A stretch of DNA of 64,000 bases from Rubrivivax albus (GTDB taxonomy: Bacteria; Pseudomonadota; Gammaproteobacteria; Burkholderiales; Burkholderiaceae_C). The notes under the pieces are model-generated. The model made no database searches. It worked only from the letters and a program-made list of their open reading frames with translations, and was not told where the DNA came from. The stretch covers positions 1-64,000 of the forward strand of contig NZ_SACT01000007.1 in assembly GCF_004016515.1 (NCBI RefSeq). The letters are read 5' to 3'. Of the stretch, positions 1-64,000 are shown piece by piece (the stretch's first letter is position 1; every line of letters begins with the position of its first letter). A program made the position numbers and the translations under genes.

Positions 1-44
1 CGGGCCATCACTCGTATCTCCACTGCTTGCTCCTGGGTCAACAT
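1..44 (-). CDS. istA: IS21-family transposase IstA, N-terminal fragment (window edge)
   Basis: The minus strand starts with ATG at 44 and encodes MLTQEQAVEIRVMAR up to the window edge. This is the characteristic N-terminus of IS21-family IstA transposases, ahead of their helix-turn-helix. Only about 14 residues are inside the window, so the catalytic DDE domain and the partner istB cannot be examined. The element's terminal sequence follows immediately upstream (higher coordinates), as expected for istA as first gene. The family call rests on recognising this short N-terminus together with the adjoining terminal repeats. Confidence 0.7.
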   Translation of the reverse strand, partial: MLTQEQAVEIRVMA

Positions 45-127
45 CGACGGCCAAAAGGCCGTCAGCTTCGCCCAGGTGGGTCAGATTTACTTCGGCGCAG
101 TGGGTCAGTTTTGCATCGGCGGCGACA
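1..127 (-). mobile_element. Left end of an IS21-family insertion sequence
   Basis: Reading the minus strand from 127, the element appears to begin TGTCGCCGCCGATGCAAAAC, with the 5'-TG terminus typical of IS21 ends. Two direct repeats of GTGGGTCAG followed by T-rich sequence occur at 76-88 and 100-112. Repeated subterminal motifs of this kind are transposase-binding sites in IS21 elements. The istA start codon lies at 44. The body of the element extends out of the window, so target duplication and completeness cannot be judged. Confidence 0.65.
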
Positions 128-593
128 TATGGTGACTGCCAGGTAGCAGTCGTCGGCGCGGCGCCGATCGCGCCTCGGGAGTGACCGCTCTAGGAAGTGC
201 AGCCGACGTCGGGTGCGGCCGAGACCCGCCACTTTGGACCGAACGACAGCTGCGTCCAAGGGCGAACTGGTACTACCGACCCTGACCCGACATCCGAGGC
301 CCTGGCCGTAATACGGTCGTCGGCCCTGTTCGCGGGTCCGGAGAGAGGTCCCGTAGTGGCGGGCACACATCTGCAGGTGGCTCTCTGGGCGACTGCGGCT
401 TTGCTCAAGGATCTGTCGGCGCGCGCACCGGGGCAGGTCGTGACGACGAAATGGCTGGCGTTGCCCGCGGCTGAAGTTCAGGACCGCGGGCATCCAATCG
501 TCTGCCGCACTGCAGCGCGAAGAGGTACGGATCCGTTGGAGGCTATGCGCCGATGCAGCCACCCAGATCGTCTGGCGATCAGGTACGCCGCCT
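128..593. other. Intergenic stretch, no supported gene
   Basis: Open frames here are GC-driven and none has a recognisable domain or ribosome binding site. The segment around 232-265 contains CGAACGACAGCTG next to short degenerate blocks. Related blocks occur near 3680 and 18920, suggesting a dispersed non-coding repeat common in Burkholderiales intergenic DNA. No promoter was identified. Confidence 0.4.
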
Positions 594-1880
594 TCACCTC
601 AAGCCGACGTCCACCCACTCCAGCGTGAAGTGTCCGCTGCCGTCGTTGCGGTAGACCAGGCCGGTCGAGTCGATGCTGGTTCCGCTGGCCAGGTTGTCGG
701 GGAACAGGTCCAGGTCGCCATCGGCGTCGATGTCCTGCACGCGCAGCCACGGGAACCAGTCGGTGCCGCCGAAACCGGGCTCGCCGGTGGGCTTGTCGAC
801 ATGGGTCGCGGTGACGTCACTGAACTGCCGGTTACCCGAGTTCAGCAGAACCTGCACCGTGCGGCCCATGTAGAAGCCCAGACCCGGGCCGTCGTCGCCG
901 TCACGGGTGCGGTTGAGTACCAGGTCGCGGTCGCCGTCGCCGTCGAGGTCTTCAGCGTCGAAGTCCAGCACCGCGCCGTAGGGTGCGGCGACCGGGATCA
1001 ACGTGCGCCTGGCCGCGCTGTAGGCCCCGGTCGAACTGCCCCAGTAGATGGCGGTGCGGTCGCCGTCTCGCTCATGCGCGCCCAGCAGCAGGTCGACGAA
1101 GCCGTCCTGGTCGACGTCGATCAGTTCGGCGCTGAACACCTTGCCCATGCTGTCGTCGAATCGGTTGGTGACTTTGGTGAAGCCCGCGGCGCCGTCGTTG
1201 ACGTAGAAGAACGGGTCGGAGCCACCGACGAAGATGTCGATGTCGCCGTCGTGGTCGATGTCGGCAGCCGCGCCGCCATGGTGGAAGCCCACGTCAGGCA
1301 TGCGTGTCCAGCTGAACGTGCCGGGGGCGGTCTGCAGGATCAGCTTGGGTGCGGCGCCAGGGAACGGGGGAGCGTCGAAGCCGTGGTCGAACACGAAGAT
1401 GTCGGCAAGTCCGTCGCCGTTGAAGTCGGCCGTGATCGACTTGCGCGCATGCTCGGCCGGGGGCAGTGCGCCGCCAAAGGCCTGCGGCGTGGCGGTCTGC
1501 CACGCGAAGATGTCGGCTCCGGTGTTGAAGGTCAGGAAACTGCCGGTCTCGCCGATCAGCAGGTAGTCGCCGGTGGCCATGAAGACATCGGTGTCGCCGT
1601 CGCCGTCGGCATCCAGGTAGGCCACCGCGTCGCGCAGGCTGCCCACGCCGGCCGGCGGATGTGGCAGGAAGTAGTACGAGATGCGGATGTCGGGCGCAGC
1701 GTTCGTGTACGAGCTGCCGGCGTCGGCGTTCGCCTGCGGCGACAGGCCCAGGTCGACGAGTGCGGAGCCGCCGCCCGACCCACCGCCGGAAGAAGCCGTT
1801 TCGTTGCCGCCGCCACCACAGGCAGCCAGGGCCAGCACGGTGGCCACGGCCGTAGCCTTTGTGAATCGCTCGATCCTCAT
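594..1880 (-). CDS. FG-GAP/VCBS repeat lipoprotein
   Basis: This is a 428-residue secreted protein. The N-terminus has a basic segment, a hydrophobic stretch and the lipobox LAAC near residues 18-21, followed by a Gly/Ser-rich linker, so it is probably a lipoprotein. At least six calcium-binding-like FG-GAP/VCBS loops are visible, for example DADGDGDTDVF, DFNGDGLADIF, DIDHDGDIDIF, DVDQDGFVDLL, DLDGDGDRDLV and DIDADGDLDLF. They would fold as an extracellular beta-propeller. Such proteins are usually adhesins or surface ligand-binding proteins, but the ligand cannot be read from the sequence. It stands alone, with no operon partner. Confidence 0.85.
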   Translation of the reverse strand: MRIERFTKATAVATVLALAACGGGGNETASSGGGSGGGSALVDLGLSPQANADAGSSYTNAAPDIRISYYFLPHPPAGVGSLRDAVAYLDADGDGDTDVFMATGDYLLIGETGSFLTFNTGADIFAWQTATPQAFGGALPPAEHARKSITADFNGDGLADIFVFDHGFDAPPFPGAAPKLILQTAPGTFSWTRMPDVGFHHGGAAADIDHDGDIDIFVGGSDPFFYVNDGAAGFTKVTNRFDDSMGKVFSAELIDVDQDGFVDLLLGAHERDGDRTAIYWGSSTGAYSAARRTLIPVAAPYGAVLDFDAEDLDGDGDRDLVLNRTRDGDDGPGLGFYMGRTVQVLLNSGNRQFSDVTATHVDKPTGEPGFGGTDWFPWLRVQDIDADGDLDLFPDNLASGTSIDSTGLVYRNDGSGHFTLEWVDVGLR

Positions 1881-2270
1881 ACACGCCCCTACGGTGATTG
1901 CCGGTCAGCGCGACCGCCCCAATGGCGCCGTGTGATCCGCAGTGGGCAATCGGCGATTCGTTGGGACAAATGAACCCATGGCCCGCCATCGGTGGCAGAC
2001 GGCGTGAACGTGGTCACGCGCGTGCCGGTGCTCTGGACGAGGCACTGCGCCCGAACGGCAAGCGCCACGTCAGCTCGACGCAGGAAGTACGGCCCGAGCG
2101 GCGCTGCCGAAGTGACGGCCAGTGGATCAGGCTGCGCTGACGGCGGCCCTGCGGTTGCTCCTGCCGCCAAACGTAAAGGACGGCAAGCCAGAAACCCGCC
2201 AGCCGACTCCGCCAGCTCTTGGCCGGGAGCGCCAGTTGACTCGCTCGTCAGGTAGCCGCCATTAGGCAAG
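1881..2270. other. Intergenic, no supported gene
   Basis: About 390 bases lie between the FG-GAP gene start and the hairpin that ends the integrase transcript. Frames on both strands are short, lack ribosome binding sites and resemble no family that I recognise. The region should hold the FG-GAP gene promoter, but no convincing -35/-10 pair was found. Confidence 0.4.
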
Positions 2271-2304
2271 GCAGCCGCACCAACACAACGGTTGGTGCGG
2301 CTGC
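2271..2304 (-). terminator. Perfect hairpin downstream of the integrase
   Basis: The 14-base arms GCAGCCGCACCAAC (2271-2284) and GTTGGTGCGGCTGC (2291-2304) are perfectly complementary around a 6-base loop. The hairpin sits 12 bases past the integrase stop. There is no long T run on the minus side, so termination may be imperfect. It could alternatively be part of a recombination site of the element. Confidence 0.6.
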
Positions 2305-2315
2305 TGATAGCGACC

Positions 2316-2942
2316 TCAGATCTCCGTCTGCTCGGAGATCTCCAGCGCGTCATCGACCTCGATGCCGAGGTACCTCACCGTGGACTCGAGCTTGGAATGG
2401 CCGAGCAGCAACTGCACGGCGCGCAGGTTCTTGGTGCGCCGGTAGATGAGCGTCGCCTTGGTCCTGCGCATTGAGTGCGTGCCGTAGTCGGCCCGGTCCA
2501 GGCCCTGCTCGTCGACCCAGTGGCCGAGGATCCTGGCGTACTGCCGGGTCCCGAGATGTGGCGAGTCGTGCAGACGGCTGGGAAACAGGTAGTCGTCGGG
2601 CTCCAGCGCGGCCTGCCTGATCCAGGCCCTTAGCGCCGCCCGTGCCGGCTCGGTGATCTCGAACTGCACCGGGCGTTGCGTCTTGTGTTGCATGACGACC
2701 GCCCGAGACGCGACCTGGTCGCCGTGGCACACGTCGCGCACCTTCAGCGCGACCAAATCGCAGCCCCGAAGCTTGCTGTCGATGCCCAGGTTGAGCAGCG
2801 CGAGTTCGCGCACGCGGCCCTCCATCTGCAGGCGCACTCTCAGCGCCCAGATGTCCTTGAGCTTGAACGGCGCCTTCTGTCCGACGAGCTTGCCCTTGTT
2901 CCAAGGCTCGCGGTGGATGCGGGTTTCGGTTGTGGTGTCCAT
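2316..2942 (-). CDS. Tyrosine recombinase/integrase, short form
   Basis: This is a 208-residue site-specific recombinase consisting almost only of the catalytic domain. The full catalytic set is visible: Arg59 (SKLRGCD), Lys87 (HKTQR), His156 and Arg159 (THSMRR), His182 (LLGHSK) and the nucleophile Tyr191 (VRYLGI). The usual N-terminal SAM-like core-binding domain is absent or very reduced. ATG at 2942 was chosen because a GAGGAG ribosome binding site lies 6-8 bases upstream, although an in-frame ATG exists 78 bases earlier. A degenerate relative lies at 30384-30548, implying past movement of this recombinase type in the replicon. Its att sites are unknown. Confidence 0.85.
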   Translation of the reverse strand: MDTTTETRIHREPWNKGKLVGQKAPFKLKDIWALRVRLQMEGRVRELALLNLGIDSKLRGCDLVALKVRDVCHGDQVASRAVVMQHKTQRPVQFEITEPARAALRAWIRQAALEPDDYLFPSRLHDSPHLGTRQYARILGHWVDEQGLDRADYGTHSMRRTKATLIYRRTKNLRAVQLLLGHSKLESTVRYLGIEVDDALEISEQTEI

Positions 2943-3067
2943 GGTGGACTCCTCGTTGGCGGCTCGGCGCCGCCGCCCTGACGCCGACGCCAGTAGGCGT
3001 CGGATGTCCATCTTTGACATTCCTTGATAAACTGAGAAGCCCCAACCCTAGAGGCCACGCCGTGGGC

Positions 3068-3322
3068 ATGAACGTCAACCTCACCCCGCAACTCGAGGAA
3101 CTGGTCCGCGCCAAGGTGGCGTCGGGCATGTACACCTCGGCCAGCGAGGTTGTTCGCGAGGCGCTGCGGCTGATGGACGAGCAGGACCGCCTGCGCGCCG
3201 CAAAGCTCGAACAGCTTCGGGAGGACGTCCGCCAAGGCTTGGCCAGCGGGGCGTCACAGCCCTGGAGTGCGTCAACGATGAAGTCCGAAGCCCGTGCGCG
3301 GCGAGTGCGCAAGACCGCGTAG
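3068..3322 (+). CDS. parD: ParD-type antitoxin
   Basis: This 84-residue protein has the ParD/CopG ribbon-helix-helix layout. A short N-terminal strand (MNVNLTPQLEELVRAKV) is followed by the family signature SGMYTSASEVVREALRLM, then a charged C-terminal tail that would wrap the toxin. It should bind its own promoter and neutralise the ParE toxin encoded just downstream. ATG at 3068 is preferred; an in-frame GTG two codons earlier is also possible. The following toxin gene is broken, so the antitoxin may now be an orphan. Confidence 0.85.
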   Translation: MNVNLTPQLEELVRAKVASGMYTSASEVVREALRLMDEQDRLRAAKLEQLREDVRQGLASGASQPWSASTMKSEARARRVRKTA

Positions 3323-3332
3323 CCGAGCTGCA

Positions 3333-3636
3333 GTGGCAAACGTCGTTCGGCGCCCGCTGGCGGCGCTCGACATCCTGGACGTCTGGGATCACATCGCCGA
3401 TGACGACATGATGGCGGCGGACCGTTGGGTCGACGATCTCGACGCCGCGTTCGGCCGGCTGGCGACGCAACCGTTGATGGGCTCGGGCACGGCCCGAGCT
3501 TGCTACGGACCTCAGGAGCTTCCCGTTCCAGCGCTACGTGATCTTCTACGTCCCTCTACCGGACGGGATTGACGTGGTGCGGGTGCTGCATAGCGCCCGG
3601 GACATTGATGGCGACCTTCTCGCTGGCAACCCCTGA
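3333..3636 (+). pseudogene. parE: ParE-type toxin, frameshifted
   Basis: From a GTG at 3333 the frame encodes a typical ParE beginning (VANVVRRPLAALDILDVWDH, then a WVDDLDAAFGRL helix). Around 3480-3505 the frame is lost. The remainder, RPELATDLRSFPFQRYVIFY followed by VVRVLHSARDIDG, continues in the +1 frame to TGA at 3634. That second part contains the conserved ParE Arg/Phe/Tyr core and the VLHSARD end, so a single indel splits one gene. Toxin activity is probably lost unless the indel is a sequencing error. The start lies 10 bases after the parD stop, as in intact operons. Confidence 0.8.
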
Positions 3637-3718
3637 GAGCTGGCAAGACTCGGAACTGCGCGCACTGCTGTCGTTCGAGGGCCGAGTTCGGCCATGAGCG
3701 GTCGCACACGATTGACAG

Positions 3719-5056
3719 CTATGTGCCCCGGCCCTCGGCCCGGACTTCGTTGTCGACCTTCAGCTTCTTCATCTTCTCCCAGAGGGTCTTTCGACTGATG
3801 CCCAGCAGCTCCGAGGTCTTGATGACGCTGCCCCCAGTGCGCTCCAGGGCGCTGCGGATGTGCCGGCGTTCTGCCTCCTCGACCATTGCGTGCAGCGGTG
3901 CGAACGCGCCGGACGTGCCTTCGACCGGCGACGCACCGCGCTGCGTCACAGCGGCGTCGGGCACGTCCAGGATGCCTGCTTCGCTGAGCACCACGGCTTC
4001 TTCCAGGAACGAGCGCAGCTCCCTGGCGTTGCCCTTCCAGGTCCGGGCCATCACATCGCGCATGAACGCTTCGGACATGGCCATGGGCCGGCCCTGCTCG
4101 ACGGCGATCTGCTGCAGCATGCGCTCGGTCAGCCAGCGGATGTCTTCCGGGCGCTCGCGCAGCGGCGGCAGCCCTATGCGGATGACGGCGAGCCGGTAGA
4201 ACAGGTCTTCGCGGAAGGTGCCGGCCGCCATGTCGGCGTGCAGGTCGCGGTTCGTGGCGGCAATGATTCGGAAGTCGCTGCGCGTCACTTTCTCAGAACC
4301 CAGGCGGAAGAAACTGCGCTCCTGCAGCGCGCGCAGGAGCTTGGCCTGCATGCTGGCTGTCAGTTCGCCGACCTCGTCGAGGAAGAGCGTGCCGCCGTCA
4401 GCGCGCTCGAGGTAGCCTCGGTGCATGCGGGCCGCGCCGGTGAAGGCGTTCTTCTCGTAGCCGAAGAACTCAGCCTCCATCATCGTCTCGGGCACTGCCG
4501 CGCAGTTCACCGCGATGAACTCGCCCTGGCCAGCCCGCTCGCCCAGCCGGTGGATCAGCTGGGCCGCCACCTCCTTGCCGACCCCGGACTCGCCAGTCAG
4601 CAGCACCGGCACGCGCTGCTTCGCGACCTTGCGCACCAGCGCCTCGGCATGCCGCATCGCAGGCGAGATGCCGAGCACGCTGTCCTCCGGGACGGTCGTG
4701 GCCGGCGAGCTGGCCTCCTGGACCATGGCGACCAGGCGCTCGATGTCGAAGGGCTTGGTCAGGTACTCGCGCGCGCCGGCGCGCACCGTGGCCACGGCGT
4801 CGTTGACGCTGCCATAGCCGGTGAGGAAAAACCAGGGCAGCTCCCGCTGCGCCGTGGGCAGTTCCATGAACCACTGCGTCGCCAGGCCATCGGTCAGGCG
4901 CACGTCGCTGATCACGGCGCTGAAGCCGGCGGGCAGCGCCTCGGCGGCTTCTGCCAGCCTGCGACACCACTGCACCGTGAAGCCTTCGAGCTCGAAGCGC
5001 TGCACCAGCGACTCGCCCATGATCGGGTCGTCCTCAATCAACAACAGGCTCTTCAT
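3719..5056 (-). CDS. aioR: Sigma-54-dependent response regulator AioR
   Basis: This is a 445-residue NtrC-type activator. The receiver domain (1-115) has the acidic pair EDD at 8-10, phospho-acceptor Asp51 and Lys101. The AAA+ domain has Walker A GESGVGKE at 155-162 and the sigma-54 contact loop reading NAFTGA at 203-208, with Asn in place of the usual first Gly. A Fis-type helix-turn-helix lies near the C-terminus (TSELLGISRKTLWEKM). ATG at 5056 lies inside the end of aioS, giving a 23-base overlap and probable coupling. In the Aio system the phosphorylated regulator activates the -24/-12 promoter of aioBA, and such a promoter is present at 7452. Confidence 0.93.
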   Translation of the reverse strand: MKSLLLIEDDPIMGESLVQRFELEGFTVQWCRRLAEAAEALPAGFSAVISDVRLTDGLATQWFMELPTAQRELPWFFLTGYGSVNDAVATVRAGAREYLTKPFDIERLVAMVQEASSPATTVPEDSVLGISPAMRHAEALVRKVAKQRVPVLLTGESGVGKEVAAQLIHRLGERAGQGEFIAVNCAAVPETMMEAEFFGYEKNAFTGAARMHRGYLERADGGTLFLDEVGELTASMQAKLLRALQERSFFRLGSEKVTRSDFRIIAATNRDLHADMAAGTFREDLFYRLAVIRIGLPPLRERPEDIRWLTERMLQQIAVEQGRPMAMSEAFMRDVMARTWKGNARELRSFLEEAVVLSEAGILDVPDAAVTQRGASPVEGTSGAFAPLHAMVEEAERRHIRSALERTGGSVIKTSELLGISRKTLWEKMKKLKVDNEVRAEGRGT

Positions 5057-6485
5057 GGGTCTCTCGATTGGGTATCCAGAACACAAGGCGCGTACCCTGC
5101 CGGTGCGAGTCGTCGACGTCGAAGCCGCCGCCGTACTGGGTGGCGATCTCCCGGCAGACCCACAGGCCGAAGCCCCGGGGGTCGTCGCCGCTCTCAGCCG
5201 CCACCGTGCTTTGCAGGCCCTCCGCGGTGAGCGTCTTGCCGCCGTGGGCGACGCTGAAGCTGACGCGGTCGGCGTCGGCGCGCAGCTCGGCATGCACAGC
5301 GCCGGGCTCGCCCGCCGCCGAGACGCCATTGAGCAGCATGTTCAGCATCACCTGACGCAGCGCCGCCGAGGGCACGCGGATGGCGGACTCGACTTCGACG
5401 GCGGTCGTGAGCTTCACGTCGCGATGCGACACGTCGGGGTGGGCGAGGGTGACCACGTCGGCGAAGTCGTCGATCTCCAGCGCACGGTCCTCTACGCGCG
5501 CCTGTGGTAGCAGGGCCGCCACGGTGGTCTGGATCTGGTTGAGACCGCGCTGCAGCAGGTTGAGCGTGCGCCTGCGGGTCTCCTCTGAGGCGCCATGCAC
5601 GCTCAGCGTCTGGGTGGCCGTGAGCAGGCCCGCCAGCGGGTTGTTGATCTCGTGCGCTACCGCGGCGGTGATGCGGCCCACGGCGGCCATGCGCTCGGCC
5701 GACAGCGCGCGCCGCTCCGCCTGCTGGCGCACCTGCATCTCGGAGATCAGCTGCTCCACCGCCGCGCTGATACGTCCGAGTTCGGGGTCCTTGGTGTGCG
5801 GCAGTTGTTCCTTGAGTCGGGCCGGCTCGTCCCGTCCCAGTCGCTCGATCACGCTCGCCATGCTTAGGACAGGGGCTGTCATGCGTCGGCCGATCCACCA
5901 CCCGGCCGGCAGCAGGATGAAGGCGGCGAGCCCGACGCCGATCAGCGCGGGCTCGGTGAGCGCAGCCCAATCGGCCGCGAACACCGGGGCATCGACCTCG
6001 ATGTAGGTGAAGCCGAGCACCTGTCCGTCCTCGCTGCGGATGGGTTCGACGAGTGCGATCGATCCGTCTGGCCGGTCGATGCGCAGGCGCTTCGTGACGG
6101 CAGCCGGTGAGGGCAGGGTGAAGCCATTGACTGGCTGGCCCATCAGGGCGCTCGCGGTCCGCAGCAGTTGCGGGGCCGAGCTGGCGAAGACCCGGCCTTC
6201 GCTGTCGAGCACCGCCGCGCGGGCCTGCCCGGTCGCAGCGCCGGGCAGGAAGGCCGCGGTGTTGCGCAGCAGCGCGAAGACACGCCAGATGTCGTCGGCG
6301 GCCAGCAGCGGCAGCGACTGCGCCGACAGCAACTGTGCGGCACGGTCCACCGTGGCCAGCGTGTCGGTGCGCGCGGTGCGGGCGAAGATCTGCGCCGCAA
6401 CAGCGGTGACCAGCAGCGCCGCCAGCACGACCGCCAGCGACAGCCCCAAGGGGATCTGGACGCGATAGGGCAGCCGCGACAGCAC
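5034..6485 (-). CDS. aioS: Arsenite-responsive sensor histidine kinase AioS
   Basis: This is a 483-residue inner-membrane kinase. It has TM1 at about 11-34, a periplasmic sensing region at about 35-178, TM2 at about 180-200, a HAMP-like linker, an H-box AVAHEINNPLAG with His278, and C-terminal N/G boxes (MLLNGVSAAG, GFGLWVC). It should autophosphorylate on detecting AioX-bound arsenite and pass phosphate to AioR. GTG at 6485 was chosen because it overlaps the aioX stop codon by one base (TAGTG), and TM1 begins ten residues later. Order and overlaps (aioX-aioS-aioR) match characterised arsenite oxidizers. Confidence 0.92.
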   Translation of the reverse strand: MLSRLPYRVQIPLGLSLAVVLAALLVTAVAAQIFARTARTDTLATVDRAAQLLSAQSLPLLAADDIWRVFALLRNTAAFLPGAATGQARAAVLDSEGRVFASSAPQLLRTASALMGQPVNGFTLPSPAAVTKRLRIDRPDGSIALVEPIRSEDGQVLGFTYIEVDAPVFAADWAALTEPALIGVGLAAFILLPAGWWIGRRMTAPVLSMASVIERLGRDEPARLKEQLPHTKDPELGRISAAVEQLISEMQVRQQAERRALSAERMAAVGRITAAVAHEINNPLAGLLTATQTLSVHGASEETRRRTLNLLQRGLNQIQTTVAALLPQARVEDRALEIDDFADVVTLAHPDVSHRDVKLTTAVEVESAIRVPSAALRQVMLNMLLNGVSAAGEPGAVHAELRADADRVSFSVAHGGKTLTAEGLQSTVAAESGDDPRGFGLWVCREIATQYGGGFDVDDSHRQGTRLVFWIPNRETHEEPVVD

Positions 6486-7336
6486 TAGGTTGTCACCCCG
6501 GAGCCCGGCACGCTGCGCGCGAGCTGCCGGATGGAATCGAACAGTCCCACCTGGCCGGCGATGAAGCCGTCGAGGTTGAGCGATTTCAGGAGGGCTCGCC
6601 CGGCATCGTCCTTCTGCATGTCGAGCAGGCTGCGCCGCAAGGCCTCCATGCGGGCCGACGCCGCACCCGTGGCGGCCACCAGCGGCGGGAAGCCGTGCAG
6701 GCTCGACTTCCAAATCACCTCGGTTTGGCTCGCCCCGGCCATGCCTTGCAGCTTCATCGTCTCCCAGACGTACCCGTCGATCGAACCCGCATCCGCCAGG
6801 TGCGATGCCACCGCATCGGCCACGTTGCGATGCCCGTGCGCGAAGAACGTGCGCTTGAGGTCCCGCTGGCCGATGCCCGCCTTCGCGAACTCACCCTGGG
6901 CCACCAGCCAGCCCGAGTTCGACAGTGGGTCCGAATAGGCGAAGACCTTGCCGGCCAGCGACGACCACCCGGTCACCGTCGAATCGCCCAGCGGTCGGAT
7001 CAGGTAGGACTGGTAGCTCGGTTGGCCTTGGTAGAGCGGCACGGCCACCAGTTGCAGTTGCGACTGGAAGCGCACGAACGGATAGCCGCAGGTCCAGGCC
7101 GCATCGATCTGGCCGTTGAAGAGCAGGTCGTGCACCGTCTGGTATTGGTCGCGCGACACGAAGGTGACGCGGGTGTCGAGGCGCTGCGAGAGGTAGTCGG
7201 CCCAGCGCGCCAGGAAGGCAGCCTGGTCCGCCAGGATCACCGCCGTCAGGCCGATGCGCAGCCGCTCCTGGGCCAGCGCCAAGCCCGGCGCAGCCGCCAT
7301 CACGGCGGCCCCCCTCAGCAGTCTCCTTCTGTGCAT
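6485..7336 (-). CDS. aioX: Periplasmic arsenite-binding protein AioX
   Basis: This is a 283-residue PhnD-like solute-binding protein. The N-terminus MHRRRLLRGAAVMAAAPGLA is a Tat/Sec-type signal peptide, followed by a two-lobed binding fold. Cys83 in AAWTCGYPF corresponds to the family cysteine known to be needed for arsenite sensing in AioX. No transport genes accompany it, which fits a sensor role with AioS rather than uptake. ATG at 7336 has GGAG six bases upstream; an earlier in-frame GTG at 7372 looks unnecessary. The gene is divergent from aioBA. Confidence 0.92.
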   Translation of the reverse strand: MHRRRLLRGAAVMAAAPGLALAQERLRIGLTAVILADQAAFLARWADYLSQRLDTRVTFVSRDQYQTVHDLLFNGQIDAAWTCGYPFVRFQSQLQLVAVPLYQGQPSYQSYLIRPLGDSTVTGWSSLAGKVFAYSDPLSNSGWLVAQGEFAKAGIGQRDLKRTFFAHGHRNVADAVASHLADAGSIDGYVWETMKLQGMAGASQTEVIWKSSLHGFPPLVAATGAASARMEALRRSLLDMQKDDAGRALLKSLNLDGFIAGQVGLFDSIRQLARSVPGSGVTT

Positions 7337-7451
7337 GCCACGCTCCGGCGGTTTCGTTTCCGTAACGTACACCCGGCGACTCTCGTTACGCCATCCGGAC
7401 TAAGCCCTAAGCGCCTGCAGCCAAGTGCTTGATTTCATTGAGTTGGCTTCT

Positions 7452-7467
7452 TGGCATGTGGCTTGCT
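7452..7467 (+). promoter_or_regulatory. Sigma-54 (-24/-12) promoter of aioBA
   Basis: TGGCATGTGGCTTGCT matches the sigma-54 consensus TGGCAC-N5-TTGC. The invariant GG (7453-7454) and GC (7465-7466) are separated by ten bases. It lies 43 bases upstream of the aioB start, and the neighbouring regulator AioR is a sigma-54 activator. Activator sites should lie between here and aioX (7337-7440), but I could not define a palindrome for them. Confidence 0.88.
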
Positions 7468-7509
7468 GTGCATGAGCCGTTCGGATCACAACACCCCAGG
7501 AGACAAGCC

Positions 7510-8040
7510 ATGCAAGAGCACAAGCTCAACCGCCGCATATTCCTCAAGTCCAGTGGCGGCGCTGCGGCCGTCGTCGGCACGGCCGGCGCAGCGCTGGTGC
7601 CGGGCGCGGCCCAGGCGGCATCGCCGGCCGGCAGCACCTCGACGAACCTCAACTATCCCAAGCGCAGCGTCGGCAAGGCAGGCGGCATGCCCGTCAACCA
7701 GGCCGTCGGCTTCAGTTACCCCGACGCCAGTTCGCCCTGTGTCGCACTCCGCATGGGCTCTGCCGTTCCGGGCGGTGTAGGCCCGAACAAGGACATCGTG
7801 GCCTTCAGCTCGCTGTGCACGCACATGGGCTGCCCGGTGGCCTACGACGGCGGCACCAAGACCTTCAAGTGCAGCTGCCACTTCTCCATCTTCGACCCCG
7901 AGAACGGCGGCCAGATGGTGTGCGGGCAGGCCACCGAAGACCTGCCGAAGGTGCTGCTGGAGTACGACGCGAAGACCGACACGGTCGCCGCCGTCGGCAT
8001 CGAAGGCCTGATCTACGGCCGCCAGGCCAACATCCTGTAA
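7510..8040 (+). CDS. aioB: Arsenite oxidase small subunit, Rieske AioB
   Basis: This is a 176-residue Rieske [2Fe-2S] subunit of arsenite oxidase. A twin-arginine signal (RRIFLKS, Arg8-Arg9) directs export of the folded AioAB complex to the periplasm. Cluster ligands are visible as Cys103/His105 (CTHMGC) and Cys121/His124 (CSCH). Cys108 and Cys123 are placed to form the disulfide found in some AioB proteins. ATG at 7510 was chosen because the Tat motif follows it directly. aioA follows after 10 bases. AioB receives electrons from the AioA [3Fe-4S] centre and passes them to a cytochrome or azurin, neither of which is encoded here. Confidence 0.96.
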
Positions 8041-8050
8041 GGAGCGCGGC

Positions 8051-10534
8051 ATGAGCACCCAGATCAAGGACCGCATCGCGCTGCCCCCGAAAGACGCGCA
8101 GAAGACCAACATGACCTGCCACTTCTGCATCGTGGGCTGCGGCTACCACGTGTACAAGTGGGACGCCAACCGCGAGGGTGGCCGCGCTGCCAGCCAGAAC
8201 GCGCTGGGGGTCGACTTCACGCGGCAGGTGCCGCCGCTGCAGATCACGATGACCAAGGCGATGACCAACACGGTCACCGACCACAGCGGCAAGCGCTGGA
8301 ACATCATGATCGTGCCCGACAAAGCGTGCGTGGTGAACAGCGGCCTGTCGTCCACGCGCGGCGGCAAGATGGCCTCGTACATGTACGCGCACGACGGCAT
8401 CGGCCGCGACCGCCTGAAGAGCCCGCGCATCAATCGCGGCGACCAGTGGCTCGACACCAGCTGGGACAACGCGCTGGCGATCTACGCCGGCCTGACCAAG
8501 AAGATCCTCGACAACGACGGCCCGAGCGGCCTGCTCTACGACTGCTTCGACCACGGTGGCGCCGGCGGCGGCTTCGAGAACACCTGGGGCACTGGCAAGC
8601 TGATGTTCAGTGCGCTGCAGACGTCGATGGTGCGCATCCACAACCGGCCGGCCTACAACAGCGAGTGCCACGCCACGCGCGAGATGGGCGTGGGCGAGCT
8701 GAACAACAGCTACGAGGACGCCCAGTTGTCCGACTGCATCGTCGCCGTCGGCTGCAACTCCTACGAGACGCAGACCAACTACTTCCTCAACCACTGGCTG
8801 CCCAATCTCAACGGCGGCACGGTGGACAAGAAGAAGGCCCGCTTCGCGGGCGAGACTGCGGCGGCGGCGAAGATCGTCATCGTCGACCCGCGCCGCTCGG
8901 CCACAGTGGCCATCTGCGAGCAGATCGCCGGCAAGGACAACGTGCTGCACCTGGACATCGAGCCGGGTTCGGACACGGCGCTGTTCAACACGCTGCTGAC
9001 CTACGTGGTCGACCAGGGGTGGCACGACAAGGCCTTCATCGCCAAGTTCACGCGCGGCTTCGACGATGCGATGAAGGTCAACCGCATGTCGCTGGAGGAT
9101 GGTTCGAAGGCGACCGGCATCCCGGCGGCGAAGATCCGCCAGGCCGCGGAGTGGGCCTACAAGCCCAAGGCCTCGGGACACCGCCCGCGCACCTTCCATG
9201 CCTACGAGAAGGGCATCATCTGGGGCAACGACAACTACGTCATCCAGAGCGCACTCGTGAGCCTGGTGCTGGCCACGCAGAACGTCGGCAGGCGGGGCAC
9301 CGGTGTGTGCCGCATGGGCGGCCACCAGGAGGGCTACACCCGGCCGCCGTACCCCGGCGACAAGAAGATCTACATCGACCAAGAGGTCATCCAGGGCCGC
9401 GGGCTGATGTACACGATCTGGGGCACCAACCCGTTCCAGACGACGCTGAACGCCGAGGAGCACCGCCGCGTGCTCGGGCGGCGTGCACAGATCGTCAACG
9501 AGGCCATGGCGCGGGCCAAGGGCGCGAGCGTCGAGCAGATGGTGGACATCATCTACGACGCCTGCAAGAACAAGGGCGGCATGTACGTGGTGGGCATCAA
9601 TCTCTACCCGACCACTCTGGCGGAGGAGGCGCACATGCTGCTGCCGGCCGCGCACCCGGGCGAGATGAACCTGACCTCGATGAACGGCGAGCGGCGACTG
9701 CGGCTGTCCGAAAAGTTCATGGACCCGCCCGGCTCGGCCAAGCCCGACTGCCTGATCGCCGCCGACATCGCCAACACGCTGAAGGCGATGTACTTGAAGG
9801 ACGGCAAGGCCGACATGGCCACGCGCTTCGACGGTTTCGACTGGAAGACGGAAGAGGATGCCTTCAACGACGGCTTCCGCCGCGCCGGCCGTCCCGGCGC
9901 GCCACCCATCGACAGCCAGGGCGGCGACACCGGCCACCTGGCCACTTACGCGCTGCTGCGCAAGGCGGGCAACAACGGTGTTCAGTTGCCGATCCAGCGT
10001 GTGGAAGGCGACAAACTGATCGGCACCGAGATCCAGTATGCCGACGGCAAGTTCGATACCAAGGACGGCAAGGCCGAGTTCAAGCCGGCACCTTGGAACG
10101 GCTTGCCGAAGATCGTGGCTGACCAGAAGGCCAAGCACCGGTACTGGATCAACAACGGACGCGCCAACGAGGTCTGGCAGACGGCGTACCACGACCAGTA
10201 CAACAGCTTCGTGCGCGACCGCTACCCGATGGCTTACCTCGAGATGAATCCCGAGGACGCGCGCACGCTGGGGGTGGCCGCCGGCGACGTGGTCGAGGTC
10301 TTCAACGACTTCGGCAGCACCTACGCGATGGCCTACCCGATGAAGGCCATCAAGGCGGGCCAGACCTTCATGCTGTTCGGCTATATCAAGGGCGTGGCGG
10401 GCGACGTGACCAGCCCCTGGGTCGACCGCAACGTGGTGCCGTACTACAAGGGCACCTGGGGCAGCATCAAGCGGGTGGGCAGCGTCGACGACTGGAAGCA
10501 GAGCATCAGCTACAAGGAACGGCGCTTCGCCTGA
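8051..10534 (+). CDS. aioA: Arsenite oxidase large subunit AioA
   Basis: This is an 827-residue molybdopterin (bis-MGD) oxidoreductase of the DMSO reductase superfamily that oxidises As(III) to As(V) in the periplasm. The N-terminal [3Fe-4S] motif CHFCIVGC has Cys23, Cys26 and Cys30 in the arsenite-oxidase spacing, with Ser/Gly instead of a fourth Cys. The length equals characterised AioA. It has no signal peptide, consistent with co-export with Tat-tagged AioB. Conserved blocks such as [12 protein letters not shown] and the C-terminal molybdopterin dinucleotide-binding segment ([13 protein letters not shown]) are intact. Translation probably couples with aioB. Confidence 0.97.
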
Positions 10535-10589
10535 GTGCTGCGTGCTCCGGGGTGCCGGCGGGCACCCCCTTTCGACGAGGACTCTTCCG

Positions 10590-11282
10590 ATGAACATGGA
10601 CCACGCAGACCCCGGTGAGCGCGAAGGCCGGGGCCGATCGCAGCACACCAGTCCGCCCGCGATCGGCCACGAAGGTGATGCCGTCGGCTTTGCGCAGGCC
10701 CTGATCGGGTCGCGCCAGAACGTCTCGCCCAAGCGCCTGGTGGAGCCGGGCCCGACCGCCGAGCAGTTGCACGAGCTGTTGTCCCTGGCGGCTGCGGCGC
10801 CCGACCATGGCTTGCTGACGCCCTGGCGCTTCATCATCGTGCCGGCCGGCCAACGCCATCGGCTGGCCGAGGTGTTCGCGCTGACCCTGATCGACCGCGA
10901 CCCCAGTGCGACGCTCGAACAGATCGAATCGGCCCGCGAGAAGGCCCACCGTGCGCCCCTGCTGATGGTGGCCATTGCGTGCCTCGGGCCTCGCGAGCCG
11001 GACACACCGGCGCTGGAGCGCATGGTGTCCATGGGGGCCGCGATCCAGAACCTGCTGCTCGGCGCCCATGCGATGGGCTTCGGCGCCGGCCTGACCAGCG
11101 GTCAGGCGATGGCCTCGAAGCGATTGAGCGAGCTGTGCGGACTGGCGGCCGACGAGGTGCCGGTGTGCTGCGTCAACATCGGCACCGTCAGCAAGCGCAA
11201 GCCGGGAACCAGGGTTCGCCCCTTGCCATCGTCGTTCGTCAGCGAACTGGGCGGTGGCCAGGCGGCCGGGCGCGTGCAGTAG
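10590..11282 (+). CDS. Nitroreductase family protein
   Basis: This 230-residue protein has the FMN-binding nitroreductase fold: a SRQNVSPKRL-type N-terminal Arg cluster, AAAAPDHGLLTPWRFIIV, and a GAAIQNLLLGAHAMGFGAGLTSG segment that contacts FMN. It resembles the YdjA-like short subfamily. It follows aioA by 55 bases on the same strand with a GAGGA ribosome binding site, so it is probably co-transcribed. Nitroreductase-like genes recur next to aioBA in other arsenite oxidizers, but their role in arsenite oxidation is not established. The first ~30 residues are polar and poorly conserved, so the start could be later. Confidence 0.85.
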   Translation: MNMDHADPGEREGRGRSQHTSPPAIGHEGDAVGFAQALIGSRQNVSPKRLVEPGPTAEQLHELLSLAAAAPDHGLLTPWRFIIVPAGQRHRLAEVFALTLIDRDPSATLEQIESAREKAHRAPLLMVAIACLGPREPDTPALERMVSMGAAIQNLLLGAHAMGFGAGLTSGQAMASKRLSELCGLAADEVPVCCVNIGTVSKRKPGTRVRPLPSSFVSELGGGQAAGRVQ

Positions 11283-11286
11283 CCCG

Positions 11287-13308
11287 TCAGGTGGGCACGA
11301 GGGCGCCTGCAGGCAGCGGGGCGCGGACCAGCTTCGACAACTCACCGAGGCCGATCGGTGGCACCGGCAGCCAGGGCAGCGCATACAGCCGCTGCGCGAG
11401 GCCTGAGGACATGCGCTCGATCTGCTTGCGTTCACCCGCGAGCCGGGCCTGCAGCAGCGGATCGTGCGTTCCCGCCGCCAGCACGCTCTTGTTGAGCACC
11501 CAGGCATAGGGTTCGATGCGGGCGCGGCGCAGGTCGTCCTGCAGCGCGGCGGCCTGGGACACCGGCGTCACCTCGGGCAGGGTCACCAGGATGATCCTCG
11601 TGTAAGCGGCATCCTGCAGCCGCATCAGCGGCGTCACGATGCGGGCTCCGCCATGGCCTTCGAACTCGCGCGTCATCTGACGGTGGTAGGCGCCGGTCGC
11701 GTCCATCAGCAGCATCGAGTGGCCGGTGGGGGCGGTGTCCAGCACCACGAAGGCGCTGCGGCCTTCGCTGACGATGCGCGAGAAGGCATGGAACACCGCC
11801 ACCTCTTCCGTGCACGGCGACTGCAGGTCTTCCAGCAGCAGGGCCTGTTCCTGCGCGTCGAGCTGCGGCGACCTGGCGGCCATGATCTTGTCGATGTAGC
11901 GCTGCGTCTCGACCTTCGGGTCGATGCGGCTCACCTTCAGGCCCGGCAGGTCGCCATCCAGCGTGCCGGACAGGTGCGCGGCGGGGTCGGTGGTGCTCAG
12001 GTGCACGGTCTTGCCACGCTGGACCAGGCCGATGGCCAGCGCCGCGGCGATGGTGGTCTTGCCGACGCCGCCCTTGCCCATGACCATGACCAGGCCGTGA
12101 CCGGCCGCGGCCAGTTGATCGGCCAGCGCCGCGAGGTCGGGAAGCGGATCAGTCTCTCCGGCGGGTGCCACCGCGCGCAGGGCGACCGGGGCAACGCCGG
12201 GGACCAGCAGTGCGCGCAGGGCCGGCAGGCCGACGGTATCGAAGGGGCGCAGAGGCACTCGGTCCTGCGGCAGTGCCCGCAGCGTGGCCGGCAGGGCCTC
12301 CACCGCCCGCTGCCCTAGGTCTTCGAGCGCGCAGGCCACCGCGTCACTGCGGTCACTGGCATGGAACACGCCGTTGATCGCCAGGCGCTGGTTGTCCAGC
12401 CCCAGCTCGCGCAGTTCGACTGAAGTGCGCGCCGCCTCTTCGATCGCGCCACGGTCGGGCCGGGTCACCACGACGACCGTGGTCTTCGCGGGGTCGCCCA
12501 GCGCATCGAGCGCGGCCTGGAAGCGCGCCTCCTGCATCTTCAGTCCCGAATGCGGGCCCAGGCAAGATGCGCCGCGGTCGTTGCCGTCCAGGAATCCGGT
12601 CCAGGCCTTGGGCAGGCTGAGCAGGCGCAGGGTGTGACCCGTGGGCGCGGTGTCGAAGACGACGTGGTCCCAGTCTTGCGCGCCGTCGGCCAGCAGGGAG
12701 GAGAACTCGTCGAACGAGGCGATCTCGGTCGTGCAGGCCCCCGACAGTTGCTCGCGAACGGTCGACAGTTCCTCGGCCGTCGCGCTCGCACCCATCTGCG
12801 CCAGCACGCGCTGGCGGTACGACTCGGCGGCGGTGTCGGGGTCGATGTTCAGGACCGACAGGCCGGGCGCGCCGGGCACCGGCACGGGCGTGTTGTGCAG
12901 TTCGATGCCGAGCATCTCGTCGAGGTTCGACGCGGCATCGGTGCTGACGAGCAGCACCTTCTTGCCGGCATCGGCCAGCGTCAGCGCGGTGGCGGTGGAG
13001 AGCGAGGTCTTGCCGACGCCGCCCTTGCCGGTGAAGAAGAGGTGCCGGGTCGCGTGCTCGATGAACCCGACGCCGGCCGGCTTGAACCACGCCTGCACCG
13101 CTTCGTGCGATGGGATGCCTCCGCTGTGCACCACCCGGCCTTCGATGACGACCGCCGGCGTGACGTGCACGCCGAAGGCCATGATCCTGTCGTGATCCTC
13201 GACCTTGACGATCTCGACCTCGACGCCCGCGTCGCGGGCCGTGCGTTCGATGATGCCGATCGTGCTGCGGCACTTGCTGCAGCCTGACCCTAGAACCTTG
13301 ATCTGCAT
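11287..13308 (-). CDS. arsA: ArsA arsenite-pump ATPase with N-terminal thioredoxin-like domain
   Basis: This 673-residue protein is a fusion. Residues 1-78 form a small thioredoxin/glutaredoxin-like domain with the redox pair Cys10-Cys13 (GSGCSKCRST). The rest is a two-halved ArsA with P-loops GKGGVGKTS at about 94-102 and GKGGVGKTT at about 407-415, and two DTAPTGH signatures. Cysteines in LSGACTTEI and LQSPCTEEV sit where ArsA binds As(III). ArsA powers arsenite export through a membrane pump, here presumably Acr3 encoded upstream. No arsD chaperone gene is present, so the fused domain may deliver or reduce the metalloid; this is inference. It closes the operon from 17729. Confidence 0.92.
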   Translation of the reverse strand: MQIKVLGSGCSKCRSTIGIIERTARDAGVEVEIVKVEDHDRIMAFGVHVTPAVVIEGRVVHSGGIPSHEAVQAWFKPAGVGFIEHATRHLFFTGKGGVGKTSLSTATALTLADAGKKVLLVSTDAASNLDEMLGIELHNTPVPVPGAPGLSVLNIDPDTAAESYRQRVLAQMGASATAEELSTVREQLSGACTTEIASFDEFSSLLADGAQDWDHVVFDTAPTGHTLRLLSLPKAWTGFLDGNDRGASCLGPHSGLKMQEARFQAALDALGDPAKTTVVVVTRPDRGAIEEAARTSVELRELGLDNQRLAINGVFHASDRSDAVACALEDLGQRAVEALPATLRALPQDRVPLRPFDTVGLPALRALLVPGVAPVALRAVAPAGETDPLPDLAALADQLAAAGHGLVMVMGKGGVGKTTIAAALAIGLVQRGKTVHLSTTDPAAHLSGTLDGDLPGLKVSRIDPKVETQRYIDKIMAARSPQLDAQEQALLLEDLQSPCTEEVAVFHAFSRIVSEGRSAFVVLDTAPTGHSMLLMDATGAYHRQMTREFEGHGGARIVTPLMRLQDAAYTRIILVTLPEVTPVSQAAALQDDLRRARIEPYAWVLNKSVLAAGTHDPLLQARLAGERKQIERMSSGLAQRLYALPWLPVPPIGLGELSKLVRAPLPAGALVPT

Positions 13309-13417
13309 GACGCGTCCTTTGTGACCACTATGCGCCTTCGCAACTGCGAAACCTTGACGTCAATCATGCGTCCGGCGATGACCTCATCGGTGCGATCGAT
13401 CGGCCCGGCGGCGTGGC

Positions 13418-14491
13418 TCAGCCTCTCGCGCCGGCCTCGTACCAGGCCTTGCTCTGGTTCACGAACCGCACCACGAGCAACATCACCGGCACCTCGATCA
13501 GCACGCCGACCACGGTGGCCAGCGCGGCACCCGACTCGAAGCCGAACAGGCTGATCGCCGCGGCCACGGCCAGCTCGAAGAAGTTGCTGGCGCCGATCAG
13601 CGCCGACGGGCAGGCCACGCTGTGCGATTCGCCGAGCCTGCGGTTGAGCCAGTAGGCCAGTCCGGAGTTGAACAGCACCTGGATCAGGATCGGCACCGCG
13701 AGCATCGCAATGACCAGCGGCTGCTTCAGGATGGCCTCGCCCTGGAAGCCGAACAGCAGCACCAGCGTGGCCAGCAGCGCGGTGATGGACCACGGCCCGA
13801 TTTTCGCGAGCGTGGCGTCGAAAGCCGCCTGTCCTCTGGCCAGCAGCGCCTTGCGCCAGAGCTGCGCGATCACCACCGGGATCACGATGTACAGCACCAC
13901 CGAGGTGATCAGCGTGTCCCAGGGCACGATGATCGACGACAGGCCGAGCAGCAGCGCGACGATGGGCGCGAAGGCGAACACCATGATGGTGTCGTTCAGC
14001 GCCACCTGGCTGAGCGTGAAGAGCGGGTGGCCGTGGGTGAGCCGGCTCCAGACGAAGACCATCGCCGTGCAGGGCGCCGCGGCCAGCAGGATCAAGCCTG
14101 CGATGTAGCTGTCCGCCTGGCCCGCCGGCAGGTAGGGCGCGAACACATGGCGGATGAAGATCCAGCCCAGCAGCGCCATCGAGAAGGGCTTGACGGCCCA
14201 ATTGACGAACAGCGTCACGCCGATCCCTCGCCAGTGCTGCTTCACCTGGCTCAGTGCGCCGAAGTCGACCTTCAGCAGCATCGGGATGATCATCACCCAG
14301 ATCAGCAGCCCGACCGGCAGGTTGACCTTCGCGATCTCCATCCGGCCGATGGCCTGGACCGGGCCGGGCAGCAGTTGGCCCAGGGCAATGCCCACGACGA
14401 TGCACAGGAAGACCCAGACGGTCAGGTAGCGCTCGAAGACGCTCATCGGTGCCGGTGCGGCCGGCCGGGCGGGCAGGGCGGCGCTCGACAT
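13418..14491 (-). CDS. acr3: Acr3-type arsenite efflux permease
   Basis: This 357-residue, highly hydrophobic protein has about ten predicted membrane helices and belongs to the bile acid/arsenite/riboflavin transporter superfamily. The ACR3 signature includes LLAAAPCTAMVFVWS with its conserved cysteine, plus ALNDTIMVFAF and SALIGASNFFELAVA. It exports As(III) from the cytoplasm, either driven by proton motive force or assisted by ArsA. It follows arsC by three bases and is 110 bases ahead of arsA, within one operon. ATG at 14491 gives an N-terminus of normal length. Confidence 0.95.
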   Translation of the reverse strand: MSSAALPARPAAPAPMSVFERYLTVWVFLCIVVGIALGQLLPGPVQAIGRMEIAKVNLPVGLLIWVMIIPMLLKVDFGALSQVKQHWRGIGVTLFVNWAVKPFSMALLGWIFIRHVFAPYLPAGQADSYIAGLILLAAAPCTAMVFVWSRLTHGHPLFTLSQVALNDTIMVFAFAPIVALLLGLSSIIVPWDTLITSVVLYIVIPVVIAQLWRKALLARGQAAFDATLAKIGPWSITALLATLVLLFGFQGEAILKQPLVIAMLAVPILIQVLFNSGLAYWLNRRLGESHSVACPSALIGASNFFELAVAAAISLFGFESGAALATVVGVLIEVPVMLLVVRFVNQSKAWYEAGARG

Positions 14492-14494
14492 GGT

Positions 14495-14989
14495 TCAGCG
14501 CGTCCCGATGTCCTTGATCTCTCGCTGGATGGCCATCTTGTCCAGCGACGCCAGCGGCAGCGCCAGCATCAGCTCGATGCGGCGCTTGAGCACGATCGCG
14601 GTATCCCAGAAGACCTTGGCCTTCTGCTCGTCAGTGCCCGCGAAGGCGGCCGGATCGGCCACGCCCCAGTGCGCCGTCATCAGCTGGCCAGGCCAGACCG
14701 GGCAGACCTCGCCGGCCGCCTTGTCGCAGACCGTGAACACGAAGTCGAGTTCGGGCGCGCCCGGCCGCGCGAACTCGTCCCAGTCCTTGCTGCGAAAGCC
14801 ATCGGTCGGGATGCGCAGCGCCGACAGGGTCTTCAGCGCGAACGGGTTGACCGACGTGCCCGGGTGGCTGCCCGCCGAGAAGGCCTGGAAGCGACCGCGG
14901 CCCAGGCTGTTGAGGATGCCCTCGGCCATGATGGATCGCGCCGAGTTGTGCGTGCAGACGAAGAGCACGTTGTAGACCTTGTCGCTCAT
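14495..14989 (-). CDS. arsC: Arsenate reductase ArsC, low-molecular-weight phosphatase type
   Basis: This 164-residue protein has the LMW tyrosine-phosphatase P-loop FVCTHNSARS, with nucleophile Cys12 and Arg18. That places it in the thioredoxin- or mycothiol-coupled ArsC group rather than the glutaredoxin-type E. coli ArsC. FTVCDKAAGEVCPVWPG supplies further conserved cysteines for the disulfide relay. It reduces cytoplasmic arsenate to arsenite for export by Acr3. ATG at 14989 was selected because the P-loop lies at the usual position; upstream in-frame sequence is not conserved. It is followed after three bases by acr3. Confidence 0.93.
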   Translation of the reverse strand: MSDKVYNVLFVCTHNSARSIMAEGILNSLGRGRFQAFSAGSHPGTSVNPFALKTLSALRIPTDGFRSKDWDEFARPGAPELDFVFTVCDKAAGEVCPVWPGQLMTAHWGVADPAAFAGTDEQKAKVFWDTAIVLKRRIELMLALPLASLDKMAIQREIKDIGTR

Positions 14990-15020
14990 GAGGCGTCTCC
15001 GTAGGTGGCGGTGGTTCGGT

Positions 15021-15365
15021 TCAGCAGGTGGTGCATGGGTTGTCGGACGCCACGGGCGCCCCATCGCGGGTGACGCATGAGACGGCCTGGCAGCAGTGCG
15101 CCGACAAGTAGGCGAGCAACTCGTTCATGGTGTCGATGCTCGGCCGGTAGATCAGGTGCCGGCCGTCACGCTCCTGCGTGATCAGGCCGGCATACAGCAG
15201 TTCCTTGACGTGGAAGGACACGGTCGAGGGTGGGACGGTCAGTTCGCTCGCAATGGCGCCCGGTGTCATGCCGGCGGGGCCAACGCCGACGACGGCGCGA
15301 TAGATGCGCAGGCGCACGTCCTGCGCCAGCGCTCCCAATGCACGAACGGCGGCCTTCTCGTCCAT
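15021..15365 (-). CDS. arsR: ArsR-family arsenic-responsive repressor (first copy)
   Basis: This 114-residue winged-helix protein has its DNA-reading segment at about 36-60 (AIASELTVPPSTVSFHVKEL). As(III)-binding candidates are Cys91, Cys92 and Cys97 after the dimerisation helix, plus Cys111 and Cys114 at the extreme C-terminus. There is no CVC motif in helix alpha-3 as in E. coli ArsR, so arsenite sensing would use the C-terminal cysteines, as in ArsR types with CC pairs. It sits inside the GAPDH-arsJ-arsR-arsC-acr3-arsA operon, so it probably autoregulates the operon. Confidence 0.92.
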   Translation of the reverse strand: MDEKAAVRALGALAQDVRLRIYRAVVGVGPAGMTPGAIASELTVPPSTVSFHVKELLYAGLITQERDGRHLIYRPSIDTMNELLAYLSAHCCQAVSCVTRDGAPVASDNPCTTC

Positions 15366-15370
15366 CACGG

Positions 15371-16678
15371 TCAGGTCCCCTGGTGTGTCGCGGCTGCGGC
15401 GGGCGCCTGGACCTTCCGGTCCAGATCCACGCCCTGGGCCTCGGCGCCATCGAGCGCGGGTCGTTTGGAGACCTGCAAGCGTGTCGGAAGCGCCAGCGTG
15501 ACCAGCCAGCAGGTCACGAGCAGCACGGCCGACCCGGCCAGCGACCAGGCCAGCCCGCCCCACTGGTACAGCAGGCCCGACAGCAGGGTGCCGAAGAAGC
15601 GGCCCAGGGCATTGGCAGCGTAGTAGAAGCCCACGTCCTCGGCAGCCTTCTCTGAACCGGCATAGGCGAGGACCAGGTAGGAGTGGACCGAGGAGTTCAC
15701 CGCGAAGGCGAAGCCGAACACGGCGAGCCCGGCGACGACGACCCACTCGAGGTTCGGGACCTTTGCGAGCACCAGACCGGCCAGGACGATGGGCACGAGC
15801 GCGAGCAGAGTCGACCACAGGCGTGCTGCAGGCACCTCGGCGCTCAGGCCATCGTCGCTGCGCCGGACGATGGCCGGGGCGGCCGCCTGCACCACGCCGT
15901 AGCTGATGGTCCACAGCGCCACGAATCCGCTGACCATCGTGAAGGTCCAGCCCGAGGCGTACAGGAACACCGGCACGCCGACCACGAACCACACGTCGCG
16001 CGCGCCGAAGAGTGCCACCCGTGCCGCTGCGAGCAGGTTGATGCCGCGGTTCTTGGCGAACAGCTCCTTGGCCGACTTTGAAGCCTTGCTCTTGCCCATC
16101 AGCGGCGGCACGAAGCTGACGACGCCGACGAAGACGATCGCCAGCAGCCCGGCCATGATCCACAGCGCGGCCTGGAAGCCGACGGCCTGCAGCAGCAACC
16201 CGCCGAGGAAGAAGCCCACGCCCTTCATCGCGTTCTTGCTGCCGGTGAAGAAGGCGACCCACTTGAACAGCTGGCCCGAGGCATCGCCGGCCGTGGCCTT
16301 GATGGCGGACTTGCTGGCTGTCTTGGTCAGGTCCTTGGCGACGCCGCAGATGCCTTGCGCCGCGACGACCCAGGCGACCGACAGCGCCACCGACCAGCTC
16401 GGCGACAGCGCGGACATGAGCAGGAAGCCGGTGATCTCGGTGAAGAGGCCCACCGTCAGCATGCGCTTGATGCCGTAGCGCGTGGCCAGCCAGCCGCCAA
16501 TCAGGTTGGCCACCACGCCCATGGCCTCATAGAGCAGGAACAGGAAGGCCAGCGTGAAGGGTGAGTAGCCGAGCCGGTAGAAGTGCAGCAGCACCAGCAT
16601 GCGCAGCGCGCCGTCGCTGAGGGTGAAGCCCCAGTACGCGGCGGTGACGATGGCGTAGTTGCGGGTGCCCTGGTTCAT
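15371..16678 (-). CDS. arsJ: ArsJ organoarsenical efflux permease
   Basis: This 435-residue major facilitator protein has about twelve membrane helices. It starts MNQGTRNYAIVTAAYWGFTL and contains YEAMGVVANLIGGWLATRYG. ArsJ is known to export 1-arseno-3-phosphoglycerate, which is made when glyceraldehyde-3-phosphate dehydrogenase uses arsenate. The dedicated GAPDH gene lies immediately upstream (7-base gap), the hallmark that separates ArsJ from other MFS proteins. arsR follows after five bases. Together the pair detoxifies arsenate without reducing it. Confidence 0.92.
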   Translation of the reverse strand: MNQGTRNYAIVTAAYWGFTLSDGALRMLVLLHFYRLGYSPFTLAFLFLLYEAMGVVANLIGGWLATRYGIKRMLTVGLFTEITGFLLMSALSPSWSVALSVAWVVAAQGICGVAKDLTKTASKSAIKATAGDASGQLFKWVAFFTGSKNAMKGVGFFLGGLLLQAVGFQAALWIMAGLLAIVFVGVVSFVPPLMGKSKASKSAKELFAKNRGINLLAAARVALFGARDVWFVVGVPVFLYASGWTFTMVSGFVALWTISYGVVQAAAPAIVRRSDDGLSAEVPAARLWSTLLALVPIVLAGLVLAKVPNLEWVVVAGLAVFGFAFAVNSSVHSYLVLAYAGSEKAAEDVGFYYAANALGRFFGTLLSGLLYQWGGLAWSLAGSAVLLVTCWLVTLALPTRLQVSKRPALDGAEAQGVDLDRKVQAPAAAATHQGT

Positions 16679-16685
16679 GGCTGCC

Positions 16686-17729
16686 TCAGATGCCCTGGCG
16701 TTGCATGTGGCAGGCGAGATCGACCATGCGGCACGCGTAGCCCATCTCGTTGTCGTACCAGGCGTAGACCTTCAGCAGCGTGCCATCGGTCACCATCGTC
16801 GAAGGCGCGTCGACGATCGAGCTGCGCGTGTCGCGTGCGTAGTCCGCGCTGACGAGCGGGCGCTCCTCGTAGCCGAGGATGCCGGCCAGCGGCCCCTGGG
16901 CGGCATGCGCGAACAGGGCATTCACCTCGGAAGGTGTGGTCTCGCGCTTGAGCTCGAACACGCAGTCGGTCAGCGAGGCGTTGAGCACCGGCGCGCGCAC
17001 GGCGTGGCCGTTGAGCTTGCCCTTGAGCTCGGGATAGATCAGTGCGATGGCGGTGGCACTGCCTGTCGTCGTCGGTGCCAGGCTGAGCATCGCGCTGCGG
17101 GCGCGTCGCAGGTCCTTGTGCGGCGCATCGACCATCAGGTTGGTGTTGGTCGGATCGTGGATGGTGGTGATCTGGCCGTGGCGGATGCCGATGGCCTCGT
17201 GCACGACCTTGACCACTGGCGCCAGGCAATTGGTGGTGCAGGAGGCGGCGGTCACGATGCGGTGCCGGCCGGGTTCGTAGAGATGCTCGTTGACGCCGAC
17301 GACGATATTCAGCACGTCGCCGACCTTGACGGGCGCAGCGACGATGACACGCTTGGCACCGCGGTCCAGGTGGCCCTGGATCGTCTCCGGCGTGAGGAAC
17401 TTGCCGGTGCACTCCAGGACCACGTCGACGCCAGCGTCGCCCCACGGAATCTCCGCAGCGGTGGCATGCGACGAAAAGCCCAGCTGTCGATCGCCGATCC
17501 GGATGGCCGACTCGCCTTCCGCGGCGATGCGTTTGCGCCAGCGGCCCTGCACGCTGTCGAACTCCAGCAGGTGCGCGGTGGCGGCGGCGCCGCCCTTCAA
17601 TTCGTTGAGGTGCACCACCTCCAGGCGGTTGCCTACGCGGGGATCATCCGCGGGGCGTTCGGCCGCGCCCATCGCGGCGCGCAGGGCCAACCGTCCAATG
17701 CGTCCCATGCCATTAATGCCAACTCTCAC
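16686..17729 (-). CDS. gapdh: Glyceraldehyde-3-phosphate dehydrogenase of the ArsJ pathway
   Basis: This is a 347-residue type I GAPDH. It has the NAD-binding start [11 protein letters not shown], catalytic Cys164 in [10 protein letters not shown] and a [11 protein letters not shown] segment near the C-terminus. Ars-operon GAPDHs convert glyceraldehyde-3-phosphate plus arsenate to 1-arseno-3-phosphoglycerate, which ArsJ then expels. A GGGAGA ribosome binding site precedes the ATG. It is the first gene of the unit, and an inverted repeat about 35 bases upstream may be an ArsR operator. The housekeeping GAPDH is presumably elsewhere. Confidence 0.94.
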
Positions 17730-17763
17730 GATCGCTTCTCCCTCGGGAAATCAAACGGTACTT

Positions 17764-17784
17764 CCATCAGTGTAGAAATGATGG
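17764..17784 (-). promoter_or_regulatory. Inverted repeat upstream of GAPDH, candidate ArsR operator
   Basis: CCATCA (17764-17769) and TGATGG (17779-17784) are perfectly complementary across nine AT-rich bases that include TTTCTACAC on the minus strand. The repeat sits 35-55 bases upstream of the GAPDH start in a 113-base gap after arsI. Its position suggests that the six-gene operon can be repressed independently of the arsR-arsI unit. Confidence 0.45.
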
Positions 17785-17842
17785 ATGACAGTTCGGTGAC
17801 ACGCGCCGACGCTGCCGGCGCTTGCCCGGCGTGCCCGAGCGT

Positions 17843-18385
17843 TCAGCAGCAGGACGACTGCGACTTCACCGGGATGCTGATCGGCTTGCCTCGGGGGTTC
17901 GGCGTGCAACAGGCGGCGGACTCGGCCACGGCCAAGGCAGGGGCAGCCGTTTCGGTCGCGGCCGGCGCGGGCGTGCAACAGGCCGTCGCAGTGGCTCGCG
18001 CTTCCGCGGCTTCGTTGAAGACTGGGATGTTGCCCAGCGTGTGGAAATGCTCCCAGGCGATGCCCTGGGGATCGGTGACCCAGTGTTTCTCGCTGCGGGC
18101 GTAGCAGCAGGTGGTCTCGCCTTCATCGAGCAACGCAATGTCGGCGGCCTCGGCCCGCGCCTTCAGGGCCGCGAGTTCCTCGGCGTCGTCGGTCTGGAAG
18201 CCGAGGTGGTCGATGCCAGCCTTGCTGCCGCGCGTGGAGATGGCGAAGTTGATGCGCGGGTCCTCAAGCATCCACTTGGCGTAGTCGCCCTCGATGCGCG
18301 TGGGCTCGGCCGCGAACAGCTTCGAGTAGAAGCCGATGCTCTTGGAGAGGTCGTCGACATGGACGTGGACATGGAATCGCTTCAT
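17843..18385 (-). CDS. arsI: ArsI C-As lyase with cysteine-pair tail
   Basis: This is a 180-residue vicinal-oxygen-chelate (glyoxalase-fold) dioxygenase that cleaves the carbon-arsenic bond of trivalent organoarsenicals such as MAs(III). Residues 1-120 match ArsI. A His-rich first strand (FHVHVHVDD), His60 and Glu112 are likely Fe(II) ligands, and the substrate-binding pair is Cys93-Cys94 (ETTCCYARSEKHWVTD). The C-terminal 60 residues are unusual: an Ala/Pro-rich tail with three more vicinal pairs at 136-137, 159-160 and 179-180. It is co-transcribed with the arsR upstream (13-base gap). Confidence 0.92.
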   Translation of the reverse strand: MKRFHVHVHVDDLSKSIGFYSKLFAAEPTRIEGDYAKWMLEDPRINFAISTRGSKAGIDHLGFQTDDAEELAALKARAEAADIALLDEGETTCCYARSEKHWVTDPQGIAWEHFHTLGNIPVFNEAAEARATATACCTPAPAATETAAPALAVAESAACCTPNPRGKPISIPVKSQSSCC

Positions 18386-18398
18386 GAGGTTCTCCGGG

Positions 18399-18725
18399 TC
18401 AGCAGGTGGTGCGGCGCTTGGCGCCGGTGGGTGCGCAGGCCTGGCCCTGGCAGCAGTGCGCCGTGAGGTAGGCCAGCAGATCGTTCATTTGCTTCAGCGC
18501 CGGTCGGTAGTGCAGATTGCGGCCGTCGCGCTCGGCGCTCACGAGGTCGGCGTGCATCAGCTCCTTCAGGTGAAAGGACAGCGTGGAGGCCGGGATGTCG
18601 AGCATTGCCGAGAGCGCACTGGGCGTCATGCCCTCGGGGCCCGCGCCGACGAGGGCGCGGAACACGCGAAGGCGTGCCTCCTGGGCTAGGGCGGCGAGCG
18701 CGGAGACGGCGGCTTTTTCGTTCAT
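18399..18725 (-). CDS. arsR: ArsR-family arsenic-responsive repressor (second copy)
   Basis: This 108-residue ArsR paralogue shares the N-terminal layout of the copy at 15021-15365 (both start with M-x-EKAAV). The DNA-reading segment is ALSAMLDIPASTLSFHLKEL. Metalloid-binding candidates are Cys91, Cys92 and Cys97, plus Cys108. It leads the arsR-arsI pair and should control both. An inverted repeat lies three bases upstream of its start codon. Confidence 0.92.
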   Translation of the reverse strand: MNEKAAVSALAALAQEARLRVFRALVGAGPEGMTPSALSAMLDIPASTLSFHLKELMHADLVSAERDGRNLHYRPALKQMNDLLAYLTAHCCQGQACAPTGAKRRTTC

Positions 18726-18727
18726 AG

Positions 18728-18743
18728 TTCTAAGGTTATAGAA
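18728..18743 (-). promoter_or_regulatory. Candidate ArsR operator before arsR-arsI
   Basis: The palindrome TTCTA-N6-TAGAA lies directly before the arsR start, overlapping where the promoter and leader should be. Minus-strand TTGACT about 25 bases further upstream could be the -35 element, with TATAAC inside the palindrome as -10. The spacing (14) is shorter than ideal. Autorepression by ArsR would follow from binding here. Confidence 0.5.
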
Positions 18744-19175
18744 ACATAGTGGAAAGTCAAGGGGCCAGCGACGGCCAGATGTTGCGACAGAGGCGCCAGG
18801 CCCATAGGACTGGCTATGAGGGGAATGAGCTCGCGCGGCCCTGAATGCCTGCTATCTGGCATTCGGATTTGCCTTAGCTAGGTCTGCTTTGGGTCGGTAG
18901 GTCCAGTTCGCCGCTGGTGACAGCGGTCGTTCGACCGCCGCCACCCACGCGGCGCCGGTAGGCTGTCCGGTCACGAACACGGAGCGGTCATCGGTGTTGC
19001 CGCCCCGCGTAGGGCGGCTTGTGGCCAAAGCCGTAGCTCAACCGTCGAGCGCGAGTGGCTGCACCCAGTCTGTAGCTGATGCTCGACGAGGGGTGGCAGC
19101 CAACCCACTGCTTCTGGCTTCCCGAAGTCTTGGTCTGCGCCAAAAGCTCCGCCACCAACTCGTTGGCAACTCAGG
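18744..19175. other. Intergenic, no supported gene
   Basis: This is the boundary between the ars genes and the mobile backbone. Short blocks around 18890-18960 (GGTCGGTAGGTCCAG, GCGGTCGTTCGACCGC) resemble blocks at 128-593 and near 3680. No reading frame shows a domain or a convincing start. Confidence 0.4.
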
Positions 19176-20282
19176 TCACCGTTCTTCGCTCTCCCCAACC
19201 ACATCACCACCACCCAGCTCGCGCTCGATCTGCTCGATGCTGGGCAGGCTGGTCTGCAGTTCCGGCGGCAACGATTCCAGCAGCTTGTACTCGGCCACGC
19301 CCATGGGCTGTGATTTGTCGCCCAGCGCGTACTCGGCCACGATCTTGTTCTTGCTCTTGCACAGCAGCAGGCCGATGGTGGGGTTGTCGTGTTCGCTCTT
19401 CACCTGGCGGTCCACCGCCGTGAGGTAGAAGCCCAGCTGGCCCAGGTGCTCGGGCTTGAACTTGCCTCCCTTGAGCTCGATCACCACGTAGCAGCGCAGC
19501 TTCAGGTGATAGAAGAGCAGGTCGATGAAGAACTCGTCGCCGCCCACGTCCAGCAGAACCTGCCTGCCGACGAAGGCGAAACCGGCGCCAAGCTCCAGCA
19601 GGAACTCGGTCACGTGGCGCACAAGCGCATGTTCGATGTCGCGCTCCTGCGCTTCGTCGCCCAGGCCCAGGAAGTCGAAGCGGTACGGGTCCTTGATGGA
19701 TTCCCGCGCCAGGTCCGATTGCGGCGCCGGCAGCGTGGCCGGAAAGTTGGTGACGGCCTGACCGCTGCGCTCCAGCAGCCGGGTCTCGATCTGCATCACC
19801 AGCACGTTGCGCGACCAGCCGTGCGCGATGGCCTTGGCGGCGTACCAGCGGCGTGCCTCCGGGCCTGGCAGCTTGTCCAGCAGCGCCAGCTGGTGGTACC
19901 AGGGCAATTGTGCAAGCACCGCTTGCACAAACTCGCCGTCGGGCCAGGCCTCGGCAAAGGCGCGCATGTACTTCAGGTTGCGCGGCGAGAAGCCCTTCAT
20001 GTCGGGGAAGGCGGCCCGCAGGTCCTTGGCCAGCCGGTCGATCACCTTGGTGCCCCAGCCCTGCGCGGCCTGGCGCACCAGGATGTCGCGCCCGATCTGC
20101 CAGTACAGCAGCACCAGCTCCCGGTTCACCGCCAGCGTAGCGCGCTGCTGCGCCGTATGGATGCGCTGCTTCAGCGCCACTAGCCAATCGGCATAGCCTG
20201 CGGGCGCCGTGCCCAGCCCGGGCGACTTGGTCGGCGCGGGTGGGGTGGGTGCCGGCGCCTTGCCGGTTCGTGGCTTGCTCAT
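19176..20282 (-). CDS. YhcG-type PDDEXK nuclease (DUF1016)
   Basis: This 368-residue protein has an N-terminal DUF1016 helical domain (about 28-180, with VLLYWQIGRDI and GFSPRNLKYMRAFAEAWP) and a C-terminal PD-(D/E)XK nuclease domain. In the latter, DEFFIDLLFYH and CYVVIELKGGKFKPEH supply the Asp and Glu-x-Lys catalytic residues. YhcG-family proteins are common in plasmids and defence-rich islands, and some have been linked to DNA processing, but the substrate of this one is unknown. It stands alone on the minus strand, between the ars genes and the mob genes. ATG at 20282 follows an AAGGGCC ribosome binding site. Confidence 0.88.
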   Translation of the reverse strand: MSKPRTGKAPAPTPPAPTKSPGLGTAPAGYADWLVALKQRIHTAQQRATLAVNRELVLLYWQIGRDILVRQAAQGWGTKVIDRLAKDLRAAFPDMKGFSPRNLKYMRAFAEAWPDGEFVQAVLAQLPWYHQLALLDKLPGPEARRWYAAKAIAHGWSRNVLVMQIETRLLERSGQAVTNFPATLPAPQSDLARESIKDPYRFDFLGLGDEAQERDIEHALVRHVTEFLLELGAGFAFVGRQVLLDVGGDEFFIDLLFYHLKLRCYVVIELKGGKFKPEHLGQLGFYLTAVDRQVKSEHDNPTIGLLLCKSKNKIVAEYALGDKSQPMGVAEYKLLESLPPELQTSLPSIEQIERELGGGDVVGESEER

Positions 20283-20481
20283 GCCGTGGCCCTTCCGATG
20301 CTCGCGCCACCGTCGTTGCAGCGTGCTGACTGCTTGGCGAGCGTGAAGTCAGCGACGGCGAAAGGCCGCTGAATCGGGTCCAAGTGGGCTAGGTCGACGG
20401 CTTCTGCGTTCATGGGCATCCGCGCGCCCCATGGGCGCTGCGGGATGGTAGCAACCATGGCGTGGCGCTTGGTGGCGGCCA

Positions 20482-21450
20482 TCAGCGGGCCCGGTCCGGG
20501 TTTCGTGGGGCGGGGCCAAGCATCGCGTCTTGACGATCACGCGTGGGCTGCGGGGCACGGGCCAGGCTTTGCGCATGATCTCGGATCGCAGCGCCCAGGC
20601 GCTGATCCGAAGCTTGTGCTGACCCGGCCAACGCAGCCGCAAGCGCCTGCCACGCGTCCCGCGCCGCGGCGCGGTTGGCGTTGGCCGCGGCACCGGTGCG
20701 CTGCCCTGGGCGGGGGAAGGCCAGCCTTTGGGCTTCCGCGGCCTTGATCTGCCACAGCGCGGCGGGCTGACGTCGCGCGCCCCGAGTGGCCTGCCGCGTG
20801 GCCTCGGCATCGATGCCCTGCTCGTGCAGCTGCTCGGCGAAGGTCTCGCGCCAGCGGTGCAGGTCGGTCTTGCGCGGGTTGAGCCGCCGGCCCTGGGCCG
20901 ATTCGGCGCGCACGCTGAGGTGCACATGCGGGTTGGCCTGGTGGTCGTGCAGCACCATCACGTACTTGTGCCCGGCCAGTTCGGCCCGGGCAAAGGCGCG
21001 CGCGGCACGCTGCACAGCCAGCGGGTCGGTGCCGCGGGGCATGGACAGCATGATGTTGAAGGCTTCGCGCCGGTGGCCATACTCGGCATCCTCGGGGATC
21101 AATGAGCCGCCGAACCGCCACTCGTCTGCCAGGCCGCGCAGGCCCTCACGGCCGTGGATGGCCTCGCCGCGCTGGTCCTCGATCTCCAGACGGCCGTTCT
21201 TGCTGATGTAGCGAAAGTGCGCCGCAATGGCCTTCATGCCGCGCCCGCCGCCGGTGACCTTGACCATCACCTGCGGCGCGCGGCGCACCACGGTGGCCCG
21301 GATGCGGCCGCGGATGTGGTCAGCGCGTTGCTGCAGGCCCTTGCCCATCAGGCGCGGCGCGGGCCGCGACTTGACGATGCGGTTGCCCGGATAGAAGAGC
21401 CGATCACCCCAGGTGACCAGGGCCTGGTCGATGGCGGGATCTGATGGCAT
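20482..21450 (-). CDS. MOBP-type relaxase/mobilization protein
   Basis: This 322-residue relaxase would nick oriT and pilot the transferred strand. The relaxase domain spans about 45-210. The metal-binding histidine motif HDHQANPHVHLSV is clear. The catalytic tyrosine is likely in the N-terminal half (for example FRYISKNG). After about residue 240 the protein is Ala/Arg/Gln-rich and ends without helicase or primase domains, so it is short for the class. ATG at 21450 is preceded by GGGAGA. It follows a MobC-like gene (17-base gap) and faces a candidate P-type nick site. Confidence 0.85.
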   Translation of the reverse strand: MPSDPAIDQALVTWGDRLFYPGNRIVKSRPAPRLMGKGLQQRADHIRGRIRATVVRRAPQVMVKVTGGGRGMKAIAAHFRYISKNGRLEIEDQRGEAIHGREGLRGLADEWRFGGSLIPEDAEYGHRREAFNIMLSMPRGTDPLAVQRAARAFARAELAGHKYVMVLHDHQANPHVHLSVRAESAQGRRLNPRKTDLHRWRETFAEQLHEQGIDAEATRQATRGARRQPAALWQIKAAEAQRLAFPRPGQRTGAAANANRAAARDAWQALAAALAGSAQASDQRLGAAIRDHAQSLARAPQPTRDRQDAMLGPAPRNPDRAR

Positions 21451-21467
21451 CGGTTCTCTCCCGGTTG

Positions 21468-22040
21468 TCAGCGTGCCCACACGTCGGCGGGCTGTGCCGT
21501 GCCGCGGCGTGGCTGCAGATCGGCCAGCACCGTCGATGCCAGGGCCAAGTGGCGCCGAACGTCGGCGTTCAGCGAGGCCAGCATGGCGCGGTAGGGGCGA
21601 GCGGCTTCGACGTTCCCTGAAGCCAGCAGCGTGGCCAGCCGGTGGAGGTGCCGGCTTAGGGTGGCCAACTCGGCGGTGGAGGCCATCAGCGCGCCGACAT
21701 GCGCTTGCCGCGTGCCGCCGTCGGTGAACACCGGCACGCCGGCGGCCAGGCCGGACAGGTAGTCGCCCACGGAAACGCCCGATCGCCTGGCACCTTCGTG
21801 GATCCGCCGCGCCTCGGCCGCGCCCATGCGCAGGCTGAGCCTGACCCGGCTGGCGCGGACACGAGTCGGGCTGGTCGATGTCGGATGCGAAGCGGCGTCC
21901 TGTGGTGGACCCAGCTGCGCGGCCAGCATGCCGCGGATGAACGCCGACGGGGTGAGGCGCTGCGCCTGCGCACGAGCCAGCAGCGGGGCCTTCAGGCCAC
22001 GGAGATCGACGCTGAGGCGGTCCCTCGACGAGCGTTCCAT
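21468..22040 (-). CDS. MobC/TraJ-like relaxosome accessory protein
   Basis: This 190-residue basic protein probably binds oriT and recruits the relaxase. An N-terminal ribbon-helix-helix-like segment (LSVDLRGLKAPLLARAQAQ) and a second RLSLRMGAAEARRIHEGARR unit precede a helical C-terminal half. Position upstream of the relaxase in the same direction and adjacent to the putative nick site supports the role. No detailed family match can be claimed by eye. Confidence 0.65.
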   Translation of the reverse strand: MERSSRDRLSVDLRGLKAPLLARAQAQRLTPSAFIRGMLAAQLGPPQDAASHPTSTSPTRVRASRVRLSLRMGAAEARRIHEGARRSGVSVGDYLSGLAAGVPVFTDGGTRQAHVGALMASTAELATLSRHLHRLATLLASGNVEAARPYRAMLASLNADVRRHLALASTVLADLQPRRGTAQPADVWAR

Positions 22041-22050
22041 GCGAGTCCTC

Positions 22051-22098
22051 CTGACATGCCGGGCGTGTCAGACATCGGCGCCGCTGCGCCTATCCTGC
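22051..22098 (+). other. oriT: Candidate oriT with P-type nick site
   Basis: TATCCTG at 22091-22097, inside GCGCCTATCCTGCACTC, matches the IncP/RP4 nick-region consensus YATCCTG|Y, with cleavage expected after G22097. An inverted repeat CTGACA-N9-TGTCAG lies at 22051-22071, as accessory-protein repeats do beside nic in RP4-type origins. It occupies the divergent gap between the mob genes and the stb-like operon. Confidence 0.6.
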
Positions 22099-22336
22099 AC
22101 TCACCCTTGGATGCAGTCTGGGCTTGGGCACATGCCTGGACGGCGATGATTTCCGCCTGGAAATCAGCGATCCAGGCCGAGTGCCTGCCTTTCTGCTGGA
22201 GGGTCGTGGCCCGGTTCCGGCCCACACGCGCAGCGCTGGCGTGCCGAATGCGGTCCGCAGGCGAACCGTCAGCGGGCCGAGAGCGAGCCAACCTCGCTGC
22301 AGCGACAGTCCAGGCAGGTCCCGGATCGTCCCGGCG

Positions 22337-22816
22337 ATGAAACTGCGTGCCGATTCATCGCCGCAAGTGTTATGGGCCAAGCCCAGACTAAGCGCACTGC
22401 CGAATCACCCTGACGCCGTGGAACTCGCCCCCAAGCTCCCGCCCGGCCGGGCCACCCGCAAGGCGCTGGCCTTCGCGGCCGAGATTCACCGGCTGCGTGC
22501 GGCAGGCTATAGCTTCGAAGCCATCCGCCAGGCGCTGCGCGATGCCGGGGTGATCGTCAGCAGCAGCACCGTCAAGCGCGAGGCGGCAAAGCCGCTCGCG
22601 TCTGCGCCCTCTGCGCCGTCCATACAGACGGCGCCGCGACCGACAGCCTGTGCGCCGGCGCTGCACCAGGCCAGGCAGACAGTCACTGCACCGTCACCCT
22701 CCCCCTACACCGGCGACCCGCGCAGCGGCCGGCAGATTGCCGACAGCTTCATGCAGGGCCGAGTCACCAACCCGCTGATGCAGGAGACCCCCGCCCATGA
22801 AAATCGCCGTGATTAG
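22337..22816 (+). CDS. StbA-like small HTH protein
   Basis: From ATG at 22337 this encodes about 159 residues. The central part (RKALAFAAEIHRLRAAGYSF, then EAIRQALRDAGVIVSSSTVK) looks like a helix-turn-helix of the KfrA/resolvase-like kind. The C-terminus is low-complexity and ends in a QIADSFMQGRVTNPLM-type motif. It overlaps the following ATPase gene by 20 bases. Gene order (small DNA-binding protein, ATPase, third protein) next to mob genes resembles the stbABC operons of IncW-type plasmids. The start is uncertain. Confidence 0.6.
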   Translation: MKLRADSSPQVLWAKPRLSALPNHPDAVELAPKLPPGRATRKALAFAAEIHRLRAAGYSFEAIRQALRDAGVIVSSSTVKREAAKPLASAPSAPSIQTAPRPTACAPALHQARQTVTAPSPSPYTGDPRSGRQIADSFMQGRVTNPLMQETPAHENRRD

Positions 22817-23546
22817 CTTCTCCGGCAACGTCGGCAAGACCACGATCGCGCGCCACCTGCTGGCGCCCCGTCTGCCAGGCGCGCGCATCGTCGCCATCGA
22901 AAGCATCAACGCCGGGGACGACGAAGACCACGTGATCCGTGGCCGGCAGTTCGCTGAACTGCAGGAGTACCTGCAGGTGGTGGACAGCGTGGTGGTGGAC
23001 ATCGGCGCCAGCAACATCGAGGACCTGCTGGCGCTGATGCGCCGCTACCGCGGCAGTCACGAGGACTTCGACGCCTTCGTCGTGCCCACGGTGCCCGCGG
23101 GCAAGCAGCAGCGCGACACGATCGCCACCCTGGCGGAGCTGTCGCGCCTGGGCATTCCGGCCAGCCGGGTGCACGTGCTGTTCAACATGGTCGACGACGG
23201 CACGGAGCTCGAGCGTGTGTTCGAGCCGGTGATCGCGTTCCTGCAGCAATCTTCGGTGGCCACGGCATCGTTGGACTGCCGGCTCGGCGTCAACGAGATC
23301 TACGGGCGCGTTCAGGGGTCGGCCGTGAACCTGGCGGACCTGGCTGCCGACCGGACCGACTACAAGGCCTTGATCGCCGCGGCCACCGACAGCGGCGTGC
23401 GGCTGGCGCTGGCCCAGCGCCTGGCGACACGGCGGCTGGCCATCGGCGTGGTGCCGGAGCTCGATGCCTGCTTTGCGGCGCTGCAGCTCGGTGCATTTGC
23501 CGACCAACATGCCGACGCTGCGTCGGCAGCTGGCGTGAACCCTTGA
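22797..23546 (+). CDS. ParA/StbB-type partition ATPase
   Basis: This 249-residue P-loop ATPase has a deviant Walker A motif near the N-terminus (SFSGNVGKTTIARHLL) and a Walker B-like segment VVDSVVVDIGASN. The sequence is closer to StbB-like plasmid stability ATPases than to canonical ParA. The predicted role is intracellular positioning of the mobile element and possibly balancing conjugation against segregation, as reported for StbB. It overlaps both neighbours, so the three genes form one translation-coupled operon. Confidence 0.78.
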   Translation: MKIAVISFSGNVGKTTIARHLLAPRLPGARIVAIESINAGDDEDHVIRGRQFAELQEYLQVVDSVVVDIGASNIEDLLALMRRYRGSHEDFDAFVVPTVPAGKQQRDTIATLAELSRLGIPASRVHVLFNMVDDGTELERVFEPVIAFLQQSSVATASLDCRLGVNEIYGRVQGSAVNLADLAADRTDYKALIAAATDSGVRLALAQRLATRRLAIGVVPELDACFAALQLGAFADQHADAASAAGVNP

Positions 23547-23992
23547 AGCCAGCCACCACGGCACGGGAGGCCTTGATCGCCGAGGCGCTGGGCGAACTGG
23601 CCCGGTTGCTGGACCGTGTGGAGGCGCTGCAAGCCAGGTCGGAAGCATCGCGGCAGGCGCTGGACGACGCGCAGCAGCAGCTGGCCGAGCAGCTCGCCGG
23701 ATTCGAGGCGCGGATCCAGGCCCTGACCGAGCAGGCGCGGTTGCAAGCCGTGCAGCACATTGTGGCGCGCACGGACGAAGCGGCGCGGCAGGCCATCGAT
23801 CGGCAAAGCCGCGCGATGGACGACGCGGCGCGCGTGGCCTTTGGCGCCGAACTCGGCGCGACGCTGCAGCGCCTGCAGTCAGCGCTGGCGCGACAGCCCG
23901 TCGGCGTGCCGGCCTGGCTCAGCCATGCGGCGACTGCCGCGGTAGCCTCGGCCGCCACCTGGGCGCTCGTCGACCTGCTACGGTTGTTGTAA
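23543..23992 (+). CDS. StbC-like coiled-coil membrane-anchored protein
   Basis: This 149-residue protein starts with TTG at 23543, overlapping the ATPase stop (TTGA). Residues 10-115 are a long Ala/Gln/Glu/Arg-rich coiled coil. The C-terminus has one hydrophobic helix (ATAAVASAATWALVDLLRLL) that could be a membrane anchor. No enzymatic motif is present. As third gene of the operon it may link the partition ATPase to the membrane. Confidence 0.6.
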   Translation: MKPATTAREALIAEALGELARLLDRVEALQARSEASRQALDDAQQQLAEQLAGFEARIQALTEQARLQAVQHIVARTDEAARQAIDRQSRAMDDAARVAFGAELGATLQRLQSALARQPVGVPAWLSHAATAAVASAATWALVDLLRLL

Positions 23993-23993
23993 G

Positions 23994-24060
23994 GGCCGGC
24001 GTCAGCCGGCCTGCGCGCGGGTGTGCCCCATGAGATGGCCCACCGCCAAGCGGTGGGCCA
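23994..24060. terminator. Two hairpins between convergent genes
   Basis: GGCCGGC-GTCA-GCCGGCC just after the stb-like operon and TGGCCCACCG-CCAAG-CGGTGGGCCA at 24036-24060 are both perfect. They separate the plus-strand stb operon from the minus-strand DUF932 gene and probably terminate both directions. Confidence 0.6.
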
Positions 24061-24077
24061 CATTGGAGCTTGCGGTT

Positions 24078-24953
24078 TCAGGCCTTGAGCTTGCGCATCT
24101 CCTCGGCCAGCATCCACAAGGCGCGGTTGAGGCTGACACCGCGGTCGATGCTGCCCACCGGCCTTGTCTGCGTCCGGCGGCCCTGCGCGCTGCGGCCCGG
24201 CTGGCCGCCGCGGATCACGTTCTCCTGCACGCGCTGGAAGGTGTGCCACAGGCTGTGGCCGATGTCCTCGGGCCGCCGTGCCTCGATCAGCTGCTCGGCC
24301 GTCACCGGCGCCGGCTGGTGGCCGCAGGTGTCGGCCACGGCGCGCTCGCCGAAGCGCAGCGCCAGCGCGGCGGTGGCAAAGGCCACCTCCTCCGGCGAGT
24401 CGAGCTGTAGGGCCTTCATCGCCTCGGTGTGTTCGCCCACGGCCTCGAACTCGTCCAGCACGCGGAAGGCGCCTTCGATCACCTCGCCCTGGATGTTGCC
24501 CTTGTGCGGGATTCGGATGTCCTCCACCACGTCGCCCACCACCAGGCCGTTGCAGCAGACGAAGCGGAACATCCCGGCCAGCATCTGGTAGCTGCTGGCG
24601 CCGTCGTGGCTGTTGATGAGGATGATCTCGTTGGCCTCGGCGCGGGCCTGCAGCGCGCCGGCGTGGCCGCCGCGGTGGCGCATGCGGATCATGTGCTTGG
24701 TGTAGGCGGCCTTGCCCTCCACCCGGCTGCCGCCCTGGGCCACCATGAAGGGCTCGAAGCCTTCGCGGCGCAGGCCGCGCAGGACCTCGATGGTGGGGAT
24801 GTAGGTGTAGCGCTCGGAACGGCTGGCGTGCTTGCCGGCGGCGAAGATGGACGGCGCCGCACAGCGCATCTGGTCCTCGGTCAGCGGCTCGTCGGCGCGC
24901 AGGACGCGGGTGTTGCGGGCAAAGCGGGTGGCCAGGGTCGGCATCGTGTGCAT
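24078..24953 (-). CDS. DUF932 domain protein
   Basis: This 291-residue protein has the DUF932 signature found on plasmids, phages and ICEs: YTYIPTIEVLRGLRREGFEP, an HMIRMRHR block, EIILINSHDGASSYQMLAGM and FRFVCCNGLVVG. Function is unknown. Family members cluster with replication, repair and transfer genes. ATG at 24953 has GGAGAT eight bases upstream. It is probably co-transcribed with the SSB gene 50 bases upstream. Confidence 0.85.
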   Translation of the reverse strand: MHTMPTLATRFARNTRVLRADEPLTEDQMRCAAPSIFAAGKHASRSERYTYIPTIEVLRGLRREGFEPFMVAQGGSRVEGKAAYTKHMIRMRHRGGHAGALQARAEANEIILINSHDGASSYQMLAGMFRFVCCNGLVVGDVVEDIRIPHKGNIQGEVIEGAFRVLDEFEAVGEHTEAMKALQLDSPEEVAFATAALALRFGERAVADTCGHQPAPVTAEQLIEARRPEDIGHSLWHTFQRVQENVIRGGQPGRSAQGRRTQTRPVGSIDRGVSLNRALWMLAEEMRKLKA

Positions 24954-25002
24954 GGTGTGATCTCCTTCGATCGGATGGGGTGGCAGCGGATGGCGCGGCC
25001 GG

Positions 25003-25455
25003 TCAGGCCTTGGCGCTGCGGCGCGCGGGTCGGGCGTCACGGGCTGGGGCCTGGCCGCTGGTCTCGTGCGCCTGCATGTCGGCCACGAAAGCCTGGCGCC
25101 CTTCCCGGGCCTCGCGTTCGGCGCGGGTGTCCAGGTAATCGACCTCGTCGGCCGTGAAGTCCAGGCCGTAGACCGTGGCACCGTCCTTCTCGTAGCGGTG
25201 GTTGCGCACCCAGCCGACCACGTTGACGTGCGAGCCCGTGCCCAGGTAGCGGGCGGCGTTCTCCGCCTGCCGGTCCCACAGCGTCCACTGGATGGAGGTG
25301 GGTTCGTCCTCACGGGCATCGCCGGCACCGCGGCGCGTATTGCTGATGGCGATGAAGATGGCGCGCGCGATCTTGCCTTCGCGCCCTTCGACCATGTCGT
25401 AGCGCACCGGCCCGGCGAGGTGGGCATTGCGCTGGATCACCTGGATGGCAGCCAT
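25003..25455 (-). CDS. ssb: Single-stranded DNA-binding protein (mobile-element type)
   Basis: This 150-residue OB-fold protein has an N-terminal strand (MAAIQVIQRNAHLAGPVRY) and a core SIQWTLWDRQAENAARYL, then GSHVNVVGWVRNHRY, which fits SSB. The C-terminus is Arg/Ala-rich and lacks the acidic DDDIPF-like tip of chromosomal SSB, as is common in plasmid or ICE-borne SSBs. It would coat ssDNA during transfer or repair. An AAGGAGAAG ribosome binding site precedes the ATG. Confidence 0.8.
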   Translation of the reverse strand: MAAIQVIQRNAHLAGPVRYDMVEGREGKIARAIFIAISNTRRGAGDAREDEPTSIQWTLWDRQAENAARYLGTGSHVNVVGWVRNHRYEKDGATVYGLDFTADEVDYLDTRAEREAREGRQAFVADMQAHETSGQAPARDARPARRSAKA

Positions 25456-26266
25456 GGGGCTTCTCCTTGCGATGAGCGGTCAGCCGGGTCCGGATCTGGT
25501 GCCCTGAAAACTGATCCTCTCGCTCGGCTCTCCTCGCTCCCGCCCACGGGCGGGCGGGGGGTGGGCATGGCCCCTTCCCTCACGGGAAGGGGTGGGGGAT
25601 GGGTGAGGGGTCCTTGGCAGCTGTTGCGGTGCGCCGGCTTCCCGGCCCACCGCTTGAAAATCCCCCCACAAGTCCCCCTCGCCCGAAGACGGGGGCTTGT
25701 GGGGGGAGCGCGGTGGGACGCCCGGCGCACGGCGGCCTCCCCTTGTCGGGCGGCGCAGCAACGCGAAGCTGCACGCCCGTTCCCGTGCCGCGGCGGCCCT
25801 GCGGCCACCGTGCCATCAAGCGGCTGCCAGGCCGCGACTGGCGCGGCGGGCGAGCCGCGGCACGCCAGCTGGGGTGTTGGGTTTCAGCGGCCCGGCATCG
25901 GGCGTGGCGGGTGCACGGGGTGGCGATCTGGCCGGCGGGCCGCGAACGGAGCGCAGCGGAGTGATCGTCGCGCCGGCCAGTTCGCCAAGCGGGCCTCGTT
26001 CACGCGCAGCGTGAAGGAATCAGGGCCCGCGGTCCCCGGGCACGGGACGGGCCGCGTTGTGTTGCTGCCGGCAGCGCCGGCCTGGCCGTGTTGCGTGAGG
26101 GATGGCAGCCCGACAGGGGCGAGACGCCGGCCCTGGCCGGTGGCTCGACGCGCAGCGCAACAGCCCGGCCCCGCGGAGCGGGGACACGCCCTTGCAGTTC
26201 GAGGTTTGACGCTGCAGAGCCCCGGCGGCTCGCTACGATGGATGCATCACAAGGGAGGCCCGCAAG
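25456..26266. other. Long GC-rich non-coding region with hairpins
   Basis: About 810 bases carry no convincing gene. Runs of G and C, a CCCCTTCCCTCACGGGAAGGGG inverted repeat near 25570-25592 and a large hairpin at 25661-25707 are the visible structure. Iterons or DnaA boxes typical of a replication origin were not recognised. It should contain the promoter for the SSB-DUF932 unit. Confidence 0.4.
25661..25707. repeat. Large nested hairpin
   Basis: TCCCCCCACAAG (25661-25672) pairs perfectly with CTTGTGGGGGGA (25696-25707). Inside, CCCCC and GGGGG pair again around CGCCCGAAGA. Stem stability would be extreme. It may be a terminator, a replication or transfer structure, or a mobile-repeat remnant. 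Confidence 0.6.
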
Positions 26267-27016
26267 TTGAACGCCAATGACAACGACGAATCGAGATCCG
26301 TTGCGCTGTACTGGGACTTCGAGAACCTGCACGCGGGCCTCTTCGAGGCCAAGTACAGCGACGGCGCGTACACGAAGCCCGACAACCGCTTCTAGGTTCA
26401 GGAGCCCTTGAGCGATGTTCAGGCCCTGGTCGAGCTTGGTGCCTCGTTCGGGCCGGTGGCCATCAATCGCGCCTACGGGAACTGGCAGTACTTAGGCCGC
26501 TACCGCGACAGCCTGCTGCAAAGCGCCGTCGAGCTGATCCAGCTCTTCCCGCCTGGCGCGTCAGCCAAGAACAGTGCCGACACCAAGCTGTGCCTGGACG
26601 CCACGGAGGACATCGCCCGCTTTCCACACATCGGCACCGTGATCATCGTCGGCGGTGACAGCGACTTCATGCCCGTGGTCAAGAAGATCAAGGCCGCAGT
26701 CCGAACGCCGATCGGCGTCGGCAATCGAAGGAACACCAACAAGCACTGGGCGAGGAGTTGACACGAGTTCAGGTACTACGACAGCTTGGTCGAATCGCCC
26801 GAGGTCACGGAGCAGTCGGCAACGCAAGCGACGCCGGATGCCTCGGTGCCGCCGCCCTACTACCCGACCGCTGAACTCCTTCGGCGCGCTGTCGGCCTGC
26901 TGGCCGAGACCAAGGGCGCGGCCTGGGTGAACACGGGTTCGGTATGGCAAATTGTCGGACCGCAATTCGATGGGTGTCGCCCCGCCATTCTGGCGCTTTG
27001 CGGACAACGCCGTCTA
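26267..27016 (+). pseudogene. NYN/PIN-like nuclease domain protein with two nonsense codons
   Basis: A TTG at 26267 with GGGAGG upstream opens a frame (SVALYWDFENLHAGLFE) that is clearly a LabA-type NYN domain protein. The frame is stopped by TAG at 26393-26395 and again by TGA at 26759-26761. Between and after the stops, homology continues in the same frame (FGPVAINRAYGNWQYLGRY, IIVGGDSDFMPVVKKIKAA, HEFRYYDSLVE). NYN Asp residues (YWDFEN, GGDSDF) persist. The C-terminal part decays near 27016 and runs into the creA remnant. It is probably inactive. Confidence 0.82.
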
Positions 27017-27084
27017 GCGCGGGTGTTCGTGTGGTCAGTCTGGATCGCCCCCATTGCGGCAATGAGGTGCCCTCACCTGTTGAC

Positions 27085-27440
27085 GGTTGATCCTCCTGCC
27101 CTCCGCCCTCGGCGCCCAGTCCGAGCAGATCGGCCAGGTCGATACCGTGTTCAAGCTCATCGGGTTCGATCACAGGATCAGTGTCGACGCCCATGACGAC
27201 ACCGAGGTTCAAAGCGTCACATCCCACGCTTCGCGTGCCAAGACCGGTGGCATCAAGGGTGGACGGGGCTGGCGGCAGACGAAGCATGGGCTGCCATCAC
27301 CCGCAGGCAGACGGGGGCGATGTCCTGCCCGAAGCTGGTCAATGTGAAGCACAGCGGTCGGACGACCCGACACGGGGCGTGGAGTGCAGATCTCGTGACG
27401 GCGGGTCGCCCGCCAAGAAAACTTGCGCGATCGACTCAAC
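27085..27440 (+). pseudogene. creA: CreA-family protein remnant
   Basis: The translation [20 protein letters not shown], then [28 protein letters not shown], matches the secreted CreA family, including its [11 protein letters not shown] signature. After about 27270 the frame breaks, but a later DGGSPAKK in another frame matches the family's DGSPKN ending. The cysteine normally before SRAKTGG is Ala/Ser here. It is a degraded gene abutting the NYN pseudogene. Confidence 0.65.
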
Positions 27441-27601
27441 CGGGTGCGCGAACCCCACCACGGACAGAACGCCGCCATTCGCGCATCCACTCGTGGTGGT
27501 TGGGTTCAGGGAAGGCATGCAGGCAACTCCGCCTGGTGGCGCGAGGCTTGACCATGTACAAACACCTGCGTGTCCGCATGGCCGTTGGCGATCGCCTCGA
27601 G

Positions 27602-28459
27602 CTATCGAAGGATCAGCACCGGGACATCGCTGAGCCGCAGCAGGCTGGCGGTCGTGCTGCCGAACAGCAGTTGTCGCAGCCGGGAGTGCCCGAAGGCGCC
27701 CATCACCAGCAGCGCGGGCGCCTGACGCTTGACGAGTTCAGGCAGTACATGATGTGGCTCGCCAGCAGCCAGTTCCGCCTCCGCATGGGCCCCGGCACTC
27801 TGAAGCACGGTCCGCGCCTCCTTGATCTGTTGCCGTGCGGCCGGGGTATCGGGCGCGGCCATGGCCACCAGCACCGGCAGGCCTGCCACCAGCGGGTGCG
27901 TCGCCAGCCGGGCCAATGCCTTGCGGGCACCCGGGCTACCGTCAAAAGCCACGACCACCCGCTGCGGCGCCTCGAACGCTTCGGCCGTGGCCACGAGCAC
28001 CGACGACGACACGCTCCGGATGACGCGCTCGAGGTGGTGTTCGGCGCGCGTGCGGGCTTGGGCGGCAGCATGGTAGTGCTCCCCCAGCACGAACAGGTCG
28101 ACCTCGCCCTGCAGCTCAATGGCCGTGTCGATGAAGTCACCATGACGCAGCCGCGCATCGAGGCGCCGCGCACCGGCGGCGGCTGCCCGGTTGCGCGCAT
28201 GGCTGAGCAGTCCGCGCCCGGCGTTGCGCATCGCCACACTTTGCTGCTCGTCCTGGTCGCTCAGTTCCTTCAGCAGAGACTCCTGCGCATCCACCCCGAT
28301 GGCCCCGCTGAAATCGGTCACGGCGGCCACCTCGGGGTGACGCTCCAACACATGCAGGAACTCCAGGGGGCCATCCAGCCGGACCGCGGCCCAAGCCGCC
28401 CAGTCGATCACCGCGTCGGTGTTGCCGCGGGTGTCGATGCAGGCCAGTATCTTGTTCAT
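27602..28459 (-). CDS. Tandem universal stress protein
   Basis: This 285-residue protein is built of two USP domains. The second has the ATP-binding-type motif GAFGHSRLRQLLFGSTTASLL. The first domain is more divergent (LFVLGEHYHAAAQAR). Starting MNKILACIDTRGNTDAVIDW, it lies 11 bases after the SulP transporter gene, a frequent pairing in proteobacteria that suggests a regulatory or energy-coupling partner for the transporter. Cytoplasmic; no signal peptide. Confidence 0.9.
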   Translation of the reverse strand: MNKILACIDTRGNTDAVIDWAAWAAVRLDGPLEFLHVLERHPEVAAVTDFSGAIGVDAQESLLKELSDQDEQQSVAMRNAGRGLLSHARNRAAAAGARRLDARLRHGDFIDTAIELQGEVDLFVLGEHYHAAAQARTRAEHHLERVIRSVSSSVLVATAEAFEAPQRVVVAFDGSPGARKALARLATHPLVAGLPVLVAMAAPDTPAARQQIKEARTVLQSAGAHAEAELAAGEPHHVLPELVKRQAPALLVMGAFGHSRLRQLLFGSTTASLLRLSDVPVLILR

Positions 28460-28470
28460 GGAAGTGTCCT

Positions 28471-29985
28471 TCAATGCATCAGCTGTTCGACGGCGCCGGG
28501 CTTGTCGTGCACTGCGAAGCGATCGACCATCGTGGCACTGGCCTCGTTCAGGCCGATCACCTCGACCTCGGCGCCTTCGCGCTTGAACTTCAGCACCACC
28601 TTGTCGAGCGCGCTGACAGCGGTGATGTCCCAGAAATGGGCCCTGCTGACGTCGATGACCACGCGGTCGATGACCTCCTTGAAGTCGAAAGCGTTTATCA
28701 GCGTCTCGGCCGAGGCGAAGAACACCTGGCCCACGACGCGGTAGGTGCGCGAGTGGCCGTCGTCGCTGAGGCTGCGGTCCACGCGCAGCACACGTCCGAC
28801 CTTGTGCGCGAAGAATATTCCCGACAGCAGCACGCCGACGAAGACACCCTTGGCCAGATCGTGCGTGGCCACGGTGACCACCACGGTAGTGACCATCACG
28901 ACCGACGAACTGGGCGGGTGCTCGCGCAGCTTGCGCACCGAGTCCCAGCTGAAGGTGCCGATGCTGACCATGATCATCACGGCCACCAGCGCGGCCATCG
29001 GGATCCTGGCCACCCAGTCGCCGAGGAAGACCACCATCACGAGCAGGAAGGTGCCGGCTGCGAGCGCGGACAGACGCCCGCGTCCGCCGGATTTCACGTT
29101 GATCACGCTCTGGCCGATCATCGCGCAGCCCGCCATGCCGCCGATGAAGCCGGTGGCGATGTTGGCCACCCCCTGGCCAACGCACTCGCGGTTCTTGTTG
29201 CTGGGGGTGTCCGTCAGCTCGTCAACGATGGAAGCGGTCATCATCGATTCCAGCAGACCGACGACCGCGAGCGTCACCGCGTAAGGCAGGATGATCGTCA
29301 GCGTCTCCAGGCTCAACGGCACATCGGGCAGCAGGAACATCGGCAGACTGTCCGGAAGCTGGCCCATGTCGCCCACCGTTCGGATGTCCAGTTCCAGCAC
29401 CAGGCTCACCGCGGTCAACACGACGATGGTGATCAGCGGAGAGGGCACGGCCTTCGTGACGTAGGGGAAACCATAGATGATGGCCAGCCCGGCCGCCGTC
29501 ATCGCATAGACCACCCAGCTCACGTTCGTGAGTTCAGGCAGCTGCGCCATGAAGATGAGGATGGCGAGCGCGTTGACGAAACCGGTGATCACCGAGCGCG
29601 AGACGAAGCGCATCAGCGAACCCAGGCGCAGCATGCCGGCAACGATCTGCAGCACGCCGGTCAGAACGGTGGCGGCCAGCAGGTACTGCAGGCCATGCTC
29701 CTTGACCAGCACCACCATGACCAGCGCCATCGCGCCGGTGGCGGCCGAAATCATGCCCGGCCGGCCGCCGGTGAAGGCGATGATGACGGCGATGCTGAAC
29801 GAGGCATACAGACCGACCTTGGGGTCCACGCCGGCAATGATCGAGAAGGCAATGGCCTCGGGGATGAGGGCCAGCGCGACGACGAGGCCGGCGAGCAGAT
29901 CACCGCGGACATTGGACAGCCAGTCCCGGCGCATGGTGGATGACAACATGGATATCACGCGGTCGCCCGCGCCGGCGGCCGTCAT
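28471..29985 (-). CDS. SulP-family anion transporter with STAS domain
   Basis: This 504-residue transporter has about ten to twelve membrane helices (residues 25-400). The SulP signature includes [20 protein letters not shown], and a cytoplasmic STAS domain lies at about 415-500 ([20 protein letters not shown]). The substrate could be sulfate, bicarbonate or another anion; the sequence alone does not decide. The downstream gene is a universal stress protein. The start could be ATG at 29985 or at 29949, neither with a strong ribosome binding site. Confidence 0.9.
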
Positions 29986-30383
29986 TCAAGGGTTTGGAGG
30001 GCTCGCGCCCTGGATCGGGCGCAGATGGGGAGGCGGGAGAAGTCTCGACCGCGTGCGCCTAGGGCGGCGTCAGGGTGCAGAAGTAACCGCGCGCGAGTTT
30101 CTTGCCGACGCCAAGCGTGGTGAGCCAGGGGCGGTTGCTTGTTTGCTGCACTGCGACAGTCTACCGCACGCGCCCTGAGGAATCCGATTCGAACGTCGCG
30201 AGAACCTCCCCGCTGGCGCGACATTCGGCATCCCGTCCCACGAGCCCGTCGGGCTGTGGGTGATGGCCCCGTTGTGGTCGGTACCTATCGGGACGCTACT
30301 GGCCGAGTCCGTGAGTGTTCGGGTGATGCCGGGAACATGCCGTCGACAGTGGGCGGCGCCTCGTCAGTTGACCCCAGACGCCG
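29986..30383. other. Intergenic, no supported gene
   Basis: This is upstream of the SulP gene. No recognisable coding sequence or RNA element was found. It presumably contains the SulP promoter, and beyond about 30380 it enters degenerate mobile-element DNA. Confidence 0.35.
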
Positions 30384-30548
30384 TCAGGAAGCACGACCTC
30401 GGATAGCGGTTTGCTCCAAGGCCTCGAGTTCACCACCCAGCTCGATGCTCATGTAGGGCGCGGTCGCTTCAGGCCTGGAGTGGTTACACAACAACCGAAC
30501 GGCCCACAGGTTCTGGGTACGCCAGGAGATCGGCATTGCGGTTGTCAT
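30384..30548 (-). pseudogene. C-terminal remnant of a tyrosine recombinase
   Basis: The minus strand reads ISWRTQNLWAVRLLCNHSRP, then a PYMSIELGGELEALEQTAIR end. It aligns with the C-terminal catalytic part of the intact integrase at 2316-2942 (IYRRTKNLRAVQLLLGHSKL, RYLGIEVDDALEISEQTEI). The third catalytic His is retained in CNHSR, and the nucleophile Tyr is kept as PYMSI. The HxxR box and everything upstream are missing. Confidence 0.7.
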
Positions 30549-30639
30549 GGGGATAGCGTCCAAACACGTGGTGGAAGTTGACAGCCAGGTAGGGCAGGAT
30601 TCGCGCGACTCGGTGGATCACGGCCAGCAGGCACTTCGA

Positions 30640-30987
30640 TGCAGTCTCGCTGACAGTCTGCGGGCCATCAAGCTACATGTAGCACCGGTTAAGGCGGCAC
30701 TCGTCGTTGAGCTCGAGCTTCATGGCGCCGACCTAGCGCACTATGGCCACTTCGTTCGGGAATGTGCCTCGACGTTAGTCCGCTGCTTGACCTTCGCATC
30801 GAGCCCCTCCGGTGGATTCGTCCAACGAATCGCGCCCAGCGCGCTCAAGGAAAGGTCAAGAACGCCAACACGTCGTGCCGGGCCTCATCCAACAGCGCAC
30901 CGAGCTTTGAGAACCTCCCTCGCAGCCGGTCGGAGCCCGAGCGCAACTGCGCTCGGGCGTTGTCGACCGAGTCCTGCCCATAAACCA
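30640..30987 (-). pseudogene. IS256-family transposase remnant
   Basis: Minus-strand translations in shifting frames give [58 protein letters not shown] and GAMKLELNDECRLNRCYM. These correspond in order to the C-terminal third of IS256-type Mutator transposases (FP-x-ahW, TNPLERLN, E-KRRT-V-gifP, LEqNdEW). Several stops and frameshifts are present and the catalytic DDE region is absent. A perfect 11-base-arm palindrome lies at 30935-30958. Confidence 0.75.
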
Positions 30988-31135
30988 TGCCGCCGACGCC
31001 GGGGTGGTCCTCGCGAGCCTCACCAGTGCTCGCCGCAGCTGCAGTGAACGCATATGCAACGTCGGATTCATTCGTTCCCAGTTGACTTCGGGCTGCCTAG
31101 GATGCGTTGCATTCCCCGCTGACCGGAGCCCTGGC

Positions 31136-32191
31136 ATGACCCGTCCATCCCTTTCGACCCCAGCTTCTCATCACGTCGCCGCATCCCTCCTCTCTCGCCT
31201 GCCGCGCCTGCTCGCCATCACGGCGCTCGCGCTGGGCACGGCCTGGGCCGCGGCCAAGGACATCACCCTGCTCAACGTCAGCTACGACCCCACGCGCGAG
31301 CTGTACAAGGAGTTCAACGCCGCCTTCGCCGCCCACTGGAAGCAGAAGACCGGCGACAACGTCGCCATCCGTCAGTCGCACGGCGGTGCTGGAAAGCAGG
31401 CCCGCTCGGTGATCGACGGCCTGGAGGCCGACGTCGTCACGCTGGCGCTGGCCTACGACATCGACGCCATCGCCGAGCGCGCCAAGCTGTTCCCGGCCGA
31501 CTGGCAGAAGCGGCTGCCCCACAACAGCAGCCCCTACACCAGCACCATCGTGCTGCTGGTGCACAAGGGCAACCCCAAGGGCATCAAGGACTGGGACGAC
31601 CTGGCCAAGCCTGGCGTCTCGGTGATCACGCCCAACCCCAAGACCTCCGGCGGCGCGCGCTGGAACTTCCTGGCCGCCTGGGGCTACGCGCTGAAGAAGA
31701 CCGGCAGCGAGGACAAGGCGCGTGACTTCGTGCGCGACGTCTACCGCAACGTGCCGGTGCTCGATTCCGGCGCCCGCGGCTCGACGGTGACCTTCGTCGA
31801 ACGCGGCATCGGCGACGTCTTCATCTCGTGGGAGAACGAGGCCTTCCTCGCGCTCAACGAACTGGGCAAGGACAAGTTCGAGATCGTCGTGCCGTCGATC
31901 AGCATCCTGGCCGAGCCGCCGGTGACGGTGGTGGACAAGGTGGTGGACAAGCGCGGCACGCGCGAGGTGGCCACGGCCTACCTCGAGTACCTGTACTCGC
32001 CGGTGGGCCAGGACCTCGCCGGCAAGCACTACTACCGCCCCACGGCACCTGCGGCGCAGGCCAAGTACGCGGCGCAGTTCCCGAAGGTCAACCTGTTCGG
32101 CATCGACGAGGTCTTCGGCGGCTGGCAGGCGGCGCAGAAGCGCTTCTTTGCCGACGGCGGCGTCTTCGACCAGATCTACACCGCCAAGTGA
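31136..32191 (+). CDS. sbp: Sulfate/thiosulfate-binding periplasmic protein
   Basis: This 351-residue precursor has an N-terminal signal peptide ending near AAWA (about residue 36). The mature part carries the Sbp/CysP pattern [40 protein letters not shown] and [17 protein letters not shown]. It captures sulfate for the CysTWA importer encoded downstream. ATG at 31136 has GGAG eight bases upstream; longer in-frame extensions cross non-coding DNA. A strong hairpin with a T-run separates it from cysT, which would give sbp mRNA in excess. Confidence 0.95.
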
Positions 32192-32260
32192 CGGAGCTCG
32201 GGCCGCTGGCGCCCGCGCCTTCCTCGTTTTGCGCATGAACATGCGCGAAACGCTTCTGAT

Positions 32261-32301
32261 GCGAGGACCGCATCGTTCTTACGATGCGGTCCTCGCTTTT
32301 T
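32261..32301 (+). terminator. Rho-independent terminator/attenuator between sbp and cysT
   Basis: GCGAGGACCGCATCG (32261-32275) pairs perfectly with CGATGCGGTCCTCGC (32282-32296) around a TTCTTA loop and is followed by TTTTT. It is a textbook intrinsic terminator placed 10 bases before the cysT start. Partial read-through would set the binding-protein to permease ratio. Confidence 0.85.
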
Positions 32302-32310
32302 GCAGATCCC

Positions 32311-33147
32311 ATGCCACTCTCACGCGCCCTGCTCCGCCGCCACAGCGTGCTGCCCGGCTTCAACCTGGCCCTGGGCTTCGCGTTGCTGTATGTCAGCCTG
32401 CTGGTGCTGATCCCGCTGTCGGCGGCCTTCCTGAAGACCTTCACGCTGACCTGGCCCGAGTTCGTGGACGCCGCCTTCAGCCCGCGCGTGATGGCCTCCT
32501 ACCGGCTGAGCTTCGGCGCGGCACTCGCCGCCGCCGCACTCAACGCCGTGGCCGGTCTGGTGGTGGCGTGGGTGCTGGTGCGCTACCGCTTCCCCTCCCA
32601 GCGCGTGGTCGATGCGCTGGTGGACCTGCCGTTTGCGCTGCCCACCGCCGTGGCCGGCATCGCGCTGACGGCGCTGTACGCCGAGAACGGCTGGATCGGG
32701 CAGCACCTGCCGTTCAAGGTCAGCTACACGCCGCTGGGCGTGTTCGTGGCGCTGGTCTTCATCGGCCTGCCCTTCGTGGTGCGCACGGTGCAGCCGGTGC
32801 TCGAGGACGTGAGCCGTGAACTCGAGGAGGCCGCCGCCACGCTGGGTGCCAGCCGCTGGCAGACCTTCCGCCGCGTGCTGCTGCCCATCGTGCTGCCGGC
32901 GCTTCTGACCGGCTTCGCACTCGCCTTCGCGCGTGCGCTGGGCGAATACGGCTCGGTGATCTTCATTGCCGGCAACATGCCGATGGTCAGCGAGATTGCG
33001 CCCCTGCTGATCGTGACCAAGCTCGAGCAGTATGACTACGCCGGCGCGACCGCGATCGCGGTGGTGATGCTGGTGGCCGCCTTCATCCTGCTGGCGGCGA
33101 TCAACGGCCTGCAGGCCTGGGCGCGCCAGCGCCAGGGGCGGATCTGA
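32311..33147 (+). CDS. cysT: Sulfate ABC transporter permease CysT
   Basis: This 278-residue permease has six hydrophobic segments and the cytoplasmic EAA loop [21 protein letters not shown]. It forms the membrane channel with CysW for sulfate/thiosulfate import. ATG at 32311 gives the usual N-terminus ([16 protein letters not shown]) but lacks an obvious ribosome binding site, because the start lies just after the terminator hairpin. cysW begins two bases after its stop. Confidence 0.93.
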
Positions 33148-33149
33148 AC

Positions 33150-34055
33150 ATGTCGACCACCATGAGCCCGCCGGTCCAGCCGCTGGCCGTGGCCGCGCAC
33201 CGCCGCGGTGCCGCCGAAGAACCCGCCTGGGTGCGCCGCCTGCTGATCGCGCTGGCGCTGGCCTTCCTGGGCCTGTTCCTGTTCGTGCCGCTGACAGCGG
33301 TCTTCGTCGAGGCGCTGCGCAAGGGCTGGGAGGTCTACGTCGCCGCACTGATCGAGCCCGACGCGCTGGCCGCCGTGCGGCTGACCCTGCTGGTCGCGGC
33401 CATCTCGGTGCCGCTGAACCTGGTGTTCGGTGTCGCGGCAGCCTGGGCCATCGCCAAGTTCGACTTCCGTGGCAAGAACCTGCTGCTGACGCTGATCGAC
33501 CTGCCGTTCTCCGTCAGCCCGGTCATCGCCGGCCTGATCTACGTGCTCGTCTTCGGGCTGCAGGGCTGGTTCGGCGAGTGGCTGCAGGCCAACGACATGA
33601 AGGTCATCTTCGCGGTGCCGGGCATCGTGCTGGCCACGATCTTCGTGACCTTCCCCTTCGTCGCGCGCGAGCTGATCCCGCTGATGCAGGCCCAGGGCAT
33701 CGAGCAGGAGGAGGCCGCGCGGGTGCTCGGCGCCAGCGGCTGGCAGATCCTGCGCCGCGTGACGCTGCCCAACGTGAAGTGGGCGCTGCTCTATGGCGTG
33801 ATCCTGTGCAACGCGCGCGCGATGGGCGAGTTCGGCGCCGTCAGCGTCGTCAGCGGTCACATCCGCGGGCTGACGAACACGATGCCGCTGCACATCGAGA
33901 TCCTCTACAACGAGTACCAGTTCGCGGCCGCCTTCGCGGTGGCCTCGCTGCTGGCGCTGCTGGCACTGGTGACGCTGGTGCTGAAGTACCTGGTGGAACA
34001 GCGCGTGAAGGCGCAGATGAGAAGCACGGCGGAAGGAGTCGGCGATGAGCATTGA
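33150..34055 (+). CDS. cysW: Sulfate ABC transporter permease CysW
   Basis: This 301-residue permease has about six membrane helices and the EAA loop [21 protein letters not shown]. Conserved [15 protein letters not shown] and [13 protein letters not shown]-like (here [13 protein letters not shown]) segments identify CysW rather than CysT. It pairs with CysT and the CysA ATPase. Its last codons overlap the cysA start by 11 bases. Confidence 0.93.
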
Positions 34056-35028
34056 GGTGCGTGGCCTGCAGAAGGCCTTCGGCCCGGTGGTGGTCTGCGA
34101 CCATCTGGACCTGGACATCGCCAGCGGCGAGCTGGTGGCGCTGCTGGGCCCGTCGGGTTCGGGCAAGACCACGCTGCTGCGCATCATCGCGGGGCTGGAG
34201 GTGCCCGATGCCGGACAGGTGCTGTTCAATGGCGAGGACACCACGCACACCGACGTGCGGCAGCGCCATGTGGGTTTCGTGTTCCAGCACTACGCGCTGT
34301 TCGCGCACATGACGATCTTCGAGAACGTGGCCTTCGGGCTGCGCGTGCGGCCCAAGGCCACACGGCCTTCGGATGCCGACATCCGGCGCAAGGTACAGGA
34401 GCTGCTGCAGCTGGTGCAGCTGGACAGCGTGGGCCACCGCTACCCGCACCAGCTCTCCGGCGGCCAACGCCAGCGCATCGCATTGGCCCGCGCGCTGGCC
34501 GTGGAGCCGCGGGTGCTGCTGCTTGACGAGCCCTTCGGCGCGCTCGACGCGAAGGTGCGCAAGGAGCTCCGCCGCTGGCTGCGCCGCCTGCACGACGAGG
34601 TTCACCTGACCAGCGTCTTCGTCACCCACGACCAGGAGGAGGCGATGGAAGTGGCCGACCGCGTGGTGGTGATGAACCAGGGCCGTATCGAGCAGGTGGG
34701 CACGCCCGAGGCGCTGTACGACACGCCGGCCACGCCCTTCGTGCTGCGCTTTCTGTCCGACGTGGCGCCCTGGGGCGAAGGCTTCGTGCGCCCGCAGGAC
34801 CTGACGGTGCAGCCCCATGCCGGCGAAGGCACCGTGCCTGCGGTGCTCGCCCAGGTGCTCACCGCCGGCCCGCGCACGCGGCTGGAGTTCCGCCGCGCCG
34901 ACGGCGGCGGCGACATCGACGTGGAGCTGCCGCGGGAGCAGGTGCAGGCCCTGCGCGCGACCACGAGCCTTCGGCTCGGGCACACGCTTCACCTGCGGGC
35001 CGAGCGCGTCACCCGGTTCCAGGGCTGA
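34045..35028 (+). CDS. cysA: Sulfate ABC transporter ATPase CysA
   Basis: This 327-residue ATP-binding protein has Walker [11 protein letters not shown]-loop [13 protein letters not shown], signature [15 protein letters not shown], Walker [13 protein letters not shown] and H-loop FVTHDQEEA. The C-terminal 90 residues form a TOBE-like regulatory domain, shorter than in E. coli CysA. It energises CysTW. It is the last gene of the sbp-cysTWA unit and converges on a cysB-like gene. Confidence 0.95.
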
Positions 35029-35036
35029 CGCGCACC

Positions 35037-35057
35037 CGCCGGCCTGCCACGCCGGCG
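35037..35057. terminator. Hairpin between convergent cysA and cysB-like genes
   Basis: CGCCGGC (35037-35043) and GCCGGCG (35051-35057) form a seven-base stem in the 30-base gap between the two stop codons. It probably serves both transcripts. Confidence 0.5.
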
Positions 35058-35058
35058 C

Positions 35059-35985
35059 TCAGCGATCCTGCGCCTGCGCCGCGCGCACCACCTCGCGCGT
35101 CAGCGCCGGCGCGAAGGTCTGGATGAAGCGGTAGGCGTACTCGCGCAGGTAGGCGCCGCGGCGCACCGCGATGTGCGTGGTGTTAGGTGCGAACAGCGTC
35201 GACGCGTCCAGCGCCAGCAGCGCACCGTCGCGCGCCGGCTCGTACGCCATCTCGGCGACGATGCCCACGCCCACGCCCAGTTCCACGTAGGTCTTGATGA
35301 CGTCGGCGTTCATGGCGAGGATGGTGAACTGGGGAGTCAAGTCTGCAGCCGCGAAGGCCTGGTCGATGTGCGCACGACCGGCGTACACACCGTCATAGGT
35401 CACCAGCGGGTATTCGGCCAGGCGCTGCAGCGTCAGCGGCGCACCATCGGCCAGCGGGTGGCCCGGCCGCACCAGCACGCGGTAGCTCCACTCGTAGCAC
35501 GGCAGCACCACCAGGTCCTCGTAGGCGGGCAGCACGTCGGTGGCGATGCCGATGTCGGCCTCGCCCTGCAGCAGGCGCTGCGCCACGCTGGCCGGCGAGC
35601 CCTGCAGCAGCTGCACCACGACACGCGGAAAGGCCTCGCGGAAGGCCTGCACCGCCGCCGGCAGCCGGTAGCGTGCCTGCACATGGGTGGTCACGATGGT
35701 CAAGGCGCCGGAATCCTCCCGCGCGTACTCTGCGCCAGCGCGCTTGAGGTTCTCGGCCTCCAGCAGAAGACGCTCGATGATGGGCAGGACGCCGCGCCCG
35801 GGCGGCGTGAGGCCGGTCACCCGCTTGCCGGCGCGCACGAAGATCTCGACGCCGAGTTCGTCCTCCAGCTCGCGGATCTGGCGGCTGACGCCGGGCTGCG
35901 AGGTGTGCAGCGCCTCGGCTGCCTCGGTCAAGTTGAAGCCGCGCCGTACGGCCTCGCGCATGGCGCGCAGCTGCTGGAAATTCAT
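35059..35985 (-). CDS. cysB: CysB-type LysR regulator
   Basis: This 308-residue LysR-family activator has a winged HTH at 1-60 (FNLTEAAEALHTSQPGVSRQ, then IRELEDELG) and an effector domain with TTHVQARYRLP, QGEADIGIATD and GVGVGIVAEMAY, as in CysB/Cbl. It senses O-acetylserine- or sulfate-related signals and controls sulfur uptake genes, here most likely the adjacent sbp-cysTWA. ATG at 35985 aligns with the CysB N-terminus (MNFQQLRAMREAVRRGFNLT). An ATG five codons earlier is possible. Confidence 0.9.
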   Translation of the reverse strand: MNFQQLRAMREAVRRGFNLTEAAEALHTSQPGVSRQIRELEDELGVEIFVRAGKRVTGLTPPGRGVLPIIERLLLEAENLKRAGAEYAREDSGALTIVTTHVQARYRLPAAVQAFREAFPRVVVQLLQGSPASVAQRLLQGEADIGIATDVLPAYEDLVVLPCYEWSYRVLVRPGHPLADGAPLTLQRLAEYPLVTYDGVYAGRAHIDQAFAAADLTPQFTILAMNADVIKTYVELGVGVGIVAEMAYEPARDGALLALDASTLFAPNTTHIAVRRGAYLREYAYRFIQTFAPALTREVVRAAQAQDR

Positions 35986-36689
35986 GGTGCGCATGAGCAT
36001 ATCGGCTCACGCCTTGACGCCCAAGGACGCGATGCGCAGATCCATATTCGGAAATCTTCGATCGGCGGCATTGGAAGTCCAATGACCACGGAGAGCGCCA
36101 ACCGCTGGGCTGGCGCATGCAGGGTCTATCGATCAACCTCGGGTCGTGCCCGACACCCTCGTCCTGTTCATGCGCGCCGAACCGGTCGGCGGTGTCCGGC
36201 AACAGTACCAGCGGCAGCTCGCTACGCGCTACGAACACTTCCTGGGACATCATCCGGGACGACACCGGGTCACGCGCATGCATCAGGACTCGATACCAGA
36301 CATCCTGGTCGCTAAGGATGGCTGCGCGACGGAGTCGTCAACGCAGCGGCAAGTCTGCGTCACCTTCATCCGATGAACATTGCTGACGCGACAGCGCCCA
36401 CCCATCTCTCCAGTGGCCGCAGCCACCCTGGGGTCGGGGCACTCACGAGCAGGCCAGCGAGCACGGGCGATGTCGACCGCCTGGAGGTGGTCGGATAGCG
36501 GCCGCTCCGCCTGCCGCCGACGGACGAATGAGTCGCCGTCGTCGTGGCTGGCTGCCATCCTGTGCGCCGGCCGGCAGGCCACGACCCGAGACGATCGATC
36601 AATCGGACAAGACGATCGAACACAAGGTGAACGGCCGAAACCCGCAAGCTGATCGGAGCTGTGAACCCTGCGAGGAAAGGCGACCAGCG
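35986..36689. other. Intergenic, no supported gene
   Basis: About 700 bases lie between the divergent cysB-like and haloacid-dehalogenase genes. Frames at 36146-36376 (+) and around 36100-36330 (-) are open but lack ribosome binding sites, and I see no family match. The lower conservation and slightly lower GC suggest decayed coding DNA, unidentified. Confidence 0.35.
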
Positions 36690-37403
36690 ATGAACCTGAC
36701 CTGCAAGGCCGTGCTCTTCGACACTGGCGGTACCGTGCTGGACTGGCACGGTTCTCTCGTTCAGGCCCTGGGCGCCCTGACGCCCTGGCCTGCGGGCACC
36801 GTGGACGCGCATGCCTTCGTCAACGAATGGCGGCGTCGCAGCATGGGCGGGATCGTCGGGCAGGTCCGACCACCCTTCGACATGGACGATGTCCATCGAA
36901 GCGCGTTGAAGGCCACGGTCGAGCACTTCGGCCTGACGCCGATGCCAGAGCCAGCCGCCACAGGACTCTGGCAGGCCTGGCGCCGGGTCTCGGCCTGGCC
37001 GGACTTCGCCCCCGCGTTGCAGCGCCTGCGCGGCACGTTGCCCGCGGTGTCGTTCACCATGCTGCCCACGTCGCTGGTGGTCGATGTGTCCCGACACAAC
37101 GGGCTGACCTGGGACGCCATCGTCTCGTGCCAGATGATCGGCATCTACAAGCCCCACGCCGAGGCCTACCAGACGGCGGTCCGCTGGCTGGGCCTCGGGC
37201 CGGCCGACGTGCTGATGGTGGCTTGCCACAACTTCGATCTCAACGCAGCCCAGGACCAGGGCATGCGGACGGCCTTCGTGCGTCGCCCCGCCGAGTGGGG
37301 CCCGGCCGGACCGCCGGACCCTTGGCCAAACCGGGTCTATGACCTCGTCGTCGACGACTTCGACACCCTGGTCGACGGCATCCTGGGGCGTGAGACCGGC
37401 TGA
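36690..37403 (+). CDS. Haloacid dehalogenase-like hydrolase, type II
   Basis: This 237-residue HAD-superfamily protein has motif I FDTGGTVLDW with nucleophile Asp11, motif II around FTMLPTS, a motif III lysine in GIYKPHAEAY and motif IV ACHNFDLNAAQDQG. The layout resembles 2-haloacid dehalogenases or small phosphatases with an alpha-helical cap. Substrate is unknown. GAGGAAAGG precedes the ATG. It faces the arsenosugar-type operon tail to tail (6-base gap), and a phosphatase role in that pathway is only a guess. Confidence 0.82.
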   Translation: MNLTCKAVLFDTGGTVLDWHGSLVQALGALTPWPAGTVDAHAFVNEWRRRSMGGIVGQVRPPFDMDDVHRSALKATVEHFGLTPMPEPAATGLWQAWRRVSAWPDFAPALQRLRGTLPAVSFTMLPTSLVVDVSRHNGLTWDAIVSCQMIGIYKPHAEAYQTAVRWLGLGPADVLMVACHNFDLNAAQDQGMRTAFVRRPAEWGPAGPPDPWPNRVYDLVVDDFDTLVDGILGRETG

Positions 37404-37408
37404 GCCCG

Positions 37409-37963
37409 TCAACCCGACGCTTCGGGCAACCAGGCCAGCAACGGCGCGTAGCCGTCCTCCGCCAGCGCCTTGCCGCGGCTGGCGTAGAGCTCGTCGCTGC
37501 CCTTGATGCCATGCCCCTCGAGCAGCCGGTTCATCAGGTTGAACAGGCCGATCGTCAGCACTGCGTCGTGCAGGTCGCGTTCGCTCCAGCCGGCATCGAA
37601 CGCGGCCTGCGCGTCGGCCGCGGCCATTCGCGACGGCGTCAGCGTCAGCTTGCGTGCGAATGCCAGCAGCGGCCGCAGCCTGGGCTCGACCGGCGCCTGC
37701 TCGAGGTCGCTCAGCAGGGCATCGAGCAGCCCCGCGTCGACCCCGAAGGCGATGGCCGTCTCGCGGTGCACGCCGTGGCAGTACTGGCAGGCGTTCAGCC
37801 CCGACACGTAGGCGGCCAGCAGTTCCTTGTCGCGCGCCGTCAACGCCGTGTCGTGGCGCAGCACGGCGCAATGGAAGGCCACCAGCGCGCGGCCGGCCTC
37901 CGGGTTCAGCGCCAGGAGGTGACGCGCGCCAGCGTCGGCCGGCAGGCTGGGGAAGAAGCTCAT
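37409..37963 (-). CDS. AhpD-like carboxymuconolactone decarboxylase family protein
   Basis: This 184-residue all-helical protein has the AhpD redox motif NACQYCHGVH (CxxC plus His) and the family frame DKELLAAYVSGLNA. Such proteins act as peroxidase or disulfide relays. It is the last gene of the long minus-strand operon, 58 bases after the MTA-phosphorylase-like gene, and a second AhpD-like protein heads that gene group at 52077. GGAGCA precedes the ATG. Confidence 0.85.
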   Translation of the reverse strand: MSFFPSLPADAGARHLLALNPEAGRALVAFHCAVLRHDTALTARDKELLAAYVSGLNACQYCHGVHRETAIAFGVDAGLLDALLSDLEQAPVEPRLRPLLAFARKLTLTPSRMAAADAQAAFDAGWSERDLHDAVLTIGLFNLMNRLLEGHGIKGSDELYASRGKALAEDGYAPLLAWLPEASG

Positions 37964-38021
37964 CGGGTCTGCTCCTGCGATGGGTGGGAGATCAAGGATG
38001 GCGTGGCGCGTCGCCCTGGGC

Positions 38022-38867
38022 TCAGCGACGCAACACCGCCAACCAGTCGCGCTGCGCGGCGTCGAGGGCAACCTCAGGCGTCAGGACGGCCCCGACGAGG
38101 GCCTGGCGTGCCGCCGGTTCTGGCGTCGGCAGGGGCGCCGCCAACAGGGAAGCCAGCAGGCGCCTGGCCGCCGCCAGTGTGTGCCCGTAGCGCTCGAAGA
38201 TCGTCTGCACCTGCGCATGCTGCGCCGGGTCGTCCATCCAGCTGTCGTAATCGGTGACCAGGCCGACGGTGGCGTAGCCCAGCTGCGCTTCGCGCGCCAG
38301 GAAGACCTCGGGCACGTTCGTCATGCCCACCAGATGCGCTCCGAAACTGCGCAGCAGGTGGCTTTCGGCGCGGGTGCCCAGGCGCGGGCCTTCCACGCAG
38401 GCGTAGGTGAGGCCGGAAGCGACCGTCAGCCCGATGCGCTCACCGGCCGCCACCACCGCCTCCGCCAGCCGCGCACTCACGGGCTCGGCGGTGGACACGT
38501 GGGCCGCGACACCCTTGCCGAAGAAGGTCTGCGTCCGGCGACCTCGGGTCCAGTCGATGTACTGCGCCGGCATGGCCAGCGCGCCGGGCGCCAGTACTTC
38601 GTCCAGGCTGCCCACGGCGGAGAAGCCCAGCAGTTGCGTGGCGCCAGCCCGCTTGAGGGCAAACACGTTGGCCCGGTAGTTGACTTCGTGGGGCAGCCAT
38701 CGGTGCCCGGCGCCATGACGGGCCAGGAACAACAGGGGCTGGCCCTGGACGCGACCGAGGTGCACCTCGCCGGAGGCCTCGCCAAACGGCGTGGCAGCCG
38801 ACAGCCGCGCCTCGATCTCCAGGCCCGGCAGCTCGTAGAAGCCGGTACCGCCGACGATGGCGAGCAT
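38022..38867 (-). CDS. mtnP: MTA phosphorylase-like purine nucleoside phosphorylase
   Basis: This is a 281-residue PNP/MTAP family enzyme with phosphate-binding GGTGFYELPG, HGAGHRWLPHEVNYRAN, EGPRLGTRAESHLLRS, GMTNVPEVFLAREA and VTDYDSW. The Asp of TDYDSW indicates preference for 6-aminopurines (adenine) over inosine. It cleaves 5'-methylthioadenosine to adenine and ribose-1-phosphate derivatives. In this operon the likely substrate is the arsenic-bearing 5'-deoxyadenosine made by ArsS, giving an arsenosugar phosphate (inference). Start ATG lies three bases after the preceding stop. Confidence 0.88.
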   Translation of the reverse strand: MLAIVGGTGFYELPGLEIEARLSAATPFGEASGEVHLGRVQGQPLLFLARHGAGHRWLPHEVNYRANVFALKRAGATQLLGFSAVGSLDEVLAPGALAMPAQYIDWTRGRRTQTFFGKGVAAHVSTAEPVSARLAEAVVAAGERIGLTVASGLTYACVEGPRLGTRAESHLLRSFGAHLVGMTNVPEVFLAREAQLGYATVGLVTDYDSWMDDPAQHAQVQTIFERYGHTLAAARRLLASLLAAPLPTPEPAARQALVGAVLTPEVALDAAQRDWLAVLRR

Positions 38868-38870
38868 GGG

Positions 38871-39887
38871 TCAGTCCTCCGAGCGCACGGCGTCGGCCAC
38901 ACGGTAGGCCGGCCCGTGCGCGATCCGATCGAAGTAGGACAGGTGCGCGTCACTGCCTTCCGGCCAGGTGGCCTGAAACCGTGCACGCCACGTCGCCGCA
39001 TCGACGTCGATGGCGATCGCCTCGGCGTGCACGTGGTCCAGCCCTGCGCGTACACCAAAGCGGCGCTCCGGCCCACGGTATGGGCGCAGTGCGATGCGTG
39101 TCAGCAGCCCGGCACCATCGCCCTGGAAGTTGGGCATGCCGGCCGCGCCGTTGTTCAGGATCCAGTGCCGGGGCGCAGCGTCGGCCTCGAGCCGCAAGCG
39201 CTGGAACACCGGCAGGCAGGTGTGCGAACAGGCGAAGGCATCGACCCCGCTCGCGGCGAACCACGGCCTGGCCAGGTCGCGGCCCGCCGGCTCACGCAGG
39301 TGTTCCTGGGCGAAACCCCAGCCGGCCAGCGACTGCGCGTCGCCATGCACGATGCCCACCCGGCAGCCACCCACATCCGCGCGCAGCCACATCGGCAGTT
39401 TGGCCAGCGTGCGCCGCTGTGCTGCGGAGGTCACGCTTCGCAGGCGGGCATGGATCCGATTGGAACGGTCCACCACGGCGTTGTCCACCCAGTCGGGGTA
39501 GGCGCAGCCACAGCCGGCATCGCCGGCCGCGGCCTCGTCGGCCAGTTCGGTCTCGACATTGCCGCGTATCGCCCAGTGCGCCAGCACCCCCTGCTGTACT
39601 GCGTCGAACCACGCCGGCTCGGCGTCGAACCAGTGGAAGTCGCCGTTGAAGACCAACGCCTTGCGGCCCGACTCCTGCGAAAACAGCTGCAGGACCCGGT
39701 GCAGCGCGACCAGGTTGCCGTACAGGCCGCCGACGACGTACAGGACCTCGAGGTCCTGCAGCCCTGCCGGCGGCGGCACCGCCAAATCCTCCGGGCGATA
39801 CCGGTAATGCAGCGGACAACTGCGCCCCGGCGCCGGCGGTGTCGGGGCCACGTCGGCAGCACCGAGGGCCTGCACAGCCGGGCTCAT
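38871..39887 (-). CDS. Calcineurin-like metallophosphoesterase
   Basis: This 338-residue protein has phosphoesterase-like motifs VVGGLYGN (in place of GDxHG), VFNGDFHWFD, AIRGNVETE and GIVHGDAQSLAG, and ends with ACSHTCLPVF. Asp/Asn/His metal ligands are largely kept, although the first motif is altered (GGLYGN). The substrate is unknown. It overlaps the DUF302 gene by four bases (ATGA) and precedes the MTA-phosphorylase gene, so it may dephosphorylate an intermediate of the same pathway. Confidence 0.75.
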   Translation of the reverse strand: MSPAVQALGAADVAPTPPAPGRSCPLHYRYRPEDLAVPPPAGLQDLEVLYVVGGLYGNLVALHRVLQLFSQESGRKALVFNGDFHWFDAEPAWFDAVQQGVLAHWAIRGNVETELADEAAAGDAGCGCAYPDWVDNAVVDRSNRIHARLRSVTSAAQRRTLAKLPMWLRADVGGCRVGIVHGDAQSLAGWGFAQEHLREPAGRDLARPWFAASGVDAFACSHTCLPVFQRLRLEADAAPRHWILNNGAAGMPNFQGDGAGLLTRIALRPYRGPERRFGVRAGLDHVHAEAIAIDVDAATWRARFQATWPEGSDAHLSYFDRIAHGPAYRVADAVRSED

Positions 39888-40450
39888 GGCGCGACGACGG
39901 CTGCGGCCAGACCTGCCAGCGCCTGCCCCAGCCGCACGGCGGCCGGGCAATCTCTGGCGCCATGGCGGTGCGCGATCCAGGCGGGTTCGTTCCAGCCCAG
40001 CCAGACCTGCCCGCCAGCGTCGGTCCAGACCAGCGCCTTCATCGGCAGGTCGATGCCCGCGGTCTGCGCGCACTGCATCAACGGCGTGCCGGCCTGCGGG
40101 TTGCCGAAGATCACCACCACGGTCGGCGCCAGTGCCTGCCCGACACGTTGTGCCGCGGCCGCGTGATCCACCCGCGCCGCCACGGTCAGCTGGCGCTGCG
40201 TCAGCTGCGCCTCCAGCCTGGCCAGGGTCTGCGCCTGGGTGTGTGGGCTGCGCAGAGTCTGCAGGCCGTGCGCGCCGGCGGAGGCCGTGTCGGCCCGATG
40301 GCCATGCGGCCCGGCACAGCCGGCCAGCACCACGGCCGAGACGCCGGCGGCCAGCAGCGTGGCGGCGCTTCCACGCGCGCGGCCGACGATGGCGCGTGGG
40401 GATGGGGTCAGGGCGTCAGGCGTGTTCATTTCAGCTCGAGTGGGGGTCAT
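39884..40450 (-). CDS. DUF302 domain lipoprotein
   Basis: This 188-residue protein has a lipoprotein signal (LLAAGVSAVVLAGC, cysteine near 45) and a DUF302 domain at about 65-175, recognised by LARLEAQLTQRQLTVAARVD and VVVIFGNPQAGTPLMQCAQTA, then LPMKALVWTD. DUF302 proteins are small periplasmic proteins of unknown function, often near metal or sulfur genes. ATG at 40450 has AAGGAG seven bases upstream. Stop overlaps the next start (ATGA), showing translational coupling. Confidence 0.85.
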   Translation of the reverse strand: MTPTRAEMNTPDALTPSPRAIVGRARGSAATLLAAGVSAVVLAGCAGPHGHRADTASAGAHGLQTLRSPHTQAQTLARLEAQLTQRQLTVAARVDHAAAAQRVGQALAPTVVVIFGNPQAGTPLMQCAQTAGIDLPMKALVWTDAGGQVWLGWNEPAWIAHRHGARDCPAAVRLGQALAGLAAAVVAP

Positions 40451-40554
40451 CGACGGTCTCCTTCAGTGTGTTGAGGGTCGGCAGGGATCGCGGGGCGCAT
40501 GGTGAGCGGGCTGCAGCATGCGCGGTGATGGGCAAGGTGTTGTCGCACCGATGT

Positions 40555-41439
40555 TCAGCCCGTGCCTGCCTGCGACAGCAGGCCGGCGTGGACCGACCCG
40601 GGGGCACGCGCGGCCGGCACCGAGGCCGATGCCGACGCCGAAACCGAGGGCGAAGCCGGCATCGGCCCGGTGACGACGGCGTCGGCCGACGCCGGGTCGT
40701 AGAGCGCCGCCAGGTGTTCGTGCCCCAGCGCCGCGCGGGGCAGGTCCCAGCGGATCCGCCCCCCGGACATGCCCACCACGCGGTCGGCCAGCAGCGGCAG
40801 CAGCGCGAGGTCATGGACCACCGTGAGCAGGGAGCGCCCGCCACCGGCCAGCGACCGCAGCGCGGCACACACGTGGCGCGTGGCGGCCGGGTCCAGGGCC
40901 GAGGTGGGCTCGTCGGCCAGCACCAGCTGCGGCTGCTGCAGTTGCAGCCGCGCCAGGGCCACCTTCTGCCGCTCTCCACCGGACAGGCGGTCGCTGCGCA
41001 CGCCGGCCTGCTCCGCCAGGCCGACCGCAGCCAGCGCCTGGTCGGCTTCGGTGACCAGCGCTGGCGGGTAGCGGCGCCACCAGCTGCGCCAGGCATCCAG
41101 GCCCTGCAGCCTGGCCAGCGCACCAATGAGCACGTTCTCGCGCGCCGTGAGCCGCGGCACCGGGTGCAGGCCCTGCGACAGCAGACCCACCTCGCGCCGG
41201 TGCTGCCGGCGCACCTGCAGCGGCGCAGCGTCGGCCACATCGCGGCCGAGCACCGTCACACGGCCGCTCGCAGCGGCGACCTGCCCGCCGATCAGGCGCA
41301 GCAGTGTGCTCTTGCCAGCCCCGTTGGGGCCCACCAGGGCCACGTGCTCGCCAGCCGTCAGCCGAAAATCCGCCACCTGCAGCAACGTTCGCCCGCCAGC
41401 CTCCACCGTCACGCCGTGCAGGCTGACCGCCGCGCTCAT
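40555..41439 (-). CDS. PhnC-like ABC transporter ATPase
   Basis: This 294-residue ATPase has Walker A GPNGAGKST, signature LSGGERQKVALARLQL, Walker B LVLADEPTSALD and H-loop VVHDLAL. It is closest to phosphonate/phosphite PhnC-type ATPases. The C-terminal ~35 residues are a Ser/Ala-rich tail (SVSASASASVPAARAP) without function. With the PhnE- and PhnD-like genes upstream it makes a complete importer. Length apart from the tail is normal. Confidence 0.88.
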   Translation of the reverse strand: MSAAVSLHGVTVEAGGRTLLQVADFRLTAGEHVALVGPNGAGKSTLLRLIGGQVAAASGRVTVLGRDVADAAPLQVRRQHRREVGLLSQGLHPVPRLTARENVLIGALARLQGLDAWRSWWRRYPPALVTEADQALAAVGLAEQAGVRSDRLSGGERQKVALARLQLQQPQLVLADEPTSALDPAATRHVCAALRSLAGGGRSLLTVVHDLALLPLLADRVVGMSGGRIRWDLPRAALGHEHLAALYDPASADAVVTGPMPASPSVSASASASVPAARAPGSVHAGLLSQAGTG

Positions 41440-41474
41440 CGCACCGCCAGCGCCCCGCGTGGCTTGCGCACCAC

Positions 41475-42374
41475 TCACAGCAGGGCCTCCCTGATGCGTC
41501 GCGACAGGGCGTCGAAGCCGACGACCAGCGCGATCACCACGAGCAGCAGCGTTGCCAGCCGGCTCCACTGGAACAGACTCACGGCCTCGCTGATCAGCAG
41601 CCCCAGGCCACCGGCTCCGATCAACCCGAGGATCGTCGAGTCGCGGATGTTGAATTCCCACACGTACAGGTGATGGCTGACGAACTGCGGCAGCACCGAC
41701 GGCCAGACCCCGTGAAAGAACACTTGCATCGGCGAGGCGCCGGTGGCGCGCACCGCTTCGACCGCGGCCATGTCCAAGGACTCGATGCTCTCGGCAAACA
41801 GCTTGCCGTACGTGCCCATCGAATGCAGGGCGATCGCCAGCACACCTGCGGTCGGCCCGAGGCCCACGATGCCCACGAGGACCAGCCCGAACACCAGGGT
41901 GTGCACTGCGCGCGTGACGTCCAGCACCGCCTTGGCCCCCCACGCCAACGGTCGCGGCGCACGCAGGTTGCGCGCCACCAGCAGCGCCAGGGGCAACGCG
42001 AGCAGCGCGGCCAGCAGCGACCCGAGGGTGGCGATCTGGAAGGTGACCCAGGTCGCACGCGCGAGCCCGGCCAGGTACGCGGCTTCCACCGCCCGTCGGT
42101 TTTCCACCCGCAGCACCGTGCCGTCGTCGCTGCGGTACTCGAGTCGCTCCGGCCCGAACCACGCGTCCAGCAGGCTGGGCCGCGCGAACTCCGACAAAGT
42201 CTTGAGCAGGTTGTCCCAGGGGCTGCGACCGAAACTCAGGTCGCCGGTGGCCACCAGGGTGGCCAGGCACAGCACGACCAGCGCTGCGTAGCACGCCATC
42301 AGCAGCGCGAATCCGGCTCGGCCCGCCGGCCACCACCAGCGGTTCACCGCGTGGGTGTGGGTCACGGCATTCAT
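41475..42374 (-). CDS. PhnE-like ABC transporter permease
   Basis: This 299-residue permease has an N-terminal helix, then a polar insert, then about five helices. The coupling loop is AVEAVRATGASPMQVFFHGVWP, preceded by SMGTYGKLFAESIE. This is the PhnE pattern (phosphonate, phosphite or other oxyanion uptake). ATG at 42374 gives MNAVTHTHAVNRWWW; a longer in-frame start would run into the PhnD-like gene. It forms the channel for the transporter in this operon. Confidence 0.87.
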   Translation of the reverse strand: MNAVTHTHAVNRWWWPAGRAGFALLMACYAALVVLCLATLVATGDLSFGRSPWDNLLKTLSEFARPSLLDAWFGPERLEYRSDDGTVLRVENRRAVEAAYLAGLARATWVTFQIATLGSLLAALLALPLALLVARNLRAPRPLAWGAKAVLDVTRAVHTLVFGLVLVGIVGLGPTAGVLAIALHSMGTYGKLFAESIESLDMAAVEAVRATGASPMQVFFHGVWPSVLPQFVSHHLYVWEFNIRDSTILGLIGAGGLGLLISEAVSLFQWSRLATLLLVVIALVVGFDALSRRIREALL

Positions 42375-42408
42375 CGCACCAGGCACCGTGCCGACCAGAG
42401 GCGGTGGG

Positions 42409-43299
42409 TCAACGAGGCTCCAGCTTGCCGGTGGCCAGGCCGGCGTCGCGAATGGGCTTGTAGAAGGCGTTGTCACGGGCCACGAAGCCGGTGTAGTTGG
42501 CCGGCAGCAGTTGGGCCTGCGTCGCCAGCAGCGGGCCCACCTCGGCCAGGGCCTCCTGCAGGCGGCGCACGAAGGCGGCGTCCCTGGCCAGCGTGGCGCT
42601 CACGGCCACGGCATCGTTGGGCAGGGGCGCCGACTGCCAGATCACCTTGCTGCGTGCCGCGGAGATCAGCCCCTGGGCGATCATCGCGTCGCGGTTGCGG
42701 TTGTAGTCGGCACCGGCGTCCAGTTGACCGGCCGTGACCTGCGTCTGGATCGCCTGGTGCTTGGTGTAGAGCACCCGCGAGAAGTGCTTCTCCGGGTCGA
42801 TGCCGCGCTTCTGGAATTCGAAGTACGGGATGAGGTAGCCGGAGGTGGAACCCTTGTCGCCAAAGGCGAAACTGCGGCCGCGGCCCTTCGCCCCCAGCAG
42901 GTCGTCCAGGGTCTCCAGGCCCGAATCCGGGTGGGTGACGATCATGCCGAAATACTCCGGCTTGCCTTGGTAGAGGATCGTGGAGACCACCTGCGCACCG
43001 GCGTAGTGGTTGGCCAGCACGTAACCCCAGGGGCCCATCAGCGCCAGGTCGGTCTCACCATTGGCCAGACTCTTGGCCAGGCCTTCCCAGCTGTCGACCG
43101 TGCGCAGGTTGACCGGCCGTCCGAGGCGTGCCGCCAGGTGTGCGGCCAGCGGACGGTAGGTGGCGTCGTTCTTCTCGCGGTCCGGCTGGAACATGCCCAC
43201 GCCGAAGTTCAGCGGTGTGCCTTGGGCGCGCAGCGCCGCGGGCAGCGCCAGGGCGGTTCCGGTGGCCAGGACGTTGAAGTGTCGGCGGGTCAGGTTCAT
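42409..43299 (-). CDS. PhnD-like periplasmic substrate-binding protein
   Basis: This 296-residue precursor has a Tat-like signal (TRRHFNVLATGTALALPAAL). The mature domain (GVGMFQPDREKNDATYRPLA, ETDLALMGPWGYV, FGDKGSTSGYLIPYFEF) is a PhnD/SsuA-type binding fold. Related proteins in other genomes are annotated as putative selenate-binding components. It differs clearly from AioX at 6485, as it lies with a permease and ATPase. The ligand may be an oxyanion or an arsenosugar precursor (unknown). ATG overlaps the previous stop by ATGA. Confidence 0.87.
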   Translation of the reverse strand: MNLTRRHFNVLATGTALALPAALRAQGTPLNFGVGMFQPDREKNDATYRPLAAHLAARLGRPVNLRTVDSWEGLAKSLANGETDLALMGPWGYVLANHYAGAQVVSTILYQGKPEYFGMIVTHPDSGLETLDDLLGAKGRGRSFAFGDKGSTSGYLIPYFEFQKRGIDPEKHFSRVLYTKHQAIQTQVTAGQLDAGADYNRNRDAMIAQGLISAARSKVIWQSAPLPNDAVAVSATLARDAAFVRRLQEALAEVGPLLATQAQLLPANYTGFVARDNAFYKPIRDAGLATGKLEPR

Positions 43300-44474
43300 G
43301 TCGTCTCTCCGGTTCGGGTAGCCACGGGATCGGCCACGAGGGGGGCGTTGTCGGCCGGTGCGTCGACCCCGGGCGACGCACGCAGGCGGGCGAGAAATCG
43401 GCGATCGATGCGGTCCTTCCAGGCCCAGGCCCACGCACCTTCGGCGCCGAATCGGCCTCGGGCGGCGATGGCGCGCCGGTCGCCGGTGGCCAGCAGGGTC
43501 AGAAAGTGCCGCTGCGGGCGATGTCGCTGAAACGTGCCACCGGCGCTGCAGGCCGTCAGCAGGTTGTGCGTCAGGACCGGCCCCATCCGCACGGCGTGCA
43601 CACCGGCCTTCGGCAGCGGTCTGCCGGGCCAGCTGGCACAGTCACCGGTGGCGAAGATCTGCGGATGCGAGACCGAGCGCAGATGGATGTCGATGGCCAC
43701 GAAGCCATCGTCATCGACCGCCAGTGCACCGCGCCGCGACGGATCCAGCTGCCAGTCGTGGGCCTGGGCGCCGGTGGCCCACAGCACCACGTCGCTGCTG
43801 CGGTCCACGGCGTCGCACCAGCTGCTGCCCAGCTGCACGGTGACCCCGGCGCGGTCCAGCGCACGCAACGCGGCCCGGCGAGCAGCCGGCGCCAGGCCTG
43901 GCAGCACCGATGTCCCACGCACCAGCCAGCCGCCCTGCACCACCCGATCCGGACGCAGCTGGCGCAAGCGCTGCAGCAGGGCCAGCAGCGCTTCGAAGCC
44001 GGCGGCGCCGCCACCGACGGCCGTGACGACGAACGGCTGCTCGCCGCGGTCCGCCTGCCATGCGGCCAGCAAGGCCTGCACGCGCGTGTGCAACGCCGAC
44101 AGCGGTCTCAGCGGCAGCATCTGCGCGTGCCGCGCCGCGGGCGGGCGCAGCGTCGAGCCCAGGTTCAATGACAACAGGTCGTAGTCGAGCGCGTCGCCGT
44201 CCTGCAGGAACACACGCCGGCGCGCCGGGTCCAGCGCCTGCACCTCGCCCTGACGCCAATGCGCGCCCGCGGCCCTGGCCAGGGGTGGGAAGTCGACGGC
44301 AATGTCGCCGTAGGTGTACAGCCCCGCCAGCCAACCGGGCACCATGCCGGAGTACGGCGCCAGAGGCTCCGGCGACACCACCACGACCTCGACAGCGGTC
44401 GGTCGGCGCTGCGCCATCGCTCGCAGCACCAGGGCATGGGCGTGTCCGGCGCCGGCCAGCACCAGGCGCTTCAC
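43296..44474 (-). CDS. FAD-dependent pyridine nucleotide-disulfide oxidoreductase-like protein
   Basis: This 392-residue flavoprotein has an N-terminal dinucleotide-binding start LVLAGAGHAHALVLRAMA, a second VTAVGGGAAGFEALLALLQR and FAD-binding IFATGDCASWPGRP. It resembles the NDH-like family found fused to selenophosphate synthetase in some bacteria and beside PhnD-like selenate transporters. No CxxxxC disulfide is evident, so it may act as an NAD(P)H-quinone or metalloid reductase. The GTG start overlaps the preceding stop (GTGA). It is coupled to the transporter genes. Confidence 0.82.
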   Translation of the reverse strand: MKRLVLAGAGHAHALVLRAMAQRRPTAVEVVVVSPEPLAPYSGMVPGWLAGLYTYGDIAVDFPPLARAAGAHWRQGEVQALDPARRRVFLQDGDALDYDLLSLNLGSTLRPPAARHAQMLPLRPLSALHTRVQALLAAWQADRGEQPFVVTAVGGGAAGFEALLALLQRLRQLRPDRVVQGGWLVRGTSVLPGLAPAARRAALRALDRAGVTVQLGSSWCDAVDRSSDVVLWATGAQAHDWQLDPSRRGALAVDDDGFVAIDIHLRSVSHPQIFATGDCASWPGRPLPKAGVHAVRMGPVLTHNLLTACSAGGTFQRHRPQRHFLTLLATGDRRAIAARGRFGAEGAWAWAWKDRIDRRFLARLRASPGVDAPADNAPLVADPVATRTGETT

Positions 44475-45106
44475 GACGTGGGCTCCGGTGCCGCCCCGGG
44501 CACGCCCCAGTGCGGGGGGAGGTGCTCCAGGTCGGCCGGCTCGTCGACGTCGGCCACTGGTGGCAGTTCGATCCAGCGCGCCCCGGCAGCCTGCAGCCGG
44601 CGCCGCGTATCGGCCATGACCTGGTCGTGGCTCCAGCGCATGCCGTCGAACCAGCGCGGGTCGGCCCGCCGCAGGCCCACGAGCGCGTAGCCGCCGTCCT
44701 GCGCCGGCACGAAGACCGCGTCGGTCTCGCGCAGCGCCTGCGCCGCCGTGCGCAGCATCCGGGCGTCCAGCGCCGGCGCATCGGTGCCGATGACGATGGC
44801 GCGGCCGTGGCGGGACAGGACGCGCATGAAGCAGCGGTGCATGCGCAAGCCCAGGTCCCCGTCGCCCTGTGCCGTGAGCGCGGCGCCGGCGGCTCGCGCC
44901 GCCTCCATCAGCGCGGGGTGGGCAGTGTCCGGTGCGGCGCACAGTTCGACCGGGCCCACGTCGGCGGCCACCGCCTGCGCCAGCGTGTGCTCGAGCATGC
45001 GCGCAGCCAGCTTCGCAGCGCCGTCGGCACCCAGGGCCGGAATCAGGCGCGTCTTGGCCAGACCAGCCACGGGCGCCTTGGCGAAGACAACCACGATCGC
45101 ACTCAA
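44471..45106 (-). CDS. CofC-like glycosyltransferase of the arsenosugar type (TIGR04282-like)
   Basis: This 211-residue protein has a nucleotide-sugar-binding start IVVVFAKAPVAGLAKTRLIP and GRAIVIGTDAPALDARML, typical of the CofC/MobA-like small transferases that NCBI links to arsenosugar biosynthesis. Its closest associates in many genomes are the TIGR04283 transferase and ArsS, both adjacent here. TTG at 45106 overlaps the previous stop (TTGA). No better start exists with normal length. It probably activates or transfers the sugar or glycerol part (inference). Confidence 0.85.
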   Translation of the reverse strand: MSAIVVVFAKAPVAGLAKTRLIPALGADGAAKLAARMLEHTLAQAVAADVGPVELCAAPDTAHPALMEAARAAGAALTAQGDGDLGLRMHRCFMRVLSRHGRAIVIGTDAPALDARMLRTAAQALRETDAVFVPAQDGGYALVGLRRADPRWFDGMRWSHDQVMADTRRRLQAAGARWIELPPVADVDEPADLEHLPPHWGVPGAAPEPTS

Positions 45107-45780
45107 CGGTAGGCCTCCGCCAGGGCCGTCGCCGAGTCGCCACGCCAGTAGCGCCAGCGCAGGCGCCACATCAGGAAGATCGTCGACCAGACGCCACGCT
45201 GCTCCCAGCGTCGGCCGGACGTGACGACCCGCGCCGTCAGGCATGCGGGTGCCGCCCGGCGCTTGAGCCGGCGGCAGATCTCAACGTCCTCCATCAGCGG
45301 CTGACGCGGGAACCCGCCGACCTGCTCGAAGGCCTCGCGCGTGACGAAGATCGCCTGGTCCCCGGTGGCAATGCCGGTCCACCGCGAACGCCGGTTCATT
45401 GCCGCGGCGACGATGCGCAGCATCCAGGGCCGGCCAGCGATCCGGACGTCGAACCGGCCCCAGCACGCGCCGGACGACACGGCCTGCAACACCTGCGCAA
45501 GCGCATCCACGGGCAGCCGGGTGTCGGCATGCAGGAACAGCAGCACCGGCCCGCGGGCGCTGGCTGCGCCGGCGTTCATCTGCGCAGCGCGGCCACGCGG
45601 CGCCATCACCAGCTGGTCGACCCAGGGCACCGCCCGGGCAGGCGTGCCGTCCAGGCTGCCGCCGTCGACCACGACGAGCTCGACGCCGCGCTGGCGCAGC
45701 GGCTGCAAGGCCCGCAACGCGGCGTCGATGCCGGCGGCTTCGTCCAGGGTCGGGATCACGATCGACAGTGCGGGCGTCAT
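45103..45780 (-). CDS. Family 2 glycosyltransferase of the arsenosugar type (TIGR04283-like)
   Basis: This 225-residue GT-A fold enzyme has SIVIPTLDEAAGIDAALRAL, LVVVDGGSLDGT, a DXD-like LLFLHADTRLP and a later GDQAIFVTREAFEQVGGFP with MEDVEICRRL. It belongs to a compact GT2 subfamily repeatedly found with ArsS and the CofC-like protein. C-terminal RWEQRGVWSTIFLMWRLRWRY suggests membrane-surface contact. It overlaps both neighbours by four bases. Confidence 0.88.
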   Translation of the reverse strand: MTPALSIVIPTLDEAAGIDAALRALQPLRQRGVELVVVDGGSLDGTPARAVPWVDQLVMAPRGRAAQMNAGAASARGPVLLFLHADTRLPVDALAQVLQAVSSGACWGRFDVRIAGRPWMLRIVAAAMNRRSRWTGIATGDQAIFVTREAFEQVGGFPRQPLMEDVEICRRLKRRAAPACLTARVVTSGRRWEQRGVWSTIFLMWRLRWRYWRGDSATALAEAYR

Positions 45781-46625
45781 CGGCTGTCGTTGAGTGCCCA
45801 GTCGTAGTCGTCGAAGACGATCTCCACCTGGCCGGCGGCGATGCGTGCGCGGTCGGCCGGGTCATCGGCCAGAAGCTGCGCGTGGCGGCCCGCAAAGGCC
45901 GCCAGCGAACCGATGCCCCGGTGGCCAAGGCGGAAGTCCTCCCCGTACCATTCGAAGATCTTCGACAGCACCAGCCGCTGGCGCCGGGCATCGAAACGGT
46001 TGCGCGACCGGTCGCTCATGAAGCGCACGGTCTGCTCGTCGAGCTGCTTGTCCAGCCGCGCGCCGACGAATGCCTCCTCGCGCAGCGCCGGGCAGCCGAT
46101 GCTCGCGCAGTTGACCGCGAAATGCACGCGCGGGTCGTCGTAGTCGCCGCGCCTGCGCAGCATGGCGTGTTCGATGTCGTCGAGCGATACCGTCTTGCCA
46201 AGCAGCGGAATCCAGCGTGGCGCCCAGGGGCTGCTGAACAGGCTGCCCAGGTCCTTGATCGACTTCAGCGCCGGATAGCGCGTGAGGATGAGTTCCACCG
46301 TCCACGCGTTGTAGGCGTTGATGAGGAAGGCCTGCCGTTGCGCCTTTGGCCAAGCCGCGAATTCCGCGGGCGAGACGGCACTCAGGCTGTCCAGGTAGGC
46401 CTTCAGCGCCTGTCGATCCGCCGCGAAGCCGGCATAGTCGACCTGGGTGGCCTGCCCGTTGCGCAGCAGGTGCACGTGGCGGCGCAGCAGCGCGGTCCAG
46501 GCGGCGTGTTCGGCGTCGAAGGACGCTGCACGTGCCCATGGCTGCGCCCAAGGGCCGATCGATACCCCCACGGCCAGCAGCCAGTCGCGGCGGCTGGGGC
46601 CGCGGACCTGTCGGCGCCCGTTCAT
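45777..46625 (-). CDS. DUF547 domain protein, secreted
   Basis: This 282-residue protein has a twin-arginine-like leader (PSRRDWLLAVGVSIGPWAQP). The DUF547 domain (about 55-240) contains QAFLINAYNAWTVELIL, DDIEHAMLRRR, and HFAVNCASIGCPALREEAF. Function is unknown. The conserved His/Cys residues hint at a transglutaminase- or thioredoxin-associated enzyme fold. Its coupling in this operon (ATGA overlaps on both sides) and presence in similar loci suggest a periplasmic role in the pathway. Confidence 0.87.
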   Translation of the reverse strand: MNGRRQVRGPSRRDWLLAVGVSIGPWAQPWARAASFDAEHAAWTALLRRHVHLLRNGQATQVDYAGFAADRQALKAYLDSLSAVSPAEFAAWPKAQRQAFLINAYNAWTVELILTRYPALKSIKDLGSLFSSPWAPRWIPLLGKTVSLDDIEHAMLRRRGDYDDPRVHFAVNCASIGCPALREEAFVGARLDKQLDEQTVRFMSDRSRNRFDARRQRLVLSKIFEWYGEDFRLGHRGIGSLAAFAGRHAQLLADDPADRARIAAGQVEIVFDDYDWALNDSR

Positions 46626-48787
46626 GCACGCTCCCACGCGTGGTAACGCCCGACCCATTCCAGCAACCGGGCCGGCGCGTGCGCCCGCTTCCATTCGCCA
46701 GCCACGTACTTGTTGGCCTCCGCCAACGTGGGGTAGGTGTGGATCGTGCCGAGGATCTTGTTCAAGCCGAGACCATGTTTCATCGCCAGCACGTATTCCG
46801 CCAGCAGGTCACCGGCATGCTCACCGACGATGGTGACGCCCAGAATGCGGTCCTTGCCCGGCACCGTGAGCACCTTGACGAAGCCATGGGCCGTGCCGTC
46901 GGCGATCGCGCGATCGAGGTCATCGAGGCCGTAGCGTGTCACTTCGAATGCGATGCCGCGTTCCCGGGCCTCCGTCTCGCTTAGGCCCACACGCGCCACC
47001 TCGGGATCGGTGAACGTCGCCCAGGGGATCACCCGGTAGTCCGCCTTGAACTTCCGGAAGCGCCCGAAAAGGGCGTTGACTGCGGCATACCAGGCCTGGT
47101 GAGCCGCCGTGTGCGTGAACTGGTACGGGCCGGCGACATCACCGACGGCATAGATGTTGGGGTACAGCGTCTGCAGATGGTCGTTGGTCTCGATGGTCCT
47201 GCGGCTCGTCAGCGGCAGCCCCAGTTCCTCGAGCCCGTAGCCCGTGACCCGGGGGCTGCGACCGACAGCGCACAACAACTCGTCGAACGGAATCACGACC
47301 TCGTGACCGTCGTGTGTTGCGATCAGCCGCTTCTCGCCGCCCTGACGTTCAACCCGGGTGGCCTGATGACCGGTGAGCACCTGCACGCCGTCGGCACGCA
47401 GCGAGGCGGCCACCAGATCCGACACCTCCGGATCCTCGCGCACCATGATGCGCGGCGCCATCTCCACCTGCGTGACTTCACTGCCCAGGCGCGCGAAGCT
47501 TTGCGCCAGTTCCGAGCCAATGGGCCCGCCGCCCAGCACCACGAGGCGCCGGGGCAGTTCGGTGAGCCCCCAGACCGTGTCGCTGGTCAGGCAACCGACC
47601 TCTGCCAGCCCCGGGATCGGCGGCACGAACGGGCTCGCGCCCGCTGCGATGACGATGGCACGCGTGCTCAGGGCCTGCACCTTGCCGTCCGCTCCCGTCA
47701 CCTCCACCGTCCACGGGCTGGTGATGCGCGCATGCCCTTGCAGCACCTCCACGCCGAGACTCGTGTATCGCTCGACCGAGTCGTGCGGCGCGATGTCCTT
47801 GACCACTTGCTGCACGCGCTGCATGACGGCCGCAAAGTCCACCCGCCCACCGGCGTCGGCCACGCCGAGCTCGTGCGCCTTGCCGAGCTGCTTCGCCAGT
47901 TTGGCCGACCGGATCAGGGCCTTGCTGGGCACGCATCCGAAGTTCAGGCAGTCGCCGCCCATCCGGTGGCCCTCGACCAGGGTGACCTTGGCCTTGACTG
48001 CTGCGGCGATGTAGGCCGAGACCAGCCCGCCGGCACCGGCGCCAATGACCACCAGGTTCCGGTCGAATCTGCGCGGTCGGGGCCAACGGGCGTACAACTT
48101 GCGCTGGCGGACCCAGGCCACCACCGCCTTGGCGACCAGCGGAAACAGACCCAGCAGGATGAAGCTGACCAACAATCCGGGCGACAGGATGTCCGACGGC
48201 GACTGGATCGCGCCCAGCTGGGTGCCGGCGTTCACGTAAACCACCGTGCCCGCGAGCATGCCGACCTGGCTGACCGCATAGAAGCGGGCTGCGCCGATTG
48301 GCGTCAGCCCCATCACCAGATTGACCAGCCAGAACGGGAATACCGGCACCAGGCGGAGCGTGAGCAGGTAGAACACGCCGTCCCTGCGCATGCCATCGTT
48401 GACCGGTGCCAGGGCCTGGGCGAAGCGCGACTGGACGACGTCGCGCAGCAGGTAACGGGCCACCAGAAACGCCAGCAGGGCGCCGACACTGGATGCAAAG
48501 CTGACCAGCAGCAGCCCCCAACCCAGACCGAACATGGCACCGGCCGCCAGGGTGAGGACCACCGCACCCGGGATCGAGAGCGCCGCCGCAGCCACGTAGA
48601 CCACGAAGAACGCGGCGGCCGTGCGCAGGGGTTCGGCCGCCACTAGGGCCTGCAGCGCATCGCGGCTGCCCTTGAGTTGTTCCAGCGTGAGGAGGTGGCC
48701 GAGGTCGTAGTGGCGCCACGCCCAGGCCAGGACCATGGCCAGCAGTGCGACACCCGCCCACAGCGGGGTCTTGGAGCGCCGCGCCAT
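46622..48787 (-). CDS. TVP38/TMEM64 membrane domain fused to FAD disulfide reductase
   Basis: This 721-residue protein is a fusion. Residues 1-235 form a TVP38/TMEM64 (DedA-like) membrane domain with about six helices and the LRLVPVFPFWLVNLVMGLTP motif. Residues 243-715 are a class I pyridine nucleotide-disulfide oxidoreductase (mercuric reductase/dihydrolipoamide dehydrogenase-like). The latter has GAGAGGLVSAYIAAAVKAKV, redox motif GGDCLNFGCVPSKAL, GGGPIGSELAQ, YAVGDVAG and the C-terminal dimer motif HTYPTLAEANK. The terminal CC of mercuric reductase is absent. It is likely to reduce a low-molecular thiol or metalloid at the membrane. Confidence 0.9.
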   Translation of the reverse strand: MARRSKTPLWAGVALLAMVLAWAWRHYDLGHLLTLEQLKGSRDALQALVAAEPLRTAAAFFVVYVAAAALSIPGAVVLTLAAGAMFGLGWGLLLVSFASSVGALLAFLVARYLLRDVVQSRFAQALAPVNDGMRRDGVFYLLTLRLVPVFPFWLVNLVMGLTPIGAARFYAVSQVGMLAGTVVYVNAGTQLGAIQSPSDILSPGLLVSFILLGLFPLVAKAVVAWVRQRKLYARWPRPRRFDRNLVVIGAGAGGLVSAYIAAAVKAKVTLVEGHRMGGDCLNFGCVPSKALIRSAKLAKQLGKAHELGVADAGGRVDFAAVMQRVQQVVKDIAPHDSVERYTSLGVEVLQGHARITSPWTVEVTGADGKVQALSTRAIVIAAGASPFVPPIPGLAEVGCLTSDTVWGLTELPRRLVVLGGGPIGSELAQSFARLGSEVTQVEMAPRIMVREDPEVSDLVAASLRADGVQVLTGHQATRVERQGGEKRLIATHDGHEVVIPFDELLCAVGRSPRVTGYGLEELGLPLTSRRTIETNDHLQTLYPNIYAVGDVAGPYQFTHTAAHQAWYAAVNALFGRFRKFKADYRVIPWATFTDPEVARVGLSETEARERGIAFEVTRYGLDDLDRAIADGTAHGFVKVLTVPGKDRILGVTIVGEHAGDLLAEYVLAMKHGLGLNKILGTIHTYPTLAEANKYVAGEWKRAHAPARLLEWVGRYHAWERA

Positions 48788-49797
48788 CAGCGGGCCCCGC
48801 CAGCGGCAAGCGTCGTCGTCTCGGCCGCCACGGCGTCATCCAGTGCGCCGCCGCAACTGCTGCCCTGCCCCGCCGTGCACCCGTAGCAGTGATCGGCCAC
48901 GCGGATGGCGTGCCCCGCCGGGTCGTGCCGCAGCAGGTCCCGCAGGTGCGGCCGAGGCACGCTGCCCAGACGCGTGCGTAGCCCCAGCATCTGGTTGAAG
49001 TCGCAGTCGTAGAGGTCGCCCTGCCAGTCGACGCTGACCATCGACCGACACATCACGGTGGCCAGGTTGTCGTCGCGTGAAGCGTCTCGCAGCAGCTTCA
49101 TGTAGGCCTGAAACCCGCCCTTGCTGATCAAGGTGCTGCCGAAGCGCTGGATGGGCATGTTGGCCAGCGCGAAGAGCCGGTCGAACCGGATGCCGAAGTG
49201 CTGCAGCAACTCGCGCTTGTAGTCGGCCTCCAGGGCCGCCTGAGGCGGCGGCAGCACGGGCCCTTGCGGGTTGTAGACGAGGTTGAGCACCAGACCGCGT
49301 GCGGGATCCCCGTATCCCAGCGCATTGAGCTGTCGAAGCCCGGCGATGCTGCGGTCGAAGGCGCCGTCGCCACGCTGTCGGTCGACATTGGCCGGCGAGT
49401 AGCAGGGCAGCGACGCCGTCACCTCCACCCCATGTGCCGCGAGAAAGGCCGCCAGATCCTCCTGCCCGGGTTCGGACAGGATGGTCAGGTTGCAGCGGTC
49501 GATCACTCGCACCCCGATGTCTCGGGCGGCGTGCACAAGGCGACGAAAGTGGGGGTTGAGCTCGGGCGCACCGCCCGTGAGGTCCAGGGTGCCGACGCGA
49601 CGGGCACGCAACACCTCGAGCACGAGATCGACGGTCTCGGCGGCCATGACCTCGGTACGCTGCGGGCTCGCAGCCACATGGCAATGCAGGCAACTCTGGT
49701 TGCAGCGATAGCCGAGGTTCACCTGCAAGGTTTCCAGCACGCGCCGGCGCAGGGGGGGGAAGTCGGTGGCAGCCAGCAGCGGCAGCGTGTCGTGCAT
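48787..49797 (-). CDS. arsS: Radical SAM enzyme ArsS (arsenosugar biosynthesis)
   Basis: This 336-residue radical SAM protein has cluster motif CNQSCLHC (residues about 34-41), LDLTGGAPELNPHF, and a Cys-rich C-terminal domain (MCRSMVSVDWQGDLYDCDFN, HCYGCTAGQGSSCGG), as in the ArsS/DUF3641 family. ArsS uses SAM to attach 5'-deoxyadenosyl to dimethylarsinite, the committed arsenosugar step. Some orthologues are selenoproteins; this one uses Cys. It overlaps the TVP38 fusion gene by one base (TGATG). ATG at 49797 was chosen because conservation starts there. Confidence 0.9.
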   Translation of the reverse strand: MHDTLPLLAATDFPPLRRRVLETLQVNLGYRCNQSCLHCHVAASPQRTEVMAAETVDLVLEVLRARRVGTLDLTGGAPELNPHFRRLVHAARDIGVRVIDRCNLTILSEPGQEDLAAFLAAHGVEVTASLPCYSPANVDRQRGDGAFDRSIAGLRQLNALGYGDPARGLVLNLVYNPQGPVLPPPQAALEADYKRELLQHFGIRFDRLFALANMPIQRFGSTLISKGGFQAYMKLLRDASRDDNLATVMCRSMVSVDWQGDLYDCDFNQMLGLRTRLGSVPRPHLRDLLRHDPAGHAIRVADHCYGCTAGQGSSCGGALDDAVAAETTTLAAGGAR

Positions 49798-49940
49798 GAT
49801 CAGCGGAGGGGAAAACCCCGGGGGCGGAGCGTCTCGGACGCGAACCCAGGCTTGGTCGCAGGGCCCCCTGCAATCCTTACAGCGATGGTCGACGCCGCCT
49901 CGGGCCGTCGCCGGAGACGCGGTCTCCCGCCTGCTGTTGG

Positions 49941-50249
49941 TCAGCCGCCACCGCGCTGGGTGGCGAGATCGAACCGGCGTTGCACCGCATGCCGGCCGGC
50001 TGCGTCGAAACCGACGTAGCGGAAGTGCACCACCAGCACGGGGATCTGCAGCAGCGCGATGCGCCGTGGCGGGCGCGACTGCCAGGACAGTTCGAGCACG
50101 GCGCCGCCAAAGTTCGCCACGGCCTTGGACGCCTGCGCGTCCACACGCAGATCGGCCCCGGACAGCGCCTTCGGCAGCACGGCCAGCAGGTCGGCCGTGG
50201 TGCACCCCATCTCGCGCGAGAAATCCGGCGGCACGCTGTCCGGCGTCAC
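49941..50249 (-). CDS. Small uncharacterised protein coupled to the binding-protein gene
   Basis: This 102-residue protein starts at GTG 50249, overlapping the solute-binding-protein stop (GTGA). No signal peptide or membrane helix is visible. The sequence (MGCTTADLLAVLPKALSGAD, GAVLELSWQSRPPRRIALLQ, VVHFRYVGFDAAGRHAVQRRF) suggests a compact alpha/beta domain of one beta sheet. I recognise no family. It precedes arsS by 143 bases and may belong to the same transcript. Similar short frames near ArsS would support a pathway role. Confidence 0.6.
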   Translation of the reverse strand: MTPDSVPPDFSREMGCTTADLLAVLPKALSGADLRVDAQASKAVANFGGAVLELSWQSRPPRRIALLQIPVLVVHFRYVGFDAAGRHAVQRRFDLATQRGGG

Positions 50250-51877
50250 CGCGGGGCCACCTTGAACCACTTGAAGAAGAGGAAGTTGTCGGCCCGTTGC
50301 ACGGCGGTGACGGTGTCGCGGACGCCCCAGCTCAGGAATTGCTGGTGCAGCGGCAGATGGCCGAATTCGTCCCGGTGCTGCGCCAGCGCCCGGCCGAGCA
50401 ACGCCGTGCGCCGCTGGACATCGGTCTCGGCCTGCGCGGCGTCGATCAGTGCGTCGGTCTCAGGGTGGCTGTAGGCGCCCAGGTTCCACTGACCGCGCGG
50501 CGGTGCGGGTGTGCCCACCAGCGCAAAGAGCGCGTTGTGCGCGTCGTAGCCGGCGGGTGACCATCCCGCCATGAAGAAGCTGGTGTCGCGCCGCAGCACC
50601 TTGGGAAAGTACGTGGCCTTGGGCTGGGCCTGCACACGCACCCGCACGCCGACCCGAGCCAGCTGCGCGGCCACGGCCTGGCAGATCTCGCTGTCGTTCA
50701 CGTAGCGGTCGTTGGGGCAGTCGAGCGTGATGTCGAAGCCGTCGCCATAACCGGCCTCGGCCAGCAGACGGCGCGCCGCCGCCGGGTCGTGCGGCACCCG
50801 CCTGTCGAGCGTCGCGTCCCAGCCGCGAATGCCCGGCGCAACCATCAGCCCGGCCGGTCGCGCAGCACCGCGCATCAGCTTGTCGACGATGGTGTCCACG
50901 TCGACCGCCTGCGCAAACGCCTGCCGCACACGCTTGTCCTTGAACGGGTTGCGCCCCTTCACGCTGGCATACAGCAGTTCGTCGCGCCGCTGGTCGAAGC
51001 CCAGGAACACCACGCGCGACTCCGGCCCCTGCAGCACCTTGGCACCGGGCTGTCGGCTCACGCGGGGCACGTCCTGTAAGGGCAGCGGGTCGATCAGGTC
51101 GACCTCGCCGGAGACCAGCGCCGCCACACGGGTGGCGTCGTTGGCCACCGGGGTGAACACCACTTCCTCGACGTTGCCCTCGACGGCCCCCCAGTAGCCT
51201 CGGTGACGGACCAGGGTCGTGCGCACGCCGGGCTGGCGTTCGCGCAGCCGGTAGGGGCCGGTGCCGTTGGCGCGGAAGGACGCGGCGTTCTCCACACCCT
51301 TGCGGCGATCCACCGGGCGCTGCGCGCCCTGCTGCTCGGCCCAGCGAGCACTCATCATGTACAGCGACGTGATCAGGTCCGGCAGGATGGGGTTGGGCAC
51401 CCGCGTCTCCACGTCCACGGTGAAGGCGTCGACCTTGCGCACGGCCGTCACCGTGGCCACCTGGCTGCGCATGTCGGAACCGTCGCCACGCGCACGCTCG
51501 ATGGAGAAGACGACGTCGTCGGCATCGAAAGCTGCGCCGTCGTGAAAGCGCACCCCGCGCCGGAGCTCGAATCGCCAGACGTTGGGCGATATGAGGGACC
51601 AGCGCGTGGCAAGCGCGGGCTGCAGCTCGAGCTGCTTGCCGCGCGTGACCAGCGGTTCGTAGACGTTACCCAGGAACGACAGCTGAACCGCCTCGGCCAG
51701 CGAGTGCGGGTCCATCGACAGCGCATCGCCCTGGGTGGCCACCCGCAGCGTCGCCGACTGCGCCCCGGCGGCGACCAGCACCAGCGCCGACACCAGCAAA
51801 GCCTGCATGGCCTGCACGAGCCGCGGCGCGCGCCCGCCGGGCGCTTGATGCACGCTGGAAATGCGGTCGAGTTTCAT
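50246..51877 (-). CDS. DppA/NikA-type extracytoplasmic solute-binding protein
   Basis: This 543-residue precursor has a signal peptide (QALLVSALVLVAAGAQSA) and a family 5 binding fold: TLRVATQGDALSMDPHSLAE, FELRRGVRFHDGAAFDADDV, VVFSIERARG and FKDKRVRQAFAQAVD. Such proteins bind oligopeptides, nickel, glutathione or opines. No permease or ATPase genes of this transporter class are nearby, so it may be an orphan receptor. ATG at 51877 is preferred over 51892. It sits between the peroxidase-like gene and arsS in the same direction. Confidence 0.87.
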   Translation of the reverse strand: MKLDRISSVHQAPGGRAPRLVQAMQALLVSALVLVAAGAQSATLRVATQGDALSMDPHSLAEAVQLSFLGNVYEPLVTRGKQLELQPALATRWSLISPNVWRFELRRGVRFHDGAAFDADDVVFSIERARGDGSDMRSQVATVTAVRKVDAFTVDVETRVPNPILPDLITSLYMMSARWAEQQGAQRPVDRRKGVENAASFRANGTGPYRLRERQPGVRTTLVRHRGYWGAVEGNVEEVVFTPVANDATRVAALVSGEVDLIDPLPLQDVPRVSRQPGAKVLQGPESRVVFLGFDQRRDELLYASVKGRNPFKDKRVRQAFAQAVDVDTIVDKLMRGAARPAGLMVAPGIRGWDATLDRRVPHDPAAARRLLAEAGYGDGFDITLDCPNDRYVNDSEICQAVAAQLARVGVRVRVQAQPKATYFPKVLRRDTSFFMAGWSPAGYDAHNALFALVGTPAPPRGQWNLGAYSHPETDALIDAAQAETDVQRRTALLGRALAQHRDEFGHLPLHQQFLSWGVRDTVTAVQRADNFLFFKWFKVAPR

Positions 51878-52076
51878 GCCCTGATCTTCCATGGCGGCAA
51901 ATCACGAAGGATCGCACAGGAACCGCAACACATGGCCCGCAGCCCGAGGTGCCCGAGGGCCGGTCGGCACGCCACCTGGCCCCCGGTCGGCCAGACCAGG
52001 GCAGCACCGCCCGGCCGTCCGACCGTGCCGCCACGCCCCTCGGAAGCAGCGAACAGCGTGAAGCCAGGTCTTCACT

Positions 52077-52646
52077 TCAGGCCACGCGATAGGCCGCGAA
52101 GGCCGGGTCGACCTCTGTCGCGAAGGCGTGGTTGCTGAAGTTGCTCAGCGTCTTCACGGCCATTGCCAGAATGATGTAGAGCACATCGCGCTCCTGGTAG
52201 CCGGCATCGAGGAAGGCCTGCAGGATGGCTGGCGCAGGCCGGCCCTGGCTGCGGACCATCTCGGTGGTCAGCGCGTGCAGCGCGGCCAGGCGCGCATCGG
52301 GGATCGGCTGTCCACCGCGGATGGCCTGCAGCACATCGGCCGACACGCCGGACTTCTTGTCGGCAATCATGCTGTGGGCCGCCGTGCAGTAGCTGCAGCC
52401 ATTGGCTGCGCTGATGGCCAGAAACACCACCTCCTGCTCGGCGGGCGTCAGGCCCGACTCGCTGCGGAATCGCGCATAGCCGAACAGGTAGGTGGACAAC
52501 ACCGCCGGCGCATTCACCATGTTGGCGTACATGTTGGGAATGAACCCGACCTGGGCCAGGGCCTGGTCGAGGACCTCCTTTTGCGCACCCTCGGCCTGGT
52601 CGTGCTTCACGGCGTCGAGCGCGTGGAGGTAGCGGGTGGTGGTCAT
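52077..52646 (-). CDS. Peroxidase-like carboxymuconolactone decarboxylase family protein
   Basis: This 189-residue AhpD-superfamily protein has redox motif NGCSYCTAAHSMI and LTPAEQEVVFLAISA. Length and N-terminus (GAQKEVLDQALAQVGFIPNM) match the peroxidase-like proteins that accompany ArsS in arsenosugar gene clusters. It would handle peroxide or disulfide chemistry. It is the first gene of the run transcribed toward arsS and is separated from the solute-binding-protein gene by about 200 bases without other genes. Confidence 0.87.
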   Translation of the reverse strand: MTTTRYLHALDAVKHDQAEGAQKEVLDQALAQVGFIPNMYANMVNAPAVLSTYLFGYARFRSESGLTPAEQEVVFLAISAANGCSYCTAAHSMIADKKSGVSADVLQAIRGGQPIPDARLAALHALTTEMVRSQGRPAPAILQAFLDAGYQERDVLYIILAMAVKTLSNFSNHAFATEVDPAFAAYRVA

Positions 52647-52695
52647 CGCAAATCCTTGGCTGTCGTGGAAGAAGCCCCGATGCTGGGGCCGAGCC

Positions 52696-53598
52696 TCAGG
52701 ACCCCGTGTGTGCGTGCGTCGCGTCGATTTGATCGAGCGTCTCGCGCAGCCAGGCGGTCGGCGCCCGGCCCGTGTGCCGCTGGAACGCCCGCGTCAAGGC
52801 GGCAGAACTGCCGTAGCCCACCTCGGGTGCGATGGCCTTGAGCGGCCGACCCGCACGGAGCAACCCCTGTGCCAGGCCCACCCGCCAGCGCGCCAGGTAC
52901 TCCGCCGGCGTCTGCCCGACCTGGGCGTGGAAGCGCAGCGCGAATCGGGCCCTCGATAGGCCCGCGATGTCGGCCATGGCGTCGAGTGTCCACATGCGCG
53001 CCGGCGCGGCGTGCACTGCCGCCAGCGCGCGCCCCAGACGGGGATCGGCCAGCCCGGCCAGCGTGCCGGGCTGCAGCTGACCCGCTGCCATGCAGTGGCG
53101 CAGCAGGCGGATCAGGACCAGTTCGCACAGCCGATCGAGTGCCGCCTGCCGGCCCAGCGCCGACGCCTGCGTCGGCGACGACGCGCCTGGCGACTGCGGT
53201 CCACCAAAGGCTTCGGCCTGCATCGACGACAGGAGCGGCTCGATGCCGCCCAGTTCGGCCAGTGGCACCTGGACGAGGGCCGGGAGCGCATCGGTCACGG
53301 GGTTCACGCCACCGCCGGCCACGCTGACCTCGGCACACACGACGTCGGCGCCGTGTCGCCTGTTGGCCACCAGCCTGTGGAATTCCGGGCGCGGCATGAA
53401 CAGCAGCGTCGGCTCGTCGATGCGCACACGGCGACCGTCCGCATCGGCAAGTGTGACGGGGCCCTGCCGGATCAGATGAAAGTGGCCGCGGCGGTCGTCA
53501 CGGTCGAAGTCGTGGATGCCGCAGATCTCGCCGACATGGAACACCGCCGCATGAAGCGGAAAGCGCTGCAACAGCAATGACAGAGGATCGGGCAACAC
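52696..53598 (-). CDS. AraC-family regulator
   Basis: This 300-residue regulator has an N-terminal cupin-type sensing domain (about 10-170, AraC_binding_2-like, IHDFDRDDRRGHFHLIRQGP) and two C-terminal HTHs: MWTLDAMADIAGLSRARFAL, and LKAIAPEVGYGSSAALTRAF with the QRHTGRAPTAWL end. GTG at 53598 is the most plausible start. It lies 49 bases upstream of the peroxidase-like gene and may control it and the arsenosugar-type operon. Inducer unknown. Confidence 0.88.
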   Translation of the reverse strand: MLPDPLSLLLQRFPLHAAVFHVGEICGIHDFDRDDRRGHFHLIRQGPVTLADADGRRVRIDEPTLLFMPRPEFHRLVANRRHGADVVCAEVSVAGGGVNPVTDALPALVQVPLAELGGIEPLLSSMQAEAFGGPQSPGASSPTQASALGRQAALDRLCELVLIRLLRHCMAAGQLQPGTLAGLADPRLGRALAAVHAAPARMWTLDAMADIAGLSRARFALRFHAQVGQTPAEYLARWRVGLAQGLLRAGRPLKAIAPEVGYGSSAALTRAFQRHTGRAPTAWLRETLDQIDATHAHTGS

Positions 53599-53665
53599 GG
53601 CGGGGCGTCTCGGAGCGGAGTGCAGCCTAGCACGCCGTGCCGCTCGCCCCGCCGGCCCGACACGA

Positions 53666-54043
53666 TCAACGCGGCACCTGGGCGCCGGCCTTCGCCAGGC
53701 GATGGTCGCGCTGCACATCGATCCGGTGCGGGTTCGGGTTGGCCTCGCCCCAGGACAGCCGCTCGCCGGCCGCGATGGCGGCGAGCACTTCCGCGCGCAC
53801 GGCGGCGCGGGTGCGTGTCGAGCCGCCCATGGCCTGCAGGGCCCGGGGATCGGCCTCGCCCCAGGACAGCCGTTCACCGCGCGCCAGCGCCGCCATCACC
53901 TCCTGGCGGACTTCGGCGCGCGACTTGAGCGACACCGGCTCGTCCTCGAACAGCGTGGCCTCCTGGGCCAACACACCGAGGGACAGTGACATGGCGCCGC
54001 TCAGCGCGACGGCGTGGACGAGGGTGCGAAGGGTGCGGTTCAT
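53666..54043 (-). CDS. DUF4148 protein with internal duplication
   Basis: This 125-residue secreted protein has a signal peptide (AVALSGAMSLSLGVLAQEAT). The mature part has two nearly identical units: RAEVRQEVMAALARGERLSW with GEADPRA, and RAAVRAEVLAAIAAGERLSW with GEANPNP. DUF4148 is typical of Burkholderiales and its function is unknown. ATG at 54043 follows AAGGAGTCC. It is monocistronic. Confidence 0.85.
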   Translation of the reverse strand: MNRTLRTLVHAVALSGAMSLSLGVLAQEATLFEDEPVSLKSRAEVRQEVMAALARGERLSWGEADPRALQAMGGSTRTRAAVRAEVLAAIAAGERLSWGEANPNPHRIDVQRDHRLAKAGAQVPR

Positions 54044-54556
54044 GGTGGACTCCTTGAAGGACGGGGCGGTGGAGTCGGCCCACCCCGGGGCCGGGCGATG
54101 CAGCCCTGCGCTGCACCGATACGGCATTGGTCGCAGCAAGGTTCAATAACGTGACGCCGCCTTCGCGCCATCGCGCCATCGCGCTCTCGAGCCTTTGCGC
54201 CGGCGCGCCTGCGACGAGCCAGCGGCTTCGGGCCCATGTTCCACGCCGAATCCAGCAGATCGCCGCACGCCACCGTCTGCAGGTTCGCGACGGCGTCGAC
54301 CTCAACGGCCACGCACCCGGTCGCCTGCCGGGTCGGCACGCGGCCCACCGAATCGAATCACCATCGTCCACACCGGCCGCGCCGCAGCGCTTTGGCCAGG
54401 GCCTTGGTGCCCTTCGGCCTCGCCGGCCGTGTGCGCAGGTTGCCCCCACCGCTCGCCTGGCGGGAACCGCCCCACGGACGGCTCTCGCCCGGACGTGCCC
54501 TGGACATCGTGGCCGAGAACTGCCCGCGCCGACGCGCCGGTCGGCCAGCCCCAGGT
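54044..54556. other. Intergenic, no supported gene
   Basis: This 510-base gap lies upstream of the DUF4148 gene and downstream of the YeeE-like gene. Long open frames exist on both strands because of high GC, but none has a recognisable motif or ribosome binding site. It presumably carries the DUF4148 promoter. Confidence 0.35.
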
Positions 54557-55558
54557 TCATCCAGCCGGGGTGCGCAGCGACTGCGCGGCCATTGCCACGG
54601 CTATGCCCGCGCACATGGCCGGCCACGCCAGCAACGCCGCGGGCGCGCCCATGGGCAGCTGGTTCAACAGCACGCTGTCGTTGCCGCCGCCGACCAGCGC
54701 AGCGCCAACGCCCATCAACATCCCGGCCAGCAGATGCTGCAACGTCGCGGTCCGGGACGGCATACGCCAGGCCACGGTGCCCGATCGCCAGGCGGAGCCC
54801 ACCACGCCGGCAAGCAGTGCCGCCGCCAGGGAAAACCGCCAGGCCATCGGGGTGTCGACGGCATTGCCGGTCTGGCCAGCCAGATCGCGCAGCGTCCCGG
54901 TATACGCCCACGGGCCCTGGACGGCGTACAGAAGACCGGCCAGCACCCCCAGTGGCGCCATCCCGCGCGGGTGCAGATGCGCAGCAACCTCGCGCCAGGT
55001 GAGCGCGGCCCCGCGCAGCCTCGTCGACACCAGGGCTGACCCCAGCCAGAGGATGGCAAAGGTCGCGAACAGGCGCCAGGGGGCCGCGTCGCTGGTCAGC
55101 CACGCCGGGTCGTACCGCGTTGGCACGGGCCACAGGCCCGCCATGTCCGTCCATTGCAGCGACGCGGCCGGCACCACCCCGAGCACGAAACCGGCCAGAG
55201 TGGCGACCATGGCACCCTCACCTTGGGCCAGGCGATTCAGGGTCGACACCGAACAGCCCCCGTTGGCAGCGGCCCCCACGCCGAAGAGCAGGCCGCCGAT
55301 CAGTGCGGGAACGGCGCCCGCGGCCACGGGCACCGGTGCGTGCTGCACGCCGGCCACGCCCGCCGACGCCAGTGCGGCTGCCAGCATGGCAAAGGCCACC
55401 GCCATCGTCTGACCCTGCAACGGACGCAAGTCCCGCCGGCGCCACAGCGCCTCGATCGCACGCACGTGGCACACGCTGTGGCGCTGCGCAAGCGCACCCA
55501 CGCTCGCCGCCGCGAGCAAGGACAGCGCGTCCATCCAGATCGCGAGGGACGGCGTCAT
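54557..55558 (-). CDS. YeeE/YedE-type (thio)sulfur transporter-like membrane protein
   Basis: This 333-residue protein has about nine to ten membrane helices with the internal YeeE/YedE repeat. The first repeat has GVGAAANGGCSVSTLNRLAQG with Cys102. In the second repeat the equivalent position reads GVGAALVGGGNDSVLLNQLP, so one relay cysteine is missing. Family members carry thiosulfate or sulfur equivalents through conserved cysteines. ATG at 55558 gives MTPSLAIWMDALSLLAAASV. It is a single gene. Confidence 0.8.
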   Translation of the reverse strand: MTPSLAIWMDALSLLAAASVGALAQRHSVCHVRAIEALWRRRDLRPLQGQTMAVAFAMLAAALASAGVAGVQHAPVPVAAGAVPALIGGLLFGVGAAANGGCSVSTLNRLAQGEGAMVATLAGFVLGVVPAASLQWTDMAGLWPVPTRYDPAWLTSDAAPWRLFATFAILWLGSALVSTRLRGAALTWREVAAHLHPRGMAPLGVLAGLLYAVQGPWAYTGTLRDLAGQTGNAVDTPMAWRFSLAAALLAGVVGSAWRSGTVAWRMPSRTATLQHLLAGMLMGVGAALVGGGNDSVLLNQLPMGAPAALLAWPAMCAGIAVAMAAQSLRTPAG

Positions 55559-55704
55559 CGCGGTGGGCGTCGGCGCTGTCGAGCGCCGCACGACGGGTGA
55601 TGGCGACGGGGGGTCAGGCGAGGAACGCCTGGCGTGGCCAGCGCGGCGCGTGCTCCGCGGTCCCTGACACGCCCCGTCATGATCGTGGTGAGGTCACACG
55701 TTGA

Positions 55705-57300
55705 TCAGGCACAGATGGCCGATTCGCTGCCGGGTGTCAACGCCGCCTGCACCAGCGTGCCGGCGCGTACCGCCCAGCGAGACCCGCGGCGCAAGCTGTC
55801 GAGAACCTGGCCGGTGGCCGGCGCGAAGAACAGCGACTCGGCGATCCCGTGGCGGTCGAGCAGGGTGCGCAGGCTTCGGGTGCGGGTGCGCACCGCGCCT
55901 TCGCCGTCCAGTCGCTCTCTGGGTTCGCGCATGAACAGCTCGGCGCTCTCCCGCAGGCAGCGCAGCGCATGCGCATCGGCGGCGGGCACGGCGCGCGGCG
56001 CGGCCAGCCGAGGCTGACGCAGGTGAGCGATCGGACCGACCACCAGCCCCCACGGACGCTCACCGCCAGCCGGATCGACCACCAGGGCCTCGGTGCGTGT
56101 GAGCCCGAAGTGCCTGGCCAACGAGAGCCGCGCCGCCAGCGCAGGATCGACGGCGCGAAGGGCGCGCAAGGCGAGCACCGCGTCGGCGTCGGCCCCCGGC
56201 ACCGGCAACACCAGCGAGGCCAGAACCCGGGCGGCCAGCGCGTCACCCTGCTCACGCGCCAGGTGCAGCCATGCGATGGCGGTCTCGCTGTCCTCCAGCG
56301 AGCGCGCCTCGCGCAGCAGCAGCACACCCAGGCGCCGCTGGGCTTCGGCGATCCCACCCTGCGCGGCCTTTTCCAGGAAGAACCTGGCCATCTGCGGGTT
56401 GGCCACCGAACAACGGTGGTCAGCGGCCAGGGCGTGCAGCAGCATCCAGGCCTGGACCCGGCCGGCATCCGCGGCGCGCAACAGCAGCGCGGTGCCGCGG
56501 CGGAGATTGCGCTCGCGCGACAGGCTCTCAGGCGACATGGCGCCGCAAGGCAGACCGGCAAGTGCCCGTCCGAGCCGGAAGCAGGCGCGCGCATCGGCGC
56601 GCTCGGCGGCCGCGGTCAGCAGCCTTTCGGCGATGGCCACCGGCAGCCCGTGCAGGTGCACGCCCAGGTCCTCCAGCCACTCCAGTGATGCCACCACCTC
56701 GCTGGCGAGGCCGTCCTGGGTCTTCGCATCGGCGGACGACAGCAGTGCCAGGCACCAGCACAGCGCACACTCGACACGATCGGCATCCACACCGGCGGTG
56801 CCGCTCTCGCCCAAAGCCGCACGCCAGGCCAGCCGCAGCGTCGCAGCGCCGTCGAACCGGCCGGCGCGCGACATCGACCAGAAGATGGCGCGGGCGCGTT
56901 CCGCTTCGTCGCCAACCCCCTGGGGGCCCGCCAACATGCCCGAACCGGTGCGCGCGGCCAACACACGCAGCATCTGCAGACCACCCCGCCGCTGCGCGGG
57001 TTGCGTCAGCCACCACAGCGCGAGCTTCTCGGTGGCGATGTCGATGCCCTGCGCCGCGGCCTTCTGCAGAAGCGGCAACAACCCGGACTCGAGCAGTTCC
57101 ACCACCGACAGGTGCGCGCAAAGCGACGCCAGTGCGTCGGTTCGTCCTGCCACCGACGGGTGGGTCAGGTGCTCGATGCCGCTGCGCAGGTGGCGCGGAA
57201 AGCTGCCGCTGCCCAGCAGGTAGGCCGTGCCGGCCCGCACGTGTGCGTCGGCATCGCCGGCGCGGGCGGCGGCCAGCAGTTGAATGTCCTGTCGATTCAT
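55705..57300 (-). CDS. Sel1/TPR-repeat protein
   Basis: This 531-residue soluble protein is made of Sel1-like helical repeats: GDADAHVRAGTAYLLGSG, ADARACFRLGRALAGLP, GIAEAQRRLGVLLLREARSL and GDALAARVLASLVLP. The C-terminal 120 residues (FGLTRTEALVVDPAGGERPW and a later RTLLDRHGIAESLFFAP) form a domain that I do not recognise. There is no signal peptide. Sel1 proteins scaffold protein interactions; the partner is unknown. Start MNRQDIQLLAAARAGD was chosen because repeats begin immediately. Confidence 0.8.
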   Translation of the reverse strand: MNRQDIQLLAAARAGDADAHVRAGTAYLLGSGSFPRHLRSGIEHLTHPSVAGRTDALASLCAHLSVVELLESGLLPLLQKAAAQGIDIATEKLALWWLTQPAQRRGGLQMLRVLAARTGSGMLAGPQGVGDEAERARAIFWSMSRAGRFDGAATLRLAWRAALGESGTAGVDADRVECALCWCLALLSSADAKTQDGLASEVVASLEWLEDLGVHLHGLPVAIAERLLTAAAERADARACFRLGRALAGLPCGAMSPESLSRERNLRRGTALLLRAADAGRVQAWMLLHALAADHRCSVANPQMARFFLEKAAQGGIAEAQRRLGVLLLREARSLEDSETAIAWLHLAREQGDALAARVLASLVLPVPGADADAVLALRALRAVDPALAARLSLARHFGLTRTEALVVDPAGGERPWGLVVGPIAHLRQPRLAAPRAVPAADAHALRCLRESAELFMREPRERLDGEGAVRTRTRSLRTLLDRHGIAESLFFAPATGQVLDSLRRGSRWAVRAGTLVQAALTPGSESAICA

Positions 57301-57584
57301 GGGCTTGCTCCGGGTGGCGTGCGTCCGGACGGACGCAGCGCGCGGTCGTGTGTCCTGACATGAGTCGCACAAGGACCGTCGCGCGTGACGTCGCGACCCA
57401 CAGCACCGCACAGGGGTTTTCCCGCCCGTGGCGGGCCGGACACATCGCCGTCCGTCAACACCCCCGCCGCGCTTGCGCGGCAGGGCTGCTTTCGGCCCGC
57501 AGGCTGACGCGGTGGCACGGTCCGCCGCAACCTGCCGCCAGGCCCCGTGACGCGGGGCCAGCTTCACCCCCCAAGGAGTTCACC

Positions 57585-58592
57585 ATGCAACACATCACAC
57601 GCTCACCCCGGCCTGCTGCCCGCGTAGCGCTGGCCGCGGCCCTGCTCTTCGGCGCGGCAGGCGTCTGGGCCCAGAGTTCGGTCACCATCTATGGCCTCAT
57701 CGACATCGGTGTCGTCAAGGGCAACGGGGGCACCGCGGCCAACCCCTTTGCGCTGGGCACGTCCAAGGCTTGGACGCTGCAGGAGCGCTCGGGCTCGCGC
57801 CTGGGCTTTCGCGGCAACGAGGACCTCGGCGGCGGCCTCAGCGCCCAGTTCCAGATCGAGCACCGGTTCCGGCCCGACACCGGCGCGGTGACCAACCCGA
57901 CCTTCTGGCACGGGCGGACGTACGTGCAGCTCCAGCACAAGTCCCTGGGCGCCGTCTACGGTGGTCGGGAGTACTCACCCGCCTATTGGCCCGCCTACTT
58001 CACCGACCCCGCCGGTTGGGACGGCGTGGGCACACTGGGCACGCACCAGTACGCGGGCTTCCGGTCCACCGGTGGCATCCGTACCAACAACACGGTGGGG
58101 TGGCGTTCACCGACCTGGGGGGGCCTCAGCGTGGCGGGTGCCGTCAGCCTGGGTGAAGGTGCGGCCGGCCGCGACTCGGCCTTCAATGTCCAGTATCGCA
58201 GCGGGCCGTTGTATGTCGGTGCTGCCTACGAGCGCATCAGTGGCGGCCCGGCCGCCAACGACGGCGACACGCTGGCCAACCTGGGCGCGAGCTGGGACTT
58301 CGGTGGGTACAAGGTGATGGCCTACCTGGCCCGCGCCGAGACCGGCGGCGGGACCCAGGACAACGACGCCTATTCCCTGGCGGCCACCGCAAAGCTGGGG
58401 CCGGGCGAGGCCTACCTGGCCTGGGGCGTCTTCGATCCCGATGGCGACGCAAACAGCCAGCGCAAGATCGGCGCCGGCTACAAGCTGCCGCTGAGCAAGC
58501 GCACCAATCTGTACGCCGATGTGGGCCAGGGACGCGAAGACGGCAAGACCGACAACACCGCGTACGCGTTCGGCATCAAGCACAGCTTCTGA
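57585..58592 (+). CDS. Betaproteobacterial general porin
   Basis: This 335-residue precursor has a signal peptide ending at VWAQ, then the porin_4 signature SSVTIYGLIDIGVVKGN, GSRLGFRGNEDLGGGLSAQF and the C-terminal AYAFGIKHSF ending in Phe, needed for Bam-dependent outer-membrane insertion. It forms a trimeric 16-stranded barrel for diffusion of small solutes. The ATG has AAGGAG upstream. It is followed by a strong hairpin. Confidence 0.95.
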   Translation: MQHITRSPRPAARVALAAALLFGAAGVWAQSSVTIYGLIDIGVVKGNGGTAANPFALGTSKAWTLQERSGSRLGFRGNEDLGGGLSAQFQIEHRFRPDTGAVTNPTFWHGRTYVQLQHKSLGAVYGGREYSPAYWPAYFTDPAGWDGVGTLGTHQYAGFRSTGGIRTNNTVGWRSPTWGGLSVAGAVSLGEGAAGRDSAFNVQYRSGPLYVGAAYERISGGPAANDGDTLANLGASWDFGGYKVMAYLARAETGGGTQDNDAYSLAATAKLGPGEAYLAWGVFDPDGDANSQRKIGAGYKLPLSKRTNLYADVGQGREDGKTDNTAYAFGIKHSF

Positions 58593-58601
58593 TGGGCATC
58601 A

Positions 58602-58632
58602 CCCGGGCGGGCCCCTCGCGGCCCGCCCCGGG
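58602..58632 (+). terminator. Hairpin after the porin
   Basis: CCCGGGCGGGCC (58602-58613) pairs with GGCCCGCCCCGGG (58620-58632) with a single bulged base. It lies 10 bases past the porin stop and before the convergent gene. There is no T run, so it may work as a GC-rich bidirectional terminator. Confidence 0.6.
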
Positions 58633-58655
58633 ACACCATCGGGGCGGCGCCGACG

Positions 58656-59441
58656 TCATTCGCCCGACGCGGCGTCGCCCCAAGTCAGACCGTGGTGGTC
58701 GAAATCCGCCCGCAGCGTCGGCTTGACGATCGCGAAGTACGGTGACACGTCGAAGTCGCGTGGCACGAAGAGGCTGTGGTGGCGCACGTGCAGGATCTCG
58801 TCCATGCAGCCGGGGCACATCGGGTCCGTCGAGGGCACGCTGCGCACGTCCGGCAGGATCGGATAGCGCACCGACTGGAAGGCCTGCGCGATCAGCGTCG
58901 AGCAGATCGCCCGTGTCGGGTCGCCACTGCCCAGCGCCAGCATGCGGCGGCGCCAGCGCGTGGGCACCGGCGGCGTGGGCAGCAGGTAGCGCGCGAGATC
59001 GAACACGTTCTTTAGGTCGTAACGCATGCCGATGCGCTCGATCACGTAACCCGTCACGGCCGCAGTTTCGTGCTCGCGCAGGCTGGCTGGCCGGCAGATG
59101 CGGCAGTGCAGTCCCGCGAACTCGTCGATCGGCACGGCGCGCACACCGTCACGGATGTCGGCTTCGACGAACAGGCAGCGGCGCCCTTGCGCGTCCTGCC
59201 GGTCCAGCGCCGGGCCGACGTACAGGGCCGCGTGCGACCAGGTGCTTTGCGTGAGGTACTTGATGGCCGTGCTGACGCGGGTCTGCCCCTCCACCAGCAG
59301 CACGTCGCATGGCCGCAGGCTGGCCAGCAGCGCCGCCGGATCGGCCGGCGTGGCCGTGCCGTGGACATGGCGAACGGCACTCAGGTAGCGGCCGAGCTGC
59401 GCTCCGATCCAGGCCGCCAGCCGCCCACCGATCGACCTCAT
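58656..59441 (-). CDS. YiiX/YebB-like permuted papain-fold protein
   Basis: This 261-residue protein has features of the permuted NlpC/P60 (YiiX/YebB) family: LRPCDVLLVEGQTRVSTAIK, TQSTWSHAALYVG with the catalytic His, and DPTRAICSTLIAQAFQ with the catalytic Cys. Such enzymes are amidases or lipid-modifying thiol hydrolases. No signal peptide is visible, but the N-terminal 35 residues are amphipathic. It overlaps the gene upstream by four bases (ATGA), so the two act together. Confidence 0.78.
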   Translation of the reverse strand: MRSIGGRLAAWIGAQLGRYLSAVRHVHGTATPADPAALLASLRPCDVLLVEGQTRVSTAIKYLTQSTWSHAALYVGPALDRQDAQGRRCLFVEADIRDGVRAVPIDEFAGLHCRICRPASLREHETAAVTGYVIERIGMRYDLKNVFDLARYLLPTPPVPTRWRRRMLALGSGDPTRAICSTLIAQAFQSVRYPILPDVRSVPSTDPMCPGCMDEILHVRHHSLFVPRDFDVSPYFAIVKPTLRADFDHHGLTWGDAASGE

Positions 59442-60478
59442 GGCCCCGGCCTCCAGCGGAAGAAGTACTCGCCGTCGCCGAACGGCCTGGCCGCGAGCAC
59501 GTGGTCGAAGCAGCCCCAGGCCATCAGCCGCTGCAGCACGATCCAGGCGTCGATCCGGTCCACCGACCAACGTTCGACCACCCGGTCTACCGCGTCACGG
59601 CCGACCCAGCTTTCGGCGTAGTCGTGCCCCAGGTGCGAACGGGTTCGGGCCGGCAGCACATCGGGGTCGCGCAGATGGGCGTACACCGCCTCTAGTGGCA
59701 CCGCATCGGCGCCCGGCGACCAGGCCAGGCGATAGAACAGATCCGCGTCCTGGAACGGATGCTCCTGCGTCACATGGCTCAGCAGACCCAAGGCACCCAT
59801 GGCCTGGCCCAGGGCGGTCGCGTCGCCACGCCCCAGGTCGTGCAGGCGGGTGATGTGCCCGACCGCCTCGCTGCCCAGCAGGCAGCGCGGCCACGTCCGC
59901 AGGTGGTATCGACGGTCGGCCACGGGCAGATCGTTCAGCCACAGCGCGGCCACCGCCTCCGGGTTCTGGCCGGTCAGCGCATGCACCAGCCCACGCGCGT
60001 CGGTGGCGGCCGATGCGGGCCGCATCACCTGCACGAATCGCGTCAGGGTCGCGGCCGTGGGCGGCGCCACGGCGCAATGCCCGGCCACTGCCGCCACCCA
60101 GGCCTGCAGGTCCGCGCCCGCCGCACCGTGGCCCAGGTCCGCCAGCAGCCCCGCGAAACCCAGGGCCTGAACCCAATCGCGGTCGGCAGCCGACACGTGC
60201 CCGCCCCCGAATCGCGTCAGCCACGTCCGGCGCCGCACCGACTCCGGGATCGTCCGAACCGCGCGCTCCAACGGACGGCCAGGGACCATCGGGTCGGCAG
60301 TCACGTCGAAGACCACGGCGCCTGGCGCGCCCTGCGCCAGGGGTTCGAGTTGTCGCTGCCAGGCCCCGGTGTCGGCGTGCAGCACCTGCGGCAGGATGTC
60401 GGCGGCCATCAATGCGGCGCGAAGCCGGCCCGCCATCGGCGTGTCCGGCAGGTGGAGCCAGGCGAAGGCCTGAGGCAT
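59438..60478 (-). CDS. Uncharacterised protein coupled to the papain-fold protein
   Basis: This 346-residue protein has an N-terminal part (1-125) that resembles a degenerate receiver-like alpha/beta domain (MAGRLRAALMAADILPQVL, VVFDVTADPMVP). The rest is helical and contains no catalytic motif that I recognise. There is no membrane segment. The start is at 60478 and the stop overlaps the next gene (ATGA). It may regulate or present substrate to the thiol hydrolase. Confidence 0.65.
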   Translation of the reverse strand: MPQAFAWLHLPDTPMAGRLRAALMAADILPQVLHADTGAWQRQLEPLAQGAPGAVVFDVTADPMVPGRPLERAVRTIPESVRRRTWLTRFGGGHVSAADRDWVQALGFAGLLADLGHGAAGADLQAWVAAVAGHCAVAPPTAATLTRFVQVMRPASAATDARGLVHALTGQNPEAVAALWLNDLPVADRRYHLRTWPRCLLGSEAVGHITRLHDLGRGDATALGQAMGALGLLSHVTQEHPFQDADLFYRLAWSPGADAVPLEAVYAHLRDPDVLPARTRSHLGHDYAESWVGRDAVDRVVERWSVDRIDAWIVLQRLMAWGCFDHVLAARPFGDGEYFFRWRPGP

Positions 60479-60584
60479 GGGTACGGTCTCCTTGCTCTGG
60501 CCCCCAGCGTGGGTCATGCGGGGGCTCAGTGCTTGGTCGCTCCGCCCGGCCCCGGCCTTACGCCTGCCCCGGCGCAGCGCCGGC

Positions 60585-60612
60585 TGTAATGAATGTCGGG
60601 GTGTTCGCGTCC
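60585..60612 (+). promoter_or_regulatory. Candidate ECF-sigma promoter for the cysteine-repeat gene
   Basis: TGTAAT (60585-60590), a 17-base spacer and CGTCC (60608-60612) fit the common ECF pattern TGTAA-N16/17-CGTC. It lies about 64 bases upstream of the cysteine-repeat peptide gene. An ECF sigma gene lies 1 kb downstream, and a similar arrangement precedes the DUF2282 gene at 63603. Confidence 0.45.
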
Positions 60613-60675
60613 AAATCGCGGGCGGGCCCGCATGTCGCGGCAACCCTGCCCGGGACTTTCGAGGAGACCCGGACC

Positions 60676-60897
60676 ATGAGACATTCGCTTTCCGCCAGCC
60701 TGAGCCGCACCGTGGCGTCGGCCGTCGTCACCGCAGCCGCCCTGGGCGGCTGCGCCATGATGGGCTGCGCCGGCCGCAAGTGCGGCACCCATGCCGCCAT
60801 GCACAAGTGCGGTGCCTGCAAGGCCAAGTGCGGTGCCTGCAAGGCCAAGTGCGGTGCCTGCAAGGCCAAGTGCGGCGCCTGCAAGGCCAAGCAGTGA
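60676..60897 (+). CDS. Secreted cysteine-repeat peptide, possible metallophore precursor
   Basis: This 73-residue peptide has a signal or lipobox segment (VVTAAALGGCAMMGCAGRKC) and a C-terminal low-complexity region of four KCGACKA heptads ending KQ. Twelve cysteines are visible in total. The repeats recall the Cys-Gly motifs of HvfA- and bufferin-type RiPP precursors modified by MNIO (DUF692) enzymes, but no such enzyme is in the window. Alternatively it is an unmodified copper or arsenic-binding peptide. A GAGGAGACC ribosome binding site precedes the ATG. A DUF6969-like gene follows after 87 bases. Confidence 0.75.
   Translation: MRHSLSASLSRTVASAVVTAAALGGCAMMGCAGRKCGTHAAMHKCGACKAKCGACKAKCGACKAKCGACKAKQ
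60805..60888 (+). repeat. Four tandem 21-base repeats
   Basis: The unit AAGTGCGGTGCCTGCAAGGC(C) occurs at 60805-60825, 60826-60846, 60847-60867 and 60868-60888. Copies 1-3 are identical and copy 4 has GGC for GGT. It encodes KCGACKA and is likely to vary in copy number by slippage. Confidence 0.9.
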
Positions 60898-60984
60898 CCA
60901 CGCCCCTCGGTCGCCATCGGGGATGCCCGTGCGCTCGGACAGGCGCCTGAGGCTGCCGTCGCTTCGCGGCTGCGGGCACACCGG

Positions 60985-61728
60985 ATGAACCCGGCAGACA
61001 CGCCCAACACCAGCGCCACGCGGCCCGGCGGCCGCGCGGGGAACGCGTCGACAGCCCTGCAAGCGCATTGGCGCACCTTGGACGCTGGCCAGCTGCAGCA
61101 GGTCTGGCAAGAAGCACGCGCCGGCGTGGCCGCCTTCCGCGTGGTCACCCGTCGCTTCGGGTCTCCCATCCAGGCCTGGGTGCGCGGGCAGGCCATGCAC
61201 CGCGACGCCCACTATCCGGCCACGGATGTGGTGGACACCGACTCGGGGTCGCAGTACTTCTATCACGCCCATCGGCATGGCGACCGCGAGCACGGGCACC
61301 TGCACCTGTTTTGGCACGCACGCGCCGATGGCAGGCGATGGCGTCACCGTGCGCGCCGCGCGCCGGCGGGCGGCGCCAGTCATTTGCTGGCCATCGGCCT
61401 GGACGACCGTGGGGTGCCGCTGAGCCTGTTCACTGTCAATCGCTGGGTGACCGACGGTGGCTGGTTCAACGCCGCGCAGACGCTGCGCATGGTTGACCGT
61501 TTCCAGCCCGGACCTGTATCGGGCTACACCGACGTCAACCGCTGGCTGGTGTCGTTCCTGCGCCTGTATCGCCCGGCCGTGGCCACCCTGCTGGCACGGC
61601 GGGACGGCCGACTGAGCCGCTGCCATGCCGACGATCCCTTGTCCGACACGAAGCTGGAAGTGCTCAGCCGACTGGAGGTCGACTGGCTTGCCGACCTGGC
61701 CCATCTGGAGCACCTGTGCGCACCCTGA
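60985..61728 (+). CDS. Conserved hypothetical protein (DUF6969-like)
   Basis: This 247-residue soluble protein has a His-rich centre (SQYFYHAHRHGDREHGHLHL), which could bind metal, followed by GASHLLAIGLDDRGVPLSLF and VNRWVTDGGWF. I believe this matches the DUF6969 family, of unknown function; my confidence in the name is moderate. It lies between the cysteine-repeat peptide and the sigma factor on the same strand, suggesting one metal-related locus. No signal peptide. Confidence 0.65.
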   Translation: MNPADTPNTSATRPGGRAGNASTALQAHWRTLDAGQLQQVWQEARAGVAAFRVVTRRFGSPIQAWVRGQAMHRDAHYPATDVVDTDSGSQYFYHAHRHGDREHGHLHLFWHARADGRRWRHRARRAPAGGASHLLAIGLDDRGVPLSLFTVNRWVTDGGWFNAAQTLRMVDRFQPGPVSGYTDVNRWLVSFLRLYRPAVATLLARRDGRLSRCHADDPLSDTKLEVLSRLEVDWLADLAHLEHLCAP

Positions 61729-61773
61729 CCACCCTCCGGCTGCCACTGCCACGGGCCGACACGGCCGTTCGAC

Positions 61774-61792
61774 GGCGGGTGGACCACCCGCC
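61774..61792 (+). terminator. Palindrome between the DUF6969-like and sigma genes
   Basis: GGCGGGTGG-A-CCACCCGCC is a perfect palindrome extended by one further C-G pair. It may be a terminator of the upstream gene or an operator for the sigma factor. It argues that the sigma gene starts after it rather than at the upstream GTG (61716). Confidence 0.5.
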
Positions 61793-61835
61793 GCGGTACA
61801 GTCCGGCGCGACGCCTCGCCCGCTCGACCGCTACC

Positions 61836-62474
61836 GTGACCCGATCATCGCCTCCCCGCGCCGCGCCTGCACCCACACCGTCCGCCCCGACTTTCGATGG
61901 TGCGGCGCTGTCGGCGCTGCGCGGAGACATGCTCCGATTCGCGCGCCTGCAGCTGCGCGATGCCGCTGCAGCCGAAGATGTGGTCCAGGAAGCGATCGAA
62001 GCGGCATGGCGGCAGTCGACATCCTTCGCCGGCCAGTCGTCGCTGAAGACCTGGGTCTTCGCGATCCTGCGTCATCGCATCGTCGACCACATCCGCCGTG
62101 ACCAGCGCACGGTGAGCTTCTCTGCCTTGCTGGATGCGGAGGACGAGGCCGACTGGCAGCAAGGCCTCGACCAGCTCTTCCAGCGCTCAGGTCAGTGGCA
62201 ACCGATGCACCGACCCGCGGAGTGGCCGGACCCGGAGGCGGCGATGGCCCATCGCCAGTTCTGGCAGGCCCTCGAACAGTGCCTGCAATTGCTGCCTGCA
62301 GCGACAGGCAAGGTGTTCATGATGCGTGAGTTGCTCGGCTTCGAAGTCGCGGAGATCTGCGCGCGCCTGGACATCAGCAGCGGCAACTGCCATGTCATCC
62401 TGCACCGTGCGCGCATGAAGCTGCGAAGCTGTATCCAGCCGGTGGCAGCGCACGCGGGAGACGCCGCATGCTGA
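61836..62474 (+). CDS. ECF-type RNA polymerase sigma factor
   Basis: This is a sigma-70 family factor of about 212 residues. Region 2 spans about 23-95 (LRGDMLRFARLQLRDAAAAE, DVVQEAIEAAWR, SLKTWVFAILRHRIVDHIRR). Region 4 follows (LLPAATGKVFMMRELLGFEV, AEICARLDISSGNCHVILHR). GTG at 61836 is favoured because the preceding 40 in-frame codons look non-coding and include a palindrome. It overlaps by seven bases the zinc-finger protein that probably inhibits it. It likely drives the TGTAA-N17-CG promoters nearby. Confidence 0.88.
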   Translation: MTRSSPPRAAPAPTPSAPTFDGAALSALRGDMLRFARLQLRDAAAAEDVVQEAIEAAWRQSTSFAGQSSLKTWVFAILRHRIVDHIRRDQRTVSFSALLDAEDEADWQQGLDQLFQRSGQWQPMHRPAEWPDPEAAMAHRQFWQALEQCLQLLPAATGKVFMMRELLGFEVAEICARLDISSGNCHVILHRARMKLRSCIQPVAAHAGDAAC

Positions 62475-62683
62475 GCTGCCGCGAAGTCACCGCGCTGTGT
62501 TCACAGGAACTGGATCGACCACTGGGCCTGCGAGAGCGGCTGGCCCTTCGCACCCACTTGATGATGTGCAGGGGCTGCTCCCGTTTCCGCGCCCAGATGG
62601 GCACCATGCACAACATGTTCCGGCGGTACGCCGCGGGCGAGATGCCGGGTGACGAGCACTTGCCGGGTGACACCCGGAACTGA
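62468..62683 (+). CDS. Zinc-finger anti-sigma factor (short)
   Basis: This 71-residue protein has the zf-HC2/ZAS motif. MLSCREVTALCSQELDRPLG is followed by LALRTHLMMCRGCSRFRAQM, giving His-x3-Cys-x2-Cys. It lacks the membrane helix of larger anti-sigma factors, so it should be cytoplasmic and redox- or metal-responsive. Start overlaps the sigma gene, the usual pairing. Confidence 0.88.
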   Translation: MLSCREVTALCSQELDRPLGLRERLALRTHLMMCRGCSRFRAQMGTMHNMFRRYAAGEMPGDEHLPGDTRN

Positions 62684-62829
62684 CCCCGCGCCGGCCTGCC
62701 GCCGGCATCGCTCCCACTTCCGCCGGCCTCAAGTCCAACGCGAACCCGCCGATATCCAAGGAGGGCCGATGGGTCTGAGGCGGCCGGCTCGCCGCCCGCC
62801 CCCCGACCTTCATATGGAGACCTGTCCCC

Positions 62830-63288
62830 ATGTCCCAACGCATCCTGCTCGCCCGTCCGCATGCCTTCATCGTCAACGAGATGAGGCCGTTCCTCCTCGA
62901 GGCCGGCTTCAGCCCCGTGAAGCCCGAGTCCAAGGTGCAGCTGCTGGAGGAGCTGGGCCGGCCGGCGCAGGGCATCGTGATCTCCACCGCCGTCAGCTCG
63001 AACGTCGAGGGTGACGCCGAGGCCGTGTTCCGCTGGGTGCGGGAAAAGCAGCCGAACGTGCCGGTGGCCTTTGCCGGCATGACCGATGCGCGCTTCATGC
63101 GGCTGGCGGTGGAGCAGGCGGTCAAGGCCCTGGTGCACCAGCCGGTGATCACCGGCGCCGCCGACTACCTGGCCGCCGCCCGTGGTCACACGCGCTCCGG
63201 TGTCTTCCTGTTCCTGCGCAAGGATGACCTGTCGCCGGGGGCGGGACGTCAGGTGGCGATGGCCGCGCTGCGGGCCCATTTCGCCTGA
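62830..63288 (+). CDS. Uncharacterised alpha/beta protein
   Basis: This 152-residue soluble protein starts MSQRILLARPHAFIVNEMRP and alternates strands and helices. The layout resembles a receiver domain (IVISTAVSSNVEGDAEAVFR, VPVAFAGMTDARFM), but without the Asp phospho-acceptor. No family is assigned. GGAGA lies eight bases before the ATG. It is between the anti-sigma gene and nrtS on the same strand. Confidence 0.7.
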   Translation: MSQRILLARPHAFIVNEMRPFLLEAGFSPVKPESKVQLLEELGRPAQGIVISTAVSSNVEGDAEAVFRWVREKQPNVPVAFAGMTDARFMRLAVEQAVKALVHQPVITGAADYLAAARGHTRSGVFLFLRKDDLSPGAGRQVAMAALRAHFA

Positions 63289-63325
63289 TCTGCCCACGCG
63301 GAACATGGCGTCAGGCGGCAGGAAC

Positions 63326-63607
63326 ATGGCTTCTTCCGTGCGCCCCCCCGGTCTGTGGGCGCTGATGCTGCGCCCGCCGGCATTGAAGGCGGCCCTGCGC
63401 ATTGCGGCCGTCGTGGGCACCGTGCTCAATGCCGTGAACAACGGTCCGCCGTGGTGGGCCGGCGAGCCTGTCAGCGCCTGGAAAGTGGTGATGAATTATG
63501 TGGTCCCGCTGTGCGTGGCCAGCTACAGCGCAGCGCGCCAGGAGCAGCGACGCCTGGCCGCGTCCATGACGCCGGCCCCGGGTTTGCACGAGGACCGCAG
63601 CCTGTAA
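63326..63607 (+). CDS. nrtS: NrtS-like small membrane protein
   Basis: This 93-residue protein has two hydrophobic helices, [20 protein letters not shown] and [20 protein letters not shown], matching the NrtS (nitrate/nitrite transporter NrtS) family. The exact transport role of such short proteins is weakly established. ATG at 63326 has AGGA upstream; 63305 is an alternative. It precedes the DUF2282 gene. Confidence 0.75.
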
Positions 63608-63630
63608 GCCTTGCGGGGTCAGGGACGACT
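63603..63630 (+). promoter_or_regulatory. Candidate ECF-sigma promoter for the DUF2282 gene
   Basis: TGTAAG (63603-63608), 17 bases and CGACT (63626-63630) match the arrangement at 60585-60612. TGTAAG includes the nrtS stop codon. It lies about 75 bases upstream of the DUF2282 start. The weaker CGACT makes it less certain. Confidence 0.35.
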
Positions 63631-63705
63631 GAACCGGTGTCGTCGCAGCCGCCTCCGGCGCGGCGACGGATCCGATTCACACCGCATGTTTCCAGGAGCT
63701 GTCCC

Positions 63706-64000
63706 ATGTCCCAGACCCTCTCGACCCAAGCTACCGCCGCCGCGCTCGCGCTCGCACTCGGCACCGCACTGACCCTGGCCCACGCGCCGGCCCAGGCCCA
63801 GGGCGCCGACAAGGAGAAGTGCTACGGCGTGGCCCTCAAGGGCAAGAACGACTGCGCCGCGGGCCCCGGCACCACCTGCGCCGGCACCTCGGTGCGCGAC
63901 TACCAGGGCAACGCCTGGTCGTTCGTGGCCAAGGGCACCTGCGAGAAGACGGCTTCGAAGACGTCCTCCACGGGCTTTGGCCAGCTGGCGGCCTTCAAGG
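63706..64000 (+). CDS. bufA: DUF2282 (bufferin-type) protein, 3' end outside window
   Basis: The partial frame of 98 residues has a signal peptide ([18 protein letters not shown]) and mature [20 protein letters not shown], then [20 protein letters not shown] and KGTC. This is the DUF2282 family with its four conserved cysteines. Members are copper-buffering peptides (bufferins) made by a DUF692 enzyme with DUF2063 and DoxX partners, usually encoded downstream. The ATG follows TCCAGGAGCTG. Here the partners would lie beyond the window. Confidence 0.85.

Follow-up and report, generated by a model that had tools for sequence, protein, structure and literature searches.

The 64,000-nucleotide stretch of Rubrivivax albus DNA analyzed here (hereafter the window) forms an arsenic island: it encodes an AioX-like protein, AioBA, ACR3, ArsA, ArsJ-GAPDH and ArsI/CadI, together with a tightly packed 13-gene arsS operon (49797-37409, minus strand, as delineated from open reading frames and start codons). 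We put at about an even chance the reading, drawn from sequence, that this operon encodes an importer type of the arsenosugar pathway, or of a related adenosyl-arsenical pathway, in which methylated arsenic would enter through the transporter PhnDEC instead of being made by ArsM. The absence of arsM, combined with the recurrence of the importer alongside the pathway, suggests that arsenosugars are built here from the methylated arsenic of neighbouring cells. The operon and its two flanking genes are listed below in the direction of the operon; family calls were made by setting NCBIfam profile scores, in bits, against the cut-off of each model, and Pfam matches are given with their E-values.

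52696..53598, minus strand: AraC-type regulator, RclR-like, upstream of the operon (NF040475, 72 bits, below the cut-off of 400)
48787..49797, minus strand: ArsS, arsenosugar radical SAM enzyme (TIGR04167, 448.4 bits, cut-off 300)
46622..48787, minus strand: FADa, a VTT (TVP38-like) domain fused to a pyridine nucleotide-disulfide oxidoreductase (PF09335, PF07992 and PF02852; NF004991, 516 bits, below the cut-off of 620)
45777..46625, minus strand: DUF547 protein (PF04784, 4.8e-24)
45103..45780, minus strand: TIGR04283 arsenosugar glycosyltransferase (273 bits, cut-off 182)
44471..45106, minus strand: TIGR04282 (CofC-like) arsenosugar glycosyltransferase (200 bits, cut-off 134)
43296..44474, minus strand: FADb, pyridine nucleotide-disulfide oxidoreductase, TIGR03169-like (306 bits, below the cut-off of 310)
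42409..43299, minus strand: binding protein of the PhnD family, its pocket HtxB-like and of the "hybrid" type (TIGR01098, 143 bits, cut-off 112; PF12974, 3.1e-56)
41475..42374, minus strand: PhnE permease (TIGR01097, 240 bits, cut-off 217)
40555..41439, minus strand: PhnC ATPase, with an alternative GTG start at 41478 (best match TIGR02315, 173 bits, below the cut-off of 266)
39884..40450, minus strand: DUF302 protein (PF03625, 2.4e-19)
38871..39887, minus strand: MPE, a divergent calcineurin-like protein with conserved C24, C126, C128 and C224 (PF00149, 4e-5)
38022..38867, minus strand: MTA-phosphorylase-like (MTAP-like) enzyme (TIGR01694, 263 bits, below the cut-off of 275)
37409..37963, minus strand: carboxymuconolactone decarboxylase (CMD)/peroxidase-related protein (TIGR01926, 94.5 bits, cut-off 81.8)
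36690..37403, plus strand: HAD type II hydrolase, convergent with the last operon gene (TIGR01428, 129 bits, cut-off 125)

The single transcript proposed in an earlier, sequence-only reading of this DNA is borne out by the layout: with the chosen starts, seven of the twelve junctions overlap by 1-4 nt and the remaining five gaps measure 3, 34, 35, 58 and, at the widest, 104 nt. ArsS and both glycosyltransferases, likewise named in that reading, score above their family cut-offs. The TIGR04169 peroxidase-like companion was not found: this family is absent from the matches of the TIGR01926 protein at 37409-37963, and an AhpD-like gene at 52077-52646 reaches 19.7 bits with its model (cut-off 120). 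The latter gene and the AraC-type regulator form a pair that also occurs close to arsS elsewhere, e.g., in loci L205 and L148, and the HAD type II gene also adjoins MPE in arsS loci L039, L053, L080 and L259.

No arsenite methyltransferase had been noticed around the operon, and a search of the whole genome (99.98% complete) yields the same picture, in that neither arsM model matched above cut-off, the best scores being 48.8 bits for NF008823 (cut-off 263) and 19.4 bits for the arsenosugar ArsM model NF038099 (cut-off 400). The possibility of an arsM hidden among generic methyltransferases was rejected upon reading the five weak matches in this genome, which include UbiE- and UbiG-like proteins; an unrecognised methyltransferase may be an alternative source of methylated arsenic. 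The lack of arsM does not set this operon apart, for in a scan of the 399 genomes of the order sample that scored at most six first-look candidates per genome, 81 of the 119 arsS genomes were without a recognised arsM. Further, 54 of 133 arsS genomes have neither a recognised arsM nor a recognised importer, and 41 of 101 arsS loci carry none of arsM, PhnD, the SSS-like symporter (SSS) and MPE. The window ArsS itself retains the radical SAM cysteines (C32, C36 and C39) and seven more cysteines common to the ArsS proteins of arsM-type loci. Between these and the ArsS of PhnD/SSS/MPE-type loci there is a single near-fixed difference (N/H at position 81); a different ArsS substrate in importer-type loci was rejected, since no set of sites beyond this one separates the two kinds. 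The operon is thus like the ArsM-ArsS arsenosugar pathway, as described by the NCBIfam families, in its ArsS with the invariant cysteines and in its TIGR04282 and TIGR04283 enzymes, and differs from it in having no recognised ArsM in either operon or genome, with an importer and MPE present instead.

The FAD gene and PhnDEC, initially seen as a one-off insertion, prove to be recurrent companions of arsS, and their combination is not unique. The clade of the window PhnD (clade A; 63-100% identity, with the next homologue at 42%) was followed through 120 related genomes, the order sample of 399 genomes and a phylum sample of 160 genomes, in the last of which a PhnD at the 1e-35 threshold was found only in the window itself. 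Clade A is present in 19 of the 120 related genomes, and 18 of these have arsS, a gene that 49 of all 120 possess (p=1.4e-7); the corresponding figures for the order sample are 15 of 17 clade-A genomes and 119 of 399 (p=5e-7), with no arsS above cut-off in G313 and G380. Half of the clade members (10/20) lie within 15 kb of arsS compared to 0/34 of the other PhnD homologues (p=8e-6), and the copies unlinked to arsS still share genomes with it, as in G040, where arsS and a clade-A PhnDEC lie apart. A second set comprised the best 80 of 300 PhnD relatives from a named collection; at least 16 of these lie on contigs of the first set. The flanks in this second set contain ArsS in 46/80 cases, MPE in 59/80, one or more of eight core genes in 71/80 and an arsM match in 0/80. 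Viewed from the arsS side, the transporter occurs in 14 of 139 arsS loci or, counting only those with 8 kb or more of downstream sequence, in 13 of 101 (window included). The sequence-only reading had held that a transporter rarely beside arsS would speak against the link: from the arsS side the pairing is indeed uncommon, yet from the transporter side the association is strong, so arsS can do without this importer, yet the importer goes with arsS. PhnDEC is not a chance insertion in the operon but belongs with the arsS system. In the open-licence literature, no arsS-linked importer is named in the titles or abstract openings among the matches listed.

At the level of whole genomes, the frequency of arsM does not differ significantly between arsS genomes with and without clade-A PhnD, either in the order sample (3/15 vs 35/104, p=0.38) or among related genomes (3/18 vs 9/31, p=0.49); significance is attained only when clade B is added (3/27 PhnD genomes vs 35/92, p=0.009), and the comparison of arsM with any importer within the locus gives p=0.066. 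That the two gene sets are together through chance or lineage inheritance alone would be in keeping with the concentration of the members found in Betaproteobacteria, but such descent is scarcely probable: in a quick ArsS tree the starred branches force at least seven changes of the PhnD label, pointing to repeated gains, the unlinked PhnD copies still co-occur with arsS, and a similar gene set occurs with other radical SAM genes on a Roseomonas plasmid.

The importer has a regular partner in MPE. Among 101 arsS loci, MPE is found in 21/22 with importers versus 25/79 without (p=4e-8), and in 0/13 with arsM versus 46/88 without (p=2e-4); nine genomes hold both an MPE-type locus and arsM. Upon correction for the tree, the importer-MPE link comes down to too few independent pairs for adequate power, with 3.4 of 6 going the same way, 0.1 the opposite way and a median p of 0.25. 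Within the best 80 of 300 PhnD relatives, MPE goes with the importer in 46 of the 62 with at least 4.5 kb of downstream sequence. The slot between ArsS and MPE can be occupied by either PhnD-PhnE or an SSS-like symporter, which interchange between locus L053 and loci L039 and L080, and again between L197 and L038, L222 and L223. Calcineurin-like metallophosphoesterases have the metal motifs DxH and GHxH; MPE has GLYGN and SHTC instead, although GD, GN and H181 are kept. Its C24, C128 and C224 are present in 116/116 aligned loci and C126 in 113/116 (duplicates kept), and a profile search of the PDB found no relatives.

The closest solved relative of the window PhnD is HtxB (PDB 5ME4, 1.6e-45), followed by PhnD and PtxB. 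Besides family membership, it shares with HtxB of the HtxBCDE system the Trp cap (W52 in HtxB, W71 here) and the Asp-Arg lid (D206-R178 and D229-R201, respectively) in the alignment; it differs in the residues that surround the ligand in HtxB, which are substituted as N128S, F158H and M176Y (S151, H181 and Y199), and in an operon devoid of htxA and ptxD. These three substitutions (with M176Y/F) and a retained Trp cap define the hybrid HtxB-like class, and all 80 of the best 80 of 300 relatives conform to it, keeping W71, S151, T152, S153, H181, Y/F199, R201 and D229. The class corresponds to group 5 in the portion of PMC5700983 available, and the available portion of PMC6629693 models its pocket at 88 Å3, 20 Å3 larger than the 68 Å3 of HtxB; these portions assign the class neither a ligand nor a gene context, while the present analysis links it to arsS. 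Hybrid pockets are also seen in Ciceribacter, where a PhyH gene is adjacent, and in Picosynechococcus, with no arsS within 8 kb.

The predicted cargo of PhnDEC is a methylated arsenical that is small and pentavalent, with dimethylarsinate (DMA(V)) the probable candidate, and it would feed ArsS. PhnD H181 is at the position of the His that contacts the third oxygen in the phosphite-binding PtxB, and would also suit phosphite or methylarsonate. A competing explanation is that PhnDEC imports reduced phosphorus (phosphite, hypophosphite or phosphonate) and resides in an arsenic operon on account of arsenic and phosphorus stress coinciding, as might be argued from the nearest structures, from phosphite being considered a likely ligand of the hybrid class in the part of PMC6629693 available, from the presence in G083 of a PtxD-like gene at a distance of 12 kb from a clade B PhnD, and from an HtxB-type relative adjoining PhyH and phosphonate dehydrogenase genes. 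We regard it as unlikely, though worth keeping in view, given the arsS in 18/19 clade-A genomes, the conserved link with MPE and ArsS, and the filling of the same slot by the SSS-like symporter. Moreover, neither phnJ nor ptxD (E<=1e-60) has a match in the R. albus genome or in any of the 19 clade-A genomes, which makes phosphonate use via C-P lyase and phosphite use via PtxD unlikely, and both were rejected. PhnE does resemble that of the C-P lyase PhnCDE systems in scoring above its family cut-off, but PhnD and PhnC fall below theirs (153 bits against 261 for the C-P lyase-type PhnD model TIGR03431).

Import of an inorganic oxyanion (arsenate, arsenite or selenate), with methylation unneeded or performed by an unrecognised enzyme, is a further alternative, and one that appears quite improbable. 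The sensors AioX, ArxX and ArrX share with the window PhnD the PhnD-like fold family and an arsenic setting, and the available part of PMC5908839 has AioX and ArrX binding arsenite and arsenate. However, AioX uses Cys106 as a ligand, whereas the window PhnD has no cysteine (93 of 102 PhnDs likewise have none in the aligned part) and lies in an ABC transporter rather than a sensor gene context. The missing cysteine speaks against the AioX thiol mode and is compatible with a pentavalent anion, and AioX-like arsenite binding was rejected. The selenate-binding protein model TIGR04553 does give 100 bits, but its cut-off is 250, and a selenate importer was rejected. The window additionally has its own AioX-like protein (6485-7336; AioX match 1.8e-62), and its arsenite oxidase and efflux genes would render the import of inorganic arsenic counterproductive. 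A very improbable variant is the salvage of a larger arsenosugar or glycerophospho form with MPE as the phosphodiesterase: MPE does accompany the importer, but the pockets of the HtxB type are small and closed at the volumes given above, with conserved lid residues, the regular partner ArsS is biosynthetic, and the metal motif DxH is missing from MPE.

Under the preferred reading of methylated-arsenic import, PhnDEC would take a small pentavalent oxyanion originating from other organisms, most likely DMA(V) and possibly methylarsonate, from the periplasm. This would be reduced to DMA(III) inside the cell, presumably by cellular thiols or one of the operon's FAD enzymes, and ArsS would attach a 5'-deoxyadenosyl group to it. 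The MTAP-like enzyme might then take off adenine, and the two glycosyltransferases and remaining enzymes could complete the sugar, in an order that is provisional. The wider proposition, that arsM-less bacteria make arsenosugars from their neighbours' DMA(V), taken up by a dedicated high-affinity importer that is either an SSS-like symporter or an ABC importer of the HtxB-like kind, both using the same slot in the operon, we hold tentatively, at somewhat short of an even chance.

Thus, ArsM and ArsS come apart, and as many arsS genomes are without a recognised arsM, arsenosugar precursors may pass between organisms. The HtxB-like hybrid transporter class gains a gene context and a candidate ligand, and a degenerate, cysteine-bearing phosphoesterase is pointed to as a putative enzyme of the arsenosugar pathway. 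If the proposal is true, the hybrid class would at least in part comprise organoarsenical transporters, and MPE would represent a new cysteine-bearing enzyme family of the methylated-arsenic import route.

Thirteen genes, all on the minus strand, run from ArsS (49797) to a CMD protein (37409), and their ORFs and start codons uphold the single operon proposed by the sequence-only reading: neighbours overlap by 1–4 nt at 7 of the 12 junctions, and the widest gap is 104 nt. In a family scan, ArsS, PhnE and both arsenosugar glycosyltransferases exceeded curated cut-offs, while the PhnD and PhnC of the window scored below the phosphonate-specific ones, PhnD passing the wider TIGR01098. The claim that arsM is absent likewise held in the organism's own genome (5.31 Mb, 99.98% complete), where the best score with the general arsM model NF008823 was 48.8 bits for a cut-off of 263 and that with the arsenosugar ArsM model NF038099 was 19.4 for a cut-off of 400. 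Among arsenosugar clusters, this operon represents an importer-type variant that recurs in Betaproteobacteria, so the transporter is not the unusual insertion it had been taken for. Upstream of the operon lies a lone family-5 (GsiB/NikA-like) solute-binding protein (50246–51892), whose sole counterpart in the compared loci was a weak match, in L224 (27%).

Among 120 related genomes, 49 carry arsS above cut-off (54 places), and the window PhnD found 20 places in 19 genomes at 63–100% identity (clade A), the remainder being 42% or lower. Eighteen of these 19 clade-A genomes have arsS (p=1.4e-7), the sole exception, G059, being 75% complete. In a 399-genome sample of the order, which partly overlaps with the 120-genome set, arsS occurs in 15 of 17 clade-A genomes versus 119 of 399 overall (p=5e-7) and in 12 of 13 genomes with clade B (PhnDs 35–45% identical to that of the window); clade A lacks an arsS above cut-off in G313 and in G380, the latter with arsM. 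All p-values given here are uncorrected for the number of tests and for kinship, and the order-wide searches scored at most 6 first-look candidates per genome for arsM and at most 5 for PhnD. The proposed co-occurrence of transporter and arsS stood up from the transporter's side: arsS lies less than 15 kb from 10 of 20 clade-A places, as against 0 of 34 other PhnD homologues. Even in the 10 clade-A loci unlinked to arsS, the divergent calcineurin-like protein of the operon (MPE, 38871–39887 in the window) is next in nine, the tenth stopping at a contig edge, and TIGR04282 is found in four, the TIGR03169-like FAD enzyme in three and the VTT-oxidoreductase fusion in two. One locus of Rubrivivax rivuli, of the same genus, is common to G040 contig C28 and record NZ_SACR01000006.1.

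A named genome collection yielded 300 clade relatives, the best 80 of which are, by record title, mostly from Betaproteobacteria (Rubrivivax, Hydrogenophaga, Aquabacterium, Accumulibacter and others), with one labelled Silanimonas and one Pseudoxanthomonas; since at least 16 of the 80 are loci already in the first sets, they are not an independent sample. The flanks of these best 80 of 300 hold ArsS in 46, MPE in 59 and at least one of eight core operon genes in 71, with an arsM match in none (0/80); 39 of the loci have 9.5 kb or more to either side, and here ArsS, MPE and core genes are counted in 24, 31 and 34. The transporter probably serves the ArsS pathway.

The arsS loci themselves fall into two kinds. 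The comparison covered 139 of 159 arsS places, window included, and 101 of them have at least 8 kb downstream: arsM is present in 13, PhnD in 13, an SSS-like symporter in nine and MPE in 46, with MPE lacking the other three in 25 and none of the four in 41. Among these 101, MPE is found in none of the 13 arsM loci versus 46 of the 88 others (p=2e-4) and in 21 of the 22 importer loci versus 25 of the 79 others (p=4e-8); no locus has both PhnD and the symporter. Independent pairs on the tree were few for the importer-MPE link, with 3.4 of 6 pointing the same way and 0.1 the other way (median p 0.25). The symporter, of about 465 aa and weakly matching sodium:solute symporter (SSF) models, sits directly between arsS and MPE without PhnDEC (L038, L039, L041, L080, L204, L212, L222, L223, L227, L229 and L259; in L040 the locus is interrupted by a contig end). 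The same slot is exchanged between loci with related ArsS—ArsS-SSS-MPE-HAD hydrolase in L039 and L080 versus ArsS-PhnD-PhnE-MPE-HAD hydrolase in L053, and DUF302-ArsS-SSS-MPE in L038 versus DUF302-ArsS-PhnD-PhnE-MPE in L197. A quick ArsS tree requires the PhnD label to change 12 times, and starred branches force at least 7 of these changes. This importer swap is the best evidence for import as a conserved step. In L162, L165, L173 (the L197 locus), L183 (the same as L252) and L187, the gene after PhnD-PhnE lies no more than about 60 nt away and PhnC gives no match; the ATPase there may be borrowed from elsewhere.

Judged by its sequence, MPE is a divergent family. A profile search found no PDB relative, and Pfam scored above threshold in the window (24.6 for 21.5) and a Roseomonas relative, but below it or not at all in four others. 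Its DxH motif has become G-L-Y and the last GHxH histidine cysteine, while C24, C128 and C224 are conserved in 116/116 aligned loci and C126 in 113/116, duplicates included. MPE may be not an ordinary phosphatase but a metal or arsenic enzyme that carries cysteines.

Common to the 14 ArsS from arsM-type loci and the 54 from PhnD, SSS or MPE loci are ten cysteines, C32/C36/C39 of the radical SAM motif and seven others; the two groups differ consistently (>80% on each side) at a single site. Arsenic adenosylation by ArsS is described in PMC12159101, which cites Cheng et al. 2021, and a supply of methylated arsenic for arsenosugars by ArsM, in diatoms, in PMC5552862. If ArsS adenosylates arsenic here too, dimethylarsenic would be needed without a recognised ArsM. 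At the genome level, PhnD and arsM show a weak tendency to avoid each other: among arsS genomes of the order sample, arsM occurs in 3/15 with clade A versus 35/104 others (p=0.38) and, when clade B is added, in 3/27 versus 35/92 (p=0.009); in the 120-genome set the figures for clade A are 3/18 versus 9/31 (p=0.49). Nine genomes carry an MPE-type locus as well as an arsM, and 54 of 133 arsS genomes have neither a recognised arsM nor a recognised importer.

As to the ligand, the nearest solved structure to the window PhnD by sequence is HtxB (1.6e-45), ahead of PhnD, PtxB, AioX and ArrX. As described in PMC5700983 and PMC6629693, HtxB binds hypophosphite under a Trp cap (W52) with a D206-R178 salt bridge, F158 and N128 removing a third oxygen site. 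In the window PhnD, cap and salt bridge are retained as W71, D229 and R201, while N128, F158 and M176 are replaced by S151, H181 and Y199—the same three changes as in the hybrid, 'HtxB-like' class, whose pocket is modelled in PMC6629693 at 88 versus 68 Å3, with phosphite binding thought likely. All of the best 80 of 300 relatives have this residue set (position 199 being Y in 67 and F in 13), while N, F and M are found in a relative of HtxB type encoded on a Cupriavidus plasmid, with genes for PhyH and phosphonate dehydrogenase beside it. The hybrid pocket also occurs in Ciceribacter, adjoining a PhyH gene, and in Picosynechococcus with no annotated arsS within 8 kb. Gene content makes it unlikely that clade A imports phosphorus compounds, phosphonate for C-P lyase or phosphite for PtxD: of the 120 genomes, 3 have phnJ and 5 a ptxD-like gene (E<=1e-60), and none of these is among the 19 with clade A. 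Clade B is less uniform: in G083 (contig C8, 118797–131844), where its PhnDEC is accompanied by a divergent MPE, a PtxD-like gene (50% identity) stands 12 kb away, so some clade B transporters may import phosphite. An AioX-type binding mode was rejected, the aligned part of 93/102 PhnDs having no cysteine at all; the window has a separate AioX-like protein (AioX 1.8e-62), 29% identical to its PhnD over 238 columns.

That protein belongs to an arsenic island in the first 19 kb (3719–18725), which contains:

Two-component regulators and the AioX-like solute-binding protein (6485–7336)
AioB and AioA (TIGR02694 and TIGR02693, above cut-off)
ArsA with an N-terminal ArsE-like thioredoxin domain
ACR3
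ArsC (weak match)
ArsJ and its GAPDH
ArsI/CadI
ArsR

ArsI is a C-As lyase, and its presence fits a cell exposed to methylarsenicals. L192 (Roseomonas plasmid p546-1, 4043–16768) has TIGR04282, DUF547, PhnDEC, MPE, VTT, FAD enzymes and GT2, with ArsS replaced by two other radical SAM proteins, one scoring 100 of 490 bits for TrsS and the other 95 of 380 for Rv1681 and 61 of 300 for ArsS. On the B. glumae plasmid bglu_2p (L196, 2600–17314), arsS is clustered with both glycosyltransferases, MTAP and an MFS transporter, and the second radical SAM gene there is weakly TrsS-like. At the far end of the window, an ECF-type sigma factor (61929–62474) and a small protein (63706–63999), whose cluster adjoins another in L036, L073, L075 and L078 with one member (L048) matching MbnB/TglH/ChrH (PF05114), possibly form a metal-binding peptide operon. 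A cluster of NrsF-like proteins, assigned as anti-sigma factors from one scanned member (L036), adjoins arsS loci of the genus with a conserved partner gene (L036, L058, L066, L072, L076, L078 and L082).

A small monovalent two-oxygen anion would more easily than phosphite be the common substrate of the HtxB-like importer and the unrelated symporter, and dimethylarsinate, we infer, would suit both. A methylated arsenical as the transporter's ligand has about an even chance of being right; were ArsS to act here as it does elsewhere, the importer would be its natural source of dimethylarsenic.
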